A stretch of DNA of 64,000 nucleotides from an uncultured beta proteobacterium. Lineage in GTDB: Bacteria > Pseudomonadota > Gammaproteobacteria > Burkholderiales > Burkholderiaceae_A. Positions 1-64,000 of the stretch are shown in pieces. The notes under the pieces were generated by a model. The model did no database searches. It worked only from the letters and a program-made list of their open reading frames with translations, and was not told where the DNA came from. Each line of letters opens with the position of its first letter. The stretch's first letter is position 1. The stretch spans positions 124,001 through 188,000 of the forward strand of contig CACIGF010000001.1 of the NCBI GenBank assembly GCA_902586195.1, in the 5' to 3' direction. Both the position numbers and the translations under genes were made by a program.

Positions 1-1
1 C

Positions 2-286
2 AACCTTTTAGAAAAGGGTGCAAGAGTCAAAGCCTTTGATCCTGTAGCCTCTGAGGAAGCCAAGAAAGTTTTTCAAAATTCAGTTGAGTACTGTAAAACA
101 CCATTGTCTGCAGTGGAAGGGGCTGATGCATTGATTATTCTTACCGAATGGAAAGAGTTCAGGAGCCCTGACTTTAATTTGCTTAAGAAAAATTTGCGAT
201 TCGCTGTGATTTTCGATGGGAGAAATTTGTACGATCCTGAACATTTGAAAAGTTTTGGAATAAACTACTTTCCTATCGGCCGTTAA
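2..286 (+). CDS. UDP-glucose 6-dehydrogenase, C-terminal fragment (cut by window edge)
   Basis: This is the end of a reading frame that is already open at the first bases of the window, so the start lies outside it. The visible 94 residues match the C-terminal UDP-binding domain of the UDP-glucose/GDP-mannose dehydrogenase family: a strand ending in VKAFDPVA, then ADALIILTEWKEF, then a final strand with VIFDGRNLYDP. The family oxidises UDP-glucose to UDP-glucuronate with two NAD+. A UDP-glucuronate 4-epimerase lies about 0.9 kb downstream, with hemF between them, which supports the UDP-glucose rather than the GDP-mannose assignment. The catalytic Cys and the NAD domain are not in the window, so the exact substrate is inferred. 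Confidence 0.85.
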   Translation, partial: NLLEKGARVKAFDPVASEEAKKVFQNSVEYCKTPLSAVEGADALIILTEWKEFRSPDFNLLKKNLRFAVIFDGRNLYDPEHLKSFGINYFPIGR

Positions 287-297
287 AGTTTACTTAG

Positions 298-1230
298 ATG
301 CAGATTGATCAACTAAGAACTTTCTTTATTGAGTTGCAAGATAAAATTTGCAATGCAATAGCAAAAGAAGGTCAAGAATACGTTATATCAGATGATTGGG
401 AAAAAGATAAGAAACATCAATTAGTTGGGAATGGCCGAACTAGGATTATTGAAAAGGGGAATGTGATAGAAAGAGGGGGCGTTAACTTCTCTGATGTACA
501 GGGGGATTCCCTGCCAAGTTCAGCAACTGCTGAACGGGCAGAACTCAAAGGTTTACCATTTAGGGCACTCGGTCTTTCTTTGGTTTTTCACCCTCTAAAT
601 CCATATGTTCCAACGGTGCATATGAACCTTCGCTTTTTCTTTGCGGGACATGTCGAGGAATTTTCCGAAGAGACTATTTGGTGGTTCGGAGGTGGACTTG
701 ATCTCACACCTTATTATCTTTTTGAAAGGGACGCTAGTCACTTTCACAAAGAGTGCAAAAAATCGCTTGATTTGTTCTCAGCTAGATATTATCCAAAATT
801 TAAAAAAGCGTGTGATGAGTATTTTTACTTGCGGCACAGGGATGAAACAAGAGGTATAGGTGGAATTTTTTTCGATGATTTTAATGAACTTGGATTCAAT
901 AAAAGCTTTGAGATGGTTCAGCAAGTAGGAAACTCTTTTTTGCCAGCTTATTTGCCAATTGTCCAAAGGAGGAAGGACTTGCAATGGGGCCAGAGAGAAA
1001 AGACTTTTCAAGAGTACCGCAGAGGCCGTTATGTAGAGTTCAATTTAGTATATGATCGAGGCACCCTTTTTGGCCTTCAGTCTGGTGGCAGAATTGAAAG
1101 TATCCTTATGTCTATGCCTCCAGTTGCAAATTGGTCTTATGCATTCAAGCCTGAAGAGGGAACTCCGGAAAGTCATCTGTACCGACACCTTAAACCCGTT
1201 GATTGGATAAATTTTGAAAAAGACTCTTAA
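298..1230 (+). CDS. hemF: Oxygen-dependent coproporphyrinogen III oxidase HemF
   Basis: The enzyme carries out the aerobic oxidative decarboxylation of coproporphyrinogen III to protoporphyrinogen IX in the cytoplasm, during haem synthesis. The 310-residue protein is close to the usual length of about 300. Family signatures are intact: PTVHMN with the conserved His at about residue 108, WWFGGGLDLTPYY at 128-140, GIGGIFFDDF at 186-195, and YVEFNLVYDRGT further on. The ATG is 11 bases after the preceding dehydrogenase stop and has no clear Shine-Dalgarno sequence, so it may be translated by coupling. Its 3' end overlaps the next gene by 17 bases. The position between two UDP-sugar genes is unusual, but the gene itself looks ordinary and complete. 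Confidence 0.96.
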   Translation: MQIDQLRTFFIELQDKICNAIAKEGQEYVISDDWEKDKKHQLVGNGRTRIIEKGNVIERGGVNFSDVQGDSLPSSATAERAELKGLPFRALGLSLVFHPLNPYVPTVHMNLRFFFAGHVEEFSEETIWWFGGGLDLTPYYLFERDASHFHKECKKSLDLFSARYYPKFKKACDEYFYLRHRDETRGIGGIFFDDFNELGFNKSFEMVQQVGNSFLPAYLPIVQRRKDLQWGQREKTFQEYRRGRYVEFNLVYDRGTLFGLQSGGRIESILMSMPPVANWSYAFKPEEGTPESHLYRHLKPVDWINFEKDS

Positions 1231-2242
1231 TCCTAGTTCAACCATTCTTATTACGGGCGCGGCGGGATTTATTGGTAGTGCTCTATCAGAACGCTTATCA
1301 AATAATAATTTTTCCGTGATCGGAATTGATAACTTGAATAAGTATTATGATGTGAATTTAAAGTTGGACAGACTTAAGCGAATAGAAACTGTCGGAAGAG
1401 AAAACTTTGAATTTATAAAGATGGATCTATGTGACGGACCGTCAATCAAAGGTTTATTAACTGATTATTCATTTGACTATATAGTGCATATGGGTGCGCA
1501 AGCAGGTGTGAGGTATTCTTTAGAAAACCCGCAAGGATATATTGATTCGAACATTCAAGGATTTTTTAATCTTTTGGAGGCGAGTAAGGGTTTAACGAAA
1601 CTGAAGCATTTTGTTTACGCCTCTTCGTCTAGTGTATATGGTGGCAGTAAAAACCTTCCTTTTTCAGAGTCAGAAAATGTAAGTCGTCCAGTAAGCGTAT
1701 ACGCAGCAACAAAAGCTTGTAATGAGCTAATGGCTTTTACCTATTCTCACCTGCATGGAATACCCCTGACTGGGGTACGCTTGTTTACAGTATACGGTCC
1801 TTGGGGAAGACCTGATATGGCCGCTTTCGGTTTCTTGCGAAAGATTTTGGCGTCTGAAGAGATTGAAATTTTTAACAATGGAAATATGAAAAGGGATTTT
1901 ACATATATTGATGATGTCGTTGAGTCCGTGTTGAGGATTTTGGCTAAAATTCCCTCAAAACTGGGTACAAATCAGCATGATTATGAAAATGCGGAATCTT
2001 GTTCCAGAGTCCTTAACATTGGTAATGGTAGTCCGGTATCATTGATGGAGTTTGTGGATATTCTTGAAAAATGTATCGGAAAAAAGGCAAGAATTAAATT
2101 TGTCAAATTTCAGCCCGGCGATGTTAAGTCTACGTTTGCTGATATGACGGAATTTAAACAGTTAACAGGGTTTGAGTTCCGCACTCCTCTGGACGTTGGG
2201 TTGCAAAAATTTGTGTCCTGGTACACAAGTTACTTTAAATAA
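1214..2242 (+). CDS. UDP-glucuronate 4-epimerase-like NAD-dependent epimerase
   Basis: This 342-residue extended short-chain dehydrogenase has an N-terminal Rossmann motif GAAGFIGSA at about residues 15-23 and the catalytic pair SVYAATK (YxxxK). The stretch TVYGPWGRPDMA is typical of the LspL/Cap1J UDP-glucuronate 4-epimerase group, which makes UDP-galacturonate for surface polysaccharides. The start is a TTG inside the end of hemF, with a GGA six bases upstream. No ATG lies before the Rossmann motif, so the overlap appears real. Together with the upstream UDP-glucose dehydrogenase it would form a two-step UDP-glucose to UDP-galacturonate route. The exact C4 substrate cannot be proved from sequence alone. 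Confidence 0.88.
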   Translation: MKKTLNPSSTILITGAAGFIGSALSERLSNNNFSVIGIDNLNKYYDVNLKLDRLKRIETVGRENFEFIKMDLCDGPSIKGLLTDYSFDYIVHMGAQAGVRYSLENPQGYIDSNIQGFFNLLEASKGLTKLKHFVYASSSSVYGGSKNLPFSESENVSRPVSVYAATKACNELMAFTYSHLHGIPLTGVRLFTVYGPWGRPDMAAFGFLRKILASEEIEIFNNGNMKRDFTYIDDVVESVLRILAKIPSKLGTNQHDYENAESCSRVLNIGNGSPVSLMEFVDILEKCIGKKARIKFVKFQPGDVKSTFADMTEFKQLTGFEFRTPLDVGLQKFVSWYTSYFK

Positions 2243-2266
2243 TAAGGTTTTAGATGAGGGCCGTTT

Positions 2267-5005
2267 ATGATTGATGAGATTTATCACAATAATGTTAGAT
2301 ACTTAGGTAATCTACTGGGAGAAATCATCAGAGAGCAAGAAGGAGATGAGACATTTAATCTTATTGAAAACGTTAGAAGGTTAAGTGTAGCTTATCGAAG
2401 ACATGATGATGTTGATGCTGCTAAAGCTCTCGATAAGATATTAAAAAATCTTACCTCGAATGAAGCTGTATTAGTTATTCGTGCATTTACATATTTTTTG
2501 CATCTGATTAATATTGCCGAGGATCTTGCAATTCTAAGAAACCCTATCGGTTCTCAAGGCAATCAAAGTTTTCCTGGCTCGTTTAACAACATGTTTGAAA
2601 GATTTGATCGGGAAAAAAAACAGAAGAGCGAGATTTTAGATTTGCTCGGTAAAGCGCATATCTCGCCCGTACTGACAGCTCATCCAACGGAAGTTCAGAG
2701 AAGGAGTGTGCTAGAAGCTGAGAAAAAAATCGCAAAACTCTTAAAGATTCGTAACGATTTAGAAATTTCTCGGTCAGAAAATGGTTTAGCTTCAAATGAG
2801 GGAAGTTTAAAGTCCATCATAGTGCAGTTGTGGCAGACTAGATTGCTCAGATTTAGTAAGCTTGACGTTGCCGATGAGATCGAAAATGTTCTCGCATTTT
2901 ACAAAAGCACTTTTTTGCAAGAAATACCAATACTTTATAAAAATCTTGAAAAGAAGTTAGGAAACCAGTCAGTAGCAAGTTTTTTCAGGATGGGAAATTG
3001 GATTGGCGGTGACAGGGATGGTAATCCTAACGTTACCGACCAAACACTTGATCTTTCGGTCAAAAAACATGGTGAAACAGTTCTTAGACATTATTTATTA
3101 CAAGTTCATTTGCTCGGTTCAGAATTATCAATATCAAAAAAACTAATCGGTGCAAGTGAGGAATTGTTAAATTTAGCGCAAAAGGCTAACGATCCAAATC
3201 CGCATCGTGTTGATGAGCCTTACAGGCAAGCTCTGATCGGCATTTACGCAAGGTTGGCAGCTACGCTTGCTAAATTGACAGGGGCTAATGCTCGTCCCCA
3301 TGCGTTACCACCTTCCGTTCCCTATGAAAACCCTGGAGCGTTTTTGAGTGATCTCAATATTGTTGAAACCTCACTTAGAGAAAACAAAGGCGCTAGGTTG
3401 GCGGAAGAAAAACTTACCACTCTTATAAGGTCAGTAAAGGTTTTTGGCTTTCATATGGCCACTGTTGATTTAAGACAAAGCTCAGATATTCATGAAGTAG
3501 TTGTAAAAGAATTTTTAAAAGGTGCAAAAATTTGCAATGATTATTCGAATCTTAATGAAACAAAAAGACAAGATTTACTATTATCTTTACTGAAAAAAGA
3601 AGATAGATTATTGGCACCAAATTTTGAATATTCAGATCAGTGTTTAAAGGAATTACGAATATTTGAAAAGGCAAAAAGTTTGATTGATGATTTCGGACCC
3701 GAAGTAATAAAGTACTACATTATAAGTCACACCGAAACGGTAAGTGATCTCCTGGAAGTAGCACTTATACAGAAAGAGAGTGGTCTCATGGAGGGTGTTC
3801 TAGGTGAAAACGCAAAGCTTGGCATTGTAATAGTTCCACTATTTGAGACCATTGAAGATCTCCGTAGATCCGAAGAAATAATACGGTCTTTTTATTCACT
3901 TGATGGTATTCTTGATCTAGTCAGACATTCAGGAGGTCTGCAAGATATTATGTTGGGCTACTCCGATAGTAATAAAGATGGCGGAGTTTTCACGTCAAAT
4001 TGGGAAGTCTACAAAGCATCTATTAATCTAGTAAACCTTTTCCAGGAGGTTCAGGGTGTCACATTACGACTGTTTCACGGGAGAGGTGGCACAGTTGGCC
4101 GTGGTGGAGGACCTAGTTATAGGGCGATTCTTGCTCAGCCTCCGAGAACGGTAAGGGGTCAAATACGACTTACTGAGCAGGGGGAGATAATATCAAACAA
4201 ATATGATACTCCGGAGATCGGGCGTTGTAGCCTAGAAACCCTTGTCTCGGCAACGTTAGAGGCGACATTGATACCTGAAAATGAGAATATTCCTGAGGAT
4301 TATTTCAAAGCAGCAGAAAAAATTTCGGAGTACGGTTGGTTGGCTTATAAGAAAACTATTTATGAAATGGAGGGTTTTGCAGAATACTTTTTCTCTAGTA
4401 CTCCCATCTCTGAGATAGCACTTTTAAACATAGGTTCCAGACCTGCTGCTAGACCTAATTCTGCGAAAGAGAGAATGAGGATTGAAAACCTGAGAGCCAT
4501 TCCGTGGAGTTTCTCCTGGGGACAAAGTCGTCTTGCTTTGCCGGGTTGGTTTGGTTTCGGTTCAGCTTTAGAAAATTTTGCTCTTGAATCGGTAGAACGA
4601 AATCGAAGCTTGTTGTTAGAAATGGCTCGTGAATGGCAATTTTTTCAGGCGTTAATTTCGAATATAGATATGGTGATGGCAAAAGCAGATATTGGAATTG
4701 CTCGCCGCTATGCAAGATTATGTCCGGACCCTAAAGTGTCTCGCAGAGTCTTTTCTAAAATAAAAGAGGAGTGGCTTAAAACTAAGGGAGCCTTAGAGTT
4801 TATTACTGGTTCTAGAGAACACTTGTTATCAAATCCTGAGCTTTCAGAGTCCATTAGTATGCGTCATCCATATCTTGATCCGCTAAATCATTTGCAAGTT
4901 GAACTTATAAGGAGGTGGAGAAGCGGAGAAAAAAATGAGCGTGTAAAAACTGGTATTCACTTAACAATTAACGGGATTGCAACTGGAATAAGGAATACTG
5001 GCTAA
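2267..5005 (+). CDS. ppc: Phosphoenolpyruvate carboxylase
   Basis: The enzyme makes oxaloacetate from PEP and bicarbonate, an anaplerotic reaction feeding the TCA cycle. The 912-residue product is slightly longer than the roughly 880-residue enterobacterial enzyme. Diagnostic motifs are present: TAHPTE with the catalytic His at about 137-142, NWIGGDRDGNP at about 244, FHGRGGTVGRGGGP at about 602-615, and the C-terminal NGIATGIRNTG, whose last residues bind allosteric effectors in the family. The ATG is 24 bases after the epimerase stop. Nothing looks truncated. The gene is followed after 11 bases by a membrane transporter frame. Confidence 0.98.
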   Translation: MIDEIYHNNVRYLGNLLGEIIREQEGDETFNLIENVRRLSVAYRRHDDVDAAKALDKILKNLTSNEAVLVIRAFTYFLHLINIAEDLAILRNPIGSQGNQSFPGSFNNMFERFDREKKQKSEILDLLGKAHISPVLTAHPTEVQRRSVLEAEKKIAKLLKIRNDLEISRSENGLASNEGSLKSIIVQLWQTRLLRFSKLDVADEIENVLAFYKSTFLQEIPILYKNLEKKLGNQSVASFFRMGNWIGGDRDGNPNVTDQTLDLSVKKHGETVLRHYLLQVHLLGSELSISKKLIGASEELLNLAQKANDPNPHRVDEPYRQALIGIYARLAATLAKLTGANARPHALPPSVPYENPGAFLSDLNIVETSLRENKGARLAEEKLTTLIRSVKVFGFHMATVDLRQSSDIHEVVVKEFLKGAKICNDYSNLNETKRQDLLLSLLKKEDRLLAPNFEYSDQCLKELRIFEKAKSLIDDFGPEVIKYYIISHTETVSDLLEVALIQKESGLMEGVLGENAKLGIVIVPLFETIEDLRRSEEIIRSFYSLDGILDLVRHSGGLQDIMLGYSDSNKDGGVFTSNWEVYKASINLVNLFQEVQGVTLRLFHGRGGTVGRGGGPSYRAILAQPPRTVRGQIRLTEQGEIISNKYDTPEIGRCSLETLVSATLEATLIPENENIPEDYFKAAEKISEYGWLAYKKTIYEMEGFAEYFFSSTPISEIALLNIGSRPAARPNSAKERMRIENLRAIPWSFSWGQSRLALPGWFGFGSALENFALESVERNRSLLLEMAREWQFFQALISNIDMVMAKADIGIARRYARLCPDPKVSRRVFSKIKEEWLKTKGALEFITGSREHLLSNPELSESISMRHPYLDPLNHLQVELIRRWRSGEKNERVKTGIHLTINGIATGIRNTG

Positions 5006-5016
5006 AGGTTAAATTA

Positions 5017-5933
5017 ATGGTGTTACCAAAGTTATATATCATCTTAAATGCATGTTTTTGGGGTTTAGTTTGGATCCCCTTGAAATATTTTAATGAACAC
5101 AGCTTACATCCCGTTTATGCAACCTTTCTTTGCTATCTTTTGTTAGTAGTTATCTTCCTTATTTTAAAAAGAAATTTTTTTTTTCTTTTCTTTTTTCCAG
5201 AAACGGCCTGTTAATCGCACTGTCTTACGGTATTACGAATCTTGCCTTTAACTGGGCTATTGCAGAAGGAAATGTTGTAAGAGTAGTGTTTTTATTTTAT
5301 CTGATGCCCATTTGGGCTTCGATTTTTGCAGTAATCTTGATCAAAGAAAAGCCCACGCTCACGTCATTGATTGCAATTACAATAGCAATAGCAGGCGCTT
5401 TCCTAATTTTAATTGTTGACCCATGGAATACAACATTCGTTTCACTTGAAAATTTTTTAAGTATTGGAAAGGAAGATTTTCTCGCAATAATTGGAGGAAT
5501 TTTTTTTGGATTAGGAAATGTTTTAATTAGAAAAACAATACGAATCACCTCATTACTTAAAACCTTTGCAATTTTCTTTGGGACATTTTTTGTAGCAGCT
5601 GTATTTTTATTAATCAATCATATGCTTTATTCGACGGGTAAATTTGTTACTCTTAATATTACAAAGCCAGAACTATTCACAGACGTTAAGTTCTTGGTTG
5701 TCTTTTTTTCTTTTGTGATTGGGCTTGGTTTGGCAAATTTTTTATTGCAACTAGGAGCATCAAAACTGCCAGTTTATATTACATCTACTTTATTGATGTT
5801 TGAAATATTAGTAGCAATGATTTCAACTAACATTCTTCATGAGTCTCCACTGCAATTTCATGAGTTAGCAGGGGGTATTTTAATATTAGTCGCTGCTTCT
5901 TTAATGGTTCTTGATACTGTAAAGAAAACCTAG
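5017..5933 (+). CDS. EamA/DMT-family transporter, reading frame broken at a 10-T tract
   Basis: Two overlapping frames together make one EamA-type (drug/metabolite transporter) protein of about ten membrane helices. The first frame (5017-5214) gives the opening helix, with CFWGLVWIPLKYF, and ends in an unrelated tail. The second frame continues from within the T tract at 5175-5184 with the sequence expected next (GLLIALSYGITNLAFNWA) and runs to 5933. Adding one T, or a -1 slip on the run, joins them into about 305 residues, a normal family length. The second frame also has an internal ATG at 5130, but that product would lack the proper first helix. The break may be a sequencing error, a phase-variable switch, slippage-dependent expression or true decay. 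The substrate is unknown. The 3' end overlaps panB, on the other strand, by 4 bases. Confidence 0.75.
5175..5184 (+). repeat. Poly-T homopolymer (10 T) inside the EamA gene
   Basis: Ten consecutive T bases, followed by C, four T, C and six T, sit exactly where the transporter frame shifts. Eleven or eight T would restore one continuous frame. The run offers a TTTTTTT-type slippery site for either replication or transcription slippage. Confidence 0.9.
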
Positions 5934-6697
5934 TTTTCCGGAAATGTTCCTTTTTTAACAGATTGGATATAATTCTTAATACATTCTTCAATCGAATTCG
6001 ATTCAGACAAGAAGTCTTTAGCGAAGGATAATTTCTTACCAATTCCGAGAATGTCATAAAGCACTAAGACCTGCCCATCAACAAACTTCCCTGATCCAAT
6101 GCCGACAGTTGGAATTTTTAAAACCTCGGTAATTTGTTTTGAGGTTATGGAATTAACTAATTCGAGAATTAATAATTCTGATCCTGCGTTTTCGAGCGAA
6201 GTAGCAGTCTTAACAAGCAATTCTTTTTCTTGTTCCGAGCTACCAAATTTCCGGTAGCATCCGATCTTATGGATAGACTGAGGTAGCATACCTAGATGGG
6301 TGCACACTGGAACACCTCTTGTAGTGAGGAACTCTACTGTTTCTAAGAGCCATGTTCCGCCTTCTAACTTCACCATTTGCGCTCCAGAATCCATTAATTT
6401 TGCGGCATGGGAAAATGTTTTTTCTGGATTTTCCTGAAAAGTGGAAAATGGCATGTCGACGATTAAAAAAGTGTTACCGCTTTTAGAAGATACACATTTT
6501 AAGTGGTACTTGATTTCATCGAGTGATACAGTTAGTGTCGTGTTGTCTCCTTTGATAACCATACCCAGCGAGTCTCCGACTAGAATAGAGTCTAGCTTAC
6601 AACGTTCTAGCAGTTCAGCAAAAGTACTGTCATAGCACGTGAGCATAGTTATTTTTTCTTGCCTTTCTTTTTTTAACACTAAATCTTTGATGTTCAT
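5930..6697 (-). CDS. panB: 3-methyl-2-oxobutanoate hydroxymethyltransferase PanB
   Basis: PanB transfers a hydroxymethyl group from 5,10-methylene-tetrahydrofolate to 2-oxoisovalerate, giving ketopantoate, the first committed step of pantothenate and CoA synthesis. The 255-residue protein is near the usual 260. It has the N-terminal MLTCYDSTFA motif, the Mg-binding segment LVGDSLGMV, and later CTHLGMLPQSIH and VGIGSGKFVDGQVLV. The start codon overlaps the stop of the LysR gene by 4 bases (ATGA), indicating translational coupling and membership of the etfB-etfA-lysR-panB operon. No panC is seen next to it. The end overlaps the convergent EamA gene by 4 bases. Confidence 0.96.
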   Translation of the reverse strand: MNIKDLVLKKERQEKITMLTCYDSTFAELLERCKLDSILVGDSLGMVIKGDNTTLTVSLDEIKYHLKCVSSKSGNTFLIVDMPFSTFQENPEKTFSHAAKLMDSGAQMVKLEGGTWLLETVEFLTTRGVPVCTHLGMLPQSIHKIGCYRKFGSSEQEKELLVKTATSLENAGSELLILELVNSITSKQITEVLKIPTVGIGSGKFVDGQVLVLYDILGIGKKLSFAKDFLSESNSIEECIKNYIQSVKKGTFPEN

Positions 6698-7632
6698 GCT
6701 AAGACATTATTTGTATTTAGAATTTTTAGATTTAGATCTTCTATTGTTAAATTTTTTATGCATAGACAGACAAATTTAGCAACGAACCCTTTTAAAAACT
6801 GTCCTTTTCTCAAGGCCAGGTAAGTGGTATTTTTTTCAAAAATTTTATCTCCCTTAATCAGTGTGAGGCCAGAATCTTGATTTTCATCATAAGCCATAGA
6901 TGCTATTATTCCAATTCCTAATTTTTGGGATACATAAGCTTTAATTACATCAGCATCTAAAGCTTCAAGCACAATATTTTGAGAGAGCTTTTTTATGACG
7001 AACTGTTTGTCAATTTTTTCTCTTCCAGTAAAACCTTTATGGTAAGTGATTAATGGATATTCGCTAATTGAATCTAATGTGATATTCCTACAATTCAAAA
7101 GAGAATGTGCTTTCGGAACAATGACTCCGTGGTGCCACTGATAAAAAGGAAATGTAATAAATCGATCATCATTTTTAAGAGACTCTGTTGCAATAGCAAT
7201 GTCTGCATCTCCGCTGTCAAGCATGCTAGCTATTTCAAGAGGACTACTCTGATGAAGTACAAATTGTACTTTTGGTGAGTCTAATGTATACCGTTTGATA
7301 ATATCTGGAAGCATATATCTTGCTTGGGTATGGGTAGTCGCAAGAGTTAGGGTTCCCGAGTCTTTGTCTAAAAATTCATTTTTTAAAGATTTTATCTTAC
7401 GAATATTTCCCAGAATCTCTTCAGATAATTCTAAAAGTCTATTCCCCACTTCTGTAAACCCGAGTATTCGTTTACCCTTTCTTATGAACAATTCAACGCC
7501 CAGTTCATCCTCGAACTCTCTGATACTTTTGCTAATTGCAGGTTGGGATATGTAAAGGGCTCTTGCCACTGCGGTAAAATTAAAATTTTGTCTACTTGCC
7601 TCTGCAATTATCCGAAGCTGTTGTATATTCAT
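6694..7632 (-). CDS. LysR-family regulator, CysB/Cbl-like
   Basis: The 312-residue protein has an N-terminal winged helix-turn-helix (about residues 5-65, with FTAVARALYISQPAISKSI) and a periplasmic-binding-protein-like effector domain from about residue 90. The opening MNIQQLRIIAEA and the linker segment SGTLTLATTHTQARYMLP are typical of the CysB/Cbl branch, which senses sulfur metabolites such as O- or N-acetylserine and sulfate and activates sulfur-assimilation genes. Here it lies directly after etfA with no intervening base and overlaps panB. It is therefore probably co-transcribed with genes unrelated to sulfur uptake, and its targets are likely elsewhere. Family assignment is firm; identity as CysB itself is not. 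Confidence 0.88.
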   Translation of the reverse strand: MNIQQLRIIAEASRQNFNFTAVARALYISQPAISKSIREFEDELGVELFIRKGKRILGFTEVGNRLLELSEEILGNIRKIKSLKNEFLDKDSGTLTLATTHTQARYMLPDIIKRYTLDSPKVQFVLHQSSPLEIASMLDSGDADIAIATESLKNDDRFITFPFYQWHHGVIVPKAHSLLNCRNITLDSISEYPLITYHKGFTGREKIDKQFVIKKLSQNIVLEALDADVIKAYVSQKLGIGIIASMAYDENQDSGLTLIKGDKIFEKNTTYLALRKGQFLKGFVAKFVCLCIKNLTIEDLNLKILNTNNVLA

Positions 7633-8577
7633 TTAAAGTTTCTCTGTGAGTTCTGGCAGAACTTCAAAAAGATCTGCAACTATCCCGTAAGTCGCAATCT
7701 GAAAAATGGGTGCTTCTGGATCCTTATTGATTGCTACAATGACTTTAGAGTCTTTCATCCCCGCTAAGTGCTGAATAGACCCAGAGAGTCCGACTGCAAC
7801 GTAAAGATCAGGTGCTACGATTTTTCCGGTTTGTCCTACCTGATTTTCATTCGGGGCTAGTCCCATATCTACTGCTGCCCGAGAGGCTCCTAAAGCAGCC
7901 CCTAGCTTTTTTGCCAAAGGTTGCAGAAGGTTCCTATAATTTTCAGCTGAGCCGAGACCTCTTCCTCCCGAGATTACACATTTCGCTGAAAGCAGATCAA
8001 TCGAATTCGAAGCGTTATCACTGTTGTTTGATAAAATTCTGGTTTTTGTATCAAATTCCTTGAAGACAATTTCCTCACTTTCGAGATTTTGATTTGACTT
8101 TTCTGTAGGTCTAAACTTGTTGCCCCTCACGGTTAAAAATTTCCTTTTTTGTTTCGTCGAAACCCGAGATACCAAATTACCTGCATATATCGGTCTGACA
8201 AAATCGTTTTTAGATATTATTTCGACAACATCCGTCAGCTGTTCTTCATCATGCATTCCCGCAATCCTAGGCAATAAGTCTTTTCCGAGGGAGGAACTAG
8301 AAATTAGAATACTGTCTATCTCTGCATTTGTTGCTAAAATATCCAAGAATTGGAACGCCCAAACTTCCGGTATGAAGTGCTTGAGTTTTTCGTGATCAAT
8401 GACGAGAACTTTATTGATACCCTCTATACAGCATGCTTCATTAACTACATTTTCCAGTTCATGACCTAAAACAACCAACCAAACCTCACTGGAAAGCTTT
8501 TTAGCCGCTGTCACTACCCGTAAGGTTTCATCTTTAACAGAAAAATTTTCATATTCAGTAATAACTAATGCAGTCAT
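7633..8577 (-). CDS. etfA: Electron transfer flavoprotein alpha subunit EtfA
   Basis: The FAD-carrying subunit passes electrons from acyl-CoA and other flavin dehydrogenases to the ETF:quinone oxidoreductase. The C-terminal FAD domain is clear: SGGRGLGSAENY, then GASRAAVDMG, NQVGQTGKIVAPDLYVAVG and GLSGSIQHLAGM. I place the start at 8577, giving 314 residues beginning MTALVITEYEN, as family members do, with a 4-base ATGA overlap with etfB. A longer start at 8607 would add ten atypical residues. The gene is followed immediately by the LysR regulator. No ETF:quinone oxidoreductase or acyl-CoA dehydrogenase is in the window. Confidence 0.96.
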   Translation of the reverse strand: MTALVITEYENFSVKDETLRVVTAAKKLSSEVWLVVLGHELENVVNEACCIEGINKVLVIDHEKLKHFIPEVWAFQFLDILATNAEIDSILISSSSLGKDLLPRIAGMHDEEQLTDVVEIISKNDFVRPIYAGNLVSRVSTKQKRKFLTVRGNKFRPTEKSNQNLESEEIVFKEFDTKTRILSNNSDNASNSIDLLSAKCVISGGRGLGSAENYRNLLQPLAKKLGAALGASRAAVDMGLAPNENQVGQTGKIVAPDLYVAVGLSGSIQHLAGMKDSKVIVAINKDPEAPIFQIATYGIVADLFEVLPELTEKL

Positions 8578-9332
8578 TTGTTGAGCACTCCAGATTTTTT
8601 CAGGCAATCAATTAATTCGTCTACGTCTTGAATAATTTCCCCTTTTTCCCGTTGTCCGGGTTCGTTGATTTCAATTATTTTGGTTTTGCGTGCCAAGTCG
8701 ATATCCAGTTCCTTTGCATCTATAACTTTTATTTCTTTTTTCTTAGCCTTAATTATATTCGGTAATGAAATGAATCTAGGGTTATTCAATCTTAGATCTA
8801 CAGTTACTACACAAGGTAATGTTGTTTTTAACTCTTCGACACCAGAGTCAATCTCTCTTTTTAAGAAAACCTCTTTCTCTTGTAAGTCAATCCTAGAAAT
8901 AAACGTTACCTGAGGCCATCCCAATATTCCTGCAAGCATTTGACCGGTCTGATTACAATCATCATCAATTGCCTGTTTGCCCATTAATATCAGATCAGGT
9001 TCTTCTGATTTGACTATGTTGCACAAAACTTTTGCGATCTGCAGTGGGCCCAACTCTAAATCAGTTTCAACTAAGATTGATCTGTCCGCTCCAAAAGCAA
9101 GAGAAGATCTAAGTACGTCTTGAACCGTATGTTTTCCAATGGTAATTGAAATAACTGTTGTTTCGGGATTTTTTTCTTTTAGTCTTACAGCTTCTTCGAG
9201 CGCAATTTCATCAAAAGGGTTTATTCCCATCTTCACATTTGCTGTGTCCACACTTTTGTTATCGGATGTTGGTCGAACTTGGACGTTATAATCGACAACT
9301 TTTTTAACAGGCACAAGAATTTTTAACATCAA
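8574..9332 (-). CDS. etfB: Electron transfer flavoprotein beta subunit EtfB
   Basis: This is the AMP-binding partner of EtfA. It has 252 residues, the usual length, starting MMLKILVPVKKVVDYNVQVR. The family segments GINPFDEIALEEAVRLKE and LILMGKQAIDDDCNQTGQM are present, as is the ETF-beta recognition-loop region around PRFISLPNIIKAKKKEI. It is the first gene of the minus-strand operon etfB-etfA-lysR-panB. Its 57-base upstream gap is AT-rich, but I could not pick a convincing promoter there. Confidence 0.96.
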   Translation of the reverse strand: MMLKILVPVKKVVDYNVQVRPTSDNKSVDTANVKMGINPFDEIALEEAVRLKEKNPETTVISITIGKHTVQDVLRSSLAFGADRSILVETDLELGPLQIAKVLCNIVKSEEPDLILMGKQAIDDDCNQTGQMLAGILGWPQVTFISRIDLQEKEVFLKREIDSGVEELKTTLPCVVTVDLRLNNPRFISLPNIIKAKKKEIKVIDAKELDIDLARKTKIIEINEPGQREKGEIIQDVDELIDCLKKSGVLNK

Positions 9333-9389
9333 ATCTCACAATCTTTCTAATAAACAATTTTATATAGCTGTTACTTTGTATTAATTATA

Positions 9390-10622
9390 TTATACAGGGC
9401 GAAATGGGTTCACCAATTGGTTAAAACGATTGGATGCCGCCTCATATTTAACTGAAGGGTCGAATATTTCCGAAATTATCTCACCTGCTAAGATCTCCGC
9501 AAGGAGAGGACTGTAAGAAAATCCTCGAGAAGCCAGTGCCGAAAAGATATACAAGTTACTTTCCAATCTGTTTCCTATCTTGCCGACAACTGGTAATTTA
9601 TCAGATGAGGTACATCGTTCCGACCTATAGTATGAGACATCGATATTCGTATTAAATTTATCGTAAATATCACACATTCTTGCGTAGTTATATTTATTAT
9701 TTTTGTCAATTAAGAAAGAATCTTCATTTTTAATCTTGTCGTATGATGACCCTGAATAGATCGCGCCTTTGATGAGTGGCGTTACATATCCACCTTTACA
9801 GAAAATAAAATCAGGGAAAAATCGACGATATTCTTCAGGAATTGTAAATCGACTCAATTGGCCCGAGTTAGTAAACAACTTGAGTGTTTTTCCTGAATAA
9901 TCCTTTTTCCCAAGATAAAGAGAATTCCTATTGAAAAGTTCTTCTGTTTTTGAACCAGTTGCAATTATTACTTTGTCGAAAAAAACCTCTGAGTCTGAAT
10001 CACTGGTTCTTACTGTTAGCAAAACTCCCTTCTCCAAAACTTTTATTTTTCGAACTTCTGTTCCCATTAAAATTTTGGCACCTTTGTTAAAAACTCTGGT
10101 TACATCTCTTAAGCAAAGCAATAGAAATTTTCTTGGACTTAACCAAAACCCGTTTGGGTCCCAGATTCCTACATCACTATTTGTGTTTTTTTTTAAGTAT
10201 TTATTCAAAACACTTTTCCCAACTATATTTTGTTGGTAGAAGGAATTTTTATCAAAAATATCCTGCCATTTTTTTTGTTCGTGAATATTTTTTGGTAAAT
10301 GAAGAAGACCTGTTTTATGTGCGACTTTAGTTTTAAATTTTTCTTCCAAGGATGCAATCCAGGAAGACATAGTTTTTATACCTTCGTTACAAAAATATTG
10401 GTATTCTGCTCTGCTAGTCACAGGATTGTGTATTACGACAACTGGATTTGAGGAGGGGCTTTCGGCAAAAGTGTCAAAAAAATTTCGTCCTCTCTCGATA
10501 AGCACTATCTCGAGATTTAGTTTATTTCTTTTGGACGAGTTCTTTGCTAGCGTTTGGTCTACCAACGCTTTTAAAAGAGTGACTCCAGCTACTCCAGACC
10601 CGATAATTCCAACTCTTTTCAA
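9390..10622 (-). CDS. FAD-dependent oxidoreductase resembling the MnmC2 (cmnm5U oxidase) domain
   Basis: The 410-residue DAO-fold protein opens with a dinucleotide-binding motif VGIIGSGVAGVTLLKAL and carries the second FAD-contact strand VIIATGSKTEEL near residue 225. The late segment ERCTSSDKLPVVGKI followed by LYIFSALASRGFSYSPLLAE closely follows the C-terminal oxidase half of E. coli MnmC, which converts cmnm5(s2)U34 to nm5(s2)U34 in tRNA. The MnmC1 methyltransferase half is absent, so this would be a stand-alone MnmC2-type enzyme. An amino-acid oxidase of the DadA type remains possible. It is transcribed divergently from mtnP across 63 bases. Confidence 0.65.
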   Translation of the reverse strand: MKRVGIIGSGVAGVTLLKALVDQTLAKNSSKRNKLNLEIVLIERGRNFFDTFAESPSSNPVVVIHNPVTSRAEYQYFCNEGIKTMSSWIASLEEKFKTKVAHKTGLLHLPKNIHEQKKWQDIFDKNSFYQQNIVGKSVLNKYLKKNTNSDVGIWDPNGFWLSPRKFLLLCLRDVTRVFNKGAKILMGTEVRKIKVLEKGVLLTVRTSDSDSEVFFDKVIIATGSKTEELFNRNSLYLGKKDYSGKTLKLFTNSGQLSRFTIPEEYRRFFPDFIFCKGGYVTPLIKGAIYSGSSYDKIKNEDSFLIDKNNKYNYARMCDIYDKFNTNIDVSYYRSERCTSSDKLPVVGKIGNRLESNLYIFSALASRGFSYSPLLAEILAGEIISEIFDPSVKYEAASNRFNQLVNPFRPV

Positions 10623-10685
10623 TATTCTAAAATATGGTGTAAATTAAAGATTATTCCACATTTTAAATTACGAAAGGAACTAACA

Positions 10686-11552
10686 ATGTTAGGTTTTATT
10701 GGCGGAAGTGGACTTTACCAGATTGACGAAATCTCTAATGTTGAGTTTGTGACAATTTCTTCTTCTTTCGGAAAACCTTCAGACGATATTTTGTTAGGCG
10801 AGCTAGACGGCAACAAAATCGCTTTTTTACCACGGCATGGGAGGAAGCATACGCTTAATCCATCAGAAATCAATTACAGAGCTAACATAGATGCGATGAA
10901 ACAGTTGGGCGTAACGGAACTTGTTTCGTTAAGTGCGGTGGGTTCTCTAGAAGAGTCTGTTTCCCCAGGTACTTTTGTGATCGTTGATCAATTTGTTGAT
11001 AAAACCTACTTAAGAAAAAAAACTTTTTTTGAAAAAGGTCTAGTAGCGCATGTTTCACTAGCTGACCCAACGTGTAAGAATATGAATTGTATTATCAAAG
11101 ACGCTGCCAAAGAAAGCTCTATTGAAATTCATGAAAACGGAGTTTACGTCGTAATTGAGGGTCCTCAGTTTTCTAGTAAAATAGAATCTGAGATTTATAG
11201 AAAGTGGGGTTGTAACGTAATTGGTATGACGAATATGCCTGAAGCTAAGTTAGCTCGAGAAGCTGAGATATGCTATTCAACCATTGCTATGGTTACTGAT
11301 TATGATTGTTGGCACCCCTCTCACGATAGTGTAACTGTGGATATGATCCTACAGCAGATGACAAAAAATGTAGTAAAAGCAAAAAAGATTATTCCTTATA
11401 TTGTCGGACAACATAGAAGAAGTATTATTAATGGGAAAAATTGCAGTTGTAAAGATGTACTTGATGCTGCCATCGTAACTCCAAAAGATGATTGGAATTC
11501 CGCATCGATAGCTCGTTGCTTAAACGTAGCTGGTAGAGTCTTAAACAAATGA
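10686..11552 (+). CDS. mtnP: S-methyl-5'-thioadenosine phosphorylase (MTAP/MtnP)
   Basis: The enzyme cleaves methylthioadenosine with phosphate to adenine and methylthioribose-1-phosphate, removing the by-product of polyamine and related SAM chemistry. The 288-residue protein has IGGSGLY at the N-terminus, LPRHGRKHTLNPSEINYRAN, the substrate-binding segment IGMTNMPEAKLAREAEICY, and MVTDYDCWH, all typical of MTAP rather than bacterial PNP. An AAAGGAAC Shine-Dalgarno precedes the ATG. The stop overlaps the next gene by 4 bases (ATGA). It heads the mtnP-aldolase-mtnA group. Confidence 0.93.
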   Translation: MLGFIGGSGLYQIDEISNVEFVTISSSFGKPSDDILLGELDGNKIAFLPRHGRKHTLNPSEINYRANIDAMKQLGVTELVSLSAVGSLEESVSPGTFVIVDQFVDKTYLRKKTFFEKGLVAHVSLADPTCKNMNCIIKDAAKESSIEIHENGVYVVIEGPQFSSKIESEIYRKWGCNVIGMTNMPEAKLAREAEICYSTIAMVTDYDCWHPSHDSVTVDMILQQMTKNVVKAKKIIPYIVGQHRRSIINGKNCSCKDVLDAAIVTPKDDWNSASIARCLNVAGRVLNK

Positions 11553-12214
11553 ATAAAGAGTCACAAAATGAAGAATATTTTCGGAAATGTGAGGCGATTG
11601 TTTCGGCTTATAAAAGACTTGACTGTATCGGTTTAAACAGGGGTGCGTCGGGTAACATAAGCATAAAAACCAACAATGGATTTTTGATTACTCCATCTGG
11701 TGTAAATGTAGAAAAGATGTGTTTGAATGACGTGGTTGAGTTGAATTTTGAGGGTGTCCCGTTAAAGGGAACTAATCCTTCAAGTGAGTGGCGCTTACAC
11801 GCCGAAATTTACAAAAGGAAAAAAGGTGTTGGAGCCGTTGTGCACACTCACTCTAATTTTGCGTGTGCATTGTCCTCTTTGCGCCAGAATCTTCCAGCAT
11901 TTCACTACATGGTGGCTGTGGGTGGAGGACGGGATATCAGGTGTTGTGAATATGCAATATTTGGATCAAAAGATTTAGCTGATAAAGTAGTCGAGGCTTT
12001 GGAAGGTAGAACGGCTTGTTTAATGGCTAATCATGGATTGGTATGCTGTGGCAAAGAATTGGATCATGCTATATTTCTAGCTGAGGAACTTGAGGCTCTT
12101 TGTAAACAGTATTTAACCGCTCGTTCGATTGGTGGTGTAAAGATTTTATCGGACAGTGAAATGGAACTTGTAATTGAAAAATTTAAGAACTATGGTTATG
12201 CCATACAAAAATAA
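11549..12214 (+). CDS. Class II aldolase/adducin-family protein, probable DHAP-shunt aldolase (Ald2-like)
   Basis: The 221-residue protein belongs to the zinc-dependent class II aldolase/adducin fold. NRGASGNIS and FLITPSGVN form the phosphate-binding region, VVHTHSNFA supplies two metal-ligand His residues and LMANHGLV the third, with SEWRLHAEIY in between. The stretch PAFHYMVAVGGGRDIRC is characteristic of fuculose-phosphate-aldolase-like members and not of the MtnB dehydratase. Its position between mtnP and mtnA suggests that it splits methylthioribulose-1-phosphate into dihydroxyacetone phosphate and 2-methylthioacetaldehyde, as described for the DHAP shunt. Start and mtnP stop overlap by 4 bases. 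The substrate is inferred from context. Confidence 0.8.
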   Translation: MNKESQNEEYFRKCEAIVSAYKRLDCIGLNRGASGNISIKTNNGFLITPSGVNVEKMCLNDVVELNFEGVPLKGTNPSSEWRLHAEIYKRKKGVGAVVHTHSNFACALSSLRQNLPAFHYMVAVGGGRDIRCCEYAIFGSKDLADKVVEALEGRTACLMANHGLVCCGKELDHAIFLAEELEALCKQYLTARSIGGVKILSDSEMELVIEKFKNYGYAIQK

Positions 12215-12277
12215 AATTACCCGATTTAATGTATTATTTTATATCTAATAAGTAACTTCTTTATTTGTAAGGATAGA

Positions 12278-13351
12278 GTGTTGTCATCATTTAAGACTAT
12301 GGATTGGGTCGATGGGAACTTGCATTTGCTTGATCAGACTAAATTGCCCAGCAGTGAAGAGATTGTTATTTGCAAAACTATGGACGATGTTTGTGTGTCT
12401 ATAAAGAAAATGGTCGTTCGGGGAGCGCCTGCGATAGGTTGTGCTGCGGCTTTCGGTTATGTGCTAGGCGTAAGATCTCTTGCAAAGGATCTTAATGTTG
12501 AGAACATGTCATCTGAGAGTTGTTTCAATTTAGTTACCAAAGGAAAAGGGAAAATCTATTATTCTTTACTAAAAACCAGGCCTACCGCAGTTAATTTAGA
12601 GTGGGCTTTAAAACAGATGCAAAGCGTGGACTATAAAGAACATGAGTCGATGGAATCTTATTTAAACGCAATCGAGTCGAAAGCTATATGTCTTCTCAAA
12701 GAAGATATAAATACAAACTTAAAAATCGGGGAAATAGGAGCAGATTTTTTGGGACAATGTAGATCTGTGCTTACTCACTGTAATGCAGGAGGGCTCGCAA
12801 CCGGCGGTTATGGGACTGCGTTAGGTGTAATAAGATCAATAAAAAACAGGCTCGGTGATATTAATGTATTCGCTACCGAGACTAGGCCATTATTACAGGG
12901 AGCTAGATTAACTGCATGGGAGTTGACCAAAGATGATATTCCAGTGACTTTGATAACGGATAGTATGTGCGGAGCATTAATGCAAACGAGAGAAATTGAT
13001 GCAGTTATCGTTGGGGCTGATAGAATTACCGCAAATGGTGATGTGGTAAATAAGATTGGAACTTATACCGTTTCGGTGCTTGCTAAGGAAAATGGCATTC
13101 CATTTTATGTCGCTGCTCCATGGTCTACAGTTGATTTAGTTACTCCTAGTGGTAGAGATGTAGAAATTGAGCAGCGTAATGTTAATGAAGTTAGAGGATT
13201 TGGTGACAGCGTATGGGTCCAAGAAAATCTGAATATTTTTAACCCAGCTTTTGATGTAACCCCTGTGGAATATGTATCCGCAGTAATTACAGAGAGAGGA
13301 GTTATACGAGGTAGGTTCGATATACAGAAATGGGGTAATCATGAATTTTAG
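12278..13351 (+). CDS. mtnA: Methylthioribose-1-phosphate isomerase MtnA
   Basis: MtnA isomerises 5-methylthioribose-1-phosphate to methylthioribulose-1-phosphate. The 357-residue product has the family motifs MVVRGAPAIGCAAAFG, THCNAGGLATGGYGTALG with the catalytic Cys, ETRPLLQGARLTAWEL, and VGADRITANGDVVNKIGT with the catalytic Asp. I use the GTG at 12278, which has AAGGA just upstream; an ATG at 12299 is the alternative. The 63-base gap after the aldolase gene is small enough for one operon. The 3' end overlaps the SCO gene by 11 bases. No mtnC, mtnD, mtnE or mtnK is in the window. Confidence 0.95.
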   Translation: MLSSFKTMDWVDGNLHLLDQTKLPSSEEIVICKTMDDVCVSIKKMVVRGAPAIGCAAAFGYVLGVRSLAKDLNVENMSSESCFNLVTKGKGKIYYSLLKTRPTAVNLEWALKQMQSVDYKEHESMESYLNAIESKAICLLKEDINTNLKIGEIGADFLGQCRSVLTHCNAGGLATGGYGTALGVIRSIKNRLGDINVFATETRPLLQGARLTAWELTKDDIPVTLITDSMCGALMQTREIDAVIVGADRITANGDVVNKIGTYTVSVLAKENGIPFYVAAPWSTVDLVTPSGRDVEIEQRNVNEVRGFGDSVWVQENLNIFNPAFDVTPVEYVSAVITERGVIRGRFDIQKWGNHEF

Positions 13352-13946
13352 AAAAAATCTAACGCTACCGCTTCTTTTTTTAATTGGGGGATTATGTGCT
13401 TACATCTTTATCTTTTCCGAGCCAAAAGAAGACTATCACTCAATAAATGTTGCTGGAGCTAATTGGGGTAACCTTGACCTACTAATCGAAAAACAAGAAA
13501 AGAAACAACTCGATGTTGATTTAGAAGGGAAAATTGTTGCGGTATTTTTTGGGTACCTTGCCTGTCCAGACTTTTGCCCTAATCATTTAAGCAAGATGGT
13601 TTTAGTAAAAAATATGTTACCGAAAAAAATACGGGATCAATTCGCAGTTGTCTTTGTTTCGGTGGATCCGGAACGAGATAAAACTGTAAATTTAAAAAAG
13701 TTTGTGCGCTCCTTCGATGAACATTTTGATGGATTTGTTCCTGACAAAAAACAACTTGCCGCCTTGCGAGAAGAGTTTAAATTAGTCATAAATAAAAGTC
13801 TAGAAAATGAGTCTGGTAACTACTTGGTTGATCATTATACTTATACATACCTCTACGATAAGAATAAAAGTCTTAGGCTTTTAATGCCTTTTGAAATGAG
13901 CATTGACCAAATAGTGAAAGATATTAAGGGAGTTAACCGTGGATAG
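13341..13946 (+). CDS. SCO1/SenC-family copper chaperone
   Basis: The 201-residue membrane-anchored thioredoxin-fold protein has one N-terminal helix (about residues 8-25) followed by a periplasmic domain. The copper ligands are visible: the CPDFC motif with Cys75 and Cys79, and His165 in VDHYTYTY. VFVSVDPERD is also a family signature. SCO proteins deliver copper to the CuA site of cytochrome c oxidase or act as thiol reductases for it. The gene overlaps mtnA by 11 bases, so it is probably translated from the same mRNA although functionally unrelated. No oxidase genes are nearby. Confidence 0.92.
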   Translation: MNFRKNLTLPLLFLIGGLCAYIFIFSEPKEDYHSINVAGANWGNLDLLIEKQEKKQLDVDLEGKIVAVFFGYLACPDFCPNHLSKMVLVKNMLPKKIRDQFAVVFVSVDPERDKTVNLKKFVRSFDEHFDGFVPDKKQLAALREEFKLVINKSLENESGNYLVDHYTYTYLYDKNKSLRLLMPFEMSIDQIVKDIKGVNRG

Positions 13947-14097
13947 TTTTAGGTACGGAGTTTACTCCCTTTATATTCACAATAACCTACTGGTTTGTGC
14001 GAACGTAAAACCTTCGGTTTCATTTTCATGATCCATTTGGAACAGTTCGAAGAAAATTTTTTTGATACTAGTATGAATATTAGTTTTAAATTTTATT
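13947..14097. other. Intergenic region between the SCO gene and nadD
   Basis: These 151 bases contain no open frame I would support and no RNA gene. A short inverted repeat (AAACC at 14008-14012 with GGTTT at 14016-14020) is too weak and lacks a following T run, so I do not call it a terminator. Confidence 0.5.
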
Positions 14098-14742
14098 GTG
14101 TCGAATAATTTTGAGGAAACGATAAGAAGCATAGGTTTATTTGGTGGGGTTTTTGATCCTGTCCATCGGGCTCATATTAAAATGGCTAAAATGGCAGCTG
14201 ACCAATTGAGGTTAGACACCGTAAGATGGATTCCTGCCGGAAATCCAGCACATAAGGAGATTGACACCGCAGCGAAGCATCGTTTAAAAATGTTACAAAT
14301 TGCTCTAAAAAATTTAAACGATGAGCGCATGGTGATTGATCATAGGGAATTGAGTAAGAGTAGTTCTAAACCCTCCTATACCTGCGATACTATAGAGTCG
14401 TTAATGGAGGATTTTCCCAAAAAAAGATTTTTTTGGATCTTAGGGGAAGACCAGCTTCTAAAATTTAAAAGTTGGAAAAATTGGAAATGGCTACTGGGAA
14501 ATCTAGTTTTAGTGATCTGTCAAAGGCCAGACGATAAGATTAAAGAAAAGAAAGGCTTTAGTTATTTGAGTGAAACAATTAAAAGCCTGGAAGAATACGG
14601 GGGTAAAATCATGGTGCTTGACGTGAGCCCTGATAATGTTTCATCGTCATGCATAAGAAATTTTATTGGAAAAAGGAAGGATCCTCTTGATAGGTTAGAT
14701 AAGGAGGTTTATGAGTATGCAAAGAAAAATAATCTATATTAA
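14098..14742 (+). CDS. nadD: Nicotinate-nucleotide adenylyltransferase NadD
   Basis: NadD transfers AMP from ATP to nicotinate mononucleotide, giving deamido-NAD, downstream of the NadB-NadA-NadC route also encoded here. The 214-residue protein has the nucleotidyltransferase motif GGVFDPVHRAH at residues 16-26 and the second ATP-contact motif SSSCIRNFIG near the C-terminus. The first motif has Arg-Ala where many relatives have (x)Gly before the second His, a mild deviation. The start is taken as the GTG at 14098; no ATG lies before the nucleotide-binding motif. It is followed by rsfS after 21 bases, the gene pair found in many proteobacteria. Confidence 0.94.
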   Translation: MSNNFEETIRSIGLFGGVFDPVHRAHIKMAKMAADQLRLDTVRWIPAGNPAHKEIDTAAKHRLKMLQIALKNLNDERMVIDHRELSKSSSKPSYTCDTIESLMEDFPKKRFFWILGEDQLLKFKSWKNWKWLLGNLVLVICQRPDDKIKEKKGFSYLSETIKSLEEYGGKIMVLDVSPDNVSSSCIRNFIGKRKDPLDRLDKEVYEYAKKNNLY

Positions 14743-14763
14743 GACTAAGAGGAGATAGAAAAT

Positions 14764-15084
14764 ATTTCTAAGACTTCATTAGAAAAAATAATTATCAGTG
14801 CCCTTGAAGATATAAAGGGCCAGGATATTGTCGCAATTGATACGACCACAAGATCTAATTTTTTTGATAAGGTTATTATTGCAACAGGAATTTCGAATCG
14901 TCAGACACGCGCTTTAGCAAAATCTGTTATCGAAAAGGTTAAAGCGAATAATCAAGTAATTATTGGTGTCGAAGGAATAGAGACAGGAGAATGGGTACTC
15001 GTTGATTGTGGTGATATAATTTGTCATGTTATGACACCAACCATAAGGGAATACTACAAATTGGAACAATTGTGGGATTCGTAA
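14764..15084 (+). CDS. rsfS: Ribosomal silencing factor RsfS, with a probable AUU start codon
   Basis: RsfS binds ribosomal protein uL14 and blocks subunit joining under starvation. The 106-residue frame contains DIKGQDIVAIDTTTRSNFFD, then IGVEGIETGEWVLVDCGDII, then HVMTPTIREYYKLEQLW, a full match to the family. From the in-frame TAA at 14746 onward there is no ATG, GTG or TTG until an ATG at 15028, near the end of the gene. The ATT at 14764 has GGAG at 14751-14754, nine bases upstream. Counting from it, 17 residues precede KGQD, the same spacing as in E. coli RsfS. An ATA at 14755 is a worse-spaced alternative. It follows nadD by 21 bases and converges on acuI. Confidence 0.9.
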   Translation: MSKTSLEKIIISALEDIKGQDIVAIDTTTRSNFFDKVIIATGISNRQTRALAKSVIEKVKANNQVIIGVEGIETGEWVLVDCGDIICHVMTPTIREYYKLEQLWDS

Positions 15085-15096
15085 TCGTGCTTTAGC

Positions 15097-16074
15097 TTAA
15101 CTTTCCTGTATTCTTAAAACTAACCTTCCTGTCACTCTGTTTTCGATCAGTCGCCCAGCGAGGTCTAGAATATCTTTAAATTGATACTCTGTTGAAATAT
15201 TATCGAGATCGTAATCCGTTAAACACTGCGCCAAAAGCTCCCATGCTCTTTTTTTATTGGCAATCGTTTGGTATACGCTGTCCAAACCAAATAAGTTAAT
15301 ACCACGTAGAATAAATGGGGCAACGCTAGTCGGAAAGTCCATACCCTGTGCGTTGCCGCAGGCCACTACGGCACCCCCCGCAAACGTATGTGCACAAACA
15401 CCTGCCAGAGCCTTACTCCCTAGGGTGTCGATGGCACCTATCCATTTTTGTTGATCAAGAATTTTTGCTGAATTGAGAGTTGAAGTTTCGATAATTTCTT
15501 GTACACCGAGATTTTCAAGAAATTCGACGTTTTCTTTATTAGAAGTAGCTCCAATCACATGAAAACCTAGTTTTTTTAATAGAAGAATTGAGATCGTTCC
15601 GACACCGCCTGAAGCTCCTGTAACTAGGATTTTCCCAGACTCTGGCGTCAATCCGAAGTCTCTTAATTTAAGTAACGCCATACTCGCCGTCAGTCCAGCT
15701 GTACCGCACTGCATAGCATTTTTCATCGTAAACCCGCTCGGGATATTTAGCAAAAAAGAAGCATCGACCGACGCAAGTTCAGAGTGACCCCCCCAAAATT
15801 TTTCACCCATTCCAAAACCGGTCATCAAAACTTTACTACCCTCTCTAAATCCTGAGGAGGGATCGTTAAGAACAGTCCCAGAAAAATCAATTCCTGTAAC
15901 CATCGGGTATTTTCTAATTATAGGTTTTCCATGAAGGATTGCTAAACAATCCTTGTAGTTTAAAGTTGAGTACTCGACTTTAACGAGCACTCCATCTCGA
16001 CGTAGAACATCTTCAGACAATTCCGATATTCGGGGTTTGTCATTTTCACTATTAATAAGTAAGGCTCTAAACAT
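15097..16074 (-). CDS. acuI: Acrylyl-CoA reductase AcuI (YhdH family)
   Basis: This 325-residue zinc-independent medium-chain reductase reduces acryloyl-CoA to propionyl-CoA with NADPH. The function is used in DMSP and acrylate metabolism, and as a detoxification step. Family features are the N-terminal STLNYKDCLAI and the PMVTGIDFSGTV segment, then TGFGMGEKFWGGHSELA, the NADPH motif VTGASGGVGTISILLL at about residues 150-165, and GAIDTLGSKALA. Length and register match E. coli AcuI (324 residues). No DMSP lyase is seen nearby, so a general protective role is as likely as DMSP use. It is divergent from nadA over 60 bases and converges with rsfS at 12 bases. Confidence 0.92.
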   Translation of the reverse strand: MFRALLINSENDKPRISELSEDVLRRDGVLVKVEYSTLNYKDCLAILHGKPIIRKYPMVTGIDFSGTVLNDPSSGFREGSKVLMTGFGMGEKFWGGHSELASVDASFLLNIPSGFTMKNAMQCGTAGLTASMALLKLRDFGLTPESGKILVTGASGGVGTISILLLKKLGFHVIGATSNKENVEFLENLGVQEIIETSTLNSAKILDQQKWIGAIDTLGSKALAGVCAHTFAGGAVVACGNAQGMDFPTSVAPFILRGINLFGLDSVYQTIANKKRAWELLAQCLTDYDLDNISTEYQFKDILDLAGRLIENRVTGRLVLRIQES

Positions 16075-16099
16075 TAAATTTTTCTATACTGCAGAAAAC

Positions 16100-16128
16100 T
16101 TCACAAGGAAGCAAACACTTTGTAAAAT
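16100..16128 (+). promoter_or_regulatory. Predicted sigma-70 promoter of nadA
   Basis: TTCACA at 16100-16105 (5 of 6 to TTGACA), a 17-base spacer and TAAAAT at 16123-16128 (5 of 6 to TATAAT). The expected transcription start falls at about 16135, on the nadA ATG itself, and no Shine-Dalgarno precedes that ATG. A leaderless or near-leaderless message is implied. Confidence 0.6.
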
Positions 16129-16134
16129 AAGTTA

Positions 16135-17196
16135 ATGGATATTAGCATAGAGACGTCTCTAGAGAAAGCTAGAAAACTAAATAGACTTAGATCTGCTCCT
16201 TCCGATTACGAGCTTGATGGTGTAAAAAAAGAGCTGTTAGCATTAATGCGGAAAAAAAATGCACAATTAGTTTGCCATTACTATGTGGATGCAGTTATTC
16301 AAGATTTTGCGATATCCTCTGGCGGCATAGTAGCAGATTCTTTAGAAATGGCTAGGTATGGTAAAGAATCGAAAGCTGAAGTCTTGATTGTAGCTGGGGT
16401 CCGCTTCATGGGTGAGACCGCGAAAATATTGTCCCCTGAAAAAAGAGTAATTATGCCTAATTTAGCAGCGACCTGCTCTCTAGATTTGGGCTGTGAAATT
16501 GAGTCCTTTAAAAGATTTTGTTCTAATTATCCAGAAAGAACTGTAGTCGTTTACGCAAACACAAGTGCGGAAGTAAAGGCGTTCTCTGATTGGGTTGTTA
16601 CAAGTTCTTGTGCAATTCCTATCATTAATCATTTGAAGGAAAACCAGCAAAAAATTATTTTTGCCCCAGACATGCACTTAGGCGATTACCTAAAAAAAAC
16701 AACCGGGGCAGATATTTTGAATTGGGATGGTCACTGTGTAGTACATGACGAATTTAAGGCATTCGAATTAAAAGAACTAAAAAAAAGGATGCCAGATGCT
16801 GAGGTAGTGATCCATCCGGAGTCCCCTTCATCTGTAATCGAATTAGCTGATTTCGTGGGATCAACTAGTCAAATGATAAATTTTGTTGTTTCTAGCAACA
16901 AGAAAAAATTCATTATCGGTACTGATAATGGGTTAATACATATGATGAAAAAAAAAGCGCCGGATAAACAATTTCACGAAGCTCCAACTGCAGGTAATGG
17001 GGCAACGTGTAAAAGTTGTGCGCACTGTCCATGGATGGAGATGAATGATCTACGAGATATACTAGGTTCGCTACTTAATGGAAAAAATGAAATATTGGTA
17101 CCAGAAGGAATCTCAAATTCCGCGAGAGAAAGTATCGAAAAAATGCTTGGATTTAATAAATTAAAAGATGTTCCGAAAAATAGAAAAACTCTCTGA
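16135..17196 (+). CDS. nadA: Quinolinate synthase NadA
   Basis: NadA condenses iminoaspartate with dihydroxyacetone phosphate to make quinolinate, using a [4Fe-4S] cluster. The 353-residue protein has VCHYYVDAVIQDFA, AATCSLDLGC with Cys114, DGHCVVHDE with Cys201, and CKSCAHCPWMEMN with Cys292/295/298. One of the last three is the third cluster ligand in this family. HPESPSSVIELADFVGSTS is also typical. The start is the ATG at 16135, with a promoter ending seven bases upstream. The 3' end overlaps nadC by 29 bases. Together with nadC, nadB and nadD this gives the aspartate-to-deamido-NAD route. Confidence 0.97.
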   Translation: MDISIETSLEKARKLNRLRSAPSDYELDGVKKELLALMRKKNAQLVCHYYVDAVIQDFAISSGGIVADSLEMARYGKESKAEVLIVAGVRFMGETAKILSPEKRVIMPNLAATCSLDLGCEIESFKRFCSNYPERTVVVYANTSAEVKAFSDWVVTSSCAIPIINHLKENQQKIIFAPDMHLGDYLKKTTGADILNWDGHCVVHDEFKAFELKELKKRMPDAEVVIHPESPSSVIELADFVGSTSQMINFVVSSNKKKFIIGTDNGLIHMMKKKAPDKQFHEAPTAGNGATCKSCAHCPWMEMNDLRDILGSLLNGKNEILVPEGISNSARESIEKMLGFNKLKDVPKNRKTL

Positions 17197-18034
17197 AGCT
17201 ATCGACCGAAATGTTAAGGATGCTTTATTTGAAGACATTGGTTTTGGTGACAGGGCGGAAGCAATAATTCCTGCTAAAAATGTGAGTGCTGAGGTGAGAT
17301 GCAACACCAGCCAAGCCGTTTTATCGGGCCAGTTTTGGTTTGATAAATGTTTTCAATTTATAGATAAATCTGTTTCTATAGAATGGTTGAAAAAAGATGG
17401 AAGTCAGGTTTTGAAAGGGGATAAAATTTGTCGTATCACTGGTCAAAGCGTAAGCATTCTGGCAGGGGAGAGATCTGCACTTAATTTTTTACAAGTACTC
17501 TCGTCTACATCCACAAGAACGCGTGAATACATGAATGTTTTGAAGAATTCAGGTGTGCAAAACTGCGTAATAGTAGATACTAGAAAAACTCTTCCTGGGT
17601 TACGATTGGCCCAAAAATATGCTGTTCGGCTAGGAGGAGGTATGAATCAAAGGTTTGGACTTTGGGATTCTCTGCTCGTGAAGGAAAATCACTTAATAAC
17701 ATTGGGTGGCATAAAAAAATTAGCTAATTTGATAAAAGTTATTGATTCTAAAGAAGAAGATAAAAAACCTCTTCAAATTGAGGTTGAAACCATGGAAGAA
17801 TACAATCTTGCGATGAGCTTAGGATTTAAACATATTCTTTTGGATAATTTTTCAATCAACGAGTTAGCTAAGGCCGTCGAAAACAGGATAACTGGAGTTA
17901 CGTTAGAGGCGTCTGGAGGGGTAAATTTAAATAATCTTCTGGGGTATATCCAGACCGGAGTAGATAGAATATCAGTTGGAGACTTAACAAAAAATATTTA
18001 TTCAGTGGATTTTTCTCTGAGGATAGTTGAGTAA
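17168..18034 (+). CDS. nadC: Nicotinate-nucleotide pyrophosphorylase (quinolinate phosphoribosyltransferase) NadC
   Basis: NadC converts quinolinate and PRPP to nicotinate mononucleotide with loss of CO2. The 288-residue product shows LFEDIGFGD at the N-terminus, ALNFLQVLSSTSTRTREY, VDTRKTLPGLRLAQKYAVRLGG with its substrate-binding Arg and Lys residues, and the late strands EVETMEEYNLA, ILLDNFS and LEASGGVNL. The ATG lies 29 bases inside the end of nadA in another frame, giving tight coupling. Length is normal and the gene looks complete. Confidence 0.96.
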   Translation: MFRKIEKLSEAIDRNVKDALFEDIGFGDRAEAIIPAKNVSAEVRCNTSQAVLSGQFWFDKCFQFIDKSVSIEWLKKDGSQVLKGDKICRITGQSVSILAGERSALNFLQVLSSTSTRTREYMNVLKNSGVQNCVIVDTRKTLPGLRLAQKYAVRLGGGMNQRFGLWDSLLVKENHLITLGGIKKLANLIKVIDSKEEDKKPLQIEVETMEEYNLAMSLGFKHILLDNFSINELAKAVENRITGVTLEASGGVNLNNLLGYIQTGVDRISVGDLTKNIYSVDFSLRIVE

Positions 18035-18067
18035 GACAATGGCTAAAAAACATTATTTTGGAATGTC

Positions 18068-19249
18068 TTGAGGATTTTAATTCTAAGGAAGCTAGCAAAG
18101 TTTTTTTCACTATTTTTAGTGAAGGACTCTTTTATCTACACCTTGTTAAAAAGACTAGTATATTTTCGTCTTGCAGCGGAGAGAGCTTCATTTAATCAAT
18201 TTCAGTCTCTTGTATACACGGGAACAAGATTTTATTTTTTTCGATATAGGGATATAGTTATTGCAATCGATTCAGGTCCATTGAATGACACGCGTGGAAT
18301 TGGAAGGGTTGCTAAAAATCTATTTTCAGAATTAGATAGAGAGTTAACAAATGACTCTTTCGGAATTAATTTACAGCAATTATTTTTAATTGATGAGTCA
18401 ACAGTTGATATCTATTTATACCCCTCTATACAGTGGGCAGATGAACAAAAACTTACGAAAGCAGCTTTGATTGTATTGGATGTCCTTCCCGTAAGCCTAG
18501 AACATTTATTTCCCGAATCTCGCATTCGGGAGTGGCAAACCAAATATAAGGATTTTGCCCTACAAGCAAAAATTGTTATTACTATAAGTGAATGGAGTGC
18601 CTCGGAGATTATAGAAAGAATTGGTATTCAAAAAGAGCGGTTGCATGTAATTCCGTTAGGAATTGAAAAGAAAAATGAAGTCAATATTAAAAAAAATATT
18701 AAGATTATGAATGATAAATACTTTATATTCATTGGAAGTAATGACTATCATAAAAATCTTGATATTGTTATTAGCGCTTTATGCGATCAATCCCTGTTAG
18801 AGTATCAATTGGCAGTAGTAGGAGACAATTTTACTAATGCACAGAAAAATAATTGGAAAAGAATTCTTGCCAACAGAGTCTTTTTCTATGGTCATTTAGA
18901 TGATAACGAAACCGTTCAGTTGCTTTCGAGGGCAAAAGCTCTTCTGCTACCCAGCTTTAACGAAGGTTTTGGCTTGCCACCTTTCGAAGCAGCTATGCAA
19001 AATGTTCCTTCTATTTGTAGTGATAGGCCAGCTATGAATCAGGTGTTAAGAGAAGCTGCTTTGTTTGCTGATCCAACTAACCAAGACGAATGGATTTCTG
19101 CGATGAACATGGTTGTTAATCGAGAAAAGAGTGTTTTTAAAAAACTAGAAAAAGCCAAAAACTTAGCTCAAAATCATGAATGGAAGGACTTTCTACAATC
19201 GCTTCTCGCCATCTTGAAGTCATCAATCGCATCAAATGATGGCGTTTGA
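18068..19249 (+). CDS. GT4-family glycosyltransferase
   Basis: The 393-residue GT-B glycosyltransferase is preceded by a hydrophobic/basic N-terminal segment of about 60 residues. Donor-domain motifs are YFIFIGSNDYHKNLDIVI, the strand VFFYGHLDDNETVQLLSRA, and the E-x7-E region LPSFNEGFGLPPFEAAMQ. The acceptor-domain start, IAIDSGPLNDTRGIGRVAKN, is of the type found in O-antigen mannosyl- and rhamnosyltransferases. The start is a TTG 34 bases after nadC, and translation may begin further in. It is on the same strand as nadA-nadC, but its role belongs with the polysaccharide locus to the right. Its end overlaps nadB, on the other strand, by 18 bases. Confidence 0.85.
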   Translation: MRILILRKLAKFFSLFLVKDSFIYTLLKRLVYFRLAAERASFNQFQSLVYTGTRFYFFRYRDIVIAIDSGPLNDTRGIGRVAKNLFSELDRELTNDSFGINLQQLFLIDESTVDIYLYPSIQWADEQKLTKAALIVLDVLPVSLEHLFPESRIREWQTKYKDFALQAKIVITISEWSASEIIERIGIQKERLHVIPLGIEKKNEVNIKKNIKIMNDKYFIFIGSNDYHKNLDIVISALCDQSLLEYQLAVVGDNFTNAQKNNWKRILANRVFFYGHLDDNETVQLLSRAKALLLPSFNEGFGLPPFEAAMQNVPSICSDRPAMNQVLREAALFADPTNQDEWISAMNMVVNREKSVFKKLEKAKNLAQNHEWKDFLQSLLAILKSSIASNDGV

Positions 19250-20833
19250 TCTAATAACGGTAGGTAACGCGTTAGCTAGTTTATTTTGATGGTCTTTGTT
19301 GAAATGTAGTCCCCTACTCTCTTTTCGTTTTAAAGCAGATTTAGTGATCAACTCGGCACAAATCACGAGATTTCTTACTTCTAAAAGGTCTTTGTTAGGC
19401 CGGTATTGCTCAGATAACTCCCGTACTTCTTCACTGAGTAGTCTTATTCTTTTTAACGCTTTGTTCAATCTACTTGTTGATCTGACAATTCCCACATACG
19501 ATGACATTATGGTGCGTAGCTCATCCCAGCTATTAAAAATTTCTATAACGTCAGCTTCTCCGTGAATAGGTTTTGAGTCTTCATATTCTCTGATTTGTTG
19601 GTTGTGAGTGAATTTTGACCTAACTATTGATTCGCTTGCTGCCAATCCAGTTACAACACACTCCAACAAAGAGTTACTGGCAAGTCTGTTAGCTCCGTGA
19701 AGACCAGTACAAGCCGTTTCTCCAATGGCGTAGAGGTTTTCCATATTTGTTTGACCGTTTATCTTTGTTAGAACTCCTCCACAAGAGTAGTGGGCTGCTG
19801 GTATTACTGGAATCCTATCTTTGGTTATATCAATGCCCAGTCGTTTGCATTTACCGTGAATAGTCGGAAAATGCTCAGTTATGTAGTCTTTGTCGAGTAA
19901 CGTCGCATTAAGATATACATGTTCAATACCATGTTTTTTCATTTCAAAATCAATCGACCTTGCTACAATATCTCGAGGAGCCAACTCTTTTTTCGGGTCA
20001 TATTTGGCCATAAAACGTTCGCCATCTCTGTGTTCTAAAGTTGCCCCAGCTCCTCGCAAGGCTTCTGAGATAAGAAAAGAGCGTTCTCCAGCATGAAATA
20101 GACATGTTGGATGAAACTGCATAAATTCAAGATTTGCTACCTTGCATCCACATCTCCACGCTAAGGCGATTCCATCTCCTGTGGCAGTACTTGGGTTTGA
20201 TGTGTATTGATACACCTTGCCCATACCGCCTGTAGCTAAAACGACATGAGATGCAGGTATTGTACTTACTTCGTTTGAAACAGTATTTAAAGCGTATACG
20301 CCATAAATATTGTTGCTATGACTTAGTTTGGTAAGGTGTTGATTTTCAATCAAATCAATTACGAATGTATTTTTGAGAATGGTAATATTTGGATGTTGGA
20401 TGGCTTTTTGGATAAGAACGTCTAAGATAGCACGTCCTGTAGCGTCTCCAGCATGAGCAATCCTAGGCACACTATGTCCTCCTTCAAGAACTAAGTGGAG
20501 TTGATTAAGTTTTTTGTCCTGACTAAAAACAACCCCGTGATTTATGAGCCACTCCGTTGCTTTATATCCAGACCTTGCAATGAATTTAAGGACATCTTGA
20601 TCTACCAGCCCATCCCCAGCTCTTATTGTGTCTTGCACGTGAGTTTCAATACTCTTTTCATCCTTAGTGAGATGCACAATACCTCCCTGTGCCCAAGCTG
20701 TTGCAGAAATAGTTGGATCGTCTTTGGTGAGAAGCATTACTTTTTTAAATCGTGCCACTTCTAAGGCGACCGTTAGGCCTGATAGCCCGCAGCCAACAAT
20801 CAAAACTGGATTTGGAGAGGATTCATCTACCAT
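19232..20833 (-). CDS. nadB: L-aspartate oxidase NadB
   Basis: NadB oxidises L-aspartate to iminoaspartate with FAD, feeding NadA. The 533-residue protein has the FAD motif VLIVGCGLSGLTVALEVA at the N-terminus, ATAWAQGGIV, EGGHSVPRIAHAGDATGRAI, the active-site region EFMQFHPTCLFH, and RFMAKYDP with PRDIVARSID, plus the final AIGETACTGLHGANRLASNS. These separate it from succinate dehydrogenase flavoprotein, as does the lack of a neighbouring iron-sulfur subunit gene. It lies on the opposite strand from nadA-nadC and overlaps the downstream end of the glycosyltransferase gene. Its ATG overlaps the end of the upstream priming transferase by 7 bases. Confidence 0.97.
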   Translation of the reverse strand: MVDESSPNPVLIVGCGLSGLTVALEVARFKKVMLLTKDDPTISATAWAQGGIVHLTKDEKSIETHVQDTIRAGDGLVDQDVLKFIARSGYKATEWLINHGVVFSQDKKLNQLHLVLEGGHSVPRIAHAGDATGRAILDVLIQKAIQHPNITILKNTFVIDLIENQHLTKLSHSNNIYGVYALNTVSNEVSTIPASHVVLATGGMGKVYQYTSNPSTATGDGIALAWRCGCKVANLEFMQFHPTCLFHAGERSFLISEALRGAGATLEHRDGERFMAKYDPKKELAPRDIVARSIDFEMKKHGIEHVYLNATLLDKDYITEHFPTIHGKCKRLGIDITKDRIPVIPAAHYSCGGVLTKINGQTNMENLYAIGETACTGLHGANRLASNSLLECVVTGLAASESIVRSKFTHNQQIREYEDSKPIHGEADVIEIFNSWDELRTIMSSYVGIVRSTSRLNKALKRIRLLSEEVRELSEQYRPNKDLLEVRNLVICAELITKSALKRKESRGLHFNKDHQNKLANALPTVIRSNAII

Positions 20834-22245
20834 GCTTGTTTACTAAAAAATACTTTTAGTATTGTTGTGAGGATAATTCTTAAATCAAACCAAATAGACC
20901 AATTTTCTATGTAAAAAAGATCGTGTTGAACCCTGCGTCTAATATCTTCCACATTATTAATTTGTCCTCTGAGGTCATTTACCTGTGCCCATCCTGTAAT
21001 ACCAGGTTTGACTTTATAGCGCCTGGCATATCCCTTAACTTGTTTTTTAAATGTTTCCTCATGATCAAGGGCATGCGGTCTAGGGCCAACTATACTCATA
21101 CTTCCCTGCAAAACATTAATAATTTGAGGTAACTCGTCTAAGGAACTTCTACGTAGAAGTTTTCCAAATTTTGTAAATCTCTTATCATTCTGTTCTGCTT
21201 GTCTTGTTTTATTATTGCCATTTCCCATAAAAACCATCGTTCTGAACTTATATATGACAAAAACCTTACCATCCCAACCTAATCTTTTTTGCTTAAAGAT
21301 AATAGGACTACCGGAAGAAACCAAAATTAACAAGCTTATAAAAATCATTAATGGTATTGAAAGTAAAAAGAAAAGCGACCCCAAAATAATATCCTCTGCT
21401 CTTTTTAGAACTAGATTTACACCAACCATTTTATTAACGTTTAAGTCAATAACAGGAAATCCTAAAAATTCTGTTACAGAGTGATTCAATAAGGATAAAT
21501 CAAATACATCTGGGATGAGTCTAACAGAAACGTTTTTGAGTGCACAAATGTTCATAATTTCTTCTACATTACTACTTGCTTTAAGTGGAAGAGCTAACCA
21601 AACTTCACAGATATCTTTGTTGTCTAGGGCTATTGTTAACTCATCGGTTCCACCAATAATTTTTTTGGAATTTATCTCTTTTCCCCAAAGAGACTGATCA
21701 TTATCGAATAAACTCAAAACTTGATATCCGCTTTCTGGACTCCTCCGAATCTGTTCAATGAGAGCTTTACCTAATCCTCCTGCTCCAAAAACAACAATAT
21801 GTTTTTTGTTAATTCCTTTTTTTCGTAATTGTCGTACCACACTATAAATAAAAGCTCTAATTGTTAAAATGAAAAATAAACTCAACAAAAGCCATAAGAA
21901 AAAAGGAAGAGGGCGTAATAAAAATTGTACGCCTAATATCAACCAGACTGCCGTAACTGCCATCGCGGAAAGAAAATAGGATAAAACCAATCTGCTGAAT
22001 TGGTCTGAGTATGGTCGACCTCGCCAGCTCCTATAAAGCTGGCCCTCCTTAAAAATAATGAAACAAAATAAAATTTTTATAAGCACGAGGAGAGGCAAGT
22101 ATGTTGTTCCAACGACTGGAATGTCAAAAAAATAAAAGATAATGTATGCGCTAAACACAACGGATACAGCGTCTATTACCCTACTCGTAATTTCTACGGT
22201 TCCAGTATATTCTTTTGTAAGAAATCGTGAAGTTTGATTTAACAA
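20827..22245 (-). CDS. Undecaprenyl-phosphate sugar-1-phosphate transferase, WcaJ/PHPT type
   Basis: The enzyme starts glycan assembly by moving a sugar phosphate (glucose or galactose in the family) to undecaprenyl phosphate. The 472-residue protein has four N-terminal membrane helices within residues 25-140, a nucleotide-binding-like middle domain opening with VVFGAGGLGKALIEQI, a further membrane hairpin near 285-310, and the catalytic bacterial-transferase domain. That domain carries FKQKRLGWDGKVFVIYKFRT, RRSSLDELPQIINV, GSMSIVGPRPHA and VKPGITGWAQVNDLRG. It lies two bases from the upstream glycosyltransferase gene and overlaps nadB by 7 bases. The sugar is not decided by sequence. Confidence 0.92.
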   Translation of the reverse strand: MLNQTSRFLTKEYTGTVEITSRVIDAVSVVFSAYIIFYFFDIPVVGTTYLPLLVLIKILFCFIIFKEGQLYRSWRGRPYSDQFSRLVLSYFLSAMAVTAVWLILGVQFLLRPLPFFLWLLLSLFFILTIRAFIYSVVRQLRKKGINKKHIVVFGAGGLGKALIEQIRRSPESGYQVLSLFDNDQSLWGKEINSKKIIGGTDELTIALDNKDICEVWLALPLKASSNVEEIMNICALKNVSVRLIPDVFDLSLLNHSVTEFLGFPVIDLNVNKMVGVNLVLKRAEDIILGSLFFLLSIPLMIFISLLILVSSGSPIIFKQKRLGWDGKVFVIYKFRTMVFMGNGNNKTRQAEQNDKRFTKFGKLLRRSSLDELPQIINVLQGSMSIVGPRPHALDHEETFKKQVKGYARRYKVKPGITGWAQVNDLRGQINNVEDIRRRVQHDLFYIENWSIWFDLRIILTTILKVFFSKQAW

Positions 22246-22246
22246 T

Positions 22247-23368
22247 TTATGAAGTTAGATTGTCTATTTGATTTAACATTTTATCTCTAAAATTTTCAAC
22301 AGAGAATTTTTTTGCATTTTTTACACAATCAGCTCTATTAAATTTAAGTTTAGAAAACTCTATTATTTTTTTAATGAGTTCATCCTCAGACTGTTTACGG
22401 AAAAAGACTCCTGTGGGGTTATCGTTTGATTGTGTATCTATTACAGTTTCGAGAGCTCCTCCTTCGCCAAATGCAATAACTGGAATCCCGCAGGCTTGCG
22501 CTTCAACAGATGAAATCCCAAAGTCCTCTTTTGAAGCTTGAATAAAACCCTTTGCTCCTCTTAAGATATCAAATTTTTTTTGATCGGTAACCCTCCCAAT
22601 TAACATAATATTTTTTTTTGCCATCATCCTTAATCTTGCTAATTCCGGCCCACTTCCAATGATTATCAGGTTTTTTTCCGGCAATTTGTTAAACGCCCTG
22701 ATTATAAGATCTACTCGTTTATAGGTTACAAGTCTGCAAATTGAGACAAAAGCACCATGACTTTCATAATTACCTTCCTTAGTGACCTCTACAGGAGGGT
22801 AGATCACTTCAGAATCTCTTGCCCAGTATTTTTTAATTCGATCTTTTACAAACCTACTGTTTGCAATGATCTTATCCGGCCTCTGACCTGCAATCATATC
22901 CCATTCTCTAAGTTTTCGAATTTGCATCCTAACGAGGGGCTGAGCAAATTTAACAAAATGCTCACGAGAGAGGTATTCTTTTTCCATGTCCCATGCCCAA
23001 CGCATTGGGGTGTGTACGTAAGCTAAGTGTTTTGTTGTGGTTGCTTTCCTCTCCAATCCATGACAAAAAGCCCATGAGCTACTTATAACTAAATCATATT
23101 TTTTTAAGTCAAATTTTTCGATTTCCGCGGGCATAAGGCTGGCAAAAAATTTGTAGTTCTTTTTTATAAACGGAATTTTTTGTAATGAGCTACTGTAAAC
23201 ATTGGTTATGCTGTCACATTTAAAAATTGGGTTTTTAGAATCCTTGACAATACAAAACAAGTCCAATTGTTCGAATAATCTAAGAATATTTTCTAGAACT
23301 ACTTCTGCACCTGCATAAGCTACTAGCCAGTCGTGTGCAACAGCTACTCTACAAATTTTTTTGTGCAT
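22247..23368 (-). CDS. GT4 glycosyltransferase, WbaZ/WbpZ-like
   Basis: The 373-residue GT-B enzyme starts VAVAHDWLVAYAGAEVVLEN, the acceptor-domain opening of mannosyl-/D-rhamnosyltransferases of the WbaZ and WbpZ type. It also has AYVHTPMRWAWDMEKEYL in the linker region, ICRLVTYKRVDLIIRAFN as donor-site start, and FIQASKEDFGISSVEAQACG as the E-x7-E motif. The gene overlaps the Rmd-like reductase by 20 bases. With gmd and rmd beside it, transfer of a GDP-linked deoxyhexose or mannose is the likeliest reaction. The linkage and acceptor are unknown. Confidence 0.88.
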   Translation of the reverse strand: MHKKICRVAVAHDWLVAYAGAEVVLENILRLFEQLDLFCIVKDSKNPIFKCDSITNVYSSSLQKIPFIKKNYKFFASLMPAEIEKFDLKKYDLVISSSWAFCHGLERKATTTKHLAYVHTPMRWAWDMEKEYLSREHFVKFAQPLVRMQIRKLREWDMIAGQRPDKIIANSRFVKDRIKKYWARDSEVIYPPVEVTKEGNYESHGAFVSICRLVTYKRVDLIIRAFNKLPEKNLIIIGSGPELARLRMMAKKNIMLIGRVTDQKKFDILRGAKGFIQASKEDFGISSVEAQACGIPVIAFGEGGALETVIDTQSNDNPTGVFFRKQSEDELIKKIIEFSKLKFNRADCVKNAKKFSVENFRDKMLNQIDNLTS

Positions 23369-24233
23369 TAATTTGCCATTTGTACTCGGTTATCATATCG
23401 TCTAATATCTTTCGGATTGGAGGCTGGTGAAAACAGATACCATTCTGATTTAAAGTGTTCAAGGTTCTCGTCGGATCACCCACAATGATACTTTGTTCGT
23501 TAGGTCTCATCAATTCAACATTACTGATAATTTCCGGAAAATGTTTCGTTTTTTCAGAAACAAAACGTAGCATTTCACTAGCTTTAAATGCCTTTCCTGA
23601 GCAAATATTGTAATTTCCTGGAGGCGCATCTAATTCAGCAAGACTGCGAATAAGTTTGACTGTCCAGCGCACATCGTTAAACTCTCTTTGTGTTTCGACT
23701 CCACCCAAAAAAATAACGGGCTCTTTCTGTATATGTGCTTTTAAAATTTTAGGTATAAAAAAGGTTTCTTTTTGTCCTATTCCAATACTATTAAAGAGAC
23801 GTAGTGAGACAATTTTATTTCTCGTGGCTGTATTGTTGCAAATAAATTCCATAGCAAGCTTGCTAGCAGCATAATGACTCTTCGGTCCCAGCGGAAACGT
23901 TTCTGAAATAGGGCTTTTTGCATCTGCGTAAACATGACAGGTACTTGCCAAAAAAATTTTTTTCTTTTGGTAATTTTTTTCAACAGCGAGAACCACATTT
24001 TGGCTACCAATTACGTTTGTCTCGTACAATAAAGAAGGGGAATGATCGACTACATGACTGAGTCCCGCTAAATGAATAACAGTGTCAAAATTCAAATTCT
24101 CTATTTCTTTTTGTAAAGACTCATAGTTTGAGATATCACTTTTCGATAAGAGAACTTTGTGACCACAGTTTTCTAAATCCCTCACGAGATGTTTGCCTAT
24201 AAAACCATGTCCACCAGTTAAAAGTACATTCAT
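23349..24233 (-). CDS. NAD-dependent epimerase/reductase, probable GDP-4-keto-6-deoxymannose reductase (Rmd-like)
   Basis: The 294-residue extended short-chain dehydrogenase has the nucleotide motif LLTGGHGFIGKHLV at the N-terminus, LASTCHVYADA in the Ser/Thr active-site strand, and the catalytic YAASK. It is directly downstream of gmd (4 bases). That places it as the reductase turning the Gmd product into GDP-D-rhamnose, as Rmd does in Pseudomonas A-band synthesis. A GDP-6-deoxy-talose or GDP-fucose branch enzyme cannot be excluded. Confidence 0.75.
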   Translation of the reverse strand: MNVLLTGGHGFIGKHLVRDLENCGHKVLLSKSDISNYESLQKEIENLNFDTVIHLAGLSHVVDHSPSLLYETNVIGSQNVVLAVEKNYQKKKIFLASTCHVYADAKSPISETFPLGPKSHYAASKLAMEFICNNTATRNKIVSLRLFNSIGIGQKETFFIPKILKAHIQKEPVIFLGGVETQREFNDVRWTVKLIRSLAELDAPPGNYNICSGKAFKASEMLRFVSEKTKHFPEIISNVELMRPNEQSIIVGDPTRTLNTLNQNGICFHQPPIRKILDDMITEYKWQINAQKNL

Positions 24234-24237
24234 TTAG

Positions 24238-25263
24238 TTAAGTTCCGATTGACTTTAAGTCGTATTCAACCATAATTTCCGCAAGTTTTTCTAGAGAAGT
24301 AGTGGCCTTCCAACTCAACTCATTATTTGCTTTTTTTGGGTTACCCAAAAGAGTATCTACTTCTGCCGGTCTATAATGTTTTTTATCAATGCGGATAACA
24401 GAGTTACCGGTTTTAATGTCGATTCCAATTTCATTTTCTTTGTCTCCCTCAAATTTTATCTCCATGTCTGCAGTCCTGAATGCAAGCACAGCAAAATTTC
24501 TTATTGTTTCATTTTTGCCCGTAGCTAAAACATAATTGTCTGGTTTTTCTGCTTGGAGAATTTGCCACATCCCTTTTACATAATCTTTTGCATAACCCCA
24601 GTCTCTCCTTGCATTCAGGTTTCCAAGATACAGAGTTTTCTGGAGACCATATTTAATCTTAGCAACAGCTAATGTAATTTTTTTTGTAACAAATTCTTCG
24701 CCTCTTAAAGGACTTTCGTGATTAAACAATATGCCGCATGCCGCAAAGATTCCGTAGCTTTCTCGGTAATTTATAGTAATCCAATGAGCGTAAAGTTTGG
24801 AGGCAGCATACGGGCTTCGAGGGTAAAAAGGGGTGTTTTCGTCTTGACTTGGATTTTGAATTTTTCCATACATTTCCGAGGTACTTGCCTGGTAGAACCG
24901 GATATTTTTGTCAATAAGTTTTATAGCTTCTAGAAAATAAAGTGGTCCCAGACTGTTTATATTTGTGGTAATAACCGGGTTTTCAAAGCTTGATGCCACA
25001 AAACTCTGAGCTGCAAGATTGTATATTTCGTTTGGCCGGTATTTTCTCACAACACTACAGACATTCATAGGATCAGTTATATCAAGGTCAACTAATACTA
25101 AATTACTTTCTTCAAAAATTTCTAATTCTATTAACCTCCAGAAATTAACTGTACTTGAGCGACGATAACAACCTATAACGCGATACTTCTTTTCTAAAAG
25201 AAACATTGCAAGGTAGGCTCCGTCTTGCCCCGTAATTCCAGTAATGAGTGCAGTCTTATTCAA
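24238..25263 (-). CDS. gmd: GDP-mannose 4,6-dehydratase Gmd
   Basis: Gmd removes water from GDP-mannose, making GDP-4-keto-6-deoxymannose, the parent of GDP-D-rhamnose, fucose and perosamine. The protein has ALITGITGQDGAYLA at the N-terminus, the active-site strand QASTSEMYGKIQNPSQ, YPRSPYAASKLYAHWI with the catalytic Tyr and Lys, and NARRDWGYAKDYV. I set the start at the TTG 25263, which has AGGA eight bases upstream and places the Rossmann motif as in relatives (341 residues). The ATG at 25299 adds twelve atypical residues. No GDP-mannose pyrophosphorylase is in the window. Confidence 0.94.
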   Translation of the reverse strand: MNKTALITGITGQDGAYLAMFLLEKKYRVIGCYRRSSTVNFWRLIELEIFEESNLVLVDLDITDPMNVCSVVRKYRPNEIYNLAAQSFVASSFENPVITTNINSLGPLYFLEAIKLIDKNIRFYQASTSEMYGKIQNPSQDENTPFYPRSPYAASKLYAHWITINYRESYGIFAACGILFNHESPLRGEEFVTKKITLAVAKIKYGLQKTLYLGNLNARRDWGYAKDYVKGMWQILQAEKPDNYVLATGKNETIRNFAVLAFRTADMEIKFEGDKENEIGIDIKTGNSVIRIDKKHYRPAEVDTLLGNPKKANNELSWKATTSLEKLAEIMVEYDLKSIGT

Positions 25264-25280
25264 TTCTTTTTTCCTAAATG

Positions 25281-25309
25281 TTGAGTAATTAGTTTTCAAT
25301 AGCTACTAT
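25281..25309 (+). promoter_or_regulatory. Possible promoter of the wzm-wzt operon
   Basis: TTGAGT at 25281-25286, a 17-base spacer and TACTAT at 25304-25309 (each 4 of 6 to consensus) point at the wzm ATG at 25321. The predicted start is only about five bases before that ATG, and no Shine-Dalgarno is visible, so a very short leader is implied. Confidence 0.4.
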
Positions 25310-25320
25310 GTTAAACAAAA

Positions 25321-26097
25321 ATGAATATTCCCTTAATAATAAATTTAACATTACAGGATTTCAAAGATCGGTACGCAGGTTCGATTTTTGGGGTTGTCTG
25401 GGCTTTGATCAGCCCGATCGTGATGATAGCGGTTTATCTAATAGTTTTTACAGAGATAATGGGCTCCCGGTTAGCAGGTTCCTCAAACCTTTCGAGTTTT
25501 AGTATATTTTTAATATCCGGGCTTTTGCCCTGGTTGGCTTTTACGAGTACCGTGCTGAGAACTTCGTCTAGCTTTTTAGATAAGAAGTCGATAATTACAA
25601 AAATACGGGTAAACTTTAGTTTCTTTTTTTTCCATATATCTCTGTCCGAGTTTTTGACGCTAATAATATCAATTAGTATTTTTATATTAATCTACATATT
25701 TTTTCTGCAAGAGCAACTTACTACAAGTTTATTTATTAATCTGTTATGTCTTTTGCTAGTCCAGCAAATTTTTGCTTATTCTATTGGTGTAATTTTTGGA
25801 GTGGTTAATGTTTTTTACAGAGATGTGAGAGAGTTTTTGTCAATTTTTATGAATATCTGGTTTTGGATGACGCCTATAGTGTGGGTTCCTTCCATTGCTC
25901 CTCAATGGCTTCAAAATTTTCAGAGCGGACTCAACCCATACTTTTGGTTTCTAGAGGAATATCGAGAGATATTTCTTTATGGAAACGAGTCTCAGTTGAA
26001 AAAAATTCTATTCTTGTCACTAGCGTCTTTTCTTGTTTTTGCGGCGAGTGTTTTTTTTGTTAAGTATTTTGAAAAGGAAATTCGAGATCACCTTTGA
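25321..26097 (+). CDS. wzm: ABC-2 polysaccharide exporter permease (Wzm/TagG type)
   Basis: The 258-residue protein has about six membrane helices and the family opening LTLQDFKDRYAGSIFGVVWALISPI, with the amphipathic QDFKDRY helix that precedes helix 1. It would form the channel moving undecaprenyl-diphosphate-linked O-polysaccharide across the inner membrane. The stop overlaps the ATPase start by four bases (TTGA), so the two are translationally coupled. It is transcribed divergently from gmd. Assignment to this exporter class is firm; the glycan exported is inferred from the neighbourhood. Confidence 0.93.
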   Translation: MNIPLIINLTLQDFKDRYAGSIFGVVWALISPIVMIAVYLIVFTEIMGSRLAGSSNLSSFSIFLISGLLPWLAFTSTVLRTSSSFLDKKSIITKIRVNFSFFFFHISLSEFLTLIISISIFILIYIFFLQEQLTTSLFINLLCLLLVQQIFAYSIGVIFGVVNVFYRDVREFLSIFMNIWFWMTPIVWVPSIAPQWLQNFQSGLNPYFWFLEEYREIFLYGNESQLKKILFLSLASFLVFAASVFFVKYFEKEIRDHL

Positions 26098-27308
26098 TCC
26101 GAGAAAGTATCAGTTTGCTAAGTGTAAAAAATTTAAATAAAAAATTTAAACTTTATCAAAAGCCCTCCGACAGGCTTATCGAATTTTTTTTTCGTAAGAA
26201 AAAACATAACATGTATCCTGCGATTTCTGGCTTAAGTTTTGAGTTGCATGAGGGGGAATCTTTGGGGGTTATCGGCCCTAATGGAGCCGGAAAATCGACT
26301 CTGATGAAACTACTAACCGGCCTTTTGATTCAAGATGAAGGGGAGATTTTAATCGATGGAACAATTACAGGCCTTATCGAACTTGGGACTGGTTTTAATT
26401 CAGAGCTATCAGGCGAGGTAAATATAAGAAATAATGCATTACTACTTGGAATGACTGAAATAGAAATCGCTAATCGTTTTGAGGACATTATCCAATTTGC
26501 CGAAATCGGTAGTTTCATAAATAAACCGCTTAAGGTCTACTCTTCAGGAATGCTGATGAGGTTAGCTTTTGCAGTGGCTATACATTCTAATCCAAAATGT
26601 TTTCTAATTGATGAAGCGTTATCAGTCGGCGATGGATATTTTCAGCAAAAATGCACCCGTAAAATTATGAACTTTAAAAAAAATGGAGGTAGTTTAATTC
26701 TCGTATCCCACGATATGAATGCGATAAAACTGCTTTGCGATAAAGTTTTACTGTTAAATAAGGGAAGATGTTTGGAATTAGGGGAACCTGAGTCTACCGT
26801 AAATTCTTACAACAAACTCTTAGCTGGATTAAAACGTACTGCTGACAAAGATGTAGACCAATCGAGAAAAGCTGGGTATGGAACGCTACGCGCCTCAATA
26901 GATGCCTTTTCTTTTAATGGTCTAAAAAACGACTCTTATGTTTTTAAGTCCGGCGAAAAAGTAAGTTTGGAGCTACAGGTGCGTTGTGATTATGATTTAG
27001 ATGACCTTGTTGTAGGGTTTTTAATAAGAGATCGTTTTGGACAAGATGTTTTTGGGACGAATACCCTGCTTCACAATTGCCCAATAAAAGTTTCCGCAGG
27101 GGACATGATAAATGTGACGTGGAATTTTAACTTGAATCTTGGGGTAGGAAATTACACCTTGACCGTAGCGTTGCATTTAGGGCCGGATCATACTATCGAA
27201 TGTTTACACTGGGCAGATGCGATTTGTACATTTGATATTGCTGAATTCGAAGGTAGTGAATTTATTGGGATCTGTTGCCTGGAGCCCGCATTAATAGTAC
27301 AAAAATGA
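26094..27308 (+). CDS. wzt: ABC exporter ATPase with C-terminal glycan-binding domain (Wzt)
   Basis: The 404-residue protein has an ATPase domain (about residues 1-245): Walker A GPNGAGKST, signature YSSGMLMRLAFAVA in place of LSGGQ as usual in this subfamily, and Walker B CFLIDEALSVGD. A C-terminal beta-sandwich of about 150 residues (RASIDAFSFNGL onward) corresponds to the Wzt carbohydrate-binding domain, which in E. coli O8/O9a recognises the modified end of the finished chain. The presence of this domain implies a chain-termination signal, and a methyltransferase gene follows directly. The start is a TTG overlapping wzm. Confidence 0.93.
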   Translation: MIRESISLLSVKNLNKKFKLYQKPSDRLIEFFFRKKKHNMYPAISGLSFELHEGESLGVIGPNGAGKSTLMKLLTGLLIQDEGEILIDGTITGLIELGTGFNSELSGEVNIRNNALLLGMTEIEIANRFEDIIQFAEIGSFINKPLKVYSSGMLMRLAFAVAIHSNPKCFLIDEALSVGDGYFQQKCTRKIMNFKKNGGSLILVSHDMNAIKLLCDKVLLLNKGRCLELGEPESTVNSYNKLLAGLKRTADKDVDQSRKAGYGTLRASIDAFSFNGLKNDSYVFKSGEKVSLELQVRCDYDLDDLVVGFLIRDRFGQDVFGTNTLLHNCPIKVSAGDMINVTWNFNLNLGVGNYTLTVALHLGPDHTIECLHWADAICTFDIAEFEGSEFIGICCLEPALIVQK

Positions 27309-27326
27309 ATATCGTTGTGAAAGAAA

Positions 27327-28487
27327 ATGATGGATGAAAAATTTTATTTACGCTTTGAAAATCTTCATCGGGGAGATTCAAAAACCCTACTTGCTAGGTT
27401 TCAGGTATACGAACCAATAATCTCTTTGATTTGTAGTGAAGCCAATAATCCAAAATTTTTGGATATAGGATGCGGAAATGGAGAGTTTTTGACTTTTATA
27501 TCTTCTTTTGGGGGAGATGTAATCGGCGTAGAAAAAAACTCAGCTTACTCAAAAAGAAAAAACAAAAAGATATTGTTTGAACATAGTGATGCTTTGGCCT
27601 GGCTTAAACGGCAAGATGATTCTTCATTCGATTTTGTGAGTGCAATACATGTCATTGAGCATCTTGAGTTTTCATATCTTTATGAAATGGTAGGGGAAAT
27701 TAAAAGAGTATTGAAAGAAAGCGGGATCATTCTGTTTGAAACCCCTAACCCCGATAACGTTACTGTAGCGACTAAAAATTTTTACACTGACCCCACTCAC
27801 TTAAGGTTAATTCCTTCTAGTTTATTAAGTTTTGTTGTTAAAGATCATGGCTTCTCTGTTGCCCACAGATGGGGGGTCAATGAACCACTCCATATTGAGA
27901 AATCCACGAATATTTATGATGTTATTGGCGGTGCGAGCCCGGACTACACGATATTTGGCTTAGTCAACCAAAATGCGCTTGGAGGCAAGTTGGAAAACGT
28001 TTTACGTACGCCTAATGGGCGTTCTACAAAAGAGATGTGCGATCTTTTCGAGGCAAGATACCAACATGATTATTCTATTATTTCAAAAGGGTTAAAAAAA
28101 ATCGACGGCAAAATTTTTGAGCAAAATTGCTATTACAGGGACCAAATGTTTGAGGTTAGGAAAGAAATTGTTCGTTTAAGACACTCATTTGAACTTGAAC
28201 TAAGATCCATTTATGAAAGTAAGTCTTGGAAGATTACCGAGCCGTTAAGGTTTGTAGCAAATCGATTACGAGTTGGCAAAAAAATAATTTCTAATGCGTT
28301 AATAATCTTGAAAAATAATTCAATACGTGATTTTTTTGCAATATATTCGGAGAAGTGTCGAAGGATTGTTATGGGTACGTTAGGCGATATGGGGAAAAAA
28401 AACTGGAATCAAAAGGGCTTAACGAGGGGCGTATTCTTTGAGAAATATAGACGAATACTTAACAAAGCAATAAGAAAAAAGAAATAA
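27327..28487 (+). CDS. SAM-dependent methyltransferase, candidate O-chain terminator
   Basis: The 386-residue protein has a class I methyltransferase domain with motif I FLDIGCGNGEF (about residues 46-56), an acidic motif II VIGVEKN and SAIHVIEHL, then a long C-terminal part. This part includes a charged helix (RKEIVRLRHSFELELRSIY) and the SKSWKITEPLRFVANRLR element often seen at the end of surface-glycan enzymes. In E. coli O8/O9a a methyltransferase (WbdD) caps the chain and is read by Wzt. By position this protein is a candidate for the same job, but it has no visible kinase domain. The ATG is 18 bases after wzt. Confidence 0.8.
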   Translation: MMDEKFYLRFENLHRGDSKTLLARFQVYEPIISLICSEANNPKFLDIGCGNGEFLTFISSFGGDVIGVEKNSAYSKRKNKKILFEHSDALAWLKRQDDSSFDFVSAIHVIEHLEFSYLYEMVGEIKRVLKESGIILFETPNPDNVTVATKNFYTDPTHLRLIPSSLLSFVVKDHGFSVAHRWGVNEPLHIEKSTNIYDVIGGASPDYTIFGLVNQNALGGKLENVLRTPNGRSTKEMCDLFEARYQHDYSIISKGLKKIDGKIFEQNCYYRDQMFEVRKEIVRLRHSFELELRSIYESKSWKITEPLRFVANRLRVGKKIISNALIILKNNSIRDFFAIYSEKCRRIVMGTLGDMGKKNWNQKGLTRGVFFEKYRRILNKAIRKKK

Positions 28488-28488
28488 G

Positions 28489-31400
28489 TTGAGAGTATTA
28501 ATAGACTTGCAAGGGGCTCAAGGTTTTGGGTCAGGTAGGGGTATTGGTAGATATAGTTTAGAACTATCTCGTGCCTTGTTTGAGTTAAATTTAAAGGAGT
28601 TGGATTTATTTTTCTTGATAAATTTAACTGCCGTAAAAAGTTCAGATATTGCAATCAATTACTTAAGAGAGTTTTGTCCTCCCGAAAAAATTAAAGGTTT
28701 TTTCGTGCCAGAGGTAGGCGATTTTAAAAGCATTGCTTGGAGGAAGCAGGCAAAGTTAATTCGAGGTGCAAAGATAAAAGAAATAGGCCCAGATATAATT
28801 ATTCTGACTAGTTTATTTGAACCCCATGGGACCATGATAGTGTCGGAGTTTGATGAGTATAAATGTCAATATGTTGTAGTTTTATACGACTTAATTCCCC
28901 ACGAGGACCCGAAAACCTACCTTGAAAAAGAAAACGATCGTAGAAACTATGAAAAAGAAATTCAGCAGTTACTCAGAAGCGATTTGATTCTTTCCATCTC
29001 AAATCATACAACGAATACCTTTCTAAAAAATTTTCGTGAGAAAAGCATTGCGCCAATAATTACTATAGGGGCAGCAACTAAAAAAAAGAAACTGCTGAAT
29101 GCTATGCCAGATGAAATACGTTGCGATCTTTTGAGTAACTTTAAAATTACCAAAGATTATATTCTTACAATTTCAGGACAAGACAAGCGCAAAAACTTAA
29201 GAACACTTCTTATAGCGTATTTAAATCTCTCTGAAAAAGAAAGAGTAAAAATCCAGTTAGTAGTTGTATGTAATATGGAAAGTTCCGCCGTTAATACGTT
29301 TATGGATGACTTTGATTTCGACCCTCAATTAAAGGGAGATATTATATTCACCGGGCCTGTCAACGACTATGATTTAGACCTTTTGTATGCCAATTGTAAG
29401 CTATTCGTCTTTCCTTCTACGAAAGAAGGTTTCGGGCTACCTGTCTTAGAGGCAATGGCCTTCGGGCGACCTTGTATCGTTTCGAATTCTACACCTTTGC
29501 CTGAATTGGTTGGCGACTCCGCTTTAATATTCGAAGCCATGGATTTTTTTGATCTCGGAAGAAAAATTTCTGAATTGATTGGCGACCCCTCTAGATTAAA
29601 AGCTATGTCTGCCTCAAGTCTTAAAAGAAGTAAAAAATACAGTTGGCCCAATGTGGCAGCAAAAGCCGCTAAGGCTATGGTTAGCCTTTCTCTAGCGAAG
29701 GAGAACAAAATAGCTCCACAGAAGTCTGAGGAACATTCAGTAGTCCGAAAGAAATTAGCTTATATATCTCCTTTGCCTCCTGAGAAAACTGGCATCTCAA
29801 AATACAGTTCGGAGTTGCTTTCCTTTTTATCGGAATTCTACGAGATTTATTGTGTCTCGACCTCTAGTTCAAATATAAGTCTGGCTAGTAGTAGAGTGAA
29901 ATATAGTTTGATTAGTAAGGAGTGTTTCAAAAAAACGTTTCATAAATACGATAGAGTTTTATATCACTTTGGAAACTCCGAGTTTCATTTGCCTTATTTT
30001 GAGCTTTTGGAAAACTTTCCAGGTGTTGTGGTGTTACATGAGGTTTTTTTAGATGGACTGTCTGCCTTAAGAAACGAGCATTTTCAAAGCTTGTTTGATT
30101 TTCATGGCGCATCGAGTAACTACGCACTCTACTCACACGAATTTCCCCACAAAAATAATTTCATAAGGTATCCATGCAGCCTTGAGCAAGTGGACCAATC
30201 CCTTGGGCTAATTGTGCATTCAAGATTTGCAAAAGAACTACTAATAAAATGGTACGGCAGGGAAGTTTCTCAACACTGTGAACTTGTCCCATTTCCGAAA
30301 GAGAGCAAGACAAGCGATACAGTTTTAAAGAAACAAGAGTGTCATAATGATGACCTTCTGATTTGTTCTTTCGGGTATTTAGGTTCAGGTAAGATGAACT
30401 TATTTCTGTTTGATGCATGGTCACACTCAATTTCTAATCGATCTAAATTAATTTTTGTTGGGCCTTTTGGCGATGAGAGTTATGCCGAAGAATTAAAGAA
30501 AAAAGTAAATGATTCTGGTAAGAGTGACAGAGTGGTTTTCACGGGATGGGTAAGTGAAAAAGATTATAAATATTGGCTCGGAGTTGCTACGATTGGTGTT
30601 CAATTAAGAATGTGTTCGAGGGGAGAGACATCCGCTTCTCTTTTTGACTGCCTTGCTCACGGAGTTCCGGTCATCGTAAATGCGCAGGGTGACATGATAG
30701 ATTTTCCAGAAGATGTTGTTTACAAACTAAAAGGTGAGCCCAGCATTTCGGAGTTAGCTGAAGCTTTAGAATTTTTGACGGACAATCCAGCTTTGCGAAG
30801 CAATTTGAAAGCAAAGGCCGTTAACTATTTAGCAAATAGACACTCACCTAAGGAGTGTGCAAAAAAATATTTTTCTGCAATTGAGGGTTTTTATTCACAG
30901 AATCACCACAATTTACCTTTAAAAATATCGCATCTTAACAACTCAAATATTTTTCAAACGGAGAATGAACTAGATTGTTTTATCAACGCACTTTTAAAAA
31001 CCTGTCTTCCCTCTTTTAGAGCAAAAACAATTTACATTGATGTTTCGGAAATCATTAAGGGGGATATTCGCACCGGAATTCAGAGGGTGGTAAGAAATAT
31101 GCTGAGGGCATTTGTAGAAAATAATGTTGGTTACAATGGACTCAGAATAGAGCCAGTGTATACAACAGAGAATGCGAACCAGTATTTTTGTGCCGGAGCT
31201 TTTTTGACCCGCTTTTTAGGATTACCTTACATACTTGATGATAAACCTATAGAGCCAAAAACCGGTGATATTTTTCTAGGTCTAGACCTGCAGCCAATCC
31301 TCACGCCCAGAAGGAAAAAACTTTTAATGGAGATGGATGCTAGGGGAGTACGAATACAGTTTGTGGTTTACGATATTTTGCCACTAACCCATAGAGAATA

Positions 31401-32172
31401 TTTTTCCCCTGGGGTTTATAACCATTTTTTTAATTGGCTTGAAACAATCTCACTATTTGAGAAGCTACTTTGTATTAGTGAGAATACAAAAAAAGAGGTT
31501 GAGCATTTTCTGAAGGTATTTTTCCCAGAAAGACTGAAAAGAATTAGGCTCAGGAGCTTTCTTTTGGGTAATGAAATTACGGAAACTGATGCAAGTAAGG
31601 GTCAACCAAAAGAAGCTGATAACATCAGAAAATTAATAAAAGAGAATAAACTGTTCGCTATTGTCGGTACTATTGAACCAAGAAAAGGACATGAGGAGTT
31701 ATTGAGAGTTTTTGATTTGTTATGGGATGAAGGAGAAACAGCAGCGATCGTGTTTATTGGCAAAATAGGATGGGAGGTAGACGGCTTAATCAAGAAAATT
31801 CGAAAGAATAAAATGTTTGGCAAGCGACTTTTTTGGCTGAATAATTGCAGTGATGAATTTCTCCTTGAGATTTACGCGGAAGCCTCTGGTTTACTGGTCT
31901 CTTCATTAGCTGAGGGATACAGTCTGCCTATAGTTGAAAGTCAAAATTTCGGAATGCCCGTCTTCGCTCGAGATATACCTGTGTTTAGAGAGATCGGTTA
32001 CGTTTACAAAAACATTACTTTCTACAAAGGAGGCGAACCCAAGGATGTCGCCAGACAGTTTCTGGAGTGGAAATCTTCTCTAAACATAAGAAACTGTGGT
32101 GAAATGAAGAATTCAAAGACAATATGTTGGAAGAAAGCAACAAAAGAACTTCAGAAAATCATAATTGATTAA
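28489..32172 (+). CDS. Triple-domain GT4 glycosyltransferase
   Basis: The 1227-residue protein contains three GT-B modules in tandem. The first (about 1-400) opens MRVLIDLQGAQGFGSGRGIG and has FPSTKEGFGLPVLEAMAFG near 310. The second (about 420-800) opens LAYISPLPPEKTGISKYS and ends in a donor domain with RGETSASLFDCLAHGVP; its E-x7-E site is changed, so it may be weak or inactive. The third (about 844-1227) opens IYIDVSEIIKGDIRTGIQRV and has VGTIEPRKGHEELL and SSLAEGYSLPIVESQNFG. Such fusions build repeating units of O-polysaccharides processively, as in multi-domain mannosyltransferases. The start is a TTG two bases after the methyltransferase stop. The sugar is unknown. Confidence 0.88.
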   Translation: MRVLIDLQGAQGFGSGRGIGRYSLELSRALFELNLKELDLFFLINLTAVKSSDIAINYLREFCPPEKIKGFFVPEVGDFKSIAWRKQAKLIRGAKIKEIGPDIIILTSLFEPHGTMIVSEFDEYKCQYVVVLYDLIPHEDPKTYLEKENDRRNYEKEIQQLLRSDLILSISNHTTNTFLKNFREKSIAPIITIGAATKKKKLLNAMPDEIRCDLLSNFKITKDYILTISGQDKRKNLRTLLIAYLNLSEKERVKIQLVVVCNMESSAVNTFMDDFDFDPQLKGDIIFTGPVNDYDLDLLYANCKLFVFPSTKEGFGLPVLEAMAFGRPCIVSNSTPLPELVGDSALIFEAMDFFDLGRKISELIGDPSRLKAMSASSLKRSKKYSWPNVAAKAAKAMVSLSLAKENKIAPQKSEEHSVVRKKLAYISPLPPEKTGISKYSSELLSFLSEFYEIYCVSTSSSNISLASSRVKYSLISKECFKKTFHKYDRVLYHFGNSEFHLPYFELLENFPGVVVLHEVFLDGLSALRNEHFQSLFDFHGASSNYALYSHEFPHKNNFIRYPCSLEQVDQSLGLIVHSRFAKELLIKWYGREVSQHCELVPFPKESKTSDTVLKKQECHNDDLLICSFGYLGSGKMNLFLFDAWSHSISNRSKLIFVGPFGDESYAEELKKKVNDSGKSDRVVFTGWVSEKDYKYWLGVATIGVQLRMCSRGETSASLFDCLAHGVPVIVNAQGDMIDFPEDVVYKLKGEPSISELAEALEFLTDNPALRSNLKAKAVNYLANRHSPKECAKKYFSAIEGFYSQNHHNLPLKISHLNNSNIFQTENELDCFINALLKTCLPSFRAKTIYIDVSEIIKGDIRTGIQRVVRNMLRAFVENNVGYNGLRIEPVYTTENANQYFCAGAFLTRFLGLPYILDDKPIEPKTGDIFLGLDLQPILTPRRKKLLMEMDARGVRIQFVVYDILPLTHREYFSPGVYNHFFNWLETISLFEKLLCISENTKKEVEHFLKVFFPERLKRIRLRSFLLGNEITETDASKGQPKEADNIRKLIKENKLFAIVGTIEPRKGHEELLRVFDLLWDEGETAAIVFIGKIGWEVDGLIKKIRKNKMFGKRLFWLNNCSDEFLLEIYAEASGLLVSSLAEGYSLPIVESQNFGMPVFARDIPVFREIGYVYKNITFYKGGEPKDVARQFLEWKSSLNIRNCGEMKNSKTICWKKATKELQKIIID

Positions 32173-32425
32173 CCTTAGACTTTGATAGTAGCAATAGCCT
32201 TGGTACACTAACTAGAATTGAATTTAAAGCGCTTAGTATATTTATCGGCGCATGTAAGGGGTTTTTAAAGAATTATTTGAAAAATTTTTTTGTATTTGGG
32301 CCAAATTTTCGTCAACTATTGCTTTTATTTGCCCAAATGCTAGGGTTCATGGAGTATACTCTTGTATATTCGTGTGTTTGTAAGTTGCAGATAAAGCTGC
32401 GTTTTTAGGAAAAAAAGGAAAAAAC
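32173..32425 (+). promoter_or_regulatory. Leader and possible promoter of the giant surface-protein gene
   Basis: These 253 AT-rich bases carry no open frame. A loose promoter candidate is TTGCCC at 32330-32335 and TATACT at 32355-32360, with a long 19-base spacer. A purine-rich AAAAAAGGAAAAAAC leads directly into the ATG at 32426. The leader would be about 60 bases, with a short hairpin (GCAG/CTGC near 32390-32400). Confidence 0.4.
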
Positions 32426-35400
32426 ATGTCCGCAGAATTAATCCACCAGATGTACATTGCCTACTATCAAAGGCCTGCTGATCCCGCAGGTTTAATCTAC
32501 TGGCAGGACCAGTTGAATACTAACGGAGGGGGAGAGGCCGGCTGGAATGCTGTTGCCGCCGCCTTTGCTAATGCAGCTGAATCATCCGCGCTTTACGGGA
32601 ATCAAACTCTCGGCCAAAAGATTTCAGCAATCTATTTAGCAGCTTTTGAACGTGCTGCTAGTGCTGACGAGGTTGCCTATTGGGAGGCATCAGGGTTCAA
32701 TGCTGCTCAAATTGGTTTTGCTATTGTAAATGGGGCACAAAATGATGACCTTTCTACTGTAACTAAAAAGGTGGATTACGCAGAGGCTTTTGTTTCAACC
32801 CTTGACCCAGCTGGGACAGGAGTAGGGCCTTTTGCGTTCCAGTATGTTGATCCTTCCCTCGGAAGAGGATTAATGGATGTTATTACTAAGGATTCAGATG
32901 TTTCTGCTGCAACAGTTAGTAGTCAGGTTTCATCAACCTTACCAACCCTTGTTACAGTTAATTTGACTTCTGGTGCGGATACAGTCACGCCGACAGCCAA
33001 TGCTGCCGAAGAAATCAACGCTGCTCTAGGTGGTTCGTCCCCATCGCTTGGACGCACCGACACGATCGACGGCGGTAGTGCACAAGACACCATCAATGTT
33101 GCGATGGACGGGAATTTTCTACTTGGGTTTAGCTCCGGAACGATGAAGGATGTAGAGATTGTTAATCTCGCTGCTACTGCTTCGTCTGTAACTCCTAAAA
33201 CATTCAATTTTACTGGGGCTTCTGGGATCGAAACCATCAATGTTGGTGCTGGTAACGCTCCCATAATTGTCTCTAATATTTCAGACACTGGTCTTACTCT
33301 GAACTTGAGTGGGCAGTCAACAGGTGCATTTGATGTTGGTTTTGCAACCGGGACAATCAGCGGTTCGGGTTCGTCTCTCACTGTCGGGCTCACTGACGTG
33401 GGTTCAACTGGGACGAATGTCTCGCTTACCGCCAATTTAATAACCGAAATGGATTTAGTAAGTTACGGTACGGACAATCACATCGATTTAAGCGGTTCAG
33501 TGAATGATATAAAGAACATTTCTGTATCAGGCGCTGGTGATCTTGTAATTGCTGGGGTTCCATCTACTGCATCAGGATTTACAGCTGCAAGTGCAGGTGG
33601 TGACGTTACATTGACGGTTGATACTGACTCAAATACAGTGATGCTTGCTAGCGGTCAGACAATAACGGGCGGAGCTGGGTTTGACTCTTTAAGTATCCAG
33701 GGTTCTGGGATCGCAGCCACTGCTTCAACTGGCATAGAGGAACTTATTTTTGACGGCGCAAGTACCGAAGCGATTGTACGCGCAACAGGCATGGCTGGAT
33801 TAAATACCCTAACTTATTCAGGAAACAGTTCTGCCTCCGTATCAGGTCTACAAGACCAGGCGTTAACCGTAAATGCTATTCTTGACGGTGCAGGACAGCA
33901 AGTCGTTGTTAGTTCAAGTGGTACATTAGCGGTTAACCTTAACGCCAACCCTACTCAGGTTGCGTTAGCAAACAGGACCGACAACGATTTCGACTTTAAA
34001 GCTACTACAACTGCTGGTATCGACATTACAGTCGGCTCTTATACGAGCGCATCTGGTACATACGTATTGAACAACTCGACTGGCGATGTTGGAATTACAG
34101 TTGACTCAACATCTGTTTTCGGGTCACATGTTCAGGCGAGTGGTGCTTCTACGATTAGTATATTGGGTAACGGTGGGATAGCTGCAGCTGTTTCAGGTCA
34201 AAACACCCAAACTATAACAGTTAATGCAAATTCAGGTACTTTAGCTGTAGGGTCTTCTGCCGCTACAACTTTCAACTTAACAACTCTTTCGAACATTACG
34301 TTAGGGTCAACTACAAGTAGGTTGTCTGGAGTGCAGACAATGGCTATTAATATCGGGTCCAATACGGCTGACCTTAGTGGAACCAACCTTGGGTTCCAAG
34401 ATATGCGCACGATGACGTTGACTGGAACCGGTTCCGGAGCTACCGTATTACTTAATGATGTCTCAGGCAGTGGTAACGCTATGGCAATTACCATGACTGG
34501 GTTAGAGGGTGGTGTTTCCGCATTTAACGTTAGCAACGCTAGTGGTAACATCACTATCGCAGCTGAATCTTTAACTGGTACGCTTGACGTTGCAACTCTG
34601 GAGACTTCTGCTGCTGGTTCAATCACTGTTTCAACTGGAACCGCCGGAAACTTTTCTGCGGGGACGGTTAAAGCTATTGATGCATTTACTTTGGATGCTT
34701 CCGCTAATGTTTCTGGATCAGCGTCCATTGCAATCAGTGACCTTTCTGCGAGCGGTGCCATCAGTATTTCTTTAGGTTCGGCAGCATCTGGTGATGTCAC
34801 CTTATTAGACGTAGAGGGTGAAAGTACGTTTACATTAGATGGTAGTAACTTTGGGGGAACAATAGATTTAGGTACATTCACAGCTGGTGGGAATACCACA
34901 ATCTCGATGGGCACAGAAGGGTACTTTAGCGCCAGTACAATCGGGACAGCTGGGTCATTTACCCTTGACGGAGCTGCAGCTACAACTGGTCAGACTACAA
35001 TTCAAGGGCTTTCCGCTGGAGCTGGTGTAACCGTTGCCATGGGTACAGGTACCGGTGGTGTTACTTTAGTGTCCAGCATTACGGCCGGTAACTTTACTTT
35101 AGATGCCTCGACATTTGCGGGAACAATTGACGCAACGGGTATCTCTGCATCAGGGTCCATAGTGGTGTCAGTTGGTACAAACGGTGATTTTAGTGCAGGT
35201 CATGTTGGTACCCTCGCTGCATTCACTGTTGATGCAGCCTCTTCTCAGTCCGGAGCTGTAACTATAACAGGGGTTTCTGCTGGTGGTAATTTAACCGTTT
35301 CAATGGGGGCAGGTACTGGTGCACTCACCATGAATTCCAGCGTAACAACCGGTAACTTTACAGTCGATGCTTCGTCATTTGGAGGAGCAATTGATATTTC

Positions 35401-38095
35401 TACAGTAACTGGTTCTGGGGCAGCAACAATATCTGTTGGCTCTTCGGGTGATTTCAGTGCTGATCAGGTAGCTGTTCAGGGTGCATTTACTCTGGATGCG
35501 GCCGCAGCAACAACTGGCTCTATCACTCTGGCAGGAATAACTGCCGGTGGTAACTTAACAATCGCTATGGGTCAGGGAACGGGTAGTATTGTTCTTACAT
35601 CAGCAATCACCGCAGGTAACTTCACATTAGATGGAACCACATTTGGTGGGGCAATTGATATTGCAAATGTTACTGCCTCTGGCGCTGTAGTAGTCTCAAC
35701 GGGTAGCGCGGGTGATTTAAGTGCTACTCAGATTCATACCACGGGTGCAGTCACGATTGACGGTGCCGCCGCTTCAACTGGGGCGGTTACTTTGAATACG
35801 GTTAGCGCTTCTGGTGCTGTTACAATATCAATGGGCTCGGGCTCCGGCGCGTTGGCAGTAACAGGCAGTGTTGAAACTGATAAAGGTCTAATTATAGACG
35901 CTTCCAGTTTTGGGGGTAGCGTGGATGTAGCAGGAATTTCTGCTTCCGGTGCTACAACGGTTTCACTGTCCGGTGGAGATTACAGTGCTGGTAATACGTT
36001 TGTTAACGGAACGTTTACGCTTGACGCTAGTACCTCAACAACAGGTACCGTTACATTAACTGCCTTTTCTGCAGGTGGTAACTCAACTATTAATTTAGGT
36101 GGCGGTTCAGGAGCTATAGCGGTGGGTAGTGCGCAAGCTGGTGGGTCCTTCTCAATAGACGCTACGAGCTTTACGGGGACAACAACCATTACTACCGTCT
36201 CAGCCTCCGGTGCGGTGACTGTTGCTTTATCTGGAAAAGACCAGGGGGCGTTTAGCGCGGGCATAATTGCAACAACTGGAGCTGTAAATATTACGCAGGC
36301 CCAGGCTGGCTCTGGGGCATTAACCTTGACCGGTGTTTCTAGCAGTGGCGCAGTTACAATTAATCTAGGAACAGGCACTGGAGCAGGTGACGTGTCCATA
36401 TCCGGGCTTAACTCCAAAGGCGCCTTTAGCTTAACAGCTGACCAGGCCAGTGATCTTACGCTAACAAATATAACTGCGTCGGCAAGTATTACTGTAAATG
36501 TTGGTGGTAGTGGTTCGATAACTGCTTCTAGCTTGGATACGGGTGGAGCATTGTCCATAACTAAGACCTTGGGTTCAGGTGAAGCCGCTGTAATGGGAGC
36601 AATATCTGGAGGGTCTGTTTCAATAACTATCAGTGGGGCATCCGGTCACGTGAGTGCAAACACCATTGATGCGGGGGCCTTCACATTTAACGCGACTGAT
36701 TCAGGAGAAGGTAGTGACGCTCAAAATCTCGGTGTTCTGTCTGCCTCTGGTGTTGTGAGCGTTTCTTTAGGCTCAACAACTGATCTACTAGCCTCATCAA
36801 TTGTAGTTGCTTCCGCAGGTGCAACTATCACGAAAGGGACAGGTAGTTCGGACGTTACTGTAAATATTGGTGTGACCGCGGATGGCGCAATATCTATTGT
36901 AGGTGGTGGTTCTGGAACGATTTCAGTTTCCACTATAGGAACAGCCGGTGGATTTAGCTTCAACGGGGAGAACATGAGTAATACGGGGGGAGATGCTGGT
37001 GAGTATTTCTCAGCAAACACAATCACGGCGACATCTGGAAACGTAACGTTTACTTATGGGACTGGTGGAAATGCTTTCGTAGATGTATCAGCAATAGATA
37101 CAGTTAGTGGATTCACACTTACTGGCGCGAGTCTTACAACGGCTGACATAGCGGTTGTTGCTCTATCGGCTACTCAGGGTATAAGTATAGATGTTGGTGG
37201 GGCTTCCGGAAGTGCGGTAATTGCGAATATCGACACAGACGGAGTGTTCACATTCAATGCAGGTAATGCTAATAACCTTGACATCGACATTGAGACTCTG
37301 TCTGCCAGTGCAGCAACGATTACGCTAGGTGCAGTTTCGTTAGCAGCGCACGCGAACAGTGTATCGTCGGTTGACGCGCAAACATTTACACTCGCGGGCG
37401 GAAATTATCGGGAAATCTTCTCGGCCCATGATATCTCAGCTAGTGCAGTAACTATTAGCTTCGGGGATTTGAGTGACGCATTATCGGTATCTTCGATCAC
37501 AACTGAAACGTTTAGTTTTGCAGGTGGTGATGGAGCTAACTTTAGCGCGGTGATCACTCAGCTTGATATCGGAGCTGCCGACTTTAGCCTCACTATGCCT
37601 GAGTTAGGTAATGGGTTATTAATTAATAGGCTTGGGTTTAGTGCCTCTGGTTCAATAGTTGCTACACATAACGCTGACACGGTTTCTGCTTCATCCTCAT
37701 CAGCTGCGGGTGATGTAGTTAAATTTGAGTTTAATATGGGTGAAGATAGCGTCGTTGATACATTGGGATACTTTAACGGTGGAGGTAAGGAGCTTGTTAA
37801 GGTGTACAACTTTGATAAAGATCAGGACGTTATTAAGTCTAATATGAAAGTTGGAACTGCTGCTACTGCCGTTGGTACCACGACCGCCGCCAGTATTATT
37901 GGTGGTGCTTTGGGTGCATCGATATCGGCATCAGATTTGACCGCGGGTAGTGCAACTGCAACCTTTGTTTATAACGGTGATATGTTCTTTATCGGAGCAT
38001 CAGCTACGATAGATTCTACATTCTCCGACGGAGAGGTGGTATTCCAGTTTGTAGGAATTACCGATATATCCGGGGGTGACTTAACTAGCATTTAA
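32426..38095 (+). CDS. Giant repetitive secreted surface protein, probable S-layer-like type I secretion substrate
   Basis: The 1889-residue protein has no signal peptide and almost no charged or aromatic residues after the first 150. The N-terminal segment IHQMYIAYYQRPADPAGLIYW is a DUF4214-like helix pair found in type I secreted S-layer and RTX-like proteins. The middle is a Gly/Ala/Ser/Thr-rich beta-solenoid of 21-23-residue units such as GNFTLDASTFAGTIDATG. At 34751-36340 these form a 264-bp super-repeat. Only isolated calcium-type motifs occur (GGAGFDSLS near residue 415). The C-terminus, with FFIGASATIDSTFSDGEVVF, resembles the secretion-signal ends of such proteins. G+C content is visibly higher than next door (29/60 in the line at 35281, 23/60 in the line at 38941). 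Two ABC proteins, an adaptor and an outer-membrane factor follow, so export by them is inferred. Confidence 0.82.
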   Translation: MSAELIHQMYIAYYQRPADPAGLIYWQDQLNTNGGGEAGWNAVAAAFANAAESSALYGNQTLGQKISAIYLAAFERAASADEVAYWEASGFNAAQIGFAIVNGAQNDDLSTVTKKVDYAEAFVSTLDPAGTGVGPFAFQYVDPSLGRGLMDVITKDSDVSAATVSSQVSSTLPTLVTVNLTSGADTVTPTANAAEEINAALGGSSPSLGRTDTIDGGSAQDTINVAMDGNFLLGFSSGTMKDVEIVNLAATASSVTPKTFNFTGASGIETINVGAGNAPIIVSNISDTGLTLNLSGQSTGAFDVGFATGTISGSGSSLTVGLTDVGSTGTNVSLTANLITEMDLVSYGTDNHIDLSGSVNDIKNISVSGAGDLVIAGVPSTASGFTAASAGGDVTLTVDTDSNTVMLASGQTITGGAGFDSLSIQGSGIAATASTGIEELIFDGASTEAIVRATGMAGLNTLTYSGNSSASVSGLQDQALTVNAILDGAGQQVVVSSSGTLAVNLNANPTQVALANRTDNDFDFKATTTAGIDITVGSYTSASGTYVLNNSTGDVGITVDSTSVFGSHVQASGASTISILGNGGIAAAVSGQNTQTITVNANSGTLAVGSSAATTFNLTTLSNITLGSTTSRLSGVQTMAINIGSNTADLSGTNLGFQDMRTMTLTGTGSGATVLLNDVSGSGNAMAITMTGLEGGVSAFNVSNASGNITIAAESLTGTLDVATLETSAAGSITVSTGTAGNFSAGTVKAIDAFTLDASANVSGSASIAISDLSASGAISISLGSAASGDVTLLDVEGESTFTLDGSNFGGTIDLGTFTAGGNTTISMGTEGYFSASTIGTAGSFTLDGAAATTGQTTIQGLSAGAGVTVAMGTGTGGVTLVSSITAGNFTLDASTFAGTIDATGISASGSIVVSVGTNGDFSAGHVGTLAAFTVDAASSQSGAVTITGVSAGGNLTVSMGAGTGALTMNSSVTTGNFTVDASSFGGAIDISTVTGSGAATISVGSSGDFSADQVAVQGAFTLDAAAATTGSITLAGITAGGNLTIAMGQGTGSIVLTSAITAGNFTLDGTTFGGAIDIANVTASGAVVVSTGSAGDLSATQIHTTGAVTIDGAAASTGAVTLNTVSASGAVTISMGSGSGALAVTGSVETDKGLIIDASSFGGSVDVAGISASGATTVSLSGGDYSAGNTFVNGTFTLDASTSTTGTVTLTAFSAGGNSTINLGGGSGAIAVGSAQAGGSFSIDATSFTGTTTITTVSASGAVTVALSGKDQGAFSAGIIATTGAVNITQAQAGSGALTLTGVSSSGAVTINLGTGTGAGDVSISGLNSKGAFSLTADQASDLTLTNITASASITVNVGGSGSITASSLDTGGALSITKTLGSGEAAVMGAISGGSVSITISGASGHVSANTIDAGAFTFNATDSGEGSDAQNLGVLSASGVVSVSLGSTTDLLASSIVVASAGATITKGTGSSDVTVNIGVTADGAISIVGGGSGTISVSTIGTAGGFSFNGENMSNTGGDAGEYFSANTITATSGNVTFTYGTGGNAFVDVSAIDTVSGFTLTGASLTTADIAVVALSATQGISIDVGGASGSAVIANIDTDGVFTFNAGNANNLDIDIETLSASAATITLGAVSLAAHANSVSSVDAQTFTLAGGNYREIFSAHDISASAVTISFGDLSDALSVSSITTETFSFAGGDGANFSAVITQLDIGAADFSLTMPELGNGLLINRLGFSASGSIVATHNADTVSASSSSAAGDVVKFEFNMGEDSVVDTLGYFNGGGKELVKVYNFDKDQDVIKSNMKVGTAATAVGTTTAASIIGGALGASISASDLTAGSATATFVYNGDMFFIGASATIDSTFSDGEVVFQFVGITDISGGDLTSI
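34751..36340 (+). repeat. Six 264-bp (88-residue) tandem super-repeats in the surface-protein gene
   Basis: Equivalent units begin at 34751, 35015, 35279, 35543, 35807 and 36071, exactly 264 bases apart; the last is 270 bases. Each consists of four strand-turn-strand blocks of about 23, 23, 21 and 21 residues, beginning with patterns like AGGNLTVSMG, TGNFTVDASSFGGAID, GAATISVGSSGDFSA and GAFTLDAAAATTGSITL. The copies are alike in protein but have diverged in DNA. Confidence 0.92.
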
Positions 38096-38132
38096 GTAAG
38101 TACTGAGTCGCTTCATATTAAGAAAAACAGCT

Positions 38133-38170
38133 AGGGGGAATTATTAAAATATTTCCCCTTGTTGCTTTTT
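38133..38170 (+). terminator. Rho-independent terminator or attenuator after the giant gene
   Basis: AGGGGGAAT at 38133-38141 pairs with ATTTCCCCT at 38151-38159 (nine pairs, one G-T) around a nine-base AT loop, followed by TGTTGCTTTTT. Placed between a presumably highly expressed structural gene and its export genes, it could lower transcription of the latter. Confidence 0.75.
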
Positions 38171-38218
38171 AGTGGGCCGAGGGTGGTGTTTTCTCACCCA
38201 ACACAAGTTTGAGCAAAA

Positions 38219-39940
38219 ATGCCTGAAAAAAAAAGAACAAAAGGAAAACGAGCTGGTACCAGTAAAAAGCACAAATCTCAAGGGCTCAATAAAATCGGGT
38301 TAAAAACATCTACTACCAGGCAGAAAGGTGAACAAAAAATTGATCTGCCGGTTTTTTTAAAAGAATTCGATGAGCTGCTAAACGCTGGCAACTTTTTGAA
38401 GCCTCAAGAGATGCTAAATAGTCTTAGGGGCTTAAAAAAATGGCAGAGGCTTAACCTCCAATCAGTTATAGAGTTTAAGAAAGGTAATACTAGTCTTAGC
38501 GAGGACTTAATGCGGCAGGCATTGCGTGAGCCTGATGTTAAACCCAGCATAAACAGGAATTTAGCCGGCATGCTAATCAACCAGGGTAGAATGCGGGAAG
38601 CTTTACCATACGCGGAATTGGCATATAAAGAAGACTCCAAAGATTTAAAAGCTGCGCAGCTGTTTCTTAATTGCTTACTAGATCTTGGAAAGGCTGATAT
38701 TGTTCTTCAGGAAACCGAAAAATTACTAGAATCCTTTCCCGATGATAAAGTGGTTCTAGTTAGTAGGGCATCCGCTCTAAGAAGTACCATGAACAAGGAA
38801 GCGGCATCTAAAGAACTGGATGTCTTAATAAAAAAATTCCCTGAAGAACCGGTCGTGCATCGAATCAAGGCTGATCTCCTGGGTGACACAAGTACAAGAG
38901 AGGCATTGCCACATTATGAAAAAGCTCTAGAGATTTCCATTAATGAAAAAGGGAAAGCCGACCCTGCTATTCAATGGAATATGAGTTTGCATCTTCTTAG
39001 GGCTAGGGAGCTTAAAAGAGGGTGGGAATGCTGGGAACAGGGATTTCATCCTATAGTGGGTACTATGGGAAGAAATCTTCCAAAAAGAATTACATCTATG
39101 CCTCGTGCTGATAATGGGCAGGAAATTGACAGAAATAAATGGACTATTATTTGCGCAGAGCAAGGAATTGGTGATCAAATATTATTTATGCATAGTATGA
39201 ATGAGACGATAGAGGAACTCGGGAAAGTACTTTACATAACAGAAAAACGATTATATCCAATAATTAAAAGAAGTTTTCCAAATATGGAGGTGGGGTCTCA
39301 AGGGGTTACATATGATTGGACTCGTAACGCACTGCAGAAAAACGGATATATTCCTCTAGGAAGTATCCCTCGAAGACATAGAAATAGCCTTGATAGTTAT
39401 AAAAACAATAGAATCCCATATTTAAAGGCCAATAAGAATCTATTCGAAAAATATCGAGCAAAGCTCCTTGAGTTAGCTAAGGGTAGGCCTATCATTGGCA
39501 TTTCCTGGAAAGGGGGGTATTGGCAAATCCAAAGAAAGACAAAAGAATTAGAACTGAGGAATTGGGAGCCTATATTTAAACGTAAAGCTCTATATGTAAA
39601 TTTACAATATGGGGACATAAAACAAGAAATTCAATATTTAAAAGATAATCGGCAAGACTTAATTTTTTTTCCAGAGTTGGATTTTAAAGTTCATATAGAC
39701 GATTGGGTTGCAATTGCGGGAGCGTGCGATGGGATAATTTCTGTTTCGACGGCATTAGTTCACTTTGCTGGAGCAATAGGACAAAAAGTCGCTGTTGTTA
39801 TGCCAGGAGAACAAGGTCCATGGCACCTCGGGTTAACCGATACGGAGTCAATGGCATATAAAAATGTAAAAATTTTCCGCCCAACACAGAAAGAATCTTT
39901 GCCAAAATTAATTGAAAGAGTAAGCAATTTAATCACATGA
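38219..39940 (+). CDS. TPR-repeat protein with GT9-like glycosyltransferase domain
   Basis: The 573-residue protein starts with a Lys/Arg-rich tail of about 40 residues, then helical TPR-like repeats (about 60-270). It ends in a domain resembling the GT9-type fold often fused to TPRs. The signs are IICAEQGIGDQILFMHSM, IIGISWKGGYWQIQRKTKE, and late AIAGACDGIISVSTALVHFAGAIGQKVAVVMP. Related TPR-transferase proteins are suspected or known protein glycosyltransferases (for example of flagellin-like substrates). Its place between the giant surface protein and the secretion genes suggests that it modifies or handles that protein before export. The stop overlaps the next gene by four bases (ATGA). 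Confidence 0.7.
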   Translation: MPEKKRTKGKRAGTSKKHKSQGLNKIGLKTSTTRQKGEQKIDLPVFLKEFDELLNAGNFLKPQEMLNSLRGLKKWQRLNLQSVIEFKKGNTSLSEDLMRQALREPDVKPSINRNLAGMLINQGRMREALPYAELAYKEDSKDLKAAQLFLNCLLDLGKADIVLQETEKLLESFPDDKVVLVSRASALRSTMNKEAASKELDVLIKKFPEEPVVHRIKADLLGDTSTREALPHYEKALEISINEKGKADPAIQWNMSLHLLRARELKRGWECWEQGFHPIVGTMGRNLPKRITSMPRADNGQEIDRNKWTIICAEQGIGDQILFMHSMNETIEELGKVLYITEKRLYPIIKRSFPNMEVGSQGVTYDWTRNALQKNGYIPLGSIPRRHRNSLDSYKNNRIPYLKANKNLFEKYRAKLLELAKGRPIIGISWKGGYWQIQRKTKELELRNWEPIFKRKALYVNLQYGDIKQEIQYLKDNRQDLIFFPELDFKVHIDDWVAIAGACDGIISVSTALVHFAGAIGQKVAVVMPGEQGPWHLGLTDTESMAYKNVKIFRPTQKESLPKLIERVSNLIT

Positions 39941-40524
39941 AGTATAAAGATAAATTTTTATCAGTCAATGCAGAGGCTATTCCAATCTTTGATACCGATC
40001 GACCAAGCCAAGCTCTAATTGATCTTTTTAATCCGGAGAATAACCCATTAGCGGCTCAAAGTCAGGGAGTTCTTTTACGTGTTAATGGAATACTCCATGA
40101 ACTTTCTGAACCTGTTGCGATAGGGATAAATGATGTATCACTACACTGTATTATGCCGATCGTTATCTACGGAAGAAAACAGAGTCAAAAGGATGAATTT
40201 TACAGTGTATCAAATAAGCTAGTTATAAAACAAAGTGAATTAGCTCGTGACTTATTAGTGTCTGTGAAACCCAAATTTTTTGAAAACTCGCTTAATTTGC
40301 TTGATAGCATCTTTCAAAGTAATAACTTTGTTTACTTGATATTTAACATCTCGGACGAAAAATCAATCTGTACAGCTATTGAGAAAATATCACAATCAAG
40401 GGGAGCTATAACTATACATAACCCACAATATAGAAATACAACCAATTTAATGAAATTCTGTCTTGAAAAGAATATTCACCTTATAGAAAATATTGATGGT
40501 TCAGCTGATTTATTTAGATTTTAA
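39937..40524 (+). CDS. Unknown protein encoded between the TPR/GT9-like gene and the secretion genes
   Basis: I do not recognise this 195-residue protein. It has no signal peptide or membrane helix, is mixed alpha/beta in pattern, and ends with SRGAITIHNPQYRNTTNLM and IHLIENIDGSADLFRF. Its ATG overlaps the TPR gene stop by four bases, and it ends 11 bases before the first ABC gene, so it belongs to the same operon. A cytoplasmic helper of secretion or modification (chaperone, regulator) is a guess from position only. Confidence 0.8.
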   Translation: MKYKDKFLSVNAEAIPIFDTDRPSQALIDLFNPENNPLAAQSQGVLLRVNGILHELSEPVAIGINDVSLHCIMPIVIYGRKQSQKDEFYSVSNKLVIKQSELARDLLVSVKPKFFENSLNLLDSIFQSNNFVYLIFNISDEKSICTAIEKISQSRGAITIHNPQYRNTTNLMKFCLEKNIHLIENIDGSADLFRF

Positions 40525-40535
40525 AGATTAGTTGA

Positions 40536-42227
40536 ATGGAAAATTCTGATAAGCCGAACATATTTCGTGAGACCTTAAAGTCCCACAAAAGTTATATATA
40601 TACAGCGATATTTTTATCCATCTTTGTAGCATATTTGCCTGTTGCACCCATCGTATACATGCGTACAGTATTTGGCCCGGTTATAAATAGCCAAAGTTTT
40701 TCTTTCCTTATATGGTTGGGCGCATTATTAGTTTTGGCGATTATAGTAAATGGAGTCTTAGAGTGGATAAGGGAACGTATAATCCTGTCCGGTACGATTT
40801 CATTTATTTCTTCTTTAGAGGAAAGAATATTTAGCTCCACGTTTGAACAACGAGCTGATAAGTGGAATGAAGGCTCAAAAGCATTTTCTAATATGAGAAT
40901 TTTAAGAAATTTTATGGTGTCACCAATCTCTGGTGCCATCTTAGACGCACCTTTTTCAATACTGTTACTATTAGTAATATTTTTTATACACCCACTGATG
41001 GGAGCTTTTTCAATTCTTGGTCTTTTAATTGCCTTTGTGATAGGTTTATTAATCGAGAAAAAAGTTCAACCAGAGCAAGAAAATGCGGCTGAATTACAAA
41101 ATTCCGCTAGGCGAGAACTTAACGTTCTGCACAATAATGCACTTTATTGTAATTCAATGGGCAACCTTCCAAATTTGTTTAACAAGTGGTTTGTAAACCA
41201 AAAACAGTTTCTTGTCTACCAGGCAAACGCTACCACATTACAATCCTTAGGATCAAGCGTAAGCCAGGTCGTAATGATGGTTCAAGGTTCAATGTTATTG
41301 GGCGTTGGAACATTTCTGACACTTATTGGAATGATGTCTCCGAGCATGGCTGGAAATTTAATAATTGCTAAATTTATTGGGGCTTTGGCAATCCGCCCTA
41401 CAATGATGATTGTAATGGCATGGAGCCAAATTATTTCCGTGAGATTTGCAATTGCGGATTTGAAAAAATTTTTACAAGAAGCAGTAATATCACGACAATC
41501 TGGTATAAAATTACCGGCCCCAAAGGGAAACCTTGTAGTTAGTGATGTTTCTTTTCAACATGGAGAAAATGGAAAAAAAATCCTAGATAATATTTCGTTC
41601 AATCTTAAACCAGGTAATGTATGTGCCGTTCTCGGAGAATCCGGTGCCGGTAAATCGACACTTGCAAAAATTCTGGTAGGTTACAATTACCCTTCAAAAG
41701 GTAGTGTAAGACTAGACGGAGTTTCCATAGGTTCATGGAATAAAAAAGAATTATGTGATTACATTGGTTATTTACCGCAAGACCTCCAATTATTTGGTGG
41801 CGAACTCATACCAAATATCACGAGATTTAAGCAAGTAAACGAAAAAGAGCTCGAAATTGTTTGCGTAAAATTTAATTTAGAAGATATATTCGAACGCTAC
41901 AAAAAAGGAGAACCCCCAACGCTAAGCGATGACCTATTCGATATACCTGGAGGTTTAAAACAAAGGATTGCTTTGGCCAGAGCTTTCTATAATTCGCCAA
42001 ATTATTTAGTGCTTGATGAGCCAACGAGCAGTCTTGATGCAAAGTTTGAAAATAAATTTTTAGAGATAATCAAACATAGCAAAGACCGAGGGGCAACAAT
42101 TATAATAAATACACATAATAAACGAATATTAACAATGGCAGACTATATTTTAGCTATAAAAGATGGACGTCAAAAGCTCTTTGATTCTAAAGAAAATATA
42201 AAGAAAAAAATGAAATTATCATTATGA
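40536..42227 (+). CDS. Type I secretion ABC protein 1 (PrtD family, atypical signature motif)
   Basis: The 563-residue fused exporter has an N-terminal membrane domain (about residues 1-310, several long hydrophobic helices) and a C-terminal ATPase. It has Walker A GESGAGKST, Q-loop YLPQDLQLFGG, Walker B YLVLDEPTSSLD, and the switch His in INTHNKRI. The ABC signature reads IPGGLKQR instead of LSGGQ, while the second exporter next door keeps LSGGE. The protein lacks the C39 peptidase or CLD domain. It sits 11 bases after the unknown gene and 9 bases before the second ABC gene. It is probably one half of a heterodimer that exports the giant surface protein. Confidence 0.88.
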   Translation: MENSDKPNIFRETLKSHKSYIYTAIFLSIFVAYLPVAPIVYMRTVFGPVINSQSFSFLIWLGALLVLAIIVNGVLEWIRERIILSGTISFISSLEERIFSSTFEQRADKWNEGSKAFSNMRILRNFMVSPISGAILDAPFSILLLLVIFFIHPLMGAFSILGLLIAFVIGLLIEKKVQPEQENAAELQNSARRELNVLHNNALYCNSMGNLPNLFNKWFVNQKQFLVYQANATTLQSLGSSVSQVVMMVQGSMLLGVGTFLTLIGMMSPSMAGNLIIAKFIGALAIRPTMMIVMAWSQIISVRFAIADLKKFLQEAVISRQSGIKLPAPKGNLVVSDVSFQHGENGKKILDNISFNLKPGNVCAVLGESGAGKSTLAKILVGYNYPSKGSVRLDGVSIGSWNKKELCDYIGYLPQDLQLFGGELIPNITRFKQVNEKELEIVCVKFNLEDIFERYKKGEPPTLSDDLFDIPGGLKQRIALARAFYNSPNYLVLDEPTSSLDAKFENKFLEIIKHSKDRGATIIINTHNKRILTMADYILAIKDGRQKLFDSKENIKKKMKLSL

Positions 42228-42236
42228 CAAAATTAA

Positions 42237-43991
42237 ATGACTGATTTAAAGCAACAAATTTTACGAATTAAAAATGCTTCATTAACCAAATTATTGTTGG
42301 TACACAAGATAGATATAATTTGGATATTTATCGCGAGCTCAGTATCTAATTTACTTATGTTAACACCGATGCTTTATATGCTTCAAATTTTTGATAGGAT
42401 TTTTATAAGTCAAAGTGTATTGACCCTATTAACTATATCTAGCATCGTCATATTCTTCTATATCATCTCATCTTTAAGTTCATACATCCGATCAAAGATC
42501 ATTATTGCTTTAGGTTCAAGACTAGAAAACAATATAAACGAACATTTATTTCATGTAAGTTTTTCTGAAAGATTAAAAAAAGAAGTAAAAAATCCAGTCT
42601 CATATCTGGATGACCTCGCAGTCTTTAGGCAATGGTTGACCGGAGCAGCCGTTTTTGCCATTTTCGATCTCCCGTGGGTTCCCCTATACGTGTTAATAAT
42701 GTTTGTAATGCATCCTTTATTAGGATTTGCTTCTTTAGTTTTAATTTTGATTTTAATTGTTTTTGGAATATATTTCTCAAAAATACTGGGAAATCAGGAT
42801 GAAATTTTAAGGCAAGAAGAGTACGAAACTAATGAATTTTTATATGGAAAATTACGCAACTCTGAAATACTTTCGATTTATGCATTAGCCTCAAATTTCA
42901 AAGAAAGCTGGAGGAGGAATAAACGGAAGTTCTACATAAGTTTAAACAAAAGCCAAAAAAAAACTGATGTAATTCAAAATATAATGAAGCAATACCGATT
43001 TTTTTCAAATTCTTTGGCGCTGACTATTGGTGCATACTTAGTTATATCGGGTGAACTTACTTTGGGGAGCATGATTGCCGCATCTCTTCTAATGGCCCGT
43101 ACAACGCAACCTGTGGATGGGGCTGTTTCCACTCTAAGTCGAATCACCATAGTTAGAGAGGCTTTTTGGCGACTGGAGGAGATGTTAAAAGTCCCCTTTG
43201 AAAGAAATATGTCCTCGGTAGATGAAAAACAAGTCTCCAACAATGCCATTACACAGAACACCGTAGAAAATATATCACTCTCAAATGTTGAAGTATCGTA
43301 TAACGATGGCAATTTAATTATTTTAAAAAATCTGAGCTTTGAATTACATAAAGGGGAAGTAATCTCAGTTGTTGGTAATTCTGGCTCAGGGAAGACAACT
43401 ATGCTGAAACTACTAACTGGACTGGTAGATTATCGCGGTTCTGTATTGTATGAAAACGTAGAATTAAAAACATTTTCCCGCGAGGATTCCGAAAGATGTA
43501 TTGGGTATCTTCCACAGGATATATTAATGATTCCCGGAACCGTAGCTGAGAATATCTCGAGCTTACGATTACCAGACTCGAAGAGAATTGTTGAAGTTGC
43601 AAAACTAGTTGGTATACATGATTTTATTTTAAAATTTCCTGAAGGATACGATACCAAGCTTTTCGGTGGTCGACAAAACCTCTCTGGTGGTGAGAGACAG
43701 AGAATAGGGCTTGCTAGAGCTATCTACAATGATCCAGCATCTATCTTACTTGATGAACCAAATGCTGCGTTGGATCATTCTGGAGAATTAGCATTAAACA
43801 ATGTAATAAACTATTGTAAAAATAGAGGTAAAATTATAGTGATAGTTACGCATAGAAGGTCTGTACTTAAGTGTTCCGATAGAGTAATAGATTTGTCAAG
43901 CAATAGTGATAGCTTAAAAATTATTGATAGAGAAACCTATTTAGGGAGTTTTAAATCAAAAGATGATTTTGATAAAAGATTTACATTTTAA
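42237..43991 (+). CDS. Type I secretion ABC protein 2 (PrtD family)
   Basis: The 584-residue exporter has an N-terminal membrane domain with SNLLMLTPMLYMLQIFDRI, typical of PrtD/RsaD/HasD proteins, and a canonical ATPase. It has Walker A GNSGSGKTT, Q-loop YLPQDILMIPGTVAENI, signature NLSGGERQR, Walker B SILLDEPNAALD, and switch His VTHRRS. This is the better-conserved member of the pair and could work alone as in Caulobacter RsaD or Erwinia PrtD. It is followed by the adaptor gene after 22 bases. Confidence 0.93.
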   Translation: MTDLKQQILRIKNASLTKLLLVHKIDIIWIFIASSVSNLLMLTPMLYMLQIFDRIFISQSVLTLLTISSIVIFFYIISSLSSYIRSKIIIALGSRLENNINEHLFHVSFSERLKKEVKNPVSYLDDLAVFRQWLTGAAVFAIFDLPWVPLYVLIMFVMHPLLGFASLVLILILIVFGIYFSKILGNQDEILRQEEYETNEFLYGKLRNSEILSIYALASNFKESWRRNKRKFYISLNKSQKKTDVIQNIMKQYRFFSNSLALTIGAYLVISGELTLGSMIAASLLMARTTQPVDGAVSTLSRITIVREAFWRLEEMLKVPFERNMSSVDEKQVSNNAITQNTVENISLSNVEVSYNDGNLIILKNLSFELHKGEVISVVGNSGSGKTTMLKLLTGLVDYRGSVLYENVELKTFSREDSERCIGYLPQDILMIPGTVAENISSLRLPDSKRIVEVAKLVGIHDFILKFPEGYDTKLFGGRQNLSGGERQRIGLARAIYNDPASILLDEPNAALDHSGELALNNVINYCKNRGKIIVIVTHRRSVLKCSDRVIDLSSNSDSLKIIDRETYLGSFKSKDDFDKRFTF

Positions 43992-44013
43992 AAACTAGAA
44001 AACAAAGAATAAA

Positions 44014-45096
44014 ATGACTCAAAATAAACTTGAAAAAGAGTTTGAAAAGATTTTACAAACAAAACAAAGCAGAATTTTCGCTTTCTGGACATTAGGAGTA
44101 TTTTTTGGAGGATTTTTATTATGGGCCGCTTTTGTTCCTCTAGATGAGGGTGTACCCACAATGGGTAAAGTTGTTGTAGACACTAAACGGAAAGGAGTCC
44201 AGCATTCTACAGGAGGTACAATTAAACAGATCTTTGTGAAAGAAGGTGATTTCGTTGTGAAGGACCAAACACTTATTAAGTTAGGAGACGCCAGGGCCCA
44301 GAGTGAAGTCCTCATTGAGCAGAATAATATTAAGAGTCTGGAAGAGAATGTTAATTTGCAACGAATTTCTTTAGTTAAGGTGTCAGATTTAATCAAAAAT
44401 AGCAACCAACAAATTAAACTAGTAGAGGAAGAGTTGGTAGGAATTCGTAGTCTTGTCGAAGAGGGTTATGCTCCAAAAGTTCAACAGATAGGCCTTGAAA
44501 AGGAATTAAACCAATTATTATCAAAGAAAAATGAACTAGGTAGTACCCGAGAACAATCATTGCAGACAATTGAGGAGTTGAAATTTAAGTTAGAGGCAGC
44601 GAAAGAGCGGTTACTGATTGCTGAAAGAAACTTAACACAAAAAGAAATAAAGGCTACTGTGTCTGGACAGATTCTCGACCTTCAAAAGCAGGCTATAGGT
44701 TCAGTTATCCAGCCTGCGGAGAAAATTATGGACATTGTTCCGAGAGACGAGATGCTCTTAATTGAGACAGAAATAATGCCAAATCTTATCGATCGTGTAT
44801 CTGTAGGGGATGCTGTAGATATAAGGTTTTCTAACTTTTCCATGACTCCTTTGTTGGTTGTCCCGGGTATTGTCATTTCCATTTCTACAGATGTATTATT
44901 TCAAGATAAAACAAATTCACCTTATTACTTAGCCAGAGTTAAAGTTACCGATGATGGTATTACTACGCTTGGAAAGAGAAAAATGAGACCTGGTATGGAA
45001 GTGGGTGTAATAGTCAAGACTGGTTCAAGGACACTTTTAAAATATCTCTTACATCCTCTTACTCGGAGAGTAGCTTTTTCTATGAAAGAGGAATAA
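44014..45096 (+). CDS. HlyD/PrtE-family type I secretion adaptor
   Basis: The 360-residue membrane-fusion protein has a short cytoplasmic N-terminus, one membrane helix (about 24-42) and the lipoyl-half motif VDTKRKGVQHSTGGTIKQIFVKEGDFV. It then has a coiled-coil hairpin (about 95-205) and a C-terminal beta domain ending RMRPGMEVGVIVKTGSRTLLKYLLHPL-like, the standard end of the family. It bridges the ABC dimer to the TolC-like channel. It is rather short compared with the roughly 430-residue HlyD relatives, mainly in the coiled coil. It ends two bases before the outer-membrane gene. Confidence 0.93.
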   Translation: MTQNKLEKEFEKILQTKQSRIFAFWTLGVFFGGFLLWAAFVPLDEGVPTMGKVVVDTKRKGVQHSTGGTIKQIFVKEGDFVVKDQTLIKLGDARAQSEVLIEQNNIKSLEENVNLQRISLVKVSDLIKNSNQQIKLVEEELVGIRSLVEEGYAPKVQQIGLEKELNQLLSKKNELGSTREQSLQTIEELKFKLEAAKERLLIAERNLTQKEIKATVSGQILDLQKQAIGSVIQPAEKIMDIVPRDEMLLIETEIMPNLIDRVSVGDAVDIRFSNFSMTPLLVVPGIVISISTDVLFQDKTNSPYYLARVKVTDDGITTLGKRKMRPGMEVGVIVKTGSRTLLKYLLHPLTRRVAFSMKEE

Positions 45097-45098
45097 AT

Positions 45099-46424
45099 TT
45101 GAAAAATTTTTGGAAACTAAAACTGGTTTCATTATTAATTTGTGTGAACCCTTCTCTAGCTGACATGGATCTCCTACAGTGTATCGATAAAGCACTAAGT
45201 GAAAATTCTGAGATAAAAAAAGCTAGAGCAGAATTTCAAGCCTTCAGGGAGGTAGAAGTGCAAAGTCGGGCAAATCTCTTGCCATCAATAGCGTTGTCCG
45301 TTTCCAGATCACGGGTTGCTCAGGACAGATCCGATGGGTCTGGCCTAAAATTACATCAAAATTATATTATGGAAAGCGACGCTATTTCCTTGCGCCAACC
45401 TGTTTATCGACCTAAGTTAATAAGGGACTTTGAAAAAACAAAGAAAGAAGTATCTTCCGAAAAACTATTGTTACAAAAAAAAGAAGATATCATTTCCATG
45501 AAGGTGATCGAAGCGTATTTTAGGCTATTAAGAGCTTATGAAGAGGAATCACTATTAGAAAAAAGAATGAAACTATTAGCTGAACAAAAAAAAGCAGCGG
45601 TTAAATCCATGGAGGCTGGAAGAGGTACGGTTACAGAATTAGCAGAAATAAATGCTGCTAATGACAGGGCGTCAGTAGATCTTATTAAAATAAGACAGAG
45701 CGTCAAATTAGAACTGAATGAACTTGAGTTCTATACTGGAGAGAAAATTCAAAAGGTTAAGAAGCTTGATGGAAAAATGAATAATATTGATATATTTGAG
45801 AAGCACACCGTTAAATATTGGGAGGAAAATGCAGTTCTCAATAATTATGAGTTAAAAAGTAGGCGAGAAATGATTTCGGCTGCCGAGATAGCTTTATCGT
45901 CTGAAAAACTGACTCGGTACCCTACCATAGATTTAAATATCCAAATTTCCAGGGGATCTAGTGAAAGTACTTTTTTTGTTGATTCAGAAACAAAAACCCA
46001 TTCCTTAGGACTCTCCTTAAACCTTCCGATTTATCAAGGAGGAGGCTTAAGCTCGAGAATACGGCAATCCGCCTCTAAATTAGATGTGCAAAATGAGAGC
46101 CTGAAATTTGAAGAGGAAGACTTACGAAAAAGAGTTCAGAAAATTTATTTTGGTATGATTGAGAGCATCAAGCTCAGAGAAGCGTTAAAGACTGCTGTGC
46201 GATCTTCCCAAATTGAATTACAATCAACGAAGAAAAGTAGCTCTGCTGGGATTCGGAAACAGTTAGATATTTTGATATCACAACAAAAGGCTCTCGGTAT
46301 TGAAAGAGAACTTAACAATGCGCAGTTAGATATCATATTGTATTGGTTGAATCTAAATATGTTTACTAGTAATCTCAAACGAGAAACTATTGAGACGATT
46401 AATAGATTTTTAATTCCACGCTAA
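45099..46424 (+). CDS. TolC/PrtF-family outer-membrane channel
   Basis: The 441-residue protein has a signal peptide (cleavage probably after NPSLA, about residue 22) and two OEP repeats of helical and strand segments, for example LLPSIALSVSRSR and LTRYPTIDLNIQISRG. It supplies the outer-membrane exit duct of the type I system. The start is a TTG two bases after the adaptor stop. Its end overlaps the convergent flagellar flhB-like gene by four bases, so two unrelated operons meet end to end. Confidence 0.9.
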   Translation: MKNFWKLKLVSLLICVNPSLADMDLLQCIDKALSENSEIKKARAEFQAFREVEVQSRANLLPSIALSVSRSRVAQDRSDGSGLKLHQNYIMESDAISLRQPVYRPKLIRDFEKTKKEVSSEKLLLQKKEDIISMKVIEAYFRLLRAYEEESLLEKRMKLLAEQKKAAVKSMEAGRGTVTELAEINAANDRASVDLIKIRQSVKLELNELEFYTGEKIQKVKKLDGKMNNIDIFEKHTVKYWEENAVLNNYELKSRREMISAAEIALSSEKLTRYPTIDLNIQISRGSSESTFFVDSETKTHSLGLSLNLPIYQGGGLSSRIRQSASKLDVQNESLKFEEEDLRKRVQKIYFGMIESIKLREALKTAVRSSQIELQSTKKSSSAGIRKQLDILISQQKALGIERELNNAQLDIILYWLNLNMFTSNLKRETIETINRFLIPR

Positions 46425-46741
46425 ATCTGCCCTCGGACTTTAAATTTCTTTTTTTTCTTAACTGGCTCTTTCTTCTCATCGCCAGGCTCCATATCCTTAA
46501 GCCAATAGGCCCAAGATAAAATAACTGCAACTGTAGTGAAAAGCTCCTCAGGTATTTCCTGATCAATGTCTAATTGTGCTAATGCGGACAATAGTTTGGG
46601 ATCCTCAGCGATATATATTCCCTGTTTTTTTGCCTCCTGAATAATCACCTCTGCAAGTTCTGCTTCTCCCTTGGCAGTGATAATTGGGGTAATGTTTTTC
46701 CCGTACTCGAGTGCAACTGCCTCTTTTTCAACGTTGTTCAT
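46421..46741 (-). CDS. FlhB C-terminal-domain homologue (EscU/FlhB-like small protein)
   Basis: The 106-residue protein resembles only the cytoplasmic part of FlhB after its cleavage site. It has AVALEYGKNITPIITAKGEAELA, then IIQEAKKQGIYIAEDPKL and LDIDQEIPEELFTTVAVILSWAYW. The membrane domain and the NPxH motif are absent, and it ends in a Lys-rich tail. Such FlhB' (FlhX-like) proteins can partly replace the cleaved FlhB domain in export-substrate switching. The ATG overlaps the stop of the fliK2 gene by one base. Confidence 0.88.
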   Translation of the reverse strand: MNNVEKEAVALEYGKNITPIITAKGEAELAEVIIQEAKKQGIYIAEDPKLLSALAQLDIDQEIPEELFTTVAVILSWAYWLKDMEPGDEKKEPVKKKKKFKVRGQI

Positions 46742-47832
46742 TATGCCTCTATATCAACTGTGGATCCGGAAAAAAACTTTTCCCCTAAATTAGATTTAGT
46801 AGATTCTTGCACTTTATTCCCTGGCCTCTCTTCATTAAATACTTCGAAAGAACTTATCTTTAAGCCTGCATCATTGAGTAGAGCATTTAACTTATCACTT
46901 TTCAATATTGCCTTATCATATGTTGTTTTGCTAGTAGCCCACATCTGCATGCTAAGACTATTTCTTTTTTTAACAACAACATGTAACCATACTTCTCCTA
47001 GAATCTCATTTTTAGTATGCAAATTAAAAGTATAGAAAGAATCATTCGTATTTGCTGGACTTTTGATTTTCGAGAATGAAAAATCCCAATTTCCAAATTC
47101 CTTGAATGGGAAGATTAACGAAAAGAATAGTTCTCTATTCTGTAAACCTTGATTTGTTTCTATTTGGGAAGCCTCTATATCTAGGAGAGCTTTTGAAAGA
47201 GGTTGCGATTCAATCCCTCTTTCATTAAGTAACCTAATTAGCTGGGTGATAAGAACCTTTTGGTTATTTGGATTTAATTTCTGTCTTTTTGACAAAAGAG
47301 CTTCGTTAAATAGACCAAAATTCATAATAAAATTTTTAATCTCACTAGAAGTAAGATTATTAACACTAAGTCGCAAGCCGAATATTCTAGATATTAAATC
47401 AGCTAAGCCGCCCTTTGCTGCTATAGATGGTAAGATTCCGCTTCCGTATATACTTGATAAATTTCCAAATCCGGAAGAGTGTAAGAGCAAATTCATAAAA
47501 TGTGGGGACAAAGGGATGAAAGTACTTGGAGTACTCCCCCCTGGTAGCGAAACGCCAGCAGGTGTTAAAACAGCGGAGCCATTGCCTAAAATAGAGACCT
47601 TAGCTTGAAACTTTGAGCCTTCACCTGTATGAAAGTTTTTGGGAATTTCAAATTCTTTATTTCCAATTAGAAGTTTCGTGTGGTCACCTCGGTTTTCGAT
47701 AACAGCCTGAATAATTTGGCCATCTCTTAAACCAATAGATTTTGCCTCAGCTGATGCAATTTTAAGCGTTCCCTCTAAAAAGATCGGATTGACTTTTGAA
47801 ACTGCATTAGCCAAGTCTGCTGTGACAATCAT
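46741..47832 (-). CDS. Second FliK-like hook-length control protein
   Basis: The 363-residue protein lacks a signal peptide. It has a low-complexity, Gly/Ser/Pro-containing N-terminal half, and a C-terminal domain with FKEFGNWDFSFSKI, EILGEVWLHVVVKKRNSLSM and SDKLNALLNDAGLKISS that matches the FliK C-terminal fold. It pairs with the FlhB' gene directly downstream. A different FliK C-terminus is encoded at the right edge of the window, so the genome has at least two. The role, hook-length control or a variant export switch, is inferred. Confidence 0.75.
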   Translation of the reverse strand: MIVTADLANAVSKVNPIFLEGTLKIASAEAKSIGLRDGQIIQAVIENRGDHTKLLIGNKEFEIPKNFHTGEGSKFQAKVSILGNGSAVLTPAGVSLPGGSTPSTFIPLSPHFMNLLLHSSGFGNLSSIYGSGILPSIAAKGGLADLISRIFGLRLSVNNLTSSEIKNFIMNFGLFNEALLSKRQKLNPNNQKVLITQLIRLLNERGIESQPLSKALLDIEASQIETNQGLQNRELFFSLIFPFKEFGNWDFSFSKIKSPANTNDSFYTFNLHTKNEILGEVWLHVVVKKRNSLSMQMWATSKTTYDKAILKSDKLNALLNDAGLKISSFEVFNEERPGNKVQESTKSNLGEKFFSGSTVDIEA

Positions 47833-47889
47833 TCATTATCCTCACAATTTTTCTTTAAAGGTTAACACAAAATTCCAAAGGCCTAGACC

Positions 47890-48537
47890 TTAAGGAAAAC
47901 GCACCCATCCTCTGTGTGGATCTGTAGAAACATAAGGATTTTGTTTTCTAGTCATCGTAGAGATACCCTCTTCACGGCTAGTAGTGCCTCCAATTTGGCC
48001 AAAACTAGGAATTATTAGGGTGGCTCCAGCTTGCATGGATGTTGGTTTCCCAGTGGGAAATGCTTTTTTATTGGTGTCGATAATTGCTCTTCGAATCGCT
48101 TTCATTTTTAATGGATGTTGATCAAATGTAGCTTTAATTATTTCATTTAAAGTATCCCCCTTTTTCACGATATACCTGTATTCAACATTGGAATTTAAAT
48201 TAGGTTTAAAGCTAGGAGAATCAGCATATTGCGAAATCGGAGGAACGTTATTCATGATCTGTGTCTTGGACTGTCCCACAGGAATCCCCCCTTGTATGAG
48301 TGTACGAATTGCATTCAATGCTTTTGGATCATTTAGCTTTTCATTATTTGCGCTTGATTCAAAAGGATTAATTCTACTCGGGGTTTTTTCAATATCTACT
48401 GTGGTAGGAGATGGAAAACTCGGTACAGTTTCAGCTGCAAGTTTTTGTAAAGTAAGTGGGGAAAAAACTAAGGTTAGAATAAGAATACTAAATATTGTTA
48501 GTAGCTTATTTTTATCGTTGGACTGTATTATTTTCAT
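47890..48537 (-). CDS. Exported LysM-domain protein in a flagellar operon
   Basis: The 215-residue protein has an N-terminal membrane/signal segment (LLTIFSILILTLVFSPLTL) and one LysM-like domain, with YRYIVKKGDTLNEIIKATF to MQAGATLIIPSF (about residues 125-190). The domain resembles the FimV/HubP form that binds peptidoglycan. It lies 28 bases after flgT and before fliK2. A role in fixing the motor ring or the flagellar pole in the cell wall is plausible but inferred. Confidence 0.8.
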   Translation of the reverse strand: MKIIQSNDKNKLLTIFSILILTLVFSPLTLQKLAAETVPSFPSPTTVDIEKTPSRINPFESSANNEKLNDPKALNAIRTLIQGGIPVGQSKTQIMNNVPPISQYADSPSFKPNLNSNVEYRYIVKKGDTLNEIIKATFDQHPLKMKAIRRAIIDTNKKAFPTGKPTSMQAGATLIIPSFGQIGGTTSREEGISTMTRKQNPYVSTDPHRGWVRFP

Positions 48538-48565
48538 TTTTTTTCCGTCTTATAAGATATTATTA

Positions 48566-49837
48566 TTAGAATGGGATTACATTAATACTGGTTCTTCCTC
48601 TTTTACTAACAGGACCTAAATTGGGCCCAGCGATTTTAACTGCCTCTGCTTTAAAAGGTGAAACTGCTTTTATTTCCACCAACGCTATTTTTTCTAACGC
48701 TGATTCTTCCAAAATTCTATGAGGTATCATATTCGAATCAGTAAGTAGTAATTGATCACCTAACTTGATTCCTCGTTCGTACCCTGCATCTATATATATT
48801 GTGTCACCAGTAATTTGAGAAATTGGAAATGAAATTTGGCGGCAATCAAAGGCAATAATTGTGTCTTTAATAATATCTGAAACTCTTTCTGAGAGTTTTT
48901 TTTCAAAGTGTGCAGAAAAAGCTTTCTGTGTATTTGTCTTAAATTTACCAATTTGGTTAGCTTCATGAATTGCAAAAGCAATTTGTGCTATTCCGGATCG
49001 TGGTGTTTCAGGGGGAGGATTGGCCCAAGGGCTCGGAAGAAAGCCTTCGGATGATAAAACTAACTCTTTATTATCCAGGTCTATAATTTTCAACAAGAGT
49101 TTGACTTCCACATGATTTCTCTTCTTTTGGAATGAAAATTTCTCAATTGGTTCTATTTGTATTTCTATACGATACTGAGGTTTATTTAAAGACGAATCGG
49201 ATAAGAAGCGTTCATAACTGGTTTTATAGAATGGTTTTTGCTTTACAAAAACCCAGTTTTGATGAGTTGTAACCCCGACTTTGTAGTTTTTCTCGGTTTT
49301 TTCACGGATTGTTTCCAAATCATTGAATGGTATTTCTAAACTAGAACGACCTACGCTTACGATTAATTCCGCAACTCTTGCGTAAGTTGGATTTGAAAAT
49401 CTACAGTATTTTGGCTTTTTATTAGGTTTCAGTTGATTAATATTGAAATCTTCCTCACCAATGTTATTTCTTAGTTTTGTACTATAACCCTCTGATAAGA
49501 CGTACAAATTTTCATGCAAACTACCATCTGTATCTATCCAAGAGCTTGCTTTTACCTTGGCTTGGGTTTTAAGTGCTTCAGATATTAGAACCTCTCTAAT
49601 AGCATTAAGTTTCTCTTCATTTGCTGTAATACTCTTTTCAGGAATCTTTGAAGCTTGCTTTTCTAACTTACTTTCTTCAGAGTTTTCTATCGTTTTTCGT
49701 GCGTTTGAATTCTCTTGGGAAAAAGATATGTTAGGTGATATTCCAACAGCGACCGAGATTAATAACATGTAAAGAGGTTTTTTGAACAATTGCGCCTCTA
49801 ACCGTATTTTTTCTTTCATCATCGTTACTTTTTTCAT
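48566..49837 (-). CDS. flgT: FlgT-like flagellar H-ring protein
   Basis: The 423-residue exported protein has a signal segment (about residues 20-40, MLLISVAVGISPNISFS). It has an N-terminal domain (NAIREVLISEALKTQAKVKA to ARVAELIVSVGRSS), a middle domain with RIEIQIEPIEKFSF, and a C-terminal SH3-like part with IYIDAGYERGIKLGDQLLLTD. This three-part pattern fits FlgT, which in Vibrio builds the H ring around the basal body and helps hold the sodium-driven stator. The location downstream of flgP and in the same window as pomAB fits. Similarity is judged by pattern, so I leave room for a related outer-membrane motor protein. Confidence 0.75.
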   Translation of the reverse strand: MKKVTMMKEKIRLEAQLFKKPLYMLLISVAVGISPNISFSQENSNARKTIENSEESKLEKQASKIPEKSITANEEKLNAIREVLISEALKTQAKVKASSWIDTDGSLHENLYVLSEGYSTKLRNNIGEEDFNINQLKPNKKPKYCRFSNPTYARVAELIVSVGRSSLEIPFNDLETIREKTEKNYKVGVTTHQNWVFVKQKPFYKTSYERFLSDSSLNKPQYRIEIQIEPIEKFSFQKKRNHVEVKLLLKIIDLDNKELVLSSEGFLPSPWANPPPETPRSGIAQIAFAIHEANQIGKFKTNTQKAFSAHFEKKLSERVSDIIKDTIIAFDCRQISFPISQITGDTIYIDAGYERGIKLGDQLLLTDSNMIPHRILEESALEKIALVEIKAVSPFKAEAVKIAGPNLGPVSKRGRTSINVIPF

Positions 49838-49897
49838 TTATATCTCAGTCGCTTGACTTAACTAATTTTGTCTTATCGAAAATTTATGCTTCTATGA

Positions 49898-50725
49898 TTA
49901 ATAGGAAGCTGCAAGTTGTTCAGCATAATACCTTCTCAGATCCTCGACAATACTCCCATCCAGGGACAGGGTTGTTTCGTATGTATCGTCGCCAACAGGA
50001 TTAATGCTCACAACTTTGGCTCCGTAAATAATCCCTTCGACTTTTGTTCTGAAAACATCACTTTTAATCACCATATCGGCAACTGTAGTTGTCGCATCTA
50101 AATATTGTCCGAACACCTGTTCCGATAGTCCTCGGTATGCGTCCAACTTAGACGCCCTTATCGCCAAAAGTCTTTGTTGTGCTGGAATAGTATGATGTTG
50201 AATACTAATTACAGCGTATCCCGTCGCACTTATAGCAGCTCGTCTCTTAACTAACGGCTGCATTAAACTCTCACCACGCATGGTGTCTTCGCTCACGGAC
50301 GTTTTTTCATTAGTCGCTTCAAATTCCATCAATTTGTCATCAATTGCTTTTTCAGCTGCAGCTACAAGAAGATCACGTTCGTTGAGGGCTCTATCTGCAG
50401 CTTTTTCAGCTGCTCTACGTTCCATTTTGGCTACATCGGCTGCTCTTTTTGCTGCCTTTCTTTCACTGGTGGCGGATAAGGCTGCCTTGTCCGCAGCAAG
50501 TCTTTGTGCCATGGCCTTTTCCACAGAAATATCTACAGAAGCAAGTTTAATTGTACTTTCCTGACTGTGGATCGCGCTTGCTTTATTTTGTTTTTTAAAC
50601 TCCTGGTCTGCTAGAGACTGGGATTTTGGGACCGGTATACTTTGTTTTCCCATGATTGGCATCCCAGCACAGCCGACTAGAATAAAATTAATGAATAGGC
50701 ATAAAAGGGTTAGACGAGTTCTCAT
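49898..50725 (-). CDS. flgP: FlgP-like LPP20-family lipoprotein
   Basis: The chosen ATG at 50725 has AGGATGTGAC just upstream and gives a lipoprotein signal MRTRLTLLCLFINFILVGC, with lipobox LVGC. The frame also opens at 50782, but that would add 19 non-signal residues. Residues 60-130 form a long Ala/Lys/Arg/Glu helix (KAAKRAADVAKMERRAAEKA type). The C-terminal LPP20 domain has AVISIQHHTIPAQQRLLAIRA and SKLDAYRGLSEQVFG. FlgP is an outer-membrane basal-disk or ring component in Vibrio and Campylobacter. The long helical insertion is unusual. It is first of a five-gene operon. Confidence 0.8.
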   Translation of the reverse strand: MRTRLTLLCLFINFILVGCAGMPIMGKQSIPVPKSQSLADQEFKKQNKASAIHSQESTIKLASVDISVEKAMAQRLAADKAALSATSERKAAKRAADVAKMERRAAEKAADRALNERDLLVAAAEKAIDDKLMEFEATNEKTSVSEDTMRGESLMQPLVKRRAAISATGYAVISIQHHTIPAQQRLLAIRASKLDAYRGLSEQVFGQYLDATTTVADMVIKSDVFRTKVEGIIYGAKVVSINPVGDDTYETTLSLDGSIVEDLRRYYAEQLAASY

Positions 50726-50759
50726 GTCACATCCTATGAAAAAATTAGTGGTATAAGAT

Positions 50760-50786
50760 GGATCGGATCTTTTTGCGGGCACTTTA
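50760..50786 (-). promoter_or_regulatory. Sigma-28 (FliA)-like promoter for the flgP operon
   Basis: On the minus strand TAAAGTGC begins at 50786 (TAAA 50786-50783). After a 15-base spacer comes TCCGATCC at 50767-50760, against the consensus TAAA-N15-GCCGATAA: four of four and five of eight, with exact spacing. It lies about 35 bases before the flgP start at 50725. Confidence 0.45.
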
Positions 50787-50790
50787 ATTT

Positions 50791-50819
50791 TTCTGTTCTT
50801 TATGTAGATACTCTATAAT
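50791..50819 (+). promoter_or_regulatory. Sigma-70-like promoter for the sigma-54 activator gene
   Basis: A perfect TATAAT at 50814-50819 lies 30 bases before the ATG at 50850. The -35 (TTCTGT at 50791-50796, 17-base spacer) is weak. It is back to back with the flgP promoter. Confidence 0.5.
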
Positions 50820-50849
50820 AAATATCTAAGGTTTTTTTCTAGAATTAAC

Positions 50850-51917
50850 ATGATAAATTCACAAATTCTCGGAAATAGCGCCTCGGTGGCTGAACTAAGA
50901 AAATTAATTGATACGGTAGCAGTTTCTGACACATCGGTATTAATTTCTGGTGAGAGTGGCACTGGCAAGGAGCTAATAGCAAAGAATCTTCATTCCCTCT
51001 CTAGAAGATCTAGGCACAAATTTATAGCTGTTAATTGTGCCGCGATTCCCAGAGATCTTATAGAAAGCGAGCTTTTTGGCCATAAAAAGGGTTCTTTTAC
51101 TGGCGCTATAGGGGATAGACTTGGCAGATTCGAATTAGCCAACGGCGGAACCCTTTTTTTGGATGAAATTGGCGACTTACCGCAGGATGTACAGGTCAAA
51201 TTACTACGAGTACTACAGGAGCGTGTTATTGATCCGATTGGTTCAACAAAGCCAAAGCCTATTGATGTGAGAATTATTTCTGCAACACATAAAGACTTAG
51301 AAGCAGAAATCTTGTCCGGCGGCTTTCGTGAAGATTTGTACTACCGGTTGAATGTGTTACCAATAATTTCGCCTCCTTTAAGGAAAAGAAAGGCTGATAT
51401 TGTTCTGCTCTTTGAGCATTTTTCAAAACTTCATTCAAAAAATCGAACGGATAACATTACTTTAGCGCCTTGTCTTGTAAATGCCTTTGAAAGCTATAAT
51501 TGGCCTGGAAACATTAGAGAATTGTCCAATATTTCAGCGCGACTAACAACGCTGTACCCCGGCAAAAAAGGCCTACGGGTCGTGGATGTCCCTGAAACTA
51601 TGTTGCCTAACGGATTAAGGAAGTTTATAAGCACGGCACAGAGGGAAAAAACTGAAAACAACAGGGTTGAGAACTTAATTTCACTCGCTCAGGGCAATGA
51701 TGTGAACGTTGTTCAGGGAACACAGGAAGAAGATTTGGATAATTCTCTTAACCCGGATAAATCTCTTAGAGAAAAGCTTGCCGAATTTGAAAAAAGGCTG
51801 ATTAAACAAGCATTAATCGAATCTGAAGGCAATGTAACCAGGACAGCCAAAACATTAAATGTCCAAAGAACGACCTTAATTGAAAAAATCAATAAGTATT
51901 CTATTAATTTGACCTAA
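50850..51917 (+). CDS. Sigma-54-dependent activator without receiver domain (FlrA/FleQ-like)
   Basis: The 355-residue protein is an AAA+ sigma-54 activator. It has Walker A GESGTGKE (34-41), the sigma-54 contact loop GSFTGA (81-86), Walker B TLFLDEIG (101-108), and FREDLYYRLNVLP with its arginine finger region. A Fis-type helix-turn-helix ends it, with GNVTRTAKTLNVQRTTLIEKI. The C-terminus is like that of FlrA/FleQ flagellar master regulators. The N-terminal FleQ or receiver domain is missing, since the AAA+ domain starts at residue 5. It is surrounded by flagellar genes and faces pomA, which has a -24/-12 promoter. Its last 42 bases overlap the opposing lipoprotein gene. Confidence 0.9.
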   Translation: MINSQILGNSASVAELRKLIDTVAVSDTSVLISGESGTGKELIAKNLHSLSRRSRHKFIAVNCAAIPRDLIESELFGHKKGSFTGAIGDRLGRFELANGGTLFLDEIGDLPQDVQVKLLRVLQERVIDPIGSTKPKPIDVRIISATHKDLEAEILSGGFREDLYYRLNVLPIISPPLRKRKADIVLLFEHFSKLHSKNRTDNITLAPCLVNAFESYNWPGNIRELSNISARLTTLYPGKKGLRVVDVPETMLPNGLRKFISTAQREKTENNRVENLISLAQGNDVNVVQGTQEEDLDNSLNPDKSLREKLAEFEKRLIKQALIESEGNVTRTAKTLNVQRTTLIEKINKYSINLT

Positions 51918-52472
51918 AAATGTAATTTGTTTAGCTTTCTCATCAGAGACAAGCAAGAACGGCAGTTCAATTTTTTTCCTTTGCCAACAGTAACCTTGGC
52001 CTTTATAAGTGTAAAGTGAGCAGGCAATCCTATCACCAAAAATATGACCATCTCTGCTCCAGTAGTGACCAATTTTAAGGTCGGGAAAGACTCTAGTGTC
52101 TAATGCTGGATTAATACAATCTTTTCTTTGTAGTTCTCTTAATTGCCAGTATCTTGCCACCTTCCAGGTTACTCCCGAACTTTCTGAGAATTCCCTGGCA
52201 AATGACTGAGCATCGAGCCAATTGAGTTCTAACGGCTCACCAGTGCAATTACCGTCTATGAACGTCTGTCCCGCATTACATCTATACCATTTAATTTTAG
52301 TGGAAGTGTCGTAAGCTATAGGCGAATCACTGTTGATTTGGAACCTATTTTGAGGTTTTTCAGTTAAAAAATCAGGACAAGATGGAGGGTTTTTTCTAAA
52401 TTCGCAGGCTGATTGAAAGAGACTCGAGGAAATTATTAACAATCCAACAAAAAAGTTTTTATTCAAAAGCAT
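51876..52472 (-). CDS. Exported DUF1566 (Lcl-type C-terminal) domain protein
   Basis: The 198-residue protein has an N-terminal signal (FFVGLLIISSSLFQSAC), possibly a lipoprotein signal although the lipobox QSAC is imperfect. A DUF1566-like domain follows, with TSTKIKWYRCNAGQTFIDGNC, LNWLDAQSFAREF, WKVARYWQLRELQ and HYWSRDGHIFG. Several cysteines suggest disulfides in the periplasm. Function is unknown; such domains are found in adhesins and exported proteins. Its coding end overlaps the end of the sigma-54 activator gene by 42 bases in antisense. Confidence 0.8.
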   Translation of the reverse strand: MLLNKNFFVGLLIISSSLFQSACEFRKNPPSCPDFLTEKPQNRFQINSDSPIAYDTSTKIKWYRCNAGQTFIDGNCTGEPLELNWLDAQSFAREFSESSGVTWKVARYWQLRELQRKDCINPALDTRVFPDLKIGHYWSRDGHIFGDRIACSLYTYKGQGYCWQRKKIELPFLLVSDEKAKQITFLGQINRILIDFFN

Positions 52473-52585
52473 TTATTAGAGTAGTCGTGAGTGATATTTA
52501 AGAGGTTATTAACAAACACACATTCCTATTATAAGATACTATGGGAAAGTGGTATGAGAACAAGTTTCTCGTACTTTGATTTTTT

Positions 52586-52601
52586 TGGAACAGTTTGTGC
52601 T
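52586..52601 (+). promoter_or_regulatory. Sigma-54 (-24/-12) promoter for pomA-pomB
   Basis: TGGAACAGTTTGTGCT has GG and GC separated by exactly ten bases, against TGGCAC-N5-TTGCA. It lies 81 bases before the pomA ATG, leaving a leader of about 70 bases that ends with GAGGAAG as ribosome-binding site. An activator of the matching class is encoded 0.7 kb upstream. Confidence 0.6.
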
Positions 52602-52682
52602 TTATATTTGTCTATTCAAAGATAGGTTTTTTGGGAATGAAAGTGTAATTCATTAAAAAGTTTTTTTGAGGAAGATTAGAGT

Positions 52683-53444
52683 ATGGATATAGCAAGCGTT
52701 GTGGGACTCATTGGGGCCTTTATTCTTATTGTTATGGCAATGGGTGACCCTTCTGTGTTCATTGATGTCCCATCAGTTTTAATTGTGATTGGAGGTACCG
52801 CAGCCACCGTTCTGAATACTACAACAATTCCTGGGCTTATCGGTGCTATTAAAGTTTTTCTAAAGTCTATTTTAAATAGTCCTGAACCTCCTGAAAAGGT
52901 TATTGAGCAGTTGGTTGAACTCGGCACCATTGCAAAAAAAGATGGGTTCGTTGCGCTAGAGGGACAAGAAATTAAAAACCCTTTCATGGCAAGAGGAGTG
53001 CGTATGTTGGTTGATGGAACAGACCCTGCCTTGATAAAACAGTCAATGGAAACCGAACTTGATCAAATTAAAGCTCGCCACCAAAGTGGTAATGACCTAC
53101 TGGGAAATGCTCAAGACCTAGCTCCGGCAATGGGTATGATTGGAACGCTTGTAGGATTAGTGATTATGTTAGGTAATATGAGTGACCCAAAGGCTCTTGG
53201 GCCTGCAATGGCTATCGCAATTCTAACAACTTTGTATGGGGCGATAATTGCAAACGTTGTATTTATGCCAGCTCGAAAAAAGTTAGAGGCAGTTGATACT
53301 GCTGAGACAATTAATAATCTTATGATTACTGATGCAGTTTTATTTATCCAAGGAGGGGGTAACCCACGCCTAATACCTGATTTGTTGATAGGGTACATAA
53401 TTCCTGGTAACAGAGCTAAAGTTCAGGCAGCTGTCGGAGGGTAA
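52683..53444 (+). CDS. pomA: Flagellar stator protein PomA (MotA family, sodium type)
   Basis: The 253-residue protein has four membrane helices. It has the opening MDIASVVGLIGAFILIVMAM, the cytoplasmic charged loop (residues about 80-150, FMARGVRMLVDGTDPALIK), and helices 3-4 with DLAPAMGMIGTLVGLVIMLGNM and AMAIAILTTLYGAIIANVVF. Sequence and length follow Vibrio PomA rather than E. coli MotA (295 residues with a larger loop), so sodium-ion coupling is likely. Five PomA subunits would surround two PomB. It is preceded by a sigma-54 promoter and followed by pomB after 3 bases. Confidence 0.93.
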   Translation: MDIASVVGLIGAFILIVMAMGDPSVFIDVPSVLIVIGGTAATVLNTTTIPGLIGAIKVFLKSILNSPEPPEKVIEQLVELGTIAKKDGFVALEGQEIKNPFMARGVRMLVDGTDPALIKQSMETELDQIKARHQSGNDLLGNAQDLAPAMGMIGTLVGLVIMLGNMSDPKALGPAMAIAILTTLYGAIIANVVFMPARKKLEAVDTAETINNLMITDAVLFIQGGGNPRLIPDLLIGYIIPGNRAKVQAAVGG

Positions 53445-53447
53445 TAA

Positions 53448-54737
53448 ATGGCCGAAGAGACCGTTGAAGAGTTAGAGAAAAAGGAAGGTGAGCCTGTAGC
53501 CGAAGGTGAGGCTGACTCTAATGAGGAAAAAGAAGAAGAAAAGAAAGAAGAGAAAGAGGAAGAGGAAGAACAGCCACCGGAGAAGAAAGAGCCCGAACCT
53601 GAGTGTAAATGTGAGGAGTGTCCAAAATGTGTCCAGTTGGTGCCGGCTTGGATGCCTACTTTTGCCGATATGGCTACCTTGCTCATGGCTTTTTTTGTAA
53701 TGATATTGTCCTTTGCAGAAATGAATGTTCCGAAATTTAAGCAAATTTCCGGCACCATGAAAAATTCATTCGGCGTTCAGCGTTTGATTCCCACGGTAGA
53801 ACAGCCTAAGGCAACCAGTGTTATTGCTCAAAACTTTTCTCCGGCAGTTGCCCAACCTACGGTGCTTGATACCGTTAAACAGGATACGACTGATGAGACA
53901 AAAAAGGATGTTGAGTTAAAGACTGAGGACAAAACCCAAGAGGATGGTTCAACTGGGGAACAAGCAAAACCTTCAGACCCGGAAACGGAAGCAGAAGCAA
54001 AGAAAGTTGCTGAGGCGCTTAAGGAAGAAATTGCCCAGGGTAGAGTGAAAGTTTCCACTGAGGGAGAAAAAGTAGTTGTTGAATTACAAGAGTCAATTGA
54101 AGCCAAAAATGCACCTGAGAGTGGCGGAGGATCGGGGGAGGCTGGTCAACAGAGATCCGGGGTTGTAAGTCAGGAGTCAATAGAGCTTTTTGCAAAAATA
54201 GCTGACGTGCAGGCTTCGGTTTCCAGACCTTTAGAAGCAAGGCAGGCATCTACGGGCCCGGAAGGAAGTTCTTCTGGTGTCAATCAAGAGGAGATTGACG
54301 CCAGACTAGCACAAATCAAGGCCGATTTATCAGAAGAAATTTCTGAGGGTAAGGCCGAGGTTTTTCGTGATGGTGATAATGTAGTTATTCGTTTGGCCGA
54401 GCAGGGCTCGTTTGTATCTGGTAAGGCGGATTTGCAGCCTGGGTTTTTACCCCTGCTTGAGAAAGTTGGGAAAACTGTTGCGTCTGGTGAAGGGAATGTG
54501 AAGATTGAAGGACATACCGATAATGTTCCTGTCATTGAAAATCCCCGATTTAAATCGAATTGGGATTTATCAGGTGCCCGAGCCGGATCAGTTGCTGATT
54601 ATTTTATCAAAAAAGGTGGGGTTCCACCTGACAGGATTAATGTCTCTGGCCATGCAGATACAAAGCCCGTTGGACCCAACGATACTGCTCCTAATAGAGC
54701 TAAAAACAGGAGAATCGAAGTTATAGTTAGTGGCTAG
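53448..54737 (+). CDS. pomB: Flagellar stator protein PomB (MotB family) with enlarged N-terminus and linker
   Basis: The 429-residue protein is about 110 longer than Vibrio PomB. Residues 1-52 are a Glu/Lys-rich tail, then comes a CxCx2Cx2C cluster (Cys53, 55, 58, 61). The ion-carrying helix follows, with WMPTFADMATLLMAFFVMIL, where Asp74 is the expected sodium ligand. After it, EMNVPKFKQISGTMKNSFGVQ is the PomB-type plug region. The OmpA-like peptidoglycan-binding domain is at about 315-429 (GHTDNVPV, NVSGHADTKPVG, NRRIEVIVSG). The linker holds a partial duplicate of the segment preceding that domain: EEIAQGRVKVSTEGEKVVVE near 190 and EEISEGKAEVFRDGDNVVIR near 295. Coupling ion and the Cys role are inferred. 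Confidence 0.93.
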   Translation: MAEETVEELEKKEGEPVAEGEADSNEEKEEEKKEEKEEEEEQPPEKKEPEPECKCEECPKCVQLVPAWMPTFADMATLLMAFFVMILSFAEMNVPKFKQISGTMKNSFGVQRLIPTVEQPKATSVIAQNFSPAVAQPTVLDTVKQDTTDETKKDVELKTEDKTQEDGSTGEQAKPSDPETEAEAKKVAEALKEEIAQGRVKVSTEGEKVVVELQESIEAKNAPESGGGSGEAGQQRSGVVSQESIELFAKIADVQASVSRPLEARQASTGPEGSSSGVNQEEIDARLAQIKADLSEEISEGKAEVFRDGDNVVIRLAEQGSFVSGKADLQPGFLPLLEKVGKTVASGEGNVKIEGHTDNVPVIENPRFKSNWDLSGARAGSVADYFIKKGGVPPDRINVSGHADTKPVGPNDTAPNRAKNRRIEVIVSG

Positions 54738-54986
54738 GCGCCTGTCTTTGCATTGATTTAATGCTGGAAACGAGAATGTTACTTATTTATAGCATATGGT
54801 GGCGGCGAGGTTTTTAAACCTTAACTGAGCGACTGGCACTATGTTTCAGGTATAGCTTTCCCAAACTGTTTACGTGTGTAGCGGAAAACTAGCTAGCTAG
54901 ACTCGATCATGTCTTTTTACGAACTTCTCATCGCTTATAGATTTTTAAAATTCTATTAAATTCGGAGAGTCTTTACGGCACCATCC
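54738..54986. other. Gap between pomB and the convergent coiled-coil gene
   Basis: There are 249 bases between two convergent genes. A short inverted repeat AGGTTTTTAAACCT sits near 54811-54824, but with almost no loop and no T run after it, so I see no clear terminator. No coding frame or RNA gene is supported. Confidence 0.5.
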
Positions 54987-56093
54987 TTATTTCTTTTCTT
55001 GTTCAGACGATAGGGAACTTACCTTAGCCGGGTACTTGATCATTTGGTTGTCTCTCTGTCGAGGCTCGGCAGCCTTTAGAGCATCTAAATATTGTTTTTC
55101 TTGTAGTATAATCAAAGCCTCAATTTCGCGTTTGACTTTGGCAAGCTCAAGTGCTGTTAAATTAAGTCTTTCCGTCTTATCTAAAGCACTTTTTAAATTT
55201 TTTGAAATTTTCTTCTCAAAATTTTTCAACTCCTTAGCTAAAGAAGCAGTAGTTTTTCTCTGCGCATTAATGCTCTTTTCTTGAGCCTTGATTTTATCCT
55301 CCAGTGACTTTTCCAATCCTTTAACTGAGGCCACCATTTTTTCCACAGTCTTCATGCTTTCTTTGTTGAGATTAGTTGCCTGATCAGTTAGGAGCTTGGT
55401 TTGTTCTTCTTTGCTTTTTTCTGATCCAGCAGTAAGGGCCTTTATGCCAGCTGACAAAGTTGTATTGACTTTTTTGAGTTGGTCAAAGTTTTTATTTATA
55501 TCGTTTAAGTTCTTGGTTAAATCTTCTACCGTGGTCAGACTGCTTTTTACCTCTGCAGATCTGGTTCCCAAATTCACAATCATTAAATCCAACTGCTCAA
55601 TTTTTTTATTCATTTGATACATAACTAGACTAAACAGACCAGCTGTACCGATTAGTAAAGCAACGCACAGGGAAATCACGATGGTTGACTTTATATTGCC
55701 ATTTGACGCCGCTGAGATTAAACTTTTCGCTCCTATCGTTAAACTTCGGTGACTATTTGTAACAGCGCTAGCGGAACGGTTAGCAACTTCGGCTGCATCT
55801 AAAACTGTGCTGGCGAGAGCTTCGAGTCTTTTAGTAGACTGCTCTTCGCTCTCAAGTCGCTTCTTTTCTTGCTCTTCCCACCTACTTTCCTCTTCAGCCC
55901 GACGATTAGCGTAGGCTTCTTCTTGAGACTTGATTATTTCAGAAGCCTCGGCTACCGTGGCTGCTGCCTCCTTAGCAGCCAAAATTTTCTTGTCCACCTG
56001 TTCATCTTCACCCCCAGGATTTTTTTGTTCATCGGAACTATCTTCAGGGCTTATAAATTCGTCATTCAAGTCTTCTTTTTTTTCGTCTTCCAT
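54987..56093 (-). CDS. Bitopic coiled-coil membrane protein of unknown function
   Basis: The 368-residue protein has an acidic N-terminus and a charged helical stretch (about 40-100, EESRWEEQEKKRLESEEQ). One membrane helix follows at about 136-160 (STIVISLCVALLIGTAGLFS), then about 200 residues of predicted coiled coil (LDLMIVNLGTRSAEVKSSL onward, KNFEKKISKNLKSALDKTE). No enzymatic motif is visible. AGGA lies seven bases before the ATG. It sits alone between the stator genes and the end of the fli operon, so a structural role in the envelope or at the motor is possible but unproven. Confidence 0.8.
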   Translation of the reverse strand: MEDEKKEDLNDEFISPEDSSDEQKNPGGEDEQVDKKILAAKEAAATVAEASEIIKSQEEAYANRRAEEESRWEEQEKKRLESEEQSTKRLEALASTVLDAAEVANRSASAVTNSHRSLTIGAKSLISAASNGNIKSTIVISLCVALLIGTAGLFSLVMYQMNKKIEQLDLMIVNLGTRSAEVKSSLTTVEDLTKNLNDINKNFDQLKKVNTTLSAGIKALTAGSEKSKEEQTKLLTDQATNLNKESMKTVEKMVASVKGLEKSLEDKIKAQEKSINAQRKTTASLAKELKNFEKKISKNLKSALDKTERLNLTALELAKVKREIEALIILQEKQYLDALKAAEPRQRDNQMIKYPAKVSSLSSEQEKK

Positions 56094-56450
56094 ACTTATT
56101 CCTAGTTATAAATTTTAGCTAGAATCCTAGTAATCATTTCGTTTTTATCTGTTTATCCTATAAACCACCGAAATACCAATTAACCTCGCTATTTATAAAT
56201 ATAAAACTTCATGTAGAACAATGTTCTTTTGATTTTCTTCTCATTATCTCAATAATATTTTGGAAACCACCTTTCGTGTTTTCTAAATATAGCATCAATA
56301 TGCTTTTCGATAAAATCCTTTGCACTCATACCATAGCCGTCCCATAGACCTTTACTAGATAATTTATTTAAGCTTACTATGGGTATTCGACAATTCCCAT
56401 GGCTGCTTTAATGATTACATCCTATGTATTTGTTGTTTCAGGTTGATTTA
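56094..56450 (-). other. 357-base gap with a possible 26-residue ORF or gene remnant
   Basis: There are 357 bases between the SPOR-protein stop and the coiled-coil gene, with no gene of normal size. On the minus strand a frame without stops of about 51 codons ends at 56249 and contains an ATG at 56329 (26 codons, product starting MSAKDFIEKHIDAIFRKHER). It has no good Shine-Dalgarno. The composition looks protein-like, so it may be a small gene or the tail of a decayed one. No terminator or promoter is convincing. Confidence 0.3.
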
Positions 56451-57905
56451 TTAAGGCGAGGCGATTAGCGGCCGTATGCTCAAAGCGCCTCTTATCCATG
56501 TTTCACGTGGTATGTCATCTCTAGTTGTAAAAACGTTTGCGTCATCTAGAGTTTCAAAAGGACCACTTAATAGAACATAAAAGAAACCTTCTACCTGCGT
56601 TTTCTTGAGCTTGAATATAATACTGTTTTGAAGTGCTGGATATCGACGTTGGATATCAAGAACGGAGTCTAAATCTCCTCTAGCCGTGTGTTGAACATAG
56701 AAACCTGGGTCAATTGTATTTTTGATTAACCCAGTTTTAGAGTTTTGATCAGACGTATTTTCACTAATAACTTGTATCGAGCTTTCGGGCAAAGCTTCTT
56801 CATCGAGATATTTCTTTTGCTGCAGCAAAATCGCTTCGTCCATTTCATTTGTATCTAGACCAGTTTCTCCGGACAATAATGAAAACTGATTCTCTTGATT
56901 CTTTAAGTTTGAAACGCTATCTTGACTTTTAAAAGGTAAGGAGGGACTGTCAATTAGTTCACTTTGAAGAAATAAATTTCTCGCATCCTCAAGCATTGAA
57001 CTTAACGGTAGTAAACCTGAATTTTGCAAATAAGACACGACTCCCGCCGATATAGCAAATAAGAAGCATAAAGAAAAAATCATATTAATTTGATTTTTTC
57101 TTTTCGCCTGGCTCTTTTCTTTGACAGTTATTTTACTTTCATCGGTCTCTTGTTTTACAGGCTGATCAACCTGTGGTGTATTTTCGTAGGTTGCAATTTC
57201 CTCATCATTCTCATCTTTGTCAAAAATTTCATTTTCATTTTCATTTTTTACTGGGTTCTCATTTTTCTGCATTTCTTCTTCAGCTTTGTTTATTGCCCTA
57301 TTACTGGCTGCTAAGGCAAGTTTTGCATCCAATGAAACGCCTACATTTTCGAGAGCCTGTCTGACTTCAGGCTCCATACCCGTCAATTCACTCTCACTAA
57401 GGAGTACCGAAGCTTCTCGCTGCGTAGGCGTTGATATATCCCATCTAACGATTCTATTTCCAAATGCTTCAATTTTCTTCTCCACCTGGGTGCTTGATCT
57501 TTTATCTAGAAGAAGAATTATTCTGGTATTGGCGCCTGGAAAATCCCTCACAAGCCTCGCCATTAATTGTACTTCCCTCAAACCAGTAGCATGAGAATCA
57601 AAGGCAACAAGCACTCTTTGCGGAGCATTTGAGTCCAACGTTTTGGTTGCAGCATCAACTGAAATATTCTCCAAGATTTTATTAAATCTTGTAATAAGAG
57701 CTTCCGTACTATTTGGGTAGTAGACCTCAACATTTAACCCGTTACGTTCCCTGAGGCGCTGAACTAAAATCCGACCGTAGTGATCCAGCAAACCTTCACT
57801 TTCACTGACCAGGGCAGCGCTTAATTTTTCTTGAACGATAGCCTCTGTTAATCGGTCCAGTCTTGCTTTATCAAAGGGTCTGAAGTATAGGTCGTTAATG
57901 CTCAT
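56451..57905 (-). CDS. SPOR-domain membrane protein, DamX-like, at the end of the fli operon
   Basis: The 484-residue protein has three parts. The N-terminal domain (about 1-205) contains RVLVAFDSHATGLREVQLMA and TRIILLLDKRSS, reminiscent of a degenerate AAA/ExeA-type fold without a Walker A. One membrane helix lies near 275-295 (QINMIFSLCFLFAISAGVVS) after a charged linker. The C-terminal SPOR-like domain has GFYVQHTARGDLDSVLDIQR and VEGFFYVLLSGPFETLDDAN. SPOR domains bind denuded septal peptidoglycan, and DamX has the same layout. I use the ATG at 57905; a GTG at 57911 touches the flhB stop. In gammaproteobacteria flhA normally follows flhB, so this placement is unusual. Confidence 0.75.
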   Translation of the reverse strand: MSINDLYFRPFDKARLDRLTEAIVQEKLSAALVSESEGLLDHYGRILVQRLRERNGLNVEVYYPNSTEALITRFNKILENISVDAATKTLDSNAPQRVLVAFDSHATGLREVQLMARLVRDFPGANTRIILLLDKRSSTQVEKKIEAFGNRIVRWDISTPTQREASVLLSESELTGMEPEVRQALENVGVSLDAKLALAASNRAINKAEEEMQKNENPVKNENENEIFDKDENDEEIATYENTPQVDQPVKQETDESKITVKEKSQAKRKNQINMIFSLCFLFAISAGVVSYLQNSGLLPLSSMLEDARNLFLQSELIDSPSLPFKSQDSVSNLKNQENQFSLLSGETGLDTNEMDEAILLQQKKYLDEEALPESSIQVISENTSDQNSKTGLIKNTIDPGFYVQHTARGDLDSVLDIQRRYPALQNSIIFKLKKTQVEGFFYVLLSGPFETLDDANVFTTRDDIPRETWIRGALSIRPLIASP

Positions 57906-57911
57906 AATCAC

Positions 57912-59066
57912 TTATAAATCAACTTTTTTTCCGTTGGAATCAAATTTCATATTTGATGGGATATCTGGATTTGGTCTTTCTGGCGATAAACCATCTTGTG
58001 ACACACTATTTAAATTAAACACATAAGCTATTACTTGTGCAACCGCGTAATATAAATCAGGAGGAATTGCTTCGTTTATATTTGTTGTAAAGTATAATGC
58101 TCTAGCAAGCGGGGGTGCTGAAAAAATTTCAATACTGTGATCTTTAGCCTCTTCGCGTATTTTAAGGGCAATATGGTCTACTCCCTTTGCCAGGACGACC
58201 GGAGCGCTATCTGAGTTAGGGTCGTAGTTAAGTGCTACAGAAAAATGTTCTGGGTTAGTTATAACAACATCAGCGTCCTTAACGTTCTCTATCATTTTCT
58301 CCGATGCTATTTCTTGTTGTTTTTGTCTAATTTTCTTTTTGACCTCAGGGTTTCCCTCTATGTCTTTCATTTCGTCTTTTACTTCTTGTAGTGTCATCTT
58401 CATATTTTCATTGAATTGATATATCTGAATAGGGATGTCAATTAAGGCTATGACTAGAAGTGCTAAGGAGACAAAAAATGCAGACTTGATTAAAATAGTG
58501 CCAGCCAGAGCTAGCGCTGGTTCTAGATTCATATGACCTAAACTAAATAAATCTAATATTTGAAACTGAATTACGCCTAACATTACACCCGCAACAAGAC
58601 TAAATTTAAGGAGTGCTTTTCCGAGATTAATCAGTGCCTGAGTACCAAATATCCTTTTTAATCCGGATATAGGGTTAAATTTACTTGCTTTAGGTGCAAT
58701 AGCCATCCATGCAAAGTTCAACCCTCCTACTGAGGAACCTGCGAGAAGCGCTGTTACTATAAGTAATAAAAATAATGGTACGAAAATGAGCAAGGCATAC
58801 GCAAGTTTTGATAAAAACTGCGCGGGCATTAAATTAGGAGAAAATATAATTTTTCTATCAAAATTAAATCCTCCTTTAAATATTTCTATCAATTGCTCCG
58901 CAAAATAGCCTCCTCCTAAGAGTAGGGCTAAAAATCCTAGTATTGTGCAAGCAGCCATCGTAACTTCGGGAGATCGCACTACTTGACCCTCGGACGCAGC
59001 TTTTTCTAATTTACGTGCAGTTGGTTCTTCGGTTTTTTCGGCGCCATCTTCGTTTTCTTTTGCCAC
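57912..59066 (-). CDS. flhB: Flagellar type III export switch protein FlhB
   Basis: The 384-residue protein has a hydrophilic N-terminus (KTEEPTARKLEKAASEGQVVRS), four membrane helices (residues about 35-215), and the cytoplasmic domain with LQEVKDEMKDIEGNPEVK. The autocleavage site reads NPEH at 271-274 instead of the usual NPTH; the Asn-Pro cleaved bond and His are kept. FlhB sets the change from rod/hook to filament export. It starts 3 bases after the fliR stop. The C-terminal tail is longer than in E. coli, with a Pro-rich end. Confidence 0.97.
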   Translation of the reverse strand: MAKENEDGAEKTEEPTARKLEKAASEGQVVRSPEVTMAACTILGFLALLLGGGYFAEQLIEIFKGGFNFDRKIIFSPNLMPAQFLSKLAYALLIFVPLFLLLIVTALLAGSSVGGLNFAWMAIAPKASKFNPISGLKRIFGTQALINLGKALLKFSLVAGVMLGVIQFQILDLFSLGHMNLEPALALAGTILIKSAFFVSLALLVIALIDIPIQIYQFNENMKMTLQEVKDEMKDIEGNPEVKKKIRQKQQEIASEKMIENVKDADVVITNPEHFSVALNYDPNSDSAPVVLAKGVDHIALKIREEAKDHSIEIFSAPPLARALYFTTNINEAIPPDLYYAVAQVIAYVFNLNSVSQDGLSPERPNPDIPSNMKFDSNGKKVDL

Positions 59067-59069
59067 GTC

Positions 59070-59843
59070 TTAAACCCCTAAGATAGTCGACCTGATATTG
59101 TTCAAGCCTAAGTTCCATAGGTATTGCATGCGCAAACCGATACCATTCATGGCAAAAATAAGTACAAATAGGCCAACAATGATCATTGCGGGAAATCCAA
59201 CAGCAAAAATATTTAATTGCGGTGACGCTCTTGCAACAATTCCGAGGCCAATATTTATTAAAAGCATGACGCAAAGAATAGGAATTGCAATTAAGACAGC
59301 ACCTAGGAAAATAGTACCACTCCAAGCAATTAGTTCAGGATATATTTCAGTTAAGAGTAATCTTTCACCAATGGGAACTAATCTGAAACTTTCTAATAGC
59401 ATCTCTATCAAGATAACATGCCCTCCGATCGACAAAAATATTAGCGTTCCTAAAATAGTTAAAAGTTGACCAATTACTGGGACAGTTCCGAAGTTCGGGT
59501 CAGCAAGAGTTGCCATTGCTAATCCCATCGTAGTTGAAATCGTCTGTCCAGCAACGACAAATGCCGCGGTAACTACTTGCAAGAACAATCCCATGATAAT
59601 TCCAAGTAGTGCTTGGTGAAAAATTTCTACTAAGCCTTTGCCGCTAACTGGGTCAATGACAGGCCATTCGAGAACAGGGTAAATAGCAATGGTAAGTGCG
59701 ATAGCAATGATAATTCTAATCTTTAATGTTACAGAATCCATCGAGAGAATAGGAGCAACGATAAGCATCGCAGAAATTCTTATGAACGGCAGCAGTACCG
59801 TATAAAAAATTTCAACTATATCTGCGACTAAAAAGGAAATCAT
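59070..59843 (-). CDS. fliR: Flagellar export gate protein FliR
   Basis: The 257-residue membrane protein of the export gate has the features FIRISAMLIVAPILS near the N-terminus, FVVAGQTISTTMGLAMATLADPNFG, and the late hydrophobic pair with PQLNIFAVGFPAMIIVGLFVL. I take the ATG at 59843, four bases after the fliQ stop, giving a normal FliR start (MISFLVADIVEIF). A longer open frame back to 59891 would overlap fliQ and add 16 atypical residues. Confidence 0.95.
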   Translation of the reverse strand: MISFLVADIVEIFYTVLLPFIRISAMLIVAPILSMDSVTLKIRIIIAIALTIAIYPVLEWPVIDPVSGKGLVEIFHQALLGIIMGLFLQVVTAAFVVAGQTISTTMGLAMATLADPNFGTVPVIGQLLTILGTLIFLSIGGHVILIEMLLESFRLVPIGERLLLTEIYPELIAWSGTIFLGAVLIAIPILCVMLLINIGLGIVARASPQLNIFAVGFPAMIIVGLFVLIFAMNGIGLRMQYLWNLGLNNIRSTILGV

Positions 59844-59847
59844 GTTT

Positions 59848-60117
59848 TCAAAAAAAGATTCCCGGTATTCGATTGAACATGCCGGTAGCAAACTCTATGA
59901 GAGTGCTAATCATCCACGGTCCAAAAAAAGCTATGCCCAATCCTACAGCAAAAAGTTTTGGAACAAAAGTTAGGGTCATTTCATTAACTGAAGTTGCTGC
60001 TTGGAGAATGCCAATTATCAAACCCACAAGCAGACCTAAACCGAGCATTGGTGATGCCACTAATACTACTACGAATAGTGCATGCCTACCTATATCCATT
60101 ACTGATGCTACGTCCAT
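59848..60117 (-). CDS. fliQ: Flagellar export gate protein FliQ
   Basis: The 89-residue protein with two membrane helices is the normal size for FliQ. It has VMDIGRHALFVVVLVASPML, GLIIGILQAATSVNEMTLTFVPK and FGPWMISTLIEFA, the family pattern. It forms the outer part of the FliPQR gate. It lies between fliP (24-base gap) and fliR. Confidence 0.96.
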   Translation of the reverse strand: MDVASVMDIGRHALFVVVLVASPMLGLGLLVGLIIGILQAATSVNEMTLTFVPKLFAVGLGIAFFGPWMISTLIEFATGMFNRIPGIFF

Positions 60118-60141
60118 ATTTTCTCCAACGGTTCTATTTAG

Positions 60142-60900
60142 TTATGGCAAGGCAAAACTCGCCGCTAAGTTACCCATAATCAAACTCCAGCCATCAATGA
60201 GTACAAATAGCATTAGCTTGAATGGCATAGATATCATCATAGGGGAAAGCATCATCATTCCCATTGACATTAAAACACTAGCAACCACCATATCTATTAT
60301 GATGAAAGGGATGTAAATTAGGAATCCAATAATAAAAGCGCTCTTTAACTCCGAGGTAATGAATGCCGGCACGAGAGTACTGAAAGGCACTGACTCTGGC
60401 CCTTGAAATTCGTCAATCCTTGCAATATTCATGAACATTGCGATATCAGTTTCTCTTGTTTGATTCAACATAAACCCTCTTATGGGAGCTTCGGCCCTCT
60501 TGATGGCTTCATCAAAAGATAGAGTTTCGTCTAAGTATGGAACAATTGCGGTCCCATAGACTTCGCTAAGTATCGGAGACATGATAAAAATTGTTAGAAA
60601 TAGCGCTAATCCTACCAGAACCATATTTGGGGGTGTTTGAGCCGTGCCTAATGCCATTCTAAGCAAGGACATAACTATTAATATTCGTACAAATGAGGTC
60701 ATCATTAACAATAAGGAAGGCAGTAACGTTATGGTTGTAACTAATGCTAAGATTTCTAAAGAAAGACTGTACCTCGTTGTTTGAGCTCCTGCTGCGGCAG
60801 CGGTAATTGCTGGCAATCCTTGTGGCAAACATGTGCTTGGTAATAAACTAATCGAAAGGAAGAGTAGCCCAAAAAGTACAAAATAATTTTCTCTCTTCAT
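60142..60900 (-). CDS. fliP: Flagellar export gate protein FliP
   Basis: The 252-residue protein has a cleavable signal peptide (about residues 1-25) and FliP motifs LLPSLLLMMTSFVRILIVMSLLR, ALGTAQTPPNMVLVGLALFLT, LVPAFITSELKSAFIIGFLI and MMLSPMMISMPFKLMLFVLIDGW. It makes the core of the export pore with FliQ and FliR. The ATG overlaps the fliO stop by four bases. Confidence 0.97.
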   Translation of the reverse strand: MKRENYFVLFGLLFLSISLLPSTCLPQGLPAITAAAAGAQTTRYSLSLEILALVTTITLLPSLLLMMTSFVRILIVMSLLRMALGTAQTPPNMVLVGLALFLTIFIMSPILSEVYGTAIVPYLDETLSFDEAIKRAEAPIRGFMLNQTRETDIAMFMNIARIDEFQGPESVPFSTLVPAFITSELKSAFIIGFLIYIPFIIIDMVVASVLMSMGMMMLSPMMISMPFKLMLFVLIDGWSLIMGNLAASFALP

Positions 60901-61445
60901 TGTATGTTCTCTACGATATTCTTGTTTATTGACTGATTAATTTTTTTCGCTAGTAAGAGGAGATTGTTTGTATTCTCTATTTCAGCTTTTGCTTTAGTTT
61001 GTGTATCGATATCTTTTTCTATATCCATGTCAGTATATGAATCAGAGTTATAATTCGCATGGCTATTACGATCTCGTATATTTTTTGAATCAGTAATTTC
61101 GGAAATTTCGTCTTTGATTTTTGTTTTTTCTCCTAAGCTATTTTCAGGATCTATTGTTTCACTGTTTGCTTTAAAGTTTTCTGTCACCCAATGAGCTAGT
61201 GCAGTAATAGTTTGCCCAGAAACAGCAAGTAGAATTTCCTGGTCGTTTACGTTACACAGGATTATCTTCTGCCTCTGGTTTAGGGGAAGTACTTCTATTA
61301 TGTTGATATGTCTATCATTGAGTTTTTTACTAGGCTTAAATCCATAAACTTTTTTTAAGAAAACTAATACTCCTAGCAGAAGTACGATAACTACTAAAAA
61401 ACTTCCCATTAATGAATACATATTTGGAATTATTGCGGTATCCAT
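60897..61445 (-). CDS. fliO: Flagellar protein FliO
   Basis: The 182-residue protein has one N-terminal membrane helix (about 12-30, LVVIVLLLGVLVFLKKVYG) and the FliO domain with RHINIIEVLPLNQRQKIILC and NDQEILLAVSGQTITAL. The last 80 residues are a hydrophilic extension rich in Asp, Asn and Lys. FliO helps FliP oligomers form. It lies one base from fliN. Confidence 0.92.
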   Translation of the reverse strand: MDTAIIPNMYSLMGSFLVVIVLLLGVLVFLKKVYGFKPSKKLNDRHINIIEVLPLNQRQKIILCNVNDQEILLAVSGQTITALAHWVTENFKANSETIDPENSLGEKTKIKDEISEITDSKNIRDRNSHANYNSDSYTDMDIEKDIDTQTKAKAEIENTNNLLLLAKKINQSINKNIVENIQ

Positions 61446-61446
61446 A

Positions 61447-61803
61447 TTACAAGGTTTTCATTCTTTCTTCAGCAGAAATGACTCGGGTCAGCCTTATTCC
61501 ATATCGATCGTTTACTAAGACAACTTCCCCCTGAGCAACAACAGTATTGTTTACTAATAAATCTAAGGGCTCTCCCGCTAACCTTTCTAATTCGACAACA
61601 CTACCCTGAGTTAATCTCAGCAAATCTCTAATTTTTAAAGAAGTTTTTCCAACTTCGACAGAAATAGTTACCGGTATACTTTGGAGAACATCAGAATTTA
61701 TTTTTCCAGAGTCATCTTCTAACGCCTTAGGAGCTTCGCCTTCAGTATTTTGATCATCTGAATTCTCATCAACCTCTGTATCTTTGGTTTCTTCTTCAGC
61801 CAT
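61447..61803 (-). CDS. fliN: Flagellar motor switch protein FliN
   Basis: The 118-residue protein has an acidic N-terminal tail (about 40 residues) and a SpoA-type C-ring domain: PVTISVEVGKTSLKIRDLLR, GSVVELERLAGEPLDLLVNN, and VAQGEVVLVNDRYGIRLTRV. With FliM and FliG it makes the switch complex that sets rotation direction. AAGGAGAGAAACA before the ATG is a strong ribosome-binding site. The ATG overlaps the fliM end by eight bases. Confidence 0.97.
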   Translation of the reverse strand: MAEEETKDTEVDENSDDQNTEGEAPKALEDDSGKINSDVLQSIPVTISVEVGKTSLKIRDLLRLTQGSVVELERLAGEPLDLLVNNTVVAQGEVVLVNDRYGIRLTRVISAEERMKTL

Positions 61804-62809
61804 TGTTTCTCTCCTTTTTCGATAATCCCAACATATCTAATGAATCTTTAATTTTTATTGCAATTTGTGAATCTACAGATCCGAGTTCTGCAAGAAAACA
61901 AGGGTTGTTATAAATATCAACCCGAGCAAGTTCATCTTTCCTAAAATATAAAATTTGTCCCATTTCAGCTGTCATCAAAGTTTTGTATGTTGCTGTTAGT
62001 TGTCCAAGAACTACACTTAATTCAACTGAAGCTTCCGAAACAGCTTTTTCAAGGTCTTCAGACCATTGTTTATCAGATAATTCATTTCCATCTCCAGTAG
62101 CCACTCTATTTCTCAAGAGGTCACGGATTGGTTTTAATGTAGAGTAAGGATACACAAGATCAATTGCATTTTTTTTCTCGCCTTCTCCAACATCGAACCT
62201 ACAAAGAACTACGAGATCATTTTCGTCTGCAATCTGCGCGAACTGCGGGTTAATCTCTGAACTCGCTATCTCAGTTTCAAGTTCTATCAGTGGAGCCCAT
62301 GCCTCTTTTAAGGATTCGAAGAAAACTTCGATGATGAGCTTAATTATTCTATTTTCTGTTGGGGTAAACAGCCTTGTTGGAGGCAGAGTACCTGTCTGTT
62401 GTGTGGATCCAAAGCCCCCAAAAAAGACATCAAGAGACTGGAATATTATGTCAGGATCAATCACCACTAGCGAGTGGCCCCTCAGTGGATTTAACCTGAT
62501 CATATTTACGGCTAATGGAGCAGTTTTACCTTTCAGGTAGTCTCCGTATTTAATTATTTCGACTTTATTTGGGTTACATTTTGGGGTTGACCTCAGAACT
62601 TCAACAAGACCTAACCTAAAAAGCCTAATAAATCGCTCATTGATCATTTCAACGGAACTTAAATTTACCCCGAGTGTTGAGTCTTCGCTTGCTAAGTCAT
62701 GTTTTTTAACTTTAGTTCGAGTATTATATCCTGTGTCTACAGGTATAGTGCCGTCCGCAACTCCTTCAGACAATGCCTTTAATTCGTCTTCTGAAAGTAA
62801 ATCTGACAT
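61796..62809 (-). CDS. fliM: Flagellar motor switch protein FliM
   Basis: The 337-residue protein starts with the CheY-P-binding motif in the form LLSEDELKALSEG (family LSQxEIDALL). A CheC-like middle domain follows (MINERFIRLFRLGLVEVL, LVVIDPDIIFQSLDVFFGG), then the C-terminal SpoA domain (VELSVVLGQLTATYKTLM). Length is normal. It is the second complete gene of the fli operon seen here. Confidence 0.97.
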   Translation of the reverse strand: MSDLLSEDELKALSEGVADGTIPVDTGYNTRTKVKKHDLASEDSTLGVNLSSVEMINERFIRLFRLGLVEVLRSTPKCNPNKVEIIKYGDYLKGKTAPLAVNMIRLNPLRGHSLVVIDPDIIFQSLDVFFGGFGSTQQTGTLPPTRLFTPTENRIIKLIIEVFFESLKEAWAPLIELETEIASSEINPQFAQIADENDLVVLCRFDVGEGEKKNAIDLVYPYSTLKPIRDLLRNRVATGDGNELSDKQWSEDLEKAVSEASVELSVVLGQLTATYKTLMTAEMGQILYFRKDELARVDIYNNPCFLAELGSVDSQIAIKIKDSLDMLGLSKKERNNG

Positions 62810-62836
62810 TCTTACCTTTCCTATTTCTTCGCGTTT

Positions 62837-63481
62837 CTATTGGACTACGAATTCTGTAAAATACACTTCATCAATCCCGCCGAAGTCTTCGTACCTTTCG
62901 AGAAGCGCGTTCATAGTAATGCGAATTTTCTCAGCTAGTTCGACACGAAATTCGGGTTTTTTTAAGTCGTCTTCAGTATGTTGTCTCATTACATCTAACG
63001 AGGCAGATCTGAGGGCAAACTCGTGTTTTTCAACATTGATGATTACTTGTTCATCATATTGGGTCATTATAGCTACGGTCGCTGACATTACTTTTCTCGA
63101 ATTTGCTACATTAGAAACAAATGGTTTTGCAAGCTCGTAATATCTATGTTCAAATCTGGTTTGCTGGGATGCGTCTTTTACTACTTTCTCCGGAGGGGTT
63201 GGAGCTTTCTTCTCAAATTCTCCGGTCGGCAGACCTTGCTCATCTAATATTTCAACTGTCTCACCAGGTTGAGGTTCAGGAACAGTTGCTGCCTCTGCCT
63301 CTGCTTGTTCAATTACGTCTTGAGCGACATCCTCTGGATCTTCACTAAAGAATCCAACAGCGAATAAAGTAATTAACACTGTCGCTACGAGTGTAATAAG
63401 AGCCCCAACAACTATAAGCACAATCAACAAGATGGGACTTTTCTTCTTAGGTTGTTCTTCTGTCGTTTCTTCTTCAGCCAT
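62837..63481 (-). CDS. fliL: Flagellar stator-associated protein FliL
   Basis: The 214-residue protein has a short Glu/Lys-rich cytoplasmic start, a membrane helix at about 17-45 (ILLIVLIVVGALITLVATVL), an acidic Pro-rich linker of about 65 residues, and the periplasmic FliL domain. That domain has MSATVAIMTQYDEQVIINVEKHEFALRSA-like strands and ends VYFTEFVVQ. FliL forms a ring around stator units and supports torque. The linker makes it longer than typical FliL (about 160 residues). Confidence 0.93.
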   Translation of the reverse strand: MAEEETTEEQPKKKSPILLIVLIVVGALITLVATVLITLFAVGFFSEDPEDVAQDVIEQAEAEAATVPEPQPGETVEILDEQGLPTGEFEKKAPTPPEKVVKDASQQTRFEHRYYELAKPFVSNVANSRKVMSATVAIMTQYDEQVIINVEKHEFALRSASLDVMRQHTEDDLKKPEFRVELAEKIRITMNALLERYEDFGGIDEVYFTEFVVQ

Positions 63482-63502
63482 TTTTTTTCCTTTAAATTTT
63501 AG

Positions 63503-64000
63503 CTAAACCAATACATTTAATTCGTGTGCAGAGATGATAAAATGTTCTGAACTGATTTTAGGTCCAGAGAGTAGTGTATCTCTCGTACTATTCTGCTCAA
63601 CAATTTCATAATTTTTTCTATTTGTCGGTTTTTCGTCTTTTCCATCTTGTTTTTTATGATTAATATCTAGGTTAGCAACGTCTATGCCAGATTTTTCTAG
63701 GGAATCTCTGAGTCTGGGTAGCCCATCTTGCAAAAGTTCACGCGTTAATAACTGATTGACATTAAAAGAAGCTTCCAGTTGTTTTCCTTTTAGTGTAAGT
63801 TCAATCTCAATACTACCGAGTGTTTTCGGTTTTAGAGAAAGGTTTATTTTCCATTCTCCTCTCTTAATTTGTTGAATAATCCGTTTTGCGACATTTTCTG
63901 CCAACTTTTCGGATAGTTTCAAGTACTGTTCGTAGCGTTTGAGGTCAACAGAATCCGATCCATTGTCCTTGCTACTGTTTTGGTTTTGGGAGCTTAGATC
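63503..64000 (-). CDS. fliK: Flagellar hook-length control protein FliK, C-terminal fragment (cut by window edge)
   Basis: The frame is open to the right edge of the window, and 165 residues are visible. They carry the FliK C-terminal domain: LSEKLAENVAKRIIQQIKRG, INLSLKPKTLGSIEIELTLK, and ASFNVNQLLTRELLQDGLP followed by LRDSLEKSGIDVANLDI. This domain interacts with FlhB to stop hook export at the right length. Position directly before fliL is the standard gammaproteobacterial order. The N-terminus and promoter are outside the window. Confidence 0.9.
   Translation of the reverse strand, partial: DLSSQNQNSSKDNGSDSVDLKRYEQYLKLSEKLAENVAKRIIQQIKRGEWKINLSLKPKTLGSIEIELTLKGKQLEASFNVNQLLTRELLQDGLPRLRDSLEKSGIDVANLDINHKKQDGKDEKPTNRKNYEIVEQNSTRDTLLSGPKISSEHFIISAHELNVLV

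Follow-up and report, generated by a model that had tools for sequence, protein, structure and literature searches.

A probable AUU start codon of rsfS in a small marine clade of Burkholderiales

Where does translation of rsfS begin when its reading frame offers no ATG, GTG or TTG near the beginning of the protein? This is the question raised by the ribosome-silencing factor gene in the window (the whole 64,000-nucleotide stretch that was analysed), for which the sequence-only reading had proposed an AUU start. Comparison with related genomes bears this proposal out: conservation in four species, the placement of the Shine-Dalgarno sequence and the homologous starts of relatives indicate that rsfS almost certainly starts at AUU in a small marine group of Burkholderiales. 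The best explanation overall, to which we give a probability of about 85%, is a functional rsfS gene with an AUU start, a strong Shine-Dalgarno sequence and low, IF3-sensitive synthesis.

The rsfS frame downstream of nadD

The rsfS gene lies immediately 3' of nadD on the same strand (Table 1), and profile search identified both products: NadD scored 149.5 bits against TIGR00482 (cut-off 112.45), and RsfS scored 113.8 bits against TIGR00090, above the curated threshold of 56.9, and 103 bits against PF02410 (cut-off 21.6). The RsfS protein is full-length, covering positions 3-99 of the 99 in the TIGR00090 profile, and is the only match to its family in its own assembly (G000; 1.13 Mb, 40 contigs, 70.7% complete). 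From the nadD stop, the sequence reads TAA, GAC, TAA, GAG GAG ATA GAA AAT ATT TCT AAG ACT TCA TTA. After the second TAA the frame contains no ATG, GTG or TTG until an ATG near the gene end, at codon 95 of 111 in the stop-to-stop frame, with no canonical start in the 94 codons before it. Because the first canonical ATG comes only at this point, a truncated canonical rsfS start is not possible. The absence of canonical codons had been noted before and stands, but not its limit at position 15028, which is GTT; the ATG is at 15031. An ORF list restricted to the three canonical codons contains no rsfS ORF, and gene finders limited in the same way would truncate or miss the gene. Two further details of the sequence-only reading proved correct: GGAG (14751-14754) stands nine bases before the A of the ATT, and the spacing to the KGQD motif is as in E. 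coli, with K18-G19-Q20-D21 in both.

Table 1 Coordinates of the features discussed (window positions unless a contig, C1 or C2, is named; L, locus)
Feature	Position	Strand	Remark
nadD (nicotinate-nucleotide adenylyltransferase)	14098..14742	+	GTG start; TAA stop 14740-14742; in the rsfS frame
Second in-frame TAA	14746..14748	+	final stop ahead of rsfS; read directly
Shine-Dalgarno AGGAG	14750..14754	+	9 bases 5' of ATT; predicted anti-Shine-Dalgarno duplex -9.1 kcal/mol
ATAGA	14755..14759	+	with GGAG, invariant across four species
ATT, proposed rsfS start codon	14764..14766	+	ATT in four species; aligned to ATG/TTG/CTG starts of relatives
rsfS coding sequence, 106 aa	14764..15084	+	stop TAA 15082-15084; TIGR00090 and PF02410
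ATG, first in-frame canonical start codon	15031..15033	+	deep within conserved protein; not usable as start
Quinone-oxidoreductase-like gene	15097-16074	-	convergent with rsfS
infC	C2:40271-40792 (L077)	-	no ATG/GTG/TTG
rfbD-like reductase gene	C1:119293-120210 (L208:2293-3210)	-	57 codons without canonical start
FAD-linked oxidase gene	C1:117826-119295 (L208:826-2295)	+	first canonical codon at 26-27
rpiA	C1:256668-257345 (L249:11168-11845)		ATG one base out of frame across poly-A

Since nadD and rsfS share one frame and only five codons separate the last stop from the ATT, a NadD-RsfS fusion made by stop-codon read-through would be the most direct way to do without a start codon. However, the window has two in-frame copies of TAA, a stop codon that works efficiently, the gap contains a conserved Shine-Dalgarno sequence and the codons directly around the ATT are variable; the two stops and the conserved Shine-Dalgarno sequence rule this scarcely credible fusion out. 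Entry by frameshift from an overlapping mini-ORF (ATGCAAAGAAAAATA..., ending with TAG at 14756-14758) was also rejected, because this ORF ends earlier in G001 and the rsfS frame can be entered only after 14748. A search of the plasmid collection gave no match. The quinone-oxidoreductase-like gene that faces rsfS is also found 3' of rsfS in loci L097-L099; rlmH, which is the gene after rsfS in many proteobacteria, does not follow it here.

The ATT codon in the genus and the start position in relatives

Six of the seven other genomes of the genus contain rsfS. Three of them (G001, G003 and G006, corresponding to the betaproteobacterial, separately assembled Burkholderiaceae bacterium MED-G174, AH-287-N17 and AH-736-P17) share the arrangement exactly: an in-frame TAA, GGAGATAGA, three variable bases and TATTT with the ATT in frame, again with no canonical start. 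A check in related genomes had been recommended, and because three separately assembled relatives agree, the ATT is not a local sequence error. The incomplete and fragmented assembly might have suggested an error of sequence or assembly, or a decayed gene, but the same arrangement in three other genomes and pairwise dN/dS values of 0.04-0.12 among the four ATT species make this the least probable of the explanations considered, and RsfS is under strong purifying selection in these species. Synonymous sites are close to or at saturation relative to G003 (0.66-0.74 differences per site), yet the ATT is identical, and the codons that vary among the four species include codon -1 and all of codons 2 to 5. 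The identity of the ATT alone is modest evidence, because 26 of the 105 codons from 2 to 106 are equally invariant in the four species; the weight is carried by the coincidence of the ATT with the conserved Shine-Dalgarno sequence and the homologous start position.

At the position aligned with the ATT, two genus-mates (G002 and G007) have TTG, the sister genus has CTG in four species (G008, G010, G012 and G014) and almost all other sampled Burkholderiales have ATG. The rsfS start in this family is ATT, CTG, TTG or ATG, depending on the species. In G007, GGAG stands nine bases before the TTG, the same spacing as for the ATT of the window. When sampling was widened to 90 loci, mainly at class level, the nearest canonical codon was ATG in 82. 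Only two loci lacked a canonical codon between -8 and +4: that of G014, which belongs to the family, and one with ATG at -14 and +5. Because this wider sample and the other Burkholderiales have nearly all ATG, non-canonical rsfS starts appear to be a feature of this family within the sample examined. Weak starts as a trait of the rsfS gene as a whole are ruled out, as nearly all sampled Burkholderiales and class-mates outside the family use ATG. In the sister genus, rsfS (loci L041, L042, L038 and L039 of G008, G010, G012 and G014, respectively) is apparently CTG-started, with a clear Shine-Dalgarno sequence in three species and with the CTG overlapping the nadD stop as CTGA in G014. No rsfS match was found in 10 of the 26 family genomes (G005, G011, G015-G021 and G024), including G011 at 98% completeness, and rsfS loss in part of the family is possible.

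Initiation signals and other genes without canonical starts

The 3' end of the own genome's 16S rRNA carries GGATCACCTCCTT, a canonical anti-Shine-Dalgarno sequence. The predicted Shine-Dalgarno duplex at the ATT is -9.1, -9.1, -7.4 and -8.7 kcal/mol in the four species; it is strongest when the start is taken at codons -1 to 2 and is about 0 at codon 10, the next shared ATT. A start at another weak codon, either the ATA at -3 or one of the ATT/ATC codons at positions 10 and 11, has in its favor that these AUN codons are in frame in all four species. Nevertheless, the ATA touches the Shine-Dalgarno sequence with zero spacing, and codons 10-11 have no Shine-Dalgarno sequence and would drop residues found in nearly all relatives, which makes these positions very unlikely starts. 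The initiator tRNA has a canonical anticodon arm (GGGCTCATAACCC) in G001, G003, G006 and others; its gene was not found in the window's own assembly, which is 70.7% complete. No altered anti-Shine-Dalgarno sequence or initiator tRNA was found as a cause of the AUU start in the own 16S and the relatives' initiator tRNAs. The IF3 sequence is intact. Two substitutions were noted, Y70F, found in the AUU species, and L74R, present in most of the family (E. coli numbering); neither is clearly meaningful. No conserved leader or regulatory structure was found at the rsfS start, because the predicted pairing and folds of this region differ among the four species.

The rsfS gene seems not to be special in its AUN start. 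We scanned 312 genes common to 459 kb of the own genome (sampled stretches) and G001, and in rsfS, infC and an rfbD-like gene the coding-like conservation extended well 5' of all canonical codons. In the rfbD-like gene, ATT YTR AAG is kept in G000, G001 and G003 and overlaps the stop of the upstream gene. The adjoining FAD-linked oxidase gene has a conserved AAAGGTAGAAYAAA followed by ATA, after AAAGGT, as read in three species, and ATA is its most plausible start. The lack of canonical start codons in infC is shared by five genomes of the same genus, and the gene probably starts at ATA (AUA) in these genomes. Because infC has no canonical start in the same genomes and in much of the order, these cells are probably able to initiate at AUN codons as a matter of course. 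Three to four clear AUN cases among 312 orthologues, versus none clear among 81 in another Burkholderiales genus, are too few to separate the clade statistically.

How AUU may act on RsfS synthesis

AUU pairs poorly with the CAU anticodon and is a codon that IF3 rejects. In the explanation that we prefer, the 30S subunit would be placed by the strong Shine-Dalgarno sequence, and the ordinary initiator tRNA would pair with AUU through two base pairs and a third-base mismatch, so that RsfS should begin with fMet. Ribosomes ending nadD probably feed the rsfS start in part, because the AUU lies only 21 bases past the nadD stop (15 in G001, G003 and G006). The strong Shine-Dalgarno sequence would offset the weak codon, RsfS synthesis would be kept low, and it would rise when IF3 discrimination falls, as for infC. 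We infer the nadD coupling, the low RsfS level, the IF3 sensitivity and any physiological use. IF3 sensitivity is likely for any AUU start, given the behavior of other non-canonical starts (PMC5472188, PMC9410913). In a cell-free system, the full-length fraction obtained from AUU with CAU dropped with rising IF3 (PMC10158994), and IF3 overproduction lowers re-initiation, less so with a Shine-Dalgarno sequence (PMC2268962). As AUU is the codon classically sensitive to IF3, initiation fidelity may plausibly be linked to the RsfS level, and the use of AUU as a regulatory switch is a hypothesis.

The main rival to low, IF3-sensitive synthesis accepts the AUU start and concerns its purpose: the codon would be the outcome of drift, or of mild selection that keeps RsfS low, and would carry no regulatory meaning in a marine lineage with small genomes. 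Across the family, the ancestral ATG would have given way to the weaker TTG, CTG or ATT, with some members apparently losing rsfS. We put the chance of this somewhat below even. The variation of the start codon among species, the family genomes without an rsfS match, the AUN starts on other genes of the clade and the conserved poly-A frame break of rpiA speak for drift, but four species retain the ATT despite high synonymous divergence and changes in neighboring codons, which suggests that it is held in place, and a better start codon was one step away. IF3 keeps the subunits apart from the 30S side, and the hallmark of the RsfS family is uL14 binding that prevents subunit joining. RsfS blocks this joining from the 50S side (PMC3400551, PMC7125091, PMC9503621). 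Because the two factors act on opposite subunits, a compensating RsfS-IF3 link is conceivable. A dedicated circuit, in which rsfS and infC are co-regulated through their AUN starts and RsfS rises to substitute for scarce IF3, would agree with a probable AUA on infC and AUU on rsfS in the same genomes and with the repression of non-canonical starts by IF3 in other bacteria (PMC5472188, PMC9410913). However, AUN starts are also found on genes unrelated to ribosomes, and rsfS has CTG, not AUN, in the sister genus and ATG in most Burkholderiales. We consider such a circuit unlikely; the AUN starts on unrelated genes and the CTG of the sister genus make drift, or simple down-tuning, no less likely. 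Still more doubtful is a wider group of AUN-started genes sensed by IF3 (infC, rsfS, the rfbD-like gene and the FAD-linked oxidase gene), with RsfS rising as IF3 falls, which, if true, would link ribosome silencing to initiation fidelity. Because further apparent AUN starts are present, the clade is a useful set for studying the effect of IF3 discrimination on the expression of real genes.

Apart from infC, genes that naturally start at AUU are extremely rare, and rsfS would add an example that evolved naturally in a gene for ribosome silencing: it has no usable ATG, GTG or TTG, and four species of one genus have AUU at the homologous position with a spaced Shine-Dalgarno sequence. The rarity of AUG-to-AUU switches in annotated genomes counts against an AUU start of rsfS: across 36 groups of related prokaryotes, one of 61,358 AUG starts had switched to AUU, and no AUU switch was listed among 2,468 UUG starts (PMC5622118). 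In E. coli, infC and pcnB are the only two natural AUU starts counted, with infC controlled by IF3 (PMC9410913). The infC gene (AUU/AUC/AUA) and rsfS here both have AUN starts and encode subunit-separating factors, but infC in E. coli is controlled by its own product, and canonical infC starts are missing in much of the order, whereas AUN on rsfS is confined to one clade. Like rsfS here, pcnB is a non-infC gene with AUU, which limits its translation (PMC9410913), but its function is unrelated and its start is proven by experiment, while ours is read from sequence. The sigR gene of Streptomyces resembles rsfS in its lineage-conserved non-canonical start, strong Shine-Dalgarno sequence and operon position, but its codon is GTC, and its repression by IF3 is known from experiment (PMC5472188). 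The rsfS gene itself also has a weak start in E. coli, UUG, which is canonical though weak, whereas AUU is not (PMC10917681). This UUG report was found in our literature search on rsfS and start codons, and in the portions of the literature available to us we noticed no report of AUU.

A different kind of frame problem was observed in rpiA, which the 312-gene scan also brought up and where the out-of-frame ATG is shared by G001, G003 and G006. The poly-A run has 11 A, but 9 A in G003, and the G005 version is in frame; rpiA looks like a conserved case that would need slippage or frameshifting at the poly-A.

Follow-up and report, generated by a model that had tools for sequence, protein, structure and literature searches.

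The locus at positions 18068 to 46424 of the window (the whole stretch of 64,000 nucleotides of DNA that was analysed) of a small aquatic bacterium raises the question of whether a giant repetitive protein, here called REPEAT, forms a surface layer (S-layer) together with the secretion and polysaccharide genes that surround it, as an earlier note had proposed by analogy to RsaA of Caulobacter.

Organization of the locus

All open reading frames named in the earlier note are present in the window at the same coordinates and in the same order, which is a glycan locus, the repeat protein, a TPR/glycosyltransferase (TPR-GT), an orphan protein (ORPH), two ABC transporters, an HlyD-type adaptor and a TolC-type channel. 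The cell had also been regarded as probably gammaproteobacterial, which is corrected by the label of the congener AH-287-N17 as a beta proteobacterium. The glycan locus comprises the following genes:

18068–19249, + strand: GT4 glycosyltransferase, first gene of the glycan locus (position conserved in congeners)
20827–22245, − strand: WcaJ/WbaP-type undecaprenyl-phosphate sugar transferase, a WcaJ-type initiating transferase (TIGR03023, 469 bits; cut-off 410.75)
22247–23368, − strand: GT4-like glycosyltransferase (from sequence; orthologues in congeners)
23349–24233, − strand: NDP-sugar SDR, possibly Rmd
24238–25299, − strand: Gmd, GDP-mannose 4,6-dehydratase (TIGR01472, 459 bits; cut-off 415)
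25321–26097, + strand: Wzm-type polysaccharide ABC permease (NF050109, E=1.9e-19)
26094–27308, + strand: Wzt-type ATPase with a C-terminal extension (NCBIfam comparison)
27327–28487, + strand: methyltransferase-like protein (motif by inspection; kept in congeners)
28489–32172, + strand: triGT, a large protein with three glycosyltransferase domains (Pfam Glycos_transf_1, three stretches)

The methyltransferase-like protein had no match in NCBIfam at 1e-10. The reductase at 23349–24233, previously described as Rmd-like, is indeed an SDR, but it can be called Rmd only tentatively, as LegB/GalE were the best matches and lay far below the cut-offs. The gene nadB also sits within the glycan cluster.

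The giant protein and its constant N-terminus

REPEAT and its sequence signals are arranged as follows:

32182–32209, + strand: REPEAT promoter, TTGATA-16-TACACT with TG before the −10 (sequence, conserved site)
32386–32401, + strand: stem-loop ending the leader of about 210 nt (base changes in G002 and G007 preserve the pairing)
32426–38095, + strand: REPEAT, S-layer-like protein of 1889 aa (single open frame, repetitive)
32426–32803, + strand: residues 1–126, DUF4214 region and putative anchor, of which the first ~100 residues remain in place when the cassette is swapped (PF13946 in 6/6 members)
32897–33172, + strand: residues ~158–249, RsaA-homologous anchor/body junction (N-terminal profile A10 against PDB)
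37733–38092, + strand: residues ~1770–1889, conserved C-terminal end and putative type I secretion signal (alignment with congeners and a Roseomonas DUF4214 protein)
38132–38169, + strand: intrinsic terminator 3′ of REPEAT (hairpin plus T-run)

The description of a repetitive 1889-residue protein without a signal peptide was borne out, with one open frame, repeats, and no signal peptide recognizable by inspection of the N-terminus (MSAELIHQMYIAYYQRP...). The protein contains no Cys and 26% Ser/Thr, and its pI is 4.05. In all six complete loci, the promoter site lies 4–10 nt past the triGT stop, and a hairpin with a T-run follows REPEAT; the terminator sequences differ, and in each locus 0/100 shuffles were as good. 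Codon adaptation could not serve as a proxy for REPEAT expression, because in the genus the genes for ribosomal proteins score no differently from average genes, which renders the test void.

Residues 1–100 are 84–99% identical between the window and the other complete loci, and a low-confidence predicted model places helices at residues 1–126. When profile A10 was compared with PDB, the two best of 177635 entries were both RsaA (6p5t, E=3.4e-4; 5n97, E=2.6e-3), in a match that spans only about 90 residues, and the Caulobacter analogy thereby gained a sequence link at the junction. With the same profile, residues 1–157 did not match the RsaA anchor domain in PDB, nor did full-length REPEAT and its profile A1 match any PDB entry, and the C-terminal profile gave nothing meaningful there. 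An AlphaFold model of residues 1–700 had a mean pLDDT of 52, and Foldseek found no significant fold match for it (RsaA at rank 10, E=7). A classical RTX protein was ruled out by the missing repeat array, as we found a single GGxGxD motif and no HemolysinCabind match; other calcium sites are possible.

REPEAT could instead be a giant adhesin or a loose glycoprotein sheath that is exported by the type I pathway and retained at the surface in non-crystalline form. The very long, beta-rich body, rich in Ser, Thr, Gly and Ala, would suit such a protein, the adhesins EtpA and Ag43 are among the fold matches that fell short of significance, and in Sulfitobacter, plasmid-borne DUF4214 proteins are found near YadA-like adhesin or exopolysaccharide genes. 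However, giant adhesins usually vary in repeat number, whereas the length of REPEAT is nearly constant in divergent congeners (1814–1922 aa at 42–81% identity), and in PDB the N-terminal profile matches RsaA best, with the large adhesion protein 9cse reaching only E=7.7. We consider an adhesin or sheath somewhat unlikely, and slightly favour an RsaA-like S-layer coat as the product of the locus.

A type I exporter with two ABC genes

Four genes in the downstream part of the locus encode a complete type I secretion set, in which a pair of ABC genes replaces the single gene:

40536–42227, + strand: ABC1, PrtD-type half-transporter with the degenerate signature motif PGGLKQ (sequence)
42237–43991, + strand: ABC2, PrtD-type half-transporter with the canonical LSGGERQ (sequence)
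44014–45096, + strand: HlyD-type periplasmic adaptor (TIGR01843, 226.5; NCBIfam cut-off 208.65)
45099–46424, + strand: outer-membrane channel of the TolC type, with which the exchanged cassette ends (OEP, 9e-46)

ABC1 and ABC2 are nearest to PrtD (TIGR01842, E=4e-117 and 9e-138, respectively), below its cut-off, and probably form a heterodimeric pump. The one review that was searched does not explicitly describe type I exporters with two ABC genes as a known subtype, although its silence does not prove that there is none.

Conservation and cassette exchange in the genus

In all eight genus genomes compared, which are MAGs, REPEAT, TPR-GT, ORPH, ABC1, ABC2, HlyD and TolC lie in this order between the gmd/wzm-wzt/glycosyltransferase locus and flagellar genes, within contig limits, and this conservation indicates a gene order beyond chance. 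REPEAT is absent in 18 genomes of sister genera, bar one match at the level of DUF4214.

Identities are distributed unevenly along the locus. Between G000 and G001, the glycan genes are 83–92% identical and the cassette 38–64%, and between G000 and G003 the cassette reaches 66–83%, with exchange breakpoints near 32700–32780 and 46400–46500. The alignments thus demonstrate that the REPEAT body, the glycosyltransferase, ORPH and the exporter are swapped between congeners as a single cassette, and that the anchor, the promoter and the glycan genes stay. In G002, the identity of the glycan genes to the window drops to 40–62%, while the N-terminal 100 residues of REPEAT are still conserved as in the other complete loci. 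This constancy of the N-terminus while the glycan genes diverge argues against a tight co-evolution with one O-chain structure.

A glycosyltransferase pair probably related to flagellin glycosylation

Two genes directly follow REPEAT:

38219–39940, + strand: FlmG-like TPR and glycosyltransferase protein, putative REPEAT O-glycosyltransferase (sequence comparison)
39937–40524, + strand: ORPH, 195 aa, putative TPR-GT partner, ATGA overlap (paralogue adjoins flagellins)

The first had been called TPR/GT9-like, and both the TPR and the glycosyltransferase parts of this description stand, with TPR found by Pfam in 9/9 members, but GT9 has to be replaced by the FlmG type, as Pfam GT9 was found at the C-terminus of only one of the nine members, and weakly (E=0.021). 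Relatives carry the annotation 'TPR-containing glycosyltransferase family proteins', and 19 of 40 loci of the family sampled in the phylum have a flagellin gene within about 10 kb. The class assignment is based on architecture and flagellin neighbourhood. FlmG is a cytoplasmic flagellin O-glycosyltransferase with an N-terminal TPR and a C-terminal glycosyltransferase part (PMC7591256), an architecture that TPR-GT shares, and its family is often found beside flagellins, including the paralogues in this genus; unlike FlmG, the copy described here has as its neighbours REPEAT, a probable surface protein exported by type I secretion, and the small partner ORPH.

For ORPH, no relatives were found in Pfam, PDB, plasmids or viruses, and its predicted structure was not usable (pLDDT 36). 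In four congeners and a genome of another family, a paralogous pair of TPR-GT and ORPH, or ORPH at a contig edge, lies amid flagellins, which are giant; the other genomes of the 399-genome phylum sample hold no relative of ORPH. The S-layer and flagellar copies of ORPH are separated with full support.

The resemblance to FlmG, together with the paralogous pair amid flagellins, suggests that REPEAT is probably O-glycosylated ahead of type I export. Alternatively, the pair might leave REPEAT unmodified and add sugar to the neighbouring polysaccharide or to flagellins, its position next to REPEAT being incidental. The adjoining glycan locus and the occurrence of TPR-GT relatives in polysaccharide clusters (L097) would agree with this, but in the exchange the pair stays linked to the exporter and the body of REPEAT and not to the glycan genes, and the four congeners hold a separate flagellin-side copy, with the fully supported split of the ORPH copies, so that we regard this alternative as unlikely.

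Similar loci on plasmids of other proteobacteria

Loci that combine DUF4214, exporter and glycan genes were found on plasmids of Pseudomonas, Rhizobium, Sulfitobacter and Roseomonas, and the arrangement thus recurs. Among the 12 plasmid loci inspected, eight have DUF4214 together with a type I secretion system and 11 have glycan genes, whereas only 3/20 chromosomal DUF4214 loci sampled contain a type I system, so that the general tie to the exporter is loose. As in the window, the plasmid loci encode an N-terminal domain (26–34% identical to that of REPEAT), a type I exporter and long glycosyltransferases, and those of Pseudomonas share gmd and wzm too; they differ by mostly shorter proteins (about 600–1260 aa) and one ABC transporter. 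No TPR-GT/ORPH pair was recognized in the plasmid loci checked, and the papers that were found give no description of their function. The earlier expectation that repeat protein, exporter and wzm/wzt remain together across relatives thus proved correct for the genus, and the composition recurs on these plasmids.

The lack of a signal peptide and of a known cell-wall anchor, together with the low-confidence structure prediction, could also mean that REPEAT has no role at the surface and is instead soluble, as a protein that is either secreted or kept in the cytoplasm. The dedicated type I exporter in the cassette, the RsaA homology, the strongly conserved N-terminal domain and the recurrent glycan neighbours speak against this, and we regard it as very improbable; REPEAT is, with high likelihood, a surface-retained protein.

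Discussion

RsaA of Caulobacter crescentus (PMC6978808) is likewise a large, acidic protein without a signal peptide, in which an N-terminal domain is followed by a long beta body, and its gene adjoins type I exporter and polysaccharide genes, with homology to REPEAT detectable at the junction. REPEAT is larger (1889 vs 1026 aa), its DUF4214 anchor, which takes the place of the O-antigen-binding N-terminal domain of RsaA, has no detectable homology to RsaA residues 1–249, and the locus differs in lacking an RTX array, whereas RsaA carries calcium-binding RTX repeats (PMC13274458), and in having two ABC genes, a dedicated FlmG-like glycosyltransferase with ORPH, and cassette exchange. The methanotroph S-layer proteins MEALZ_0971, EQU24_15540 and Metal_0880 (PMC11784148, PMC13274458) are distant RsaA relatives whose genes adjoin a full set of the three type I exporter genes; they have one ABC transporter, the homology is described in the lattice part, and in the accessible text of these reports a glycosyltransferase cassette is not reported. 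The S-layer protein NpdA of Betaproteobacteria (PMC10765051) also comes from related bacteria and is encoded beside a secretion system, but it is a 52-kDa protein of another class with a signal peptide and type II secretion, and an NpdA-type S-layer was rejected for the 1889-residue REPEAT with its type I exporter and without a signal peptide. As similar loci recur and the type I-exported S-layers of RsaA and the methanotrophs are known, calling the whole gene set an undescribed system was too strong. The earlier reading had overlooked the FlmG-type pair and its paralogue among the flagellar genes, what the presence of two ABC genes means for the exporter, that REPEAT is transcribed separately, and that the cassette is exchanged.

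We tentatively propose a modular S-layer, in which a constant DUF4214 anchor tied to polysaccharide would be combined with interchangeable lattice bodies, each with a heterodimeric type I exporter and an O-glycosyltransferase pair of its own, the latter recruited from the module that glycosylates flagellin. REPEAT would be expressed from its own conserved promoter and terminator, whose strength is presumed. In the cytoplasm, the FlmG-like TPR-GT, with ORPH as partner, would add O-linked sugars to the Ser/Thr-rich body, and the dedicated ABC1/ABC2-HlyD-TolC exporter, judging from family and linkage, would recognize the C-terminal end and export the protein in one step. Outside, the N-terminal DUF4214 domain would hold REPEAT at the surface, perhaps on the neighbouring polysaccharide, and the long beta-rich body would make up the outer layer, which would most likely be a lattice. 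A swap of the cassette would then change the exposed face and keep the attachment, as might be expected under phage or grazer pressure.

If this model is true, flagellin-type O-glycosylation would be linked to type I secretion, and the unfolded protein would already bear sugars when it crosses the envelope, which raises the question of how a narrow-channel PrtD-type exporter handles a glycosylated substrate. It likewise raises the question of what is bound by DUF4214, a domain that recurs beside wzm/wzt loci. A Gram-negative cell would be able to alter the exposed face of its S-layer while the attachment is retained.

Results

Gene content and order in the genus

The genes that the earlier note had named in a proposed S-layer-like superlocus (18068-46424) were all found at their positions, but the profile libraries gave the reductase called 'Rmd-like' no name to support Rmd. 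Three forward-strand genes are named as follows:

32426-38095, forward strand: repeat protein, S-layer-like, 1889 residues
38219-39940, forward strand: TPR-glycosyltransferase, an FlmG-like TPR protein with a glycosyltransferase-like C-terminus, first gene 3' of the repeat protein
39937-40524, forward strand: orphan protein, 195 residues

The repeat protein has no cysteine, a pI of 4.05, and 26% Ser+Thr, 14.5% Gly and 13.9% Ala, and Pfam recognizes only an N-terminal DUF4214 domain, present in all six complete congeners. Farther 3' are two PrtD-type ABC half-transporters (ABC1 and ABC2), an HlyD-type adaptor (above the curated cut-off) and a TolC-type channel, and on the 5' side are gmd and a WcaJ-type sugar transferase (both above cut-off), Wzm, Wzt, a methyltransferase-like protein and a three-domain glycosyltransferase. 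The gene nadB lies inside this glycan locus (19232-20833) with nadA-nadC immediately upstream, an arrangement common to all congeners whose contigs reach there.

The source genome (G000), a draft of 1.13 Mb that is 70.7% complete, was compared with seven others of its genus. Within contig limits the order glycan locus, repeat protein, TPR-glycosyltransferase, orphan protein, ABC1, ABC2, HlyD, TolC, flagellar genes has no exception; it is complete in G000, G001, G002 and G003, covered from the methyltransferase onward in G006, and partial or spread across contigs in G004, G005 and G007. A minus-strand protein of about 105 residues resembling part of FlhB lies between TolC and a fliK-like gene in G001, G002, G003, G005, G006 and G007 (e.g., L036:10689-11009). 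In 18 genomes of two sister genera, the repeat protein is absent apart from one DUF4214-level match, and relatives of Wzm, all of them weak, occur in three genomes. In one of these genera (g2), the flagellar block continues directly into other flagellar genes, which together with the absence argues that the island is a property of the window's genus.

Transcription of the repeat protein gene

A promoter-like site (TTGATA, 16 nt, TACACT, with TG preceding the -10) lies 4-10 nt past the stop codon of the large glycosyltransferase, an offset kept in the alignment of all six complete loci. Beyond it, a leader of about 210 nt ends in a small stem-loop that stays paired in G002 and G007 although its bases differ there. 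Immediately 3' of the gene, all complete loci share a hairpin and T-run, variable in sequence but constant in structure, and 0 of 100 shuffles per locus were equally good. With its own promoter and terminator, the repeat protein can be expressed separately from its exporter, and its expression is presumably high; codon usage cannot reveal expression level in this genus, and that test was uninformative.

Relationship to RsaA

Neither the single sequence nor a full-length profile of the repeat protein matched the PDB. A profile limited to the N-terminal 250 residues and drawing on six congeners plus two alphaproteobacterial DUF4214 proteins gave Caulobacter RsaA as its top two matches (6p5t, E=3.4e-4; 5n97, E=2.6e-3), with residues 158-249 aligned to where the lattice domain of RsaA begins. 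At the level of sequence profiles, this match shows homology to RsaA at the anchor/body junction. RsaA residues 1-249 bind O-antigen (PMC6978808); with the same profile, the helical residues 1-126 did not match the RsaA anchor domain. In a low-confidence structure model, helices extend through residue 126 and beta strands follow beyond 220, a predicted order of parts that is the same as in RsaA, but the fold match of the model was not significant. Type I exporter genes adjoin the repeat protein as they do the RsaA-related S-layers of methanotrophs (PMC11784148, PMC13274458).

Exchange of the cassette

Between G000 and G001, glycan genes are 83-92% and flgP and fleR 95-98% identical, and the repeat protein from residue 301 to its end is 38% and the genes from TPR-glycosyltransferase through TolC 45-64% identical. 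Against G003, cassette genes are 66-83% identical and glycan genes are more distant at 64-81%; G005 repeats this pattern (58-85% and 45-70%). At the DNA level, the switch points are at about 32700-32780, after about codon 100, and about 46400-46500, after TolC. As judged from these identities and breakpoints, the body of the repeat protein, the TPR-glycosyltransferase, the orphan protein and the exporter are shown to move jointly, and the first 100 residues, promoter and glycan genes stay. This joint movement is the best evidence that the TPR-glycosyltransferase pair and the exporter belong to the repeat protein. Residues 1-100 are 84-99% identical among complete loci even though the identity of glycan genes is as low as 40-62% in the comparison with G002, and the putative anchor would therefore recognize either a conserved portion of the glycan or another target.

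Walker A and B are retained in both ABC proteins. The signature motif is canonical or near-canonical in ABC2 (LSGGERQ in the window) and altered in ABC1 in each of the six congeners that have this gene (PGGLKQ, SNGMKQ, SGGMRQ and similar), which fits a heterodimer in which one of the sites is degenerate, as known from other ABC exporters; one review searched makes no mention of a paired arrangement of this kind for type I secretion.

DUF4214 loci elsewhere

The first 300 residues matched 16 plasmid records, nearly all annotated as DUF4214 proteins. Twelve loci from this biased sample were examined: type I exporter genes lie no farther than about 10 kb away at eight, glycosyltransferase or other glycan genes accompany 11, and five have Wzm- or Wzt-type genes. 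The Pseudomonas plasmids carry the row ABC-HlyD-TolC-gmd-long glycosyltransferase-DUF4214 protein-Wzm (Wzm match checked); three of them are closely related and represent about one or two events. In an even genome sample, a type I exporter was present at 3/20 DUF4214 loci and glycan genes at about 8 or 9/20; for comparison, ABC, HlyD and TolC occur all together at just one of 40 TPR-glycosyltransferase loci. At the chromosomal locus most like the repeat protein (L170, E=2e-21), an exporter occurs together with Wzm and Wzt. A 614-residue protein with three DUF4214 domains adjoins wzm-wzt in sister genus g3 (L154:8574-10418, G021), a hint that DUF4214 may be associated with exported glycans. G000 encodes two further DUF4214 proteins (L055:16624-18294, on G000:C16, and G000:C1:9203-9415), one of which combines an M10 peptidase with RTX repeats. 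Neither was seen to have a type I exporter nearby, and both may therefore use the cassette exporter.

A flagellar paralogue of the putative glycosylation pair

Across the phylum, 49 of 399 sampled genomes contain the family defined by the C-terminal half of the TPR-glycosyltransferase. Relatives carry the annotation tetratricopeptide repeat-containing glycosyltransferase family protein, and in 19 of 40 neighborhoods examined a flagellin match lies no farther than about 10 kb away. Caulobacter FlmG has the same TPR and glycosyltransferase build; its TPR part binds flagellins, which it O-glycosylates in the cytoplasm (PMC7591256). For the orphan protein, neither a known relative nor a usable structure model was found.

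In three congeners, a second pair of both genes lies between giant flagellins, and in a fourth (G006) the orphan gene is at flagellins at a contig edge. The giant flagellins, two or three per genome in the genus, have 1128-1893 residues (L047 2029-5415, 5649-9113 and 12366-18008, on G001:C29; likewise L048, L049 and L050), and those tested, three in G001, retain both the N- and the C-terminal flagellin domain intact. In another family, G158 has the pair near a gene bearing a flagellin C-terminus; there (L054:5040-7337, G158:C22, N-terminal end missing at the contig end), this domain forms one fusion protein with RTX repeats and an M10 serralysin-like metallopeptidase. The orphan protein tree separates S-layer and flagellar copies by a branch with support 100/100, with G158 on the flagellar side, and the split is weak in the TPR-glycosyltransferase tree (67/81). 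The most economical explanation is duplication of a flagellin glycosylation module followed by its recruitment to the repeat protein.

Discussion

The locus combines its genes in conserved order with a separate promoter and terminator for the repeat protein and an FlmG-like pair that has a flagellar paralogue. The repeat protein is probably glycosylated by the TPR-glycosyltransferase, and this O-glycosylation would precede export via the adjacent type I system. Retention at the cell surface is very likely; anchoring on the neighboring glycan is conceivable at somewhat below even odds, and the balance tips slightly toward the protein forming an RsaA-like S-layer.
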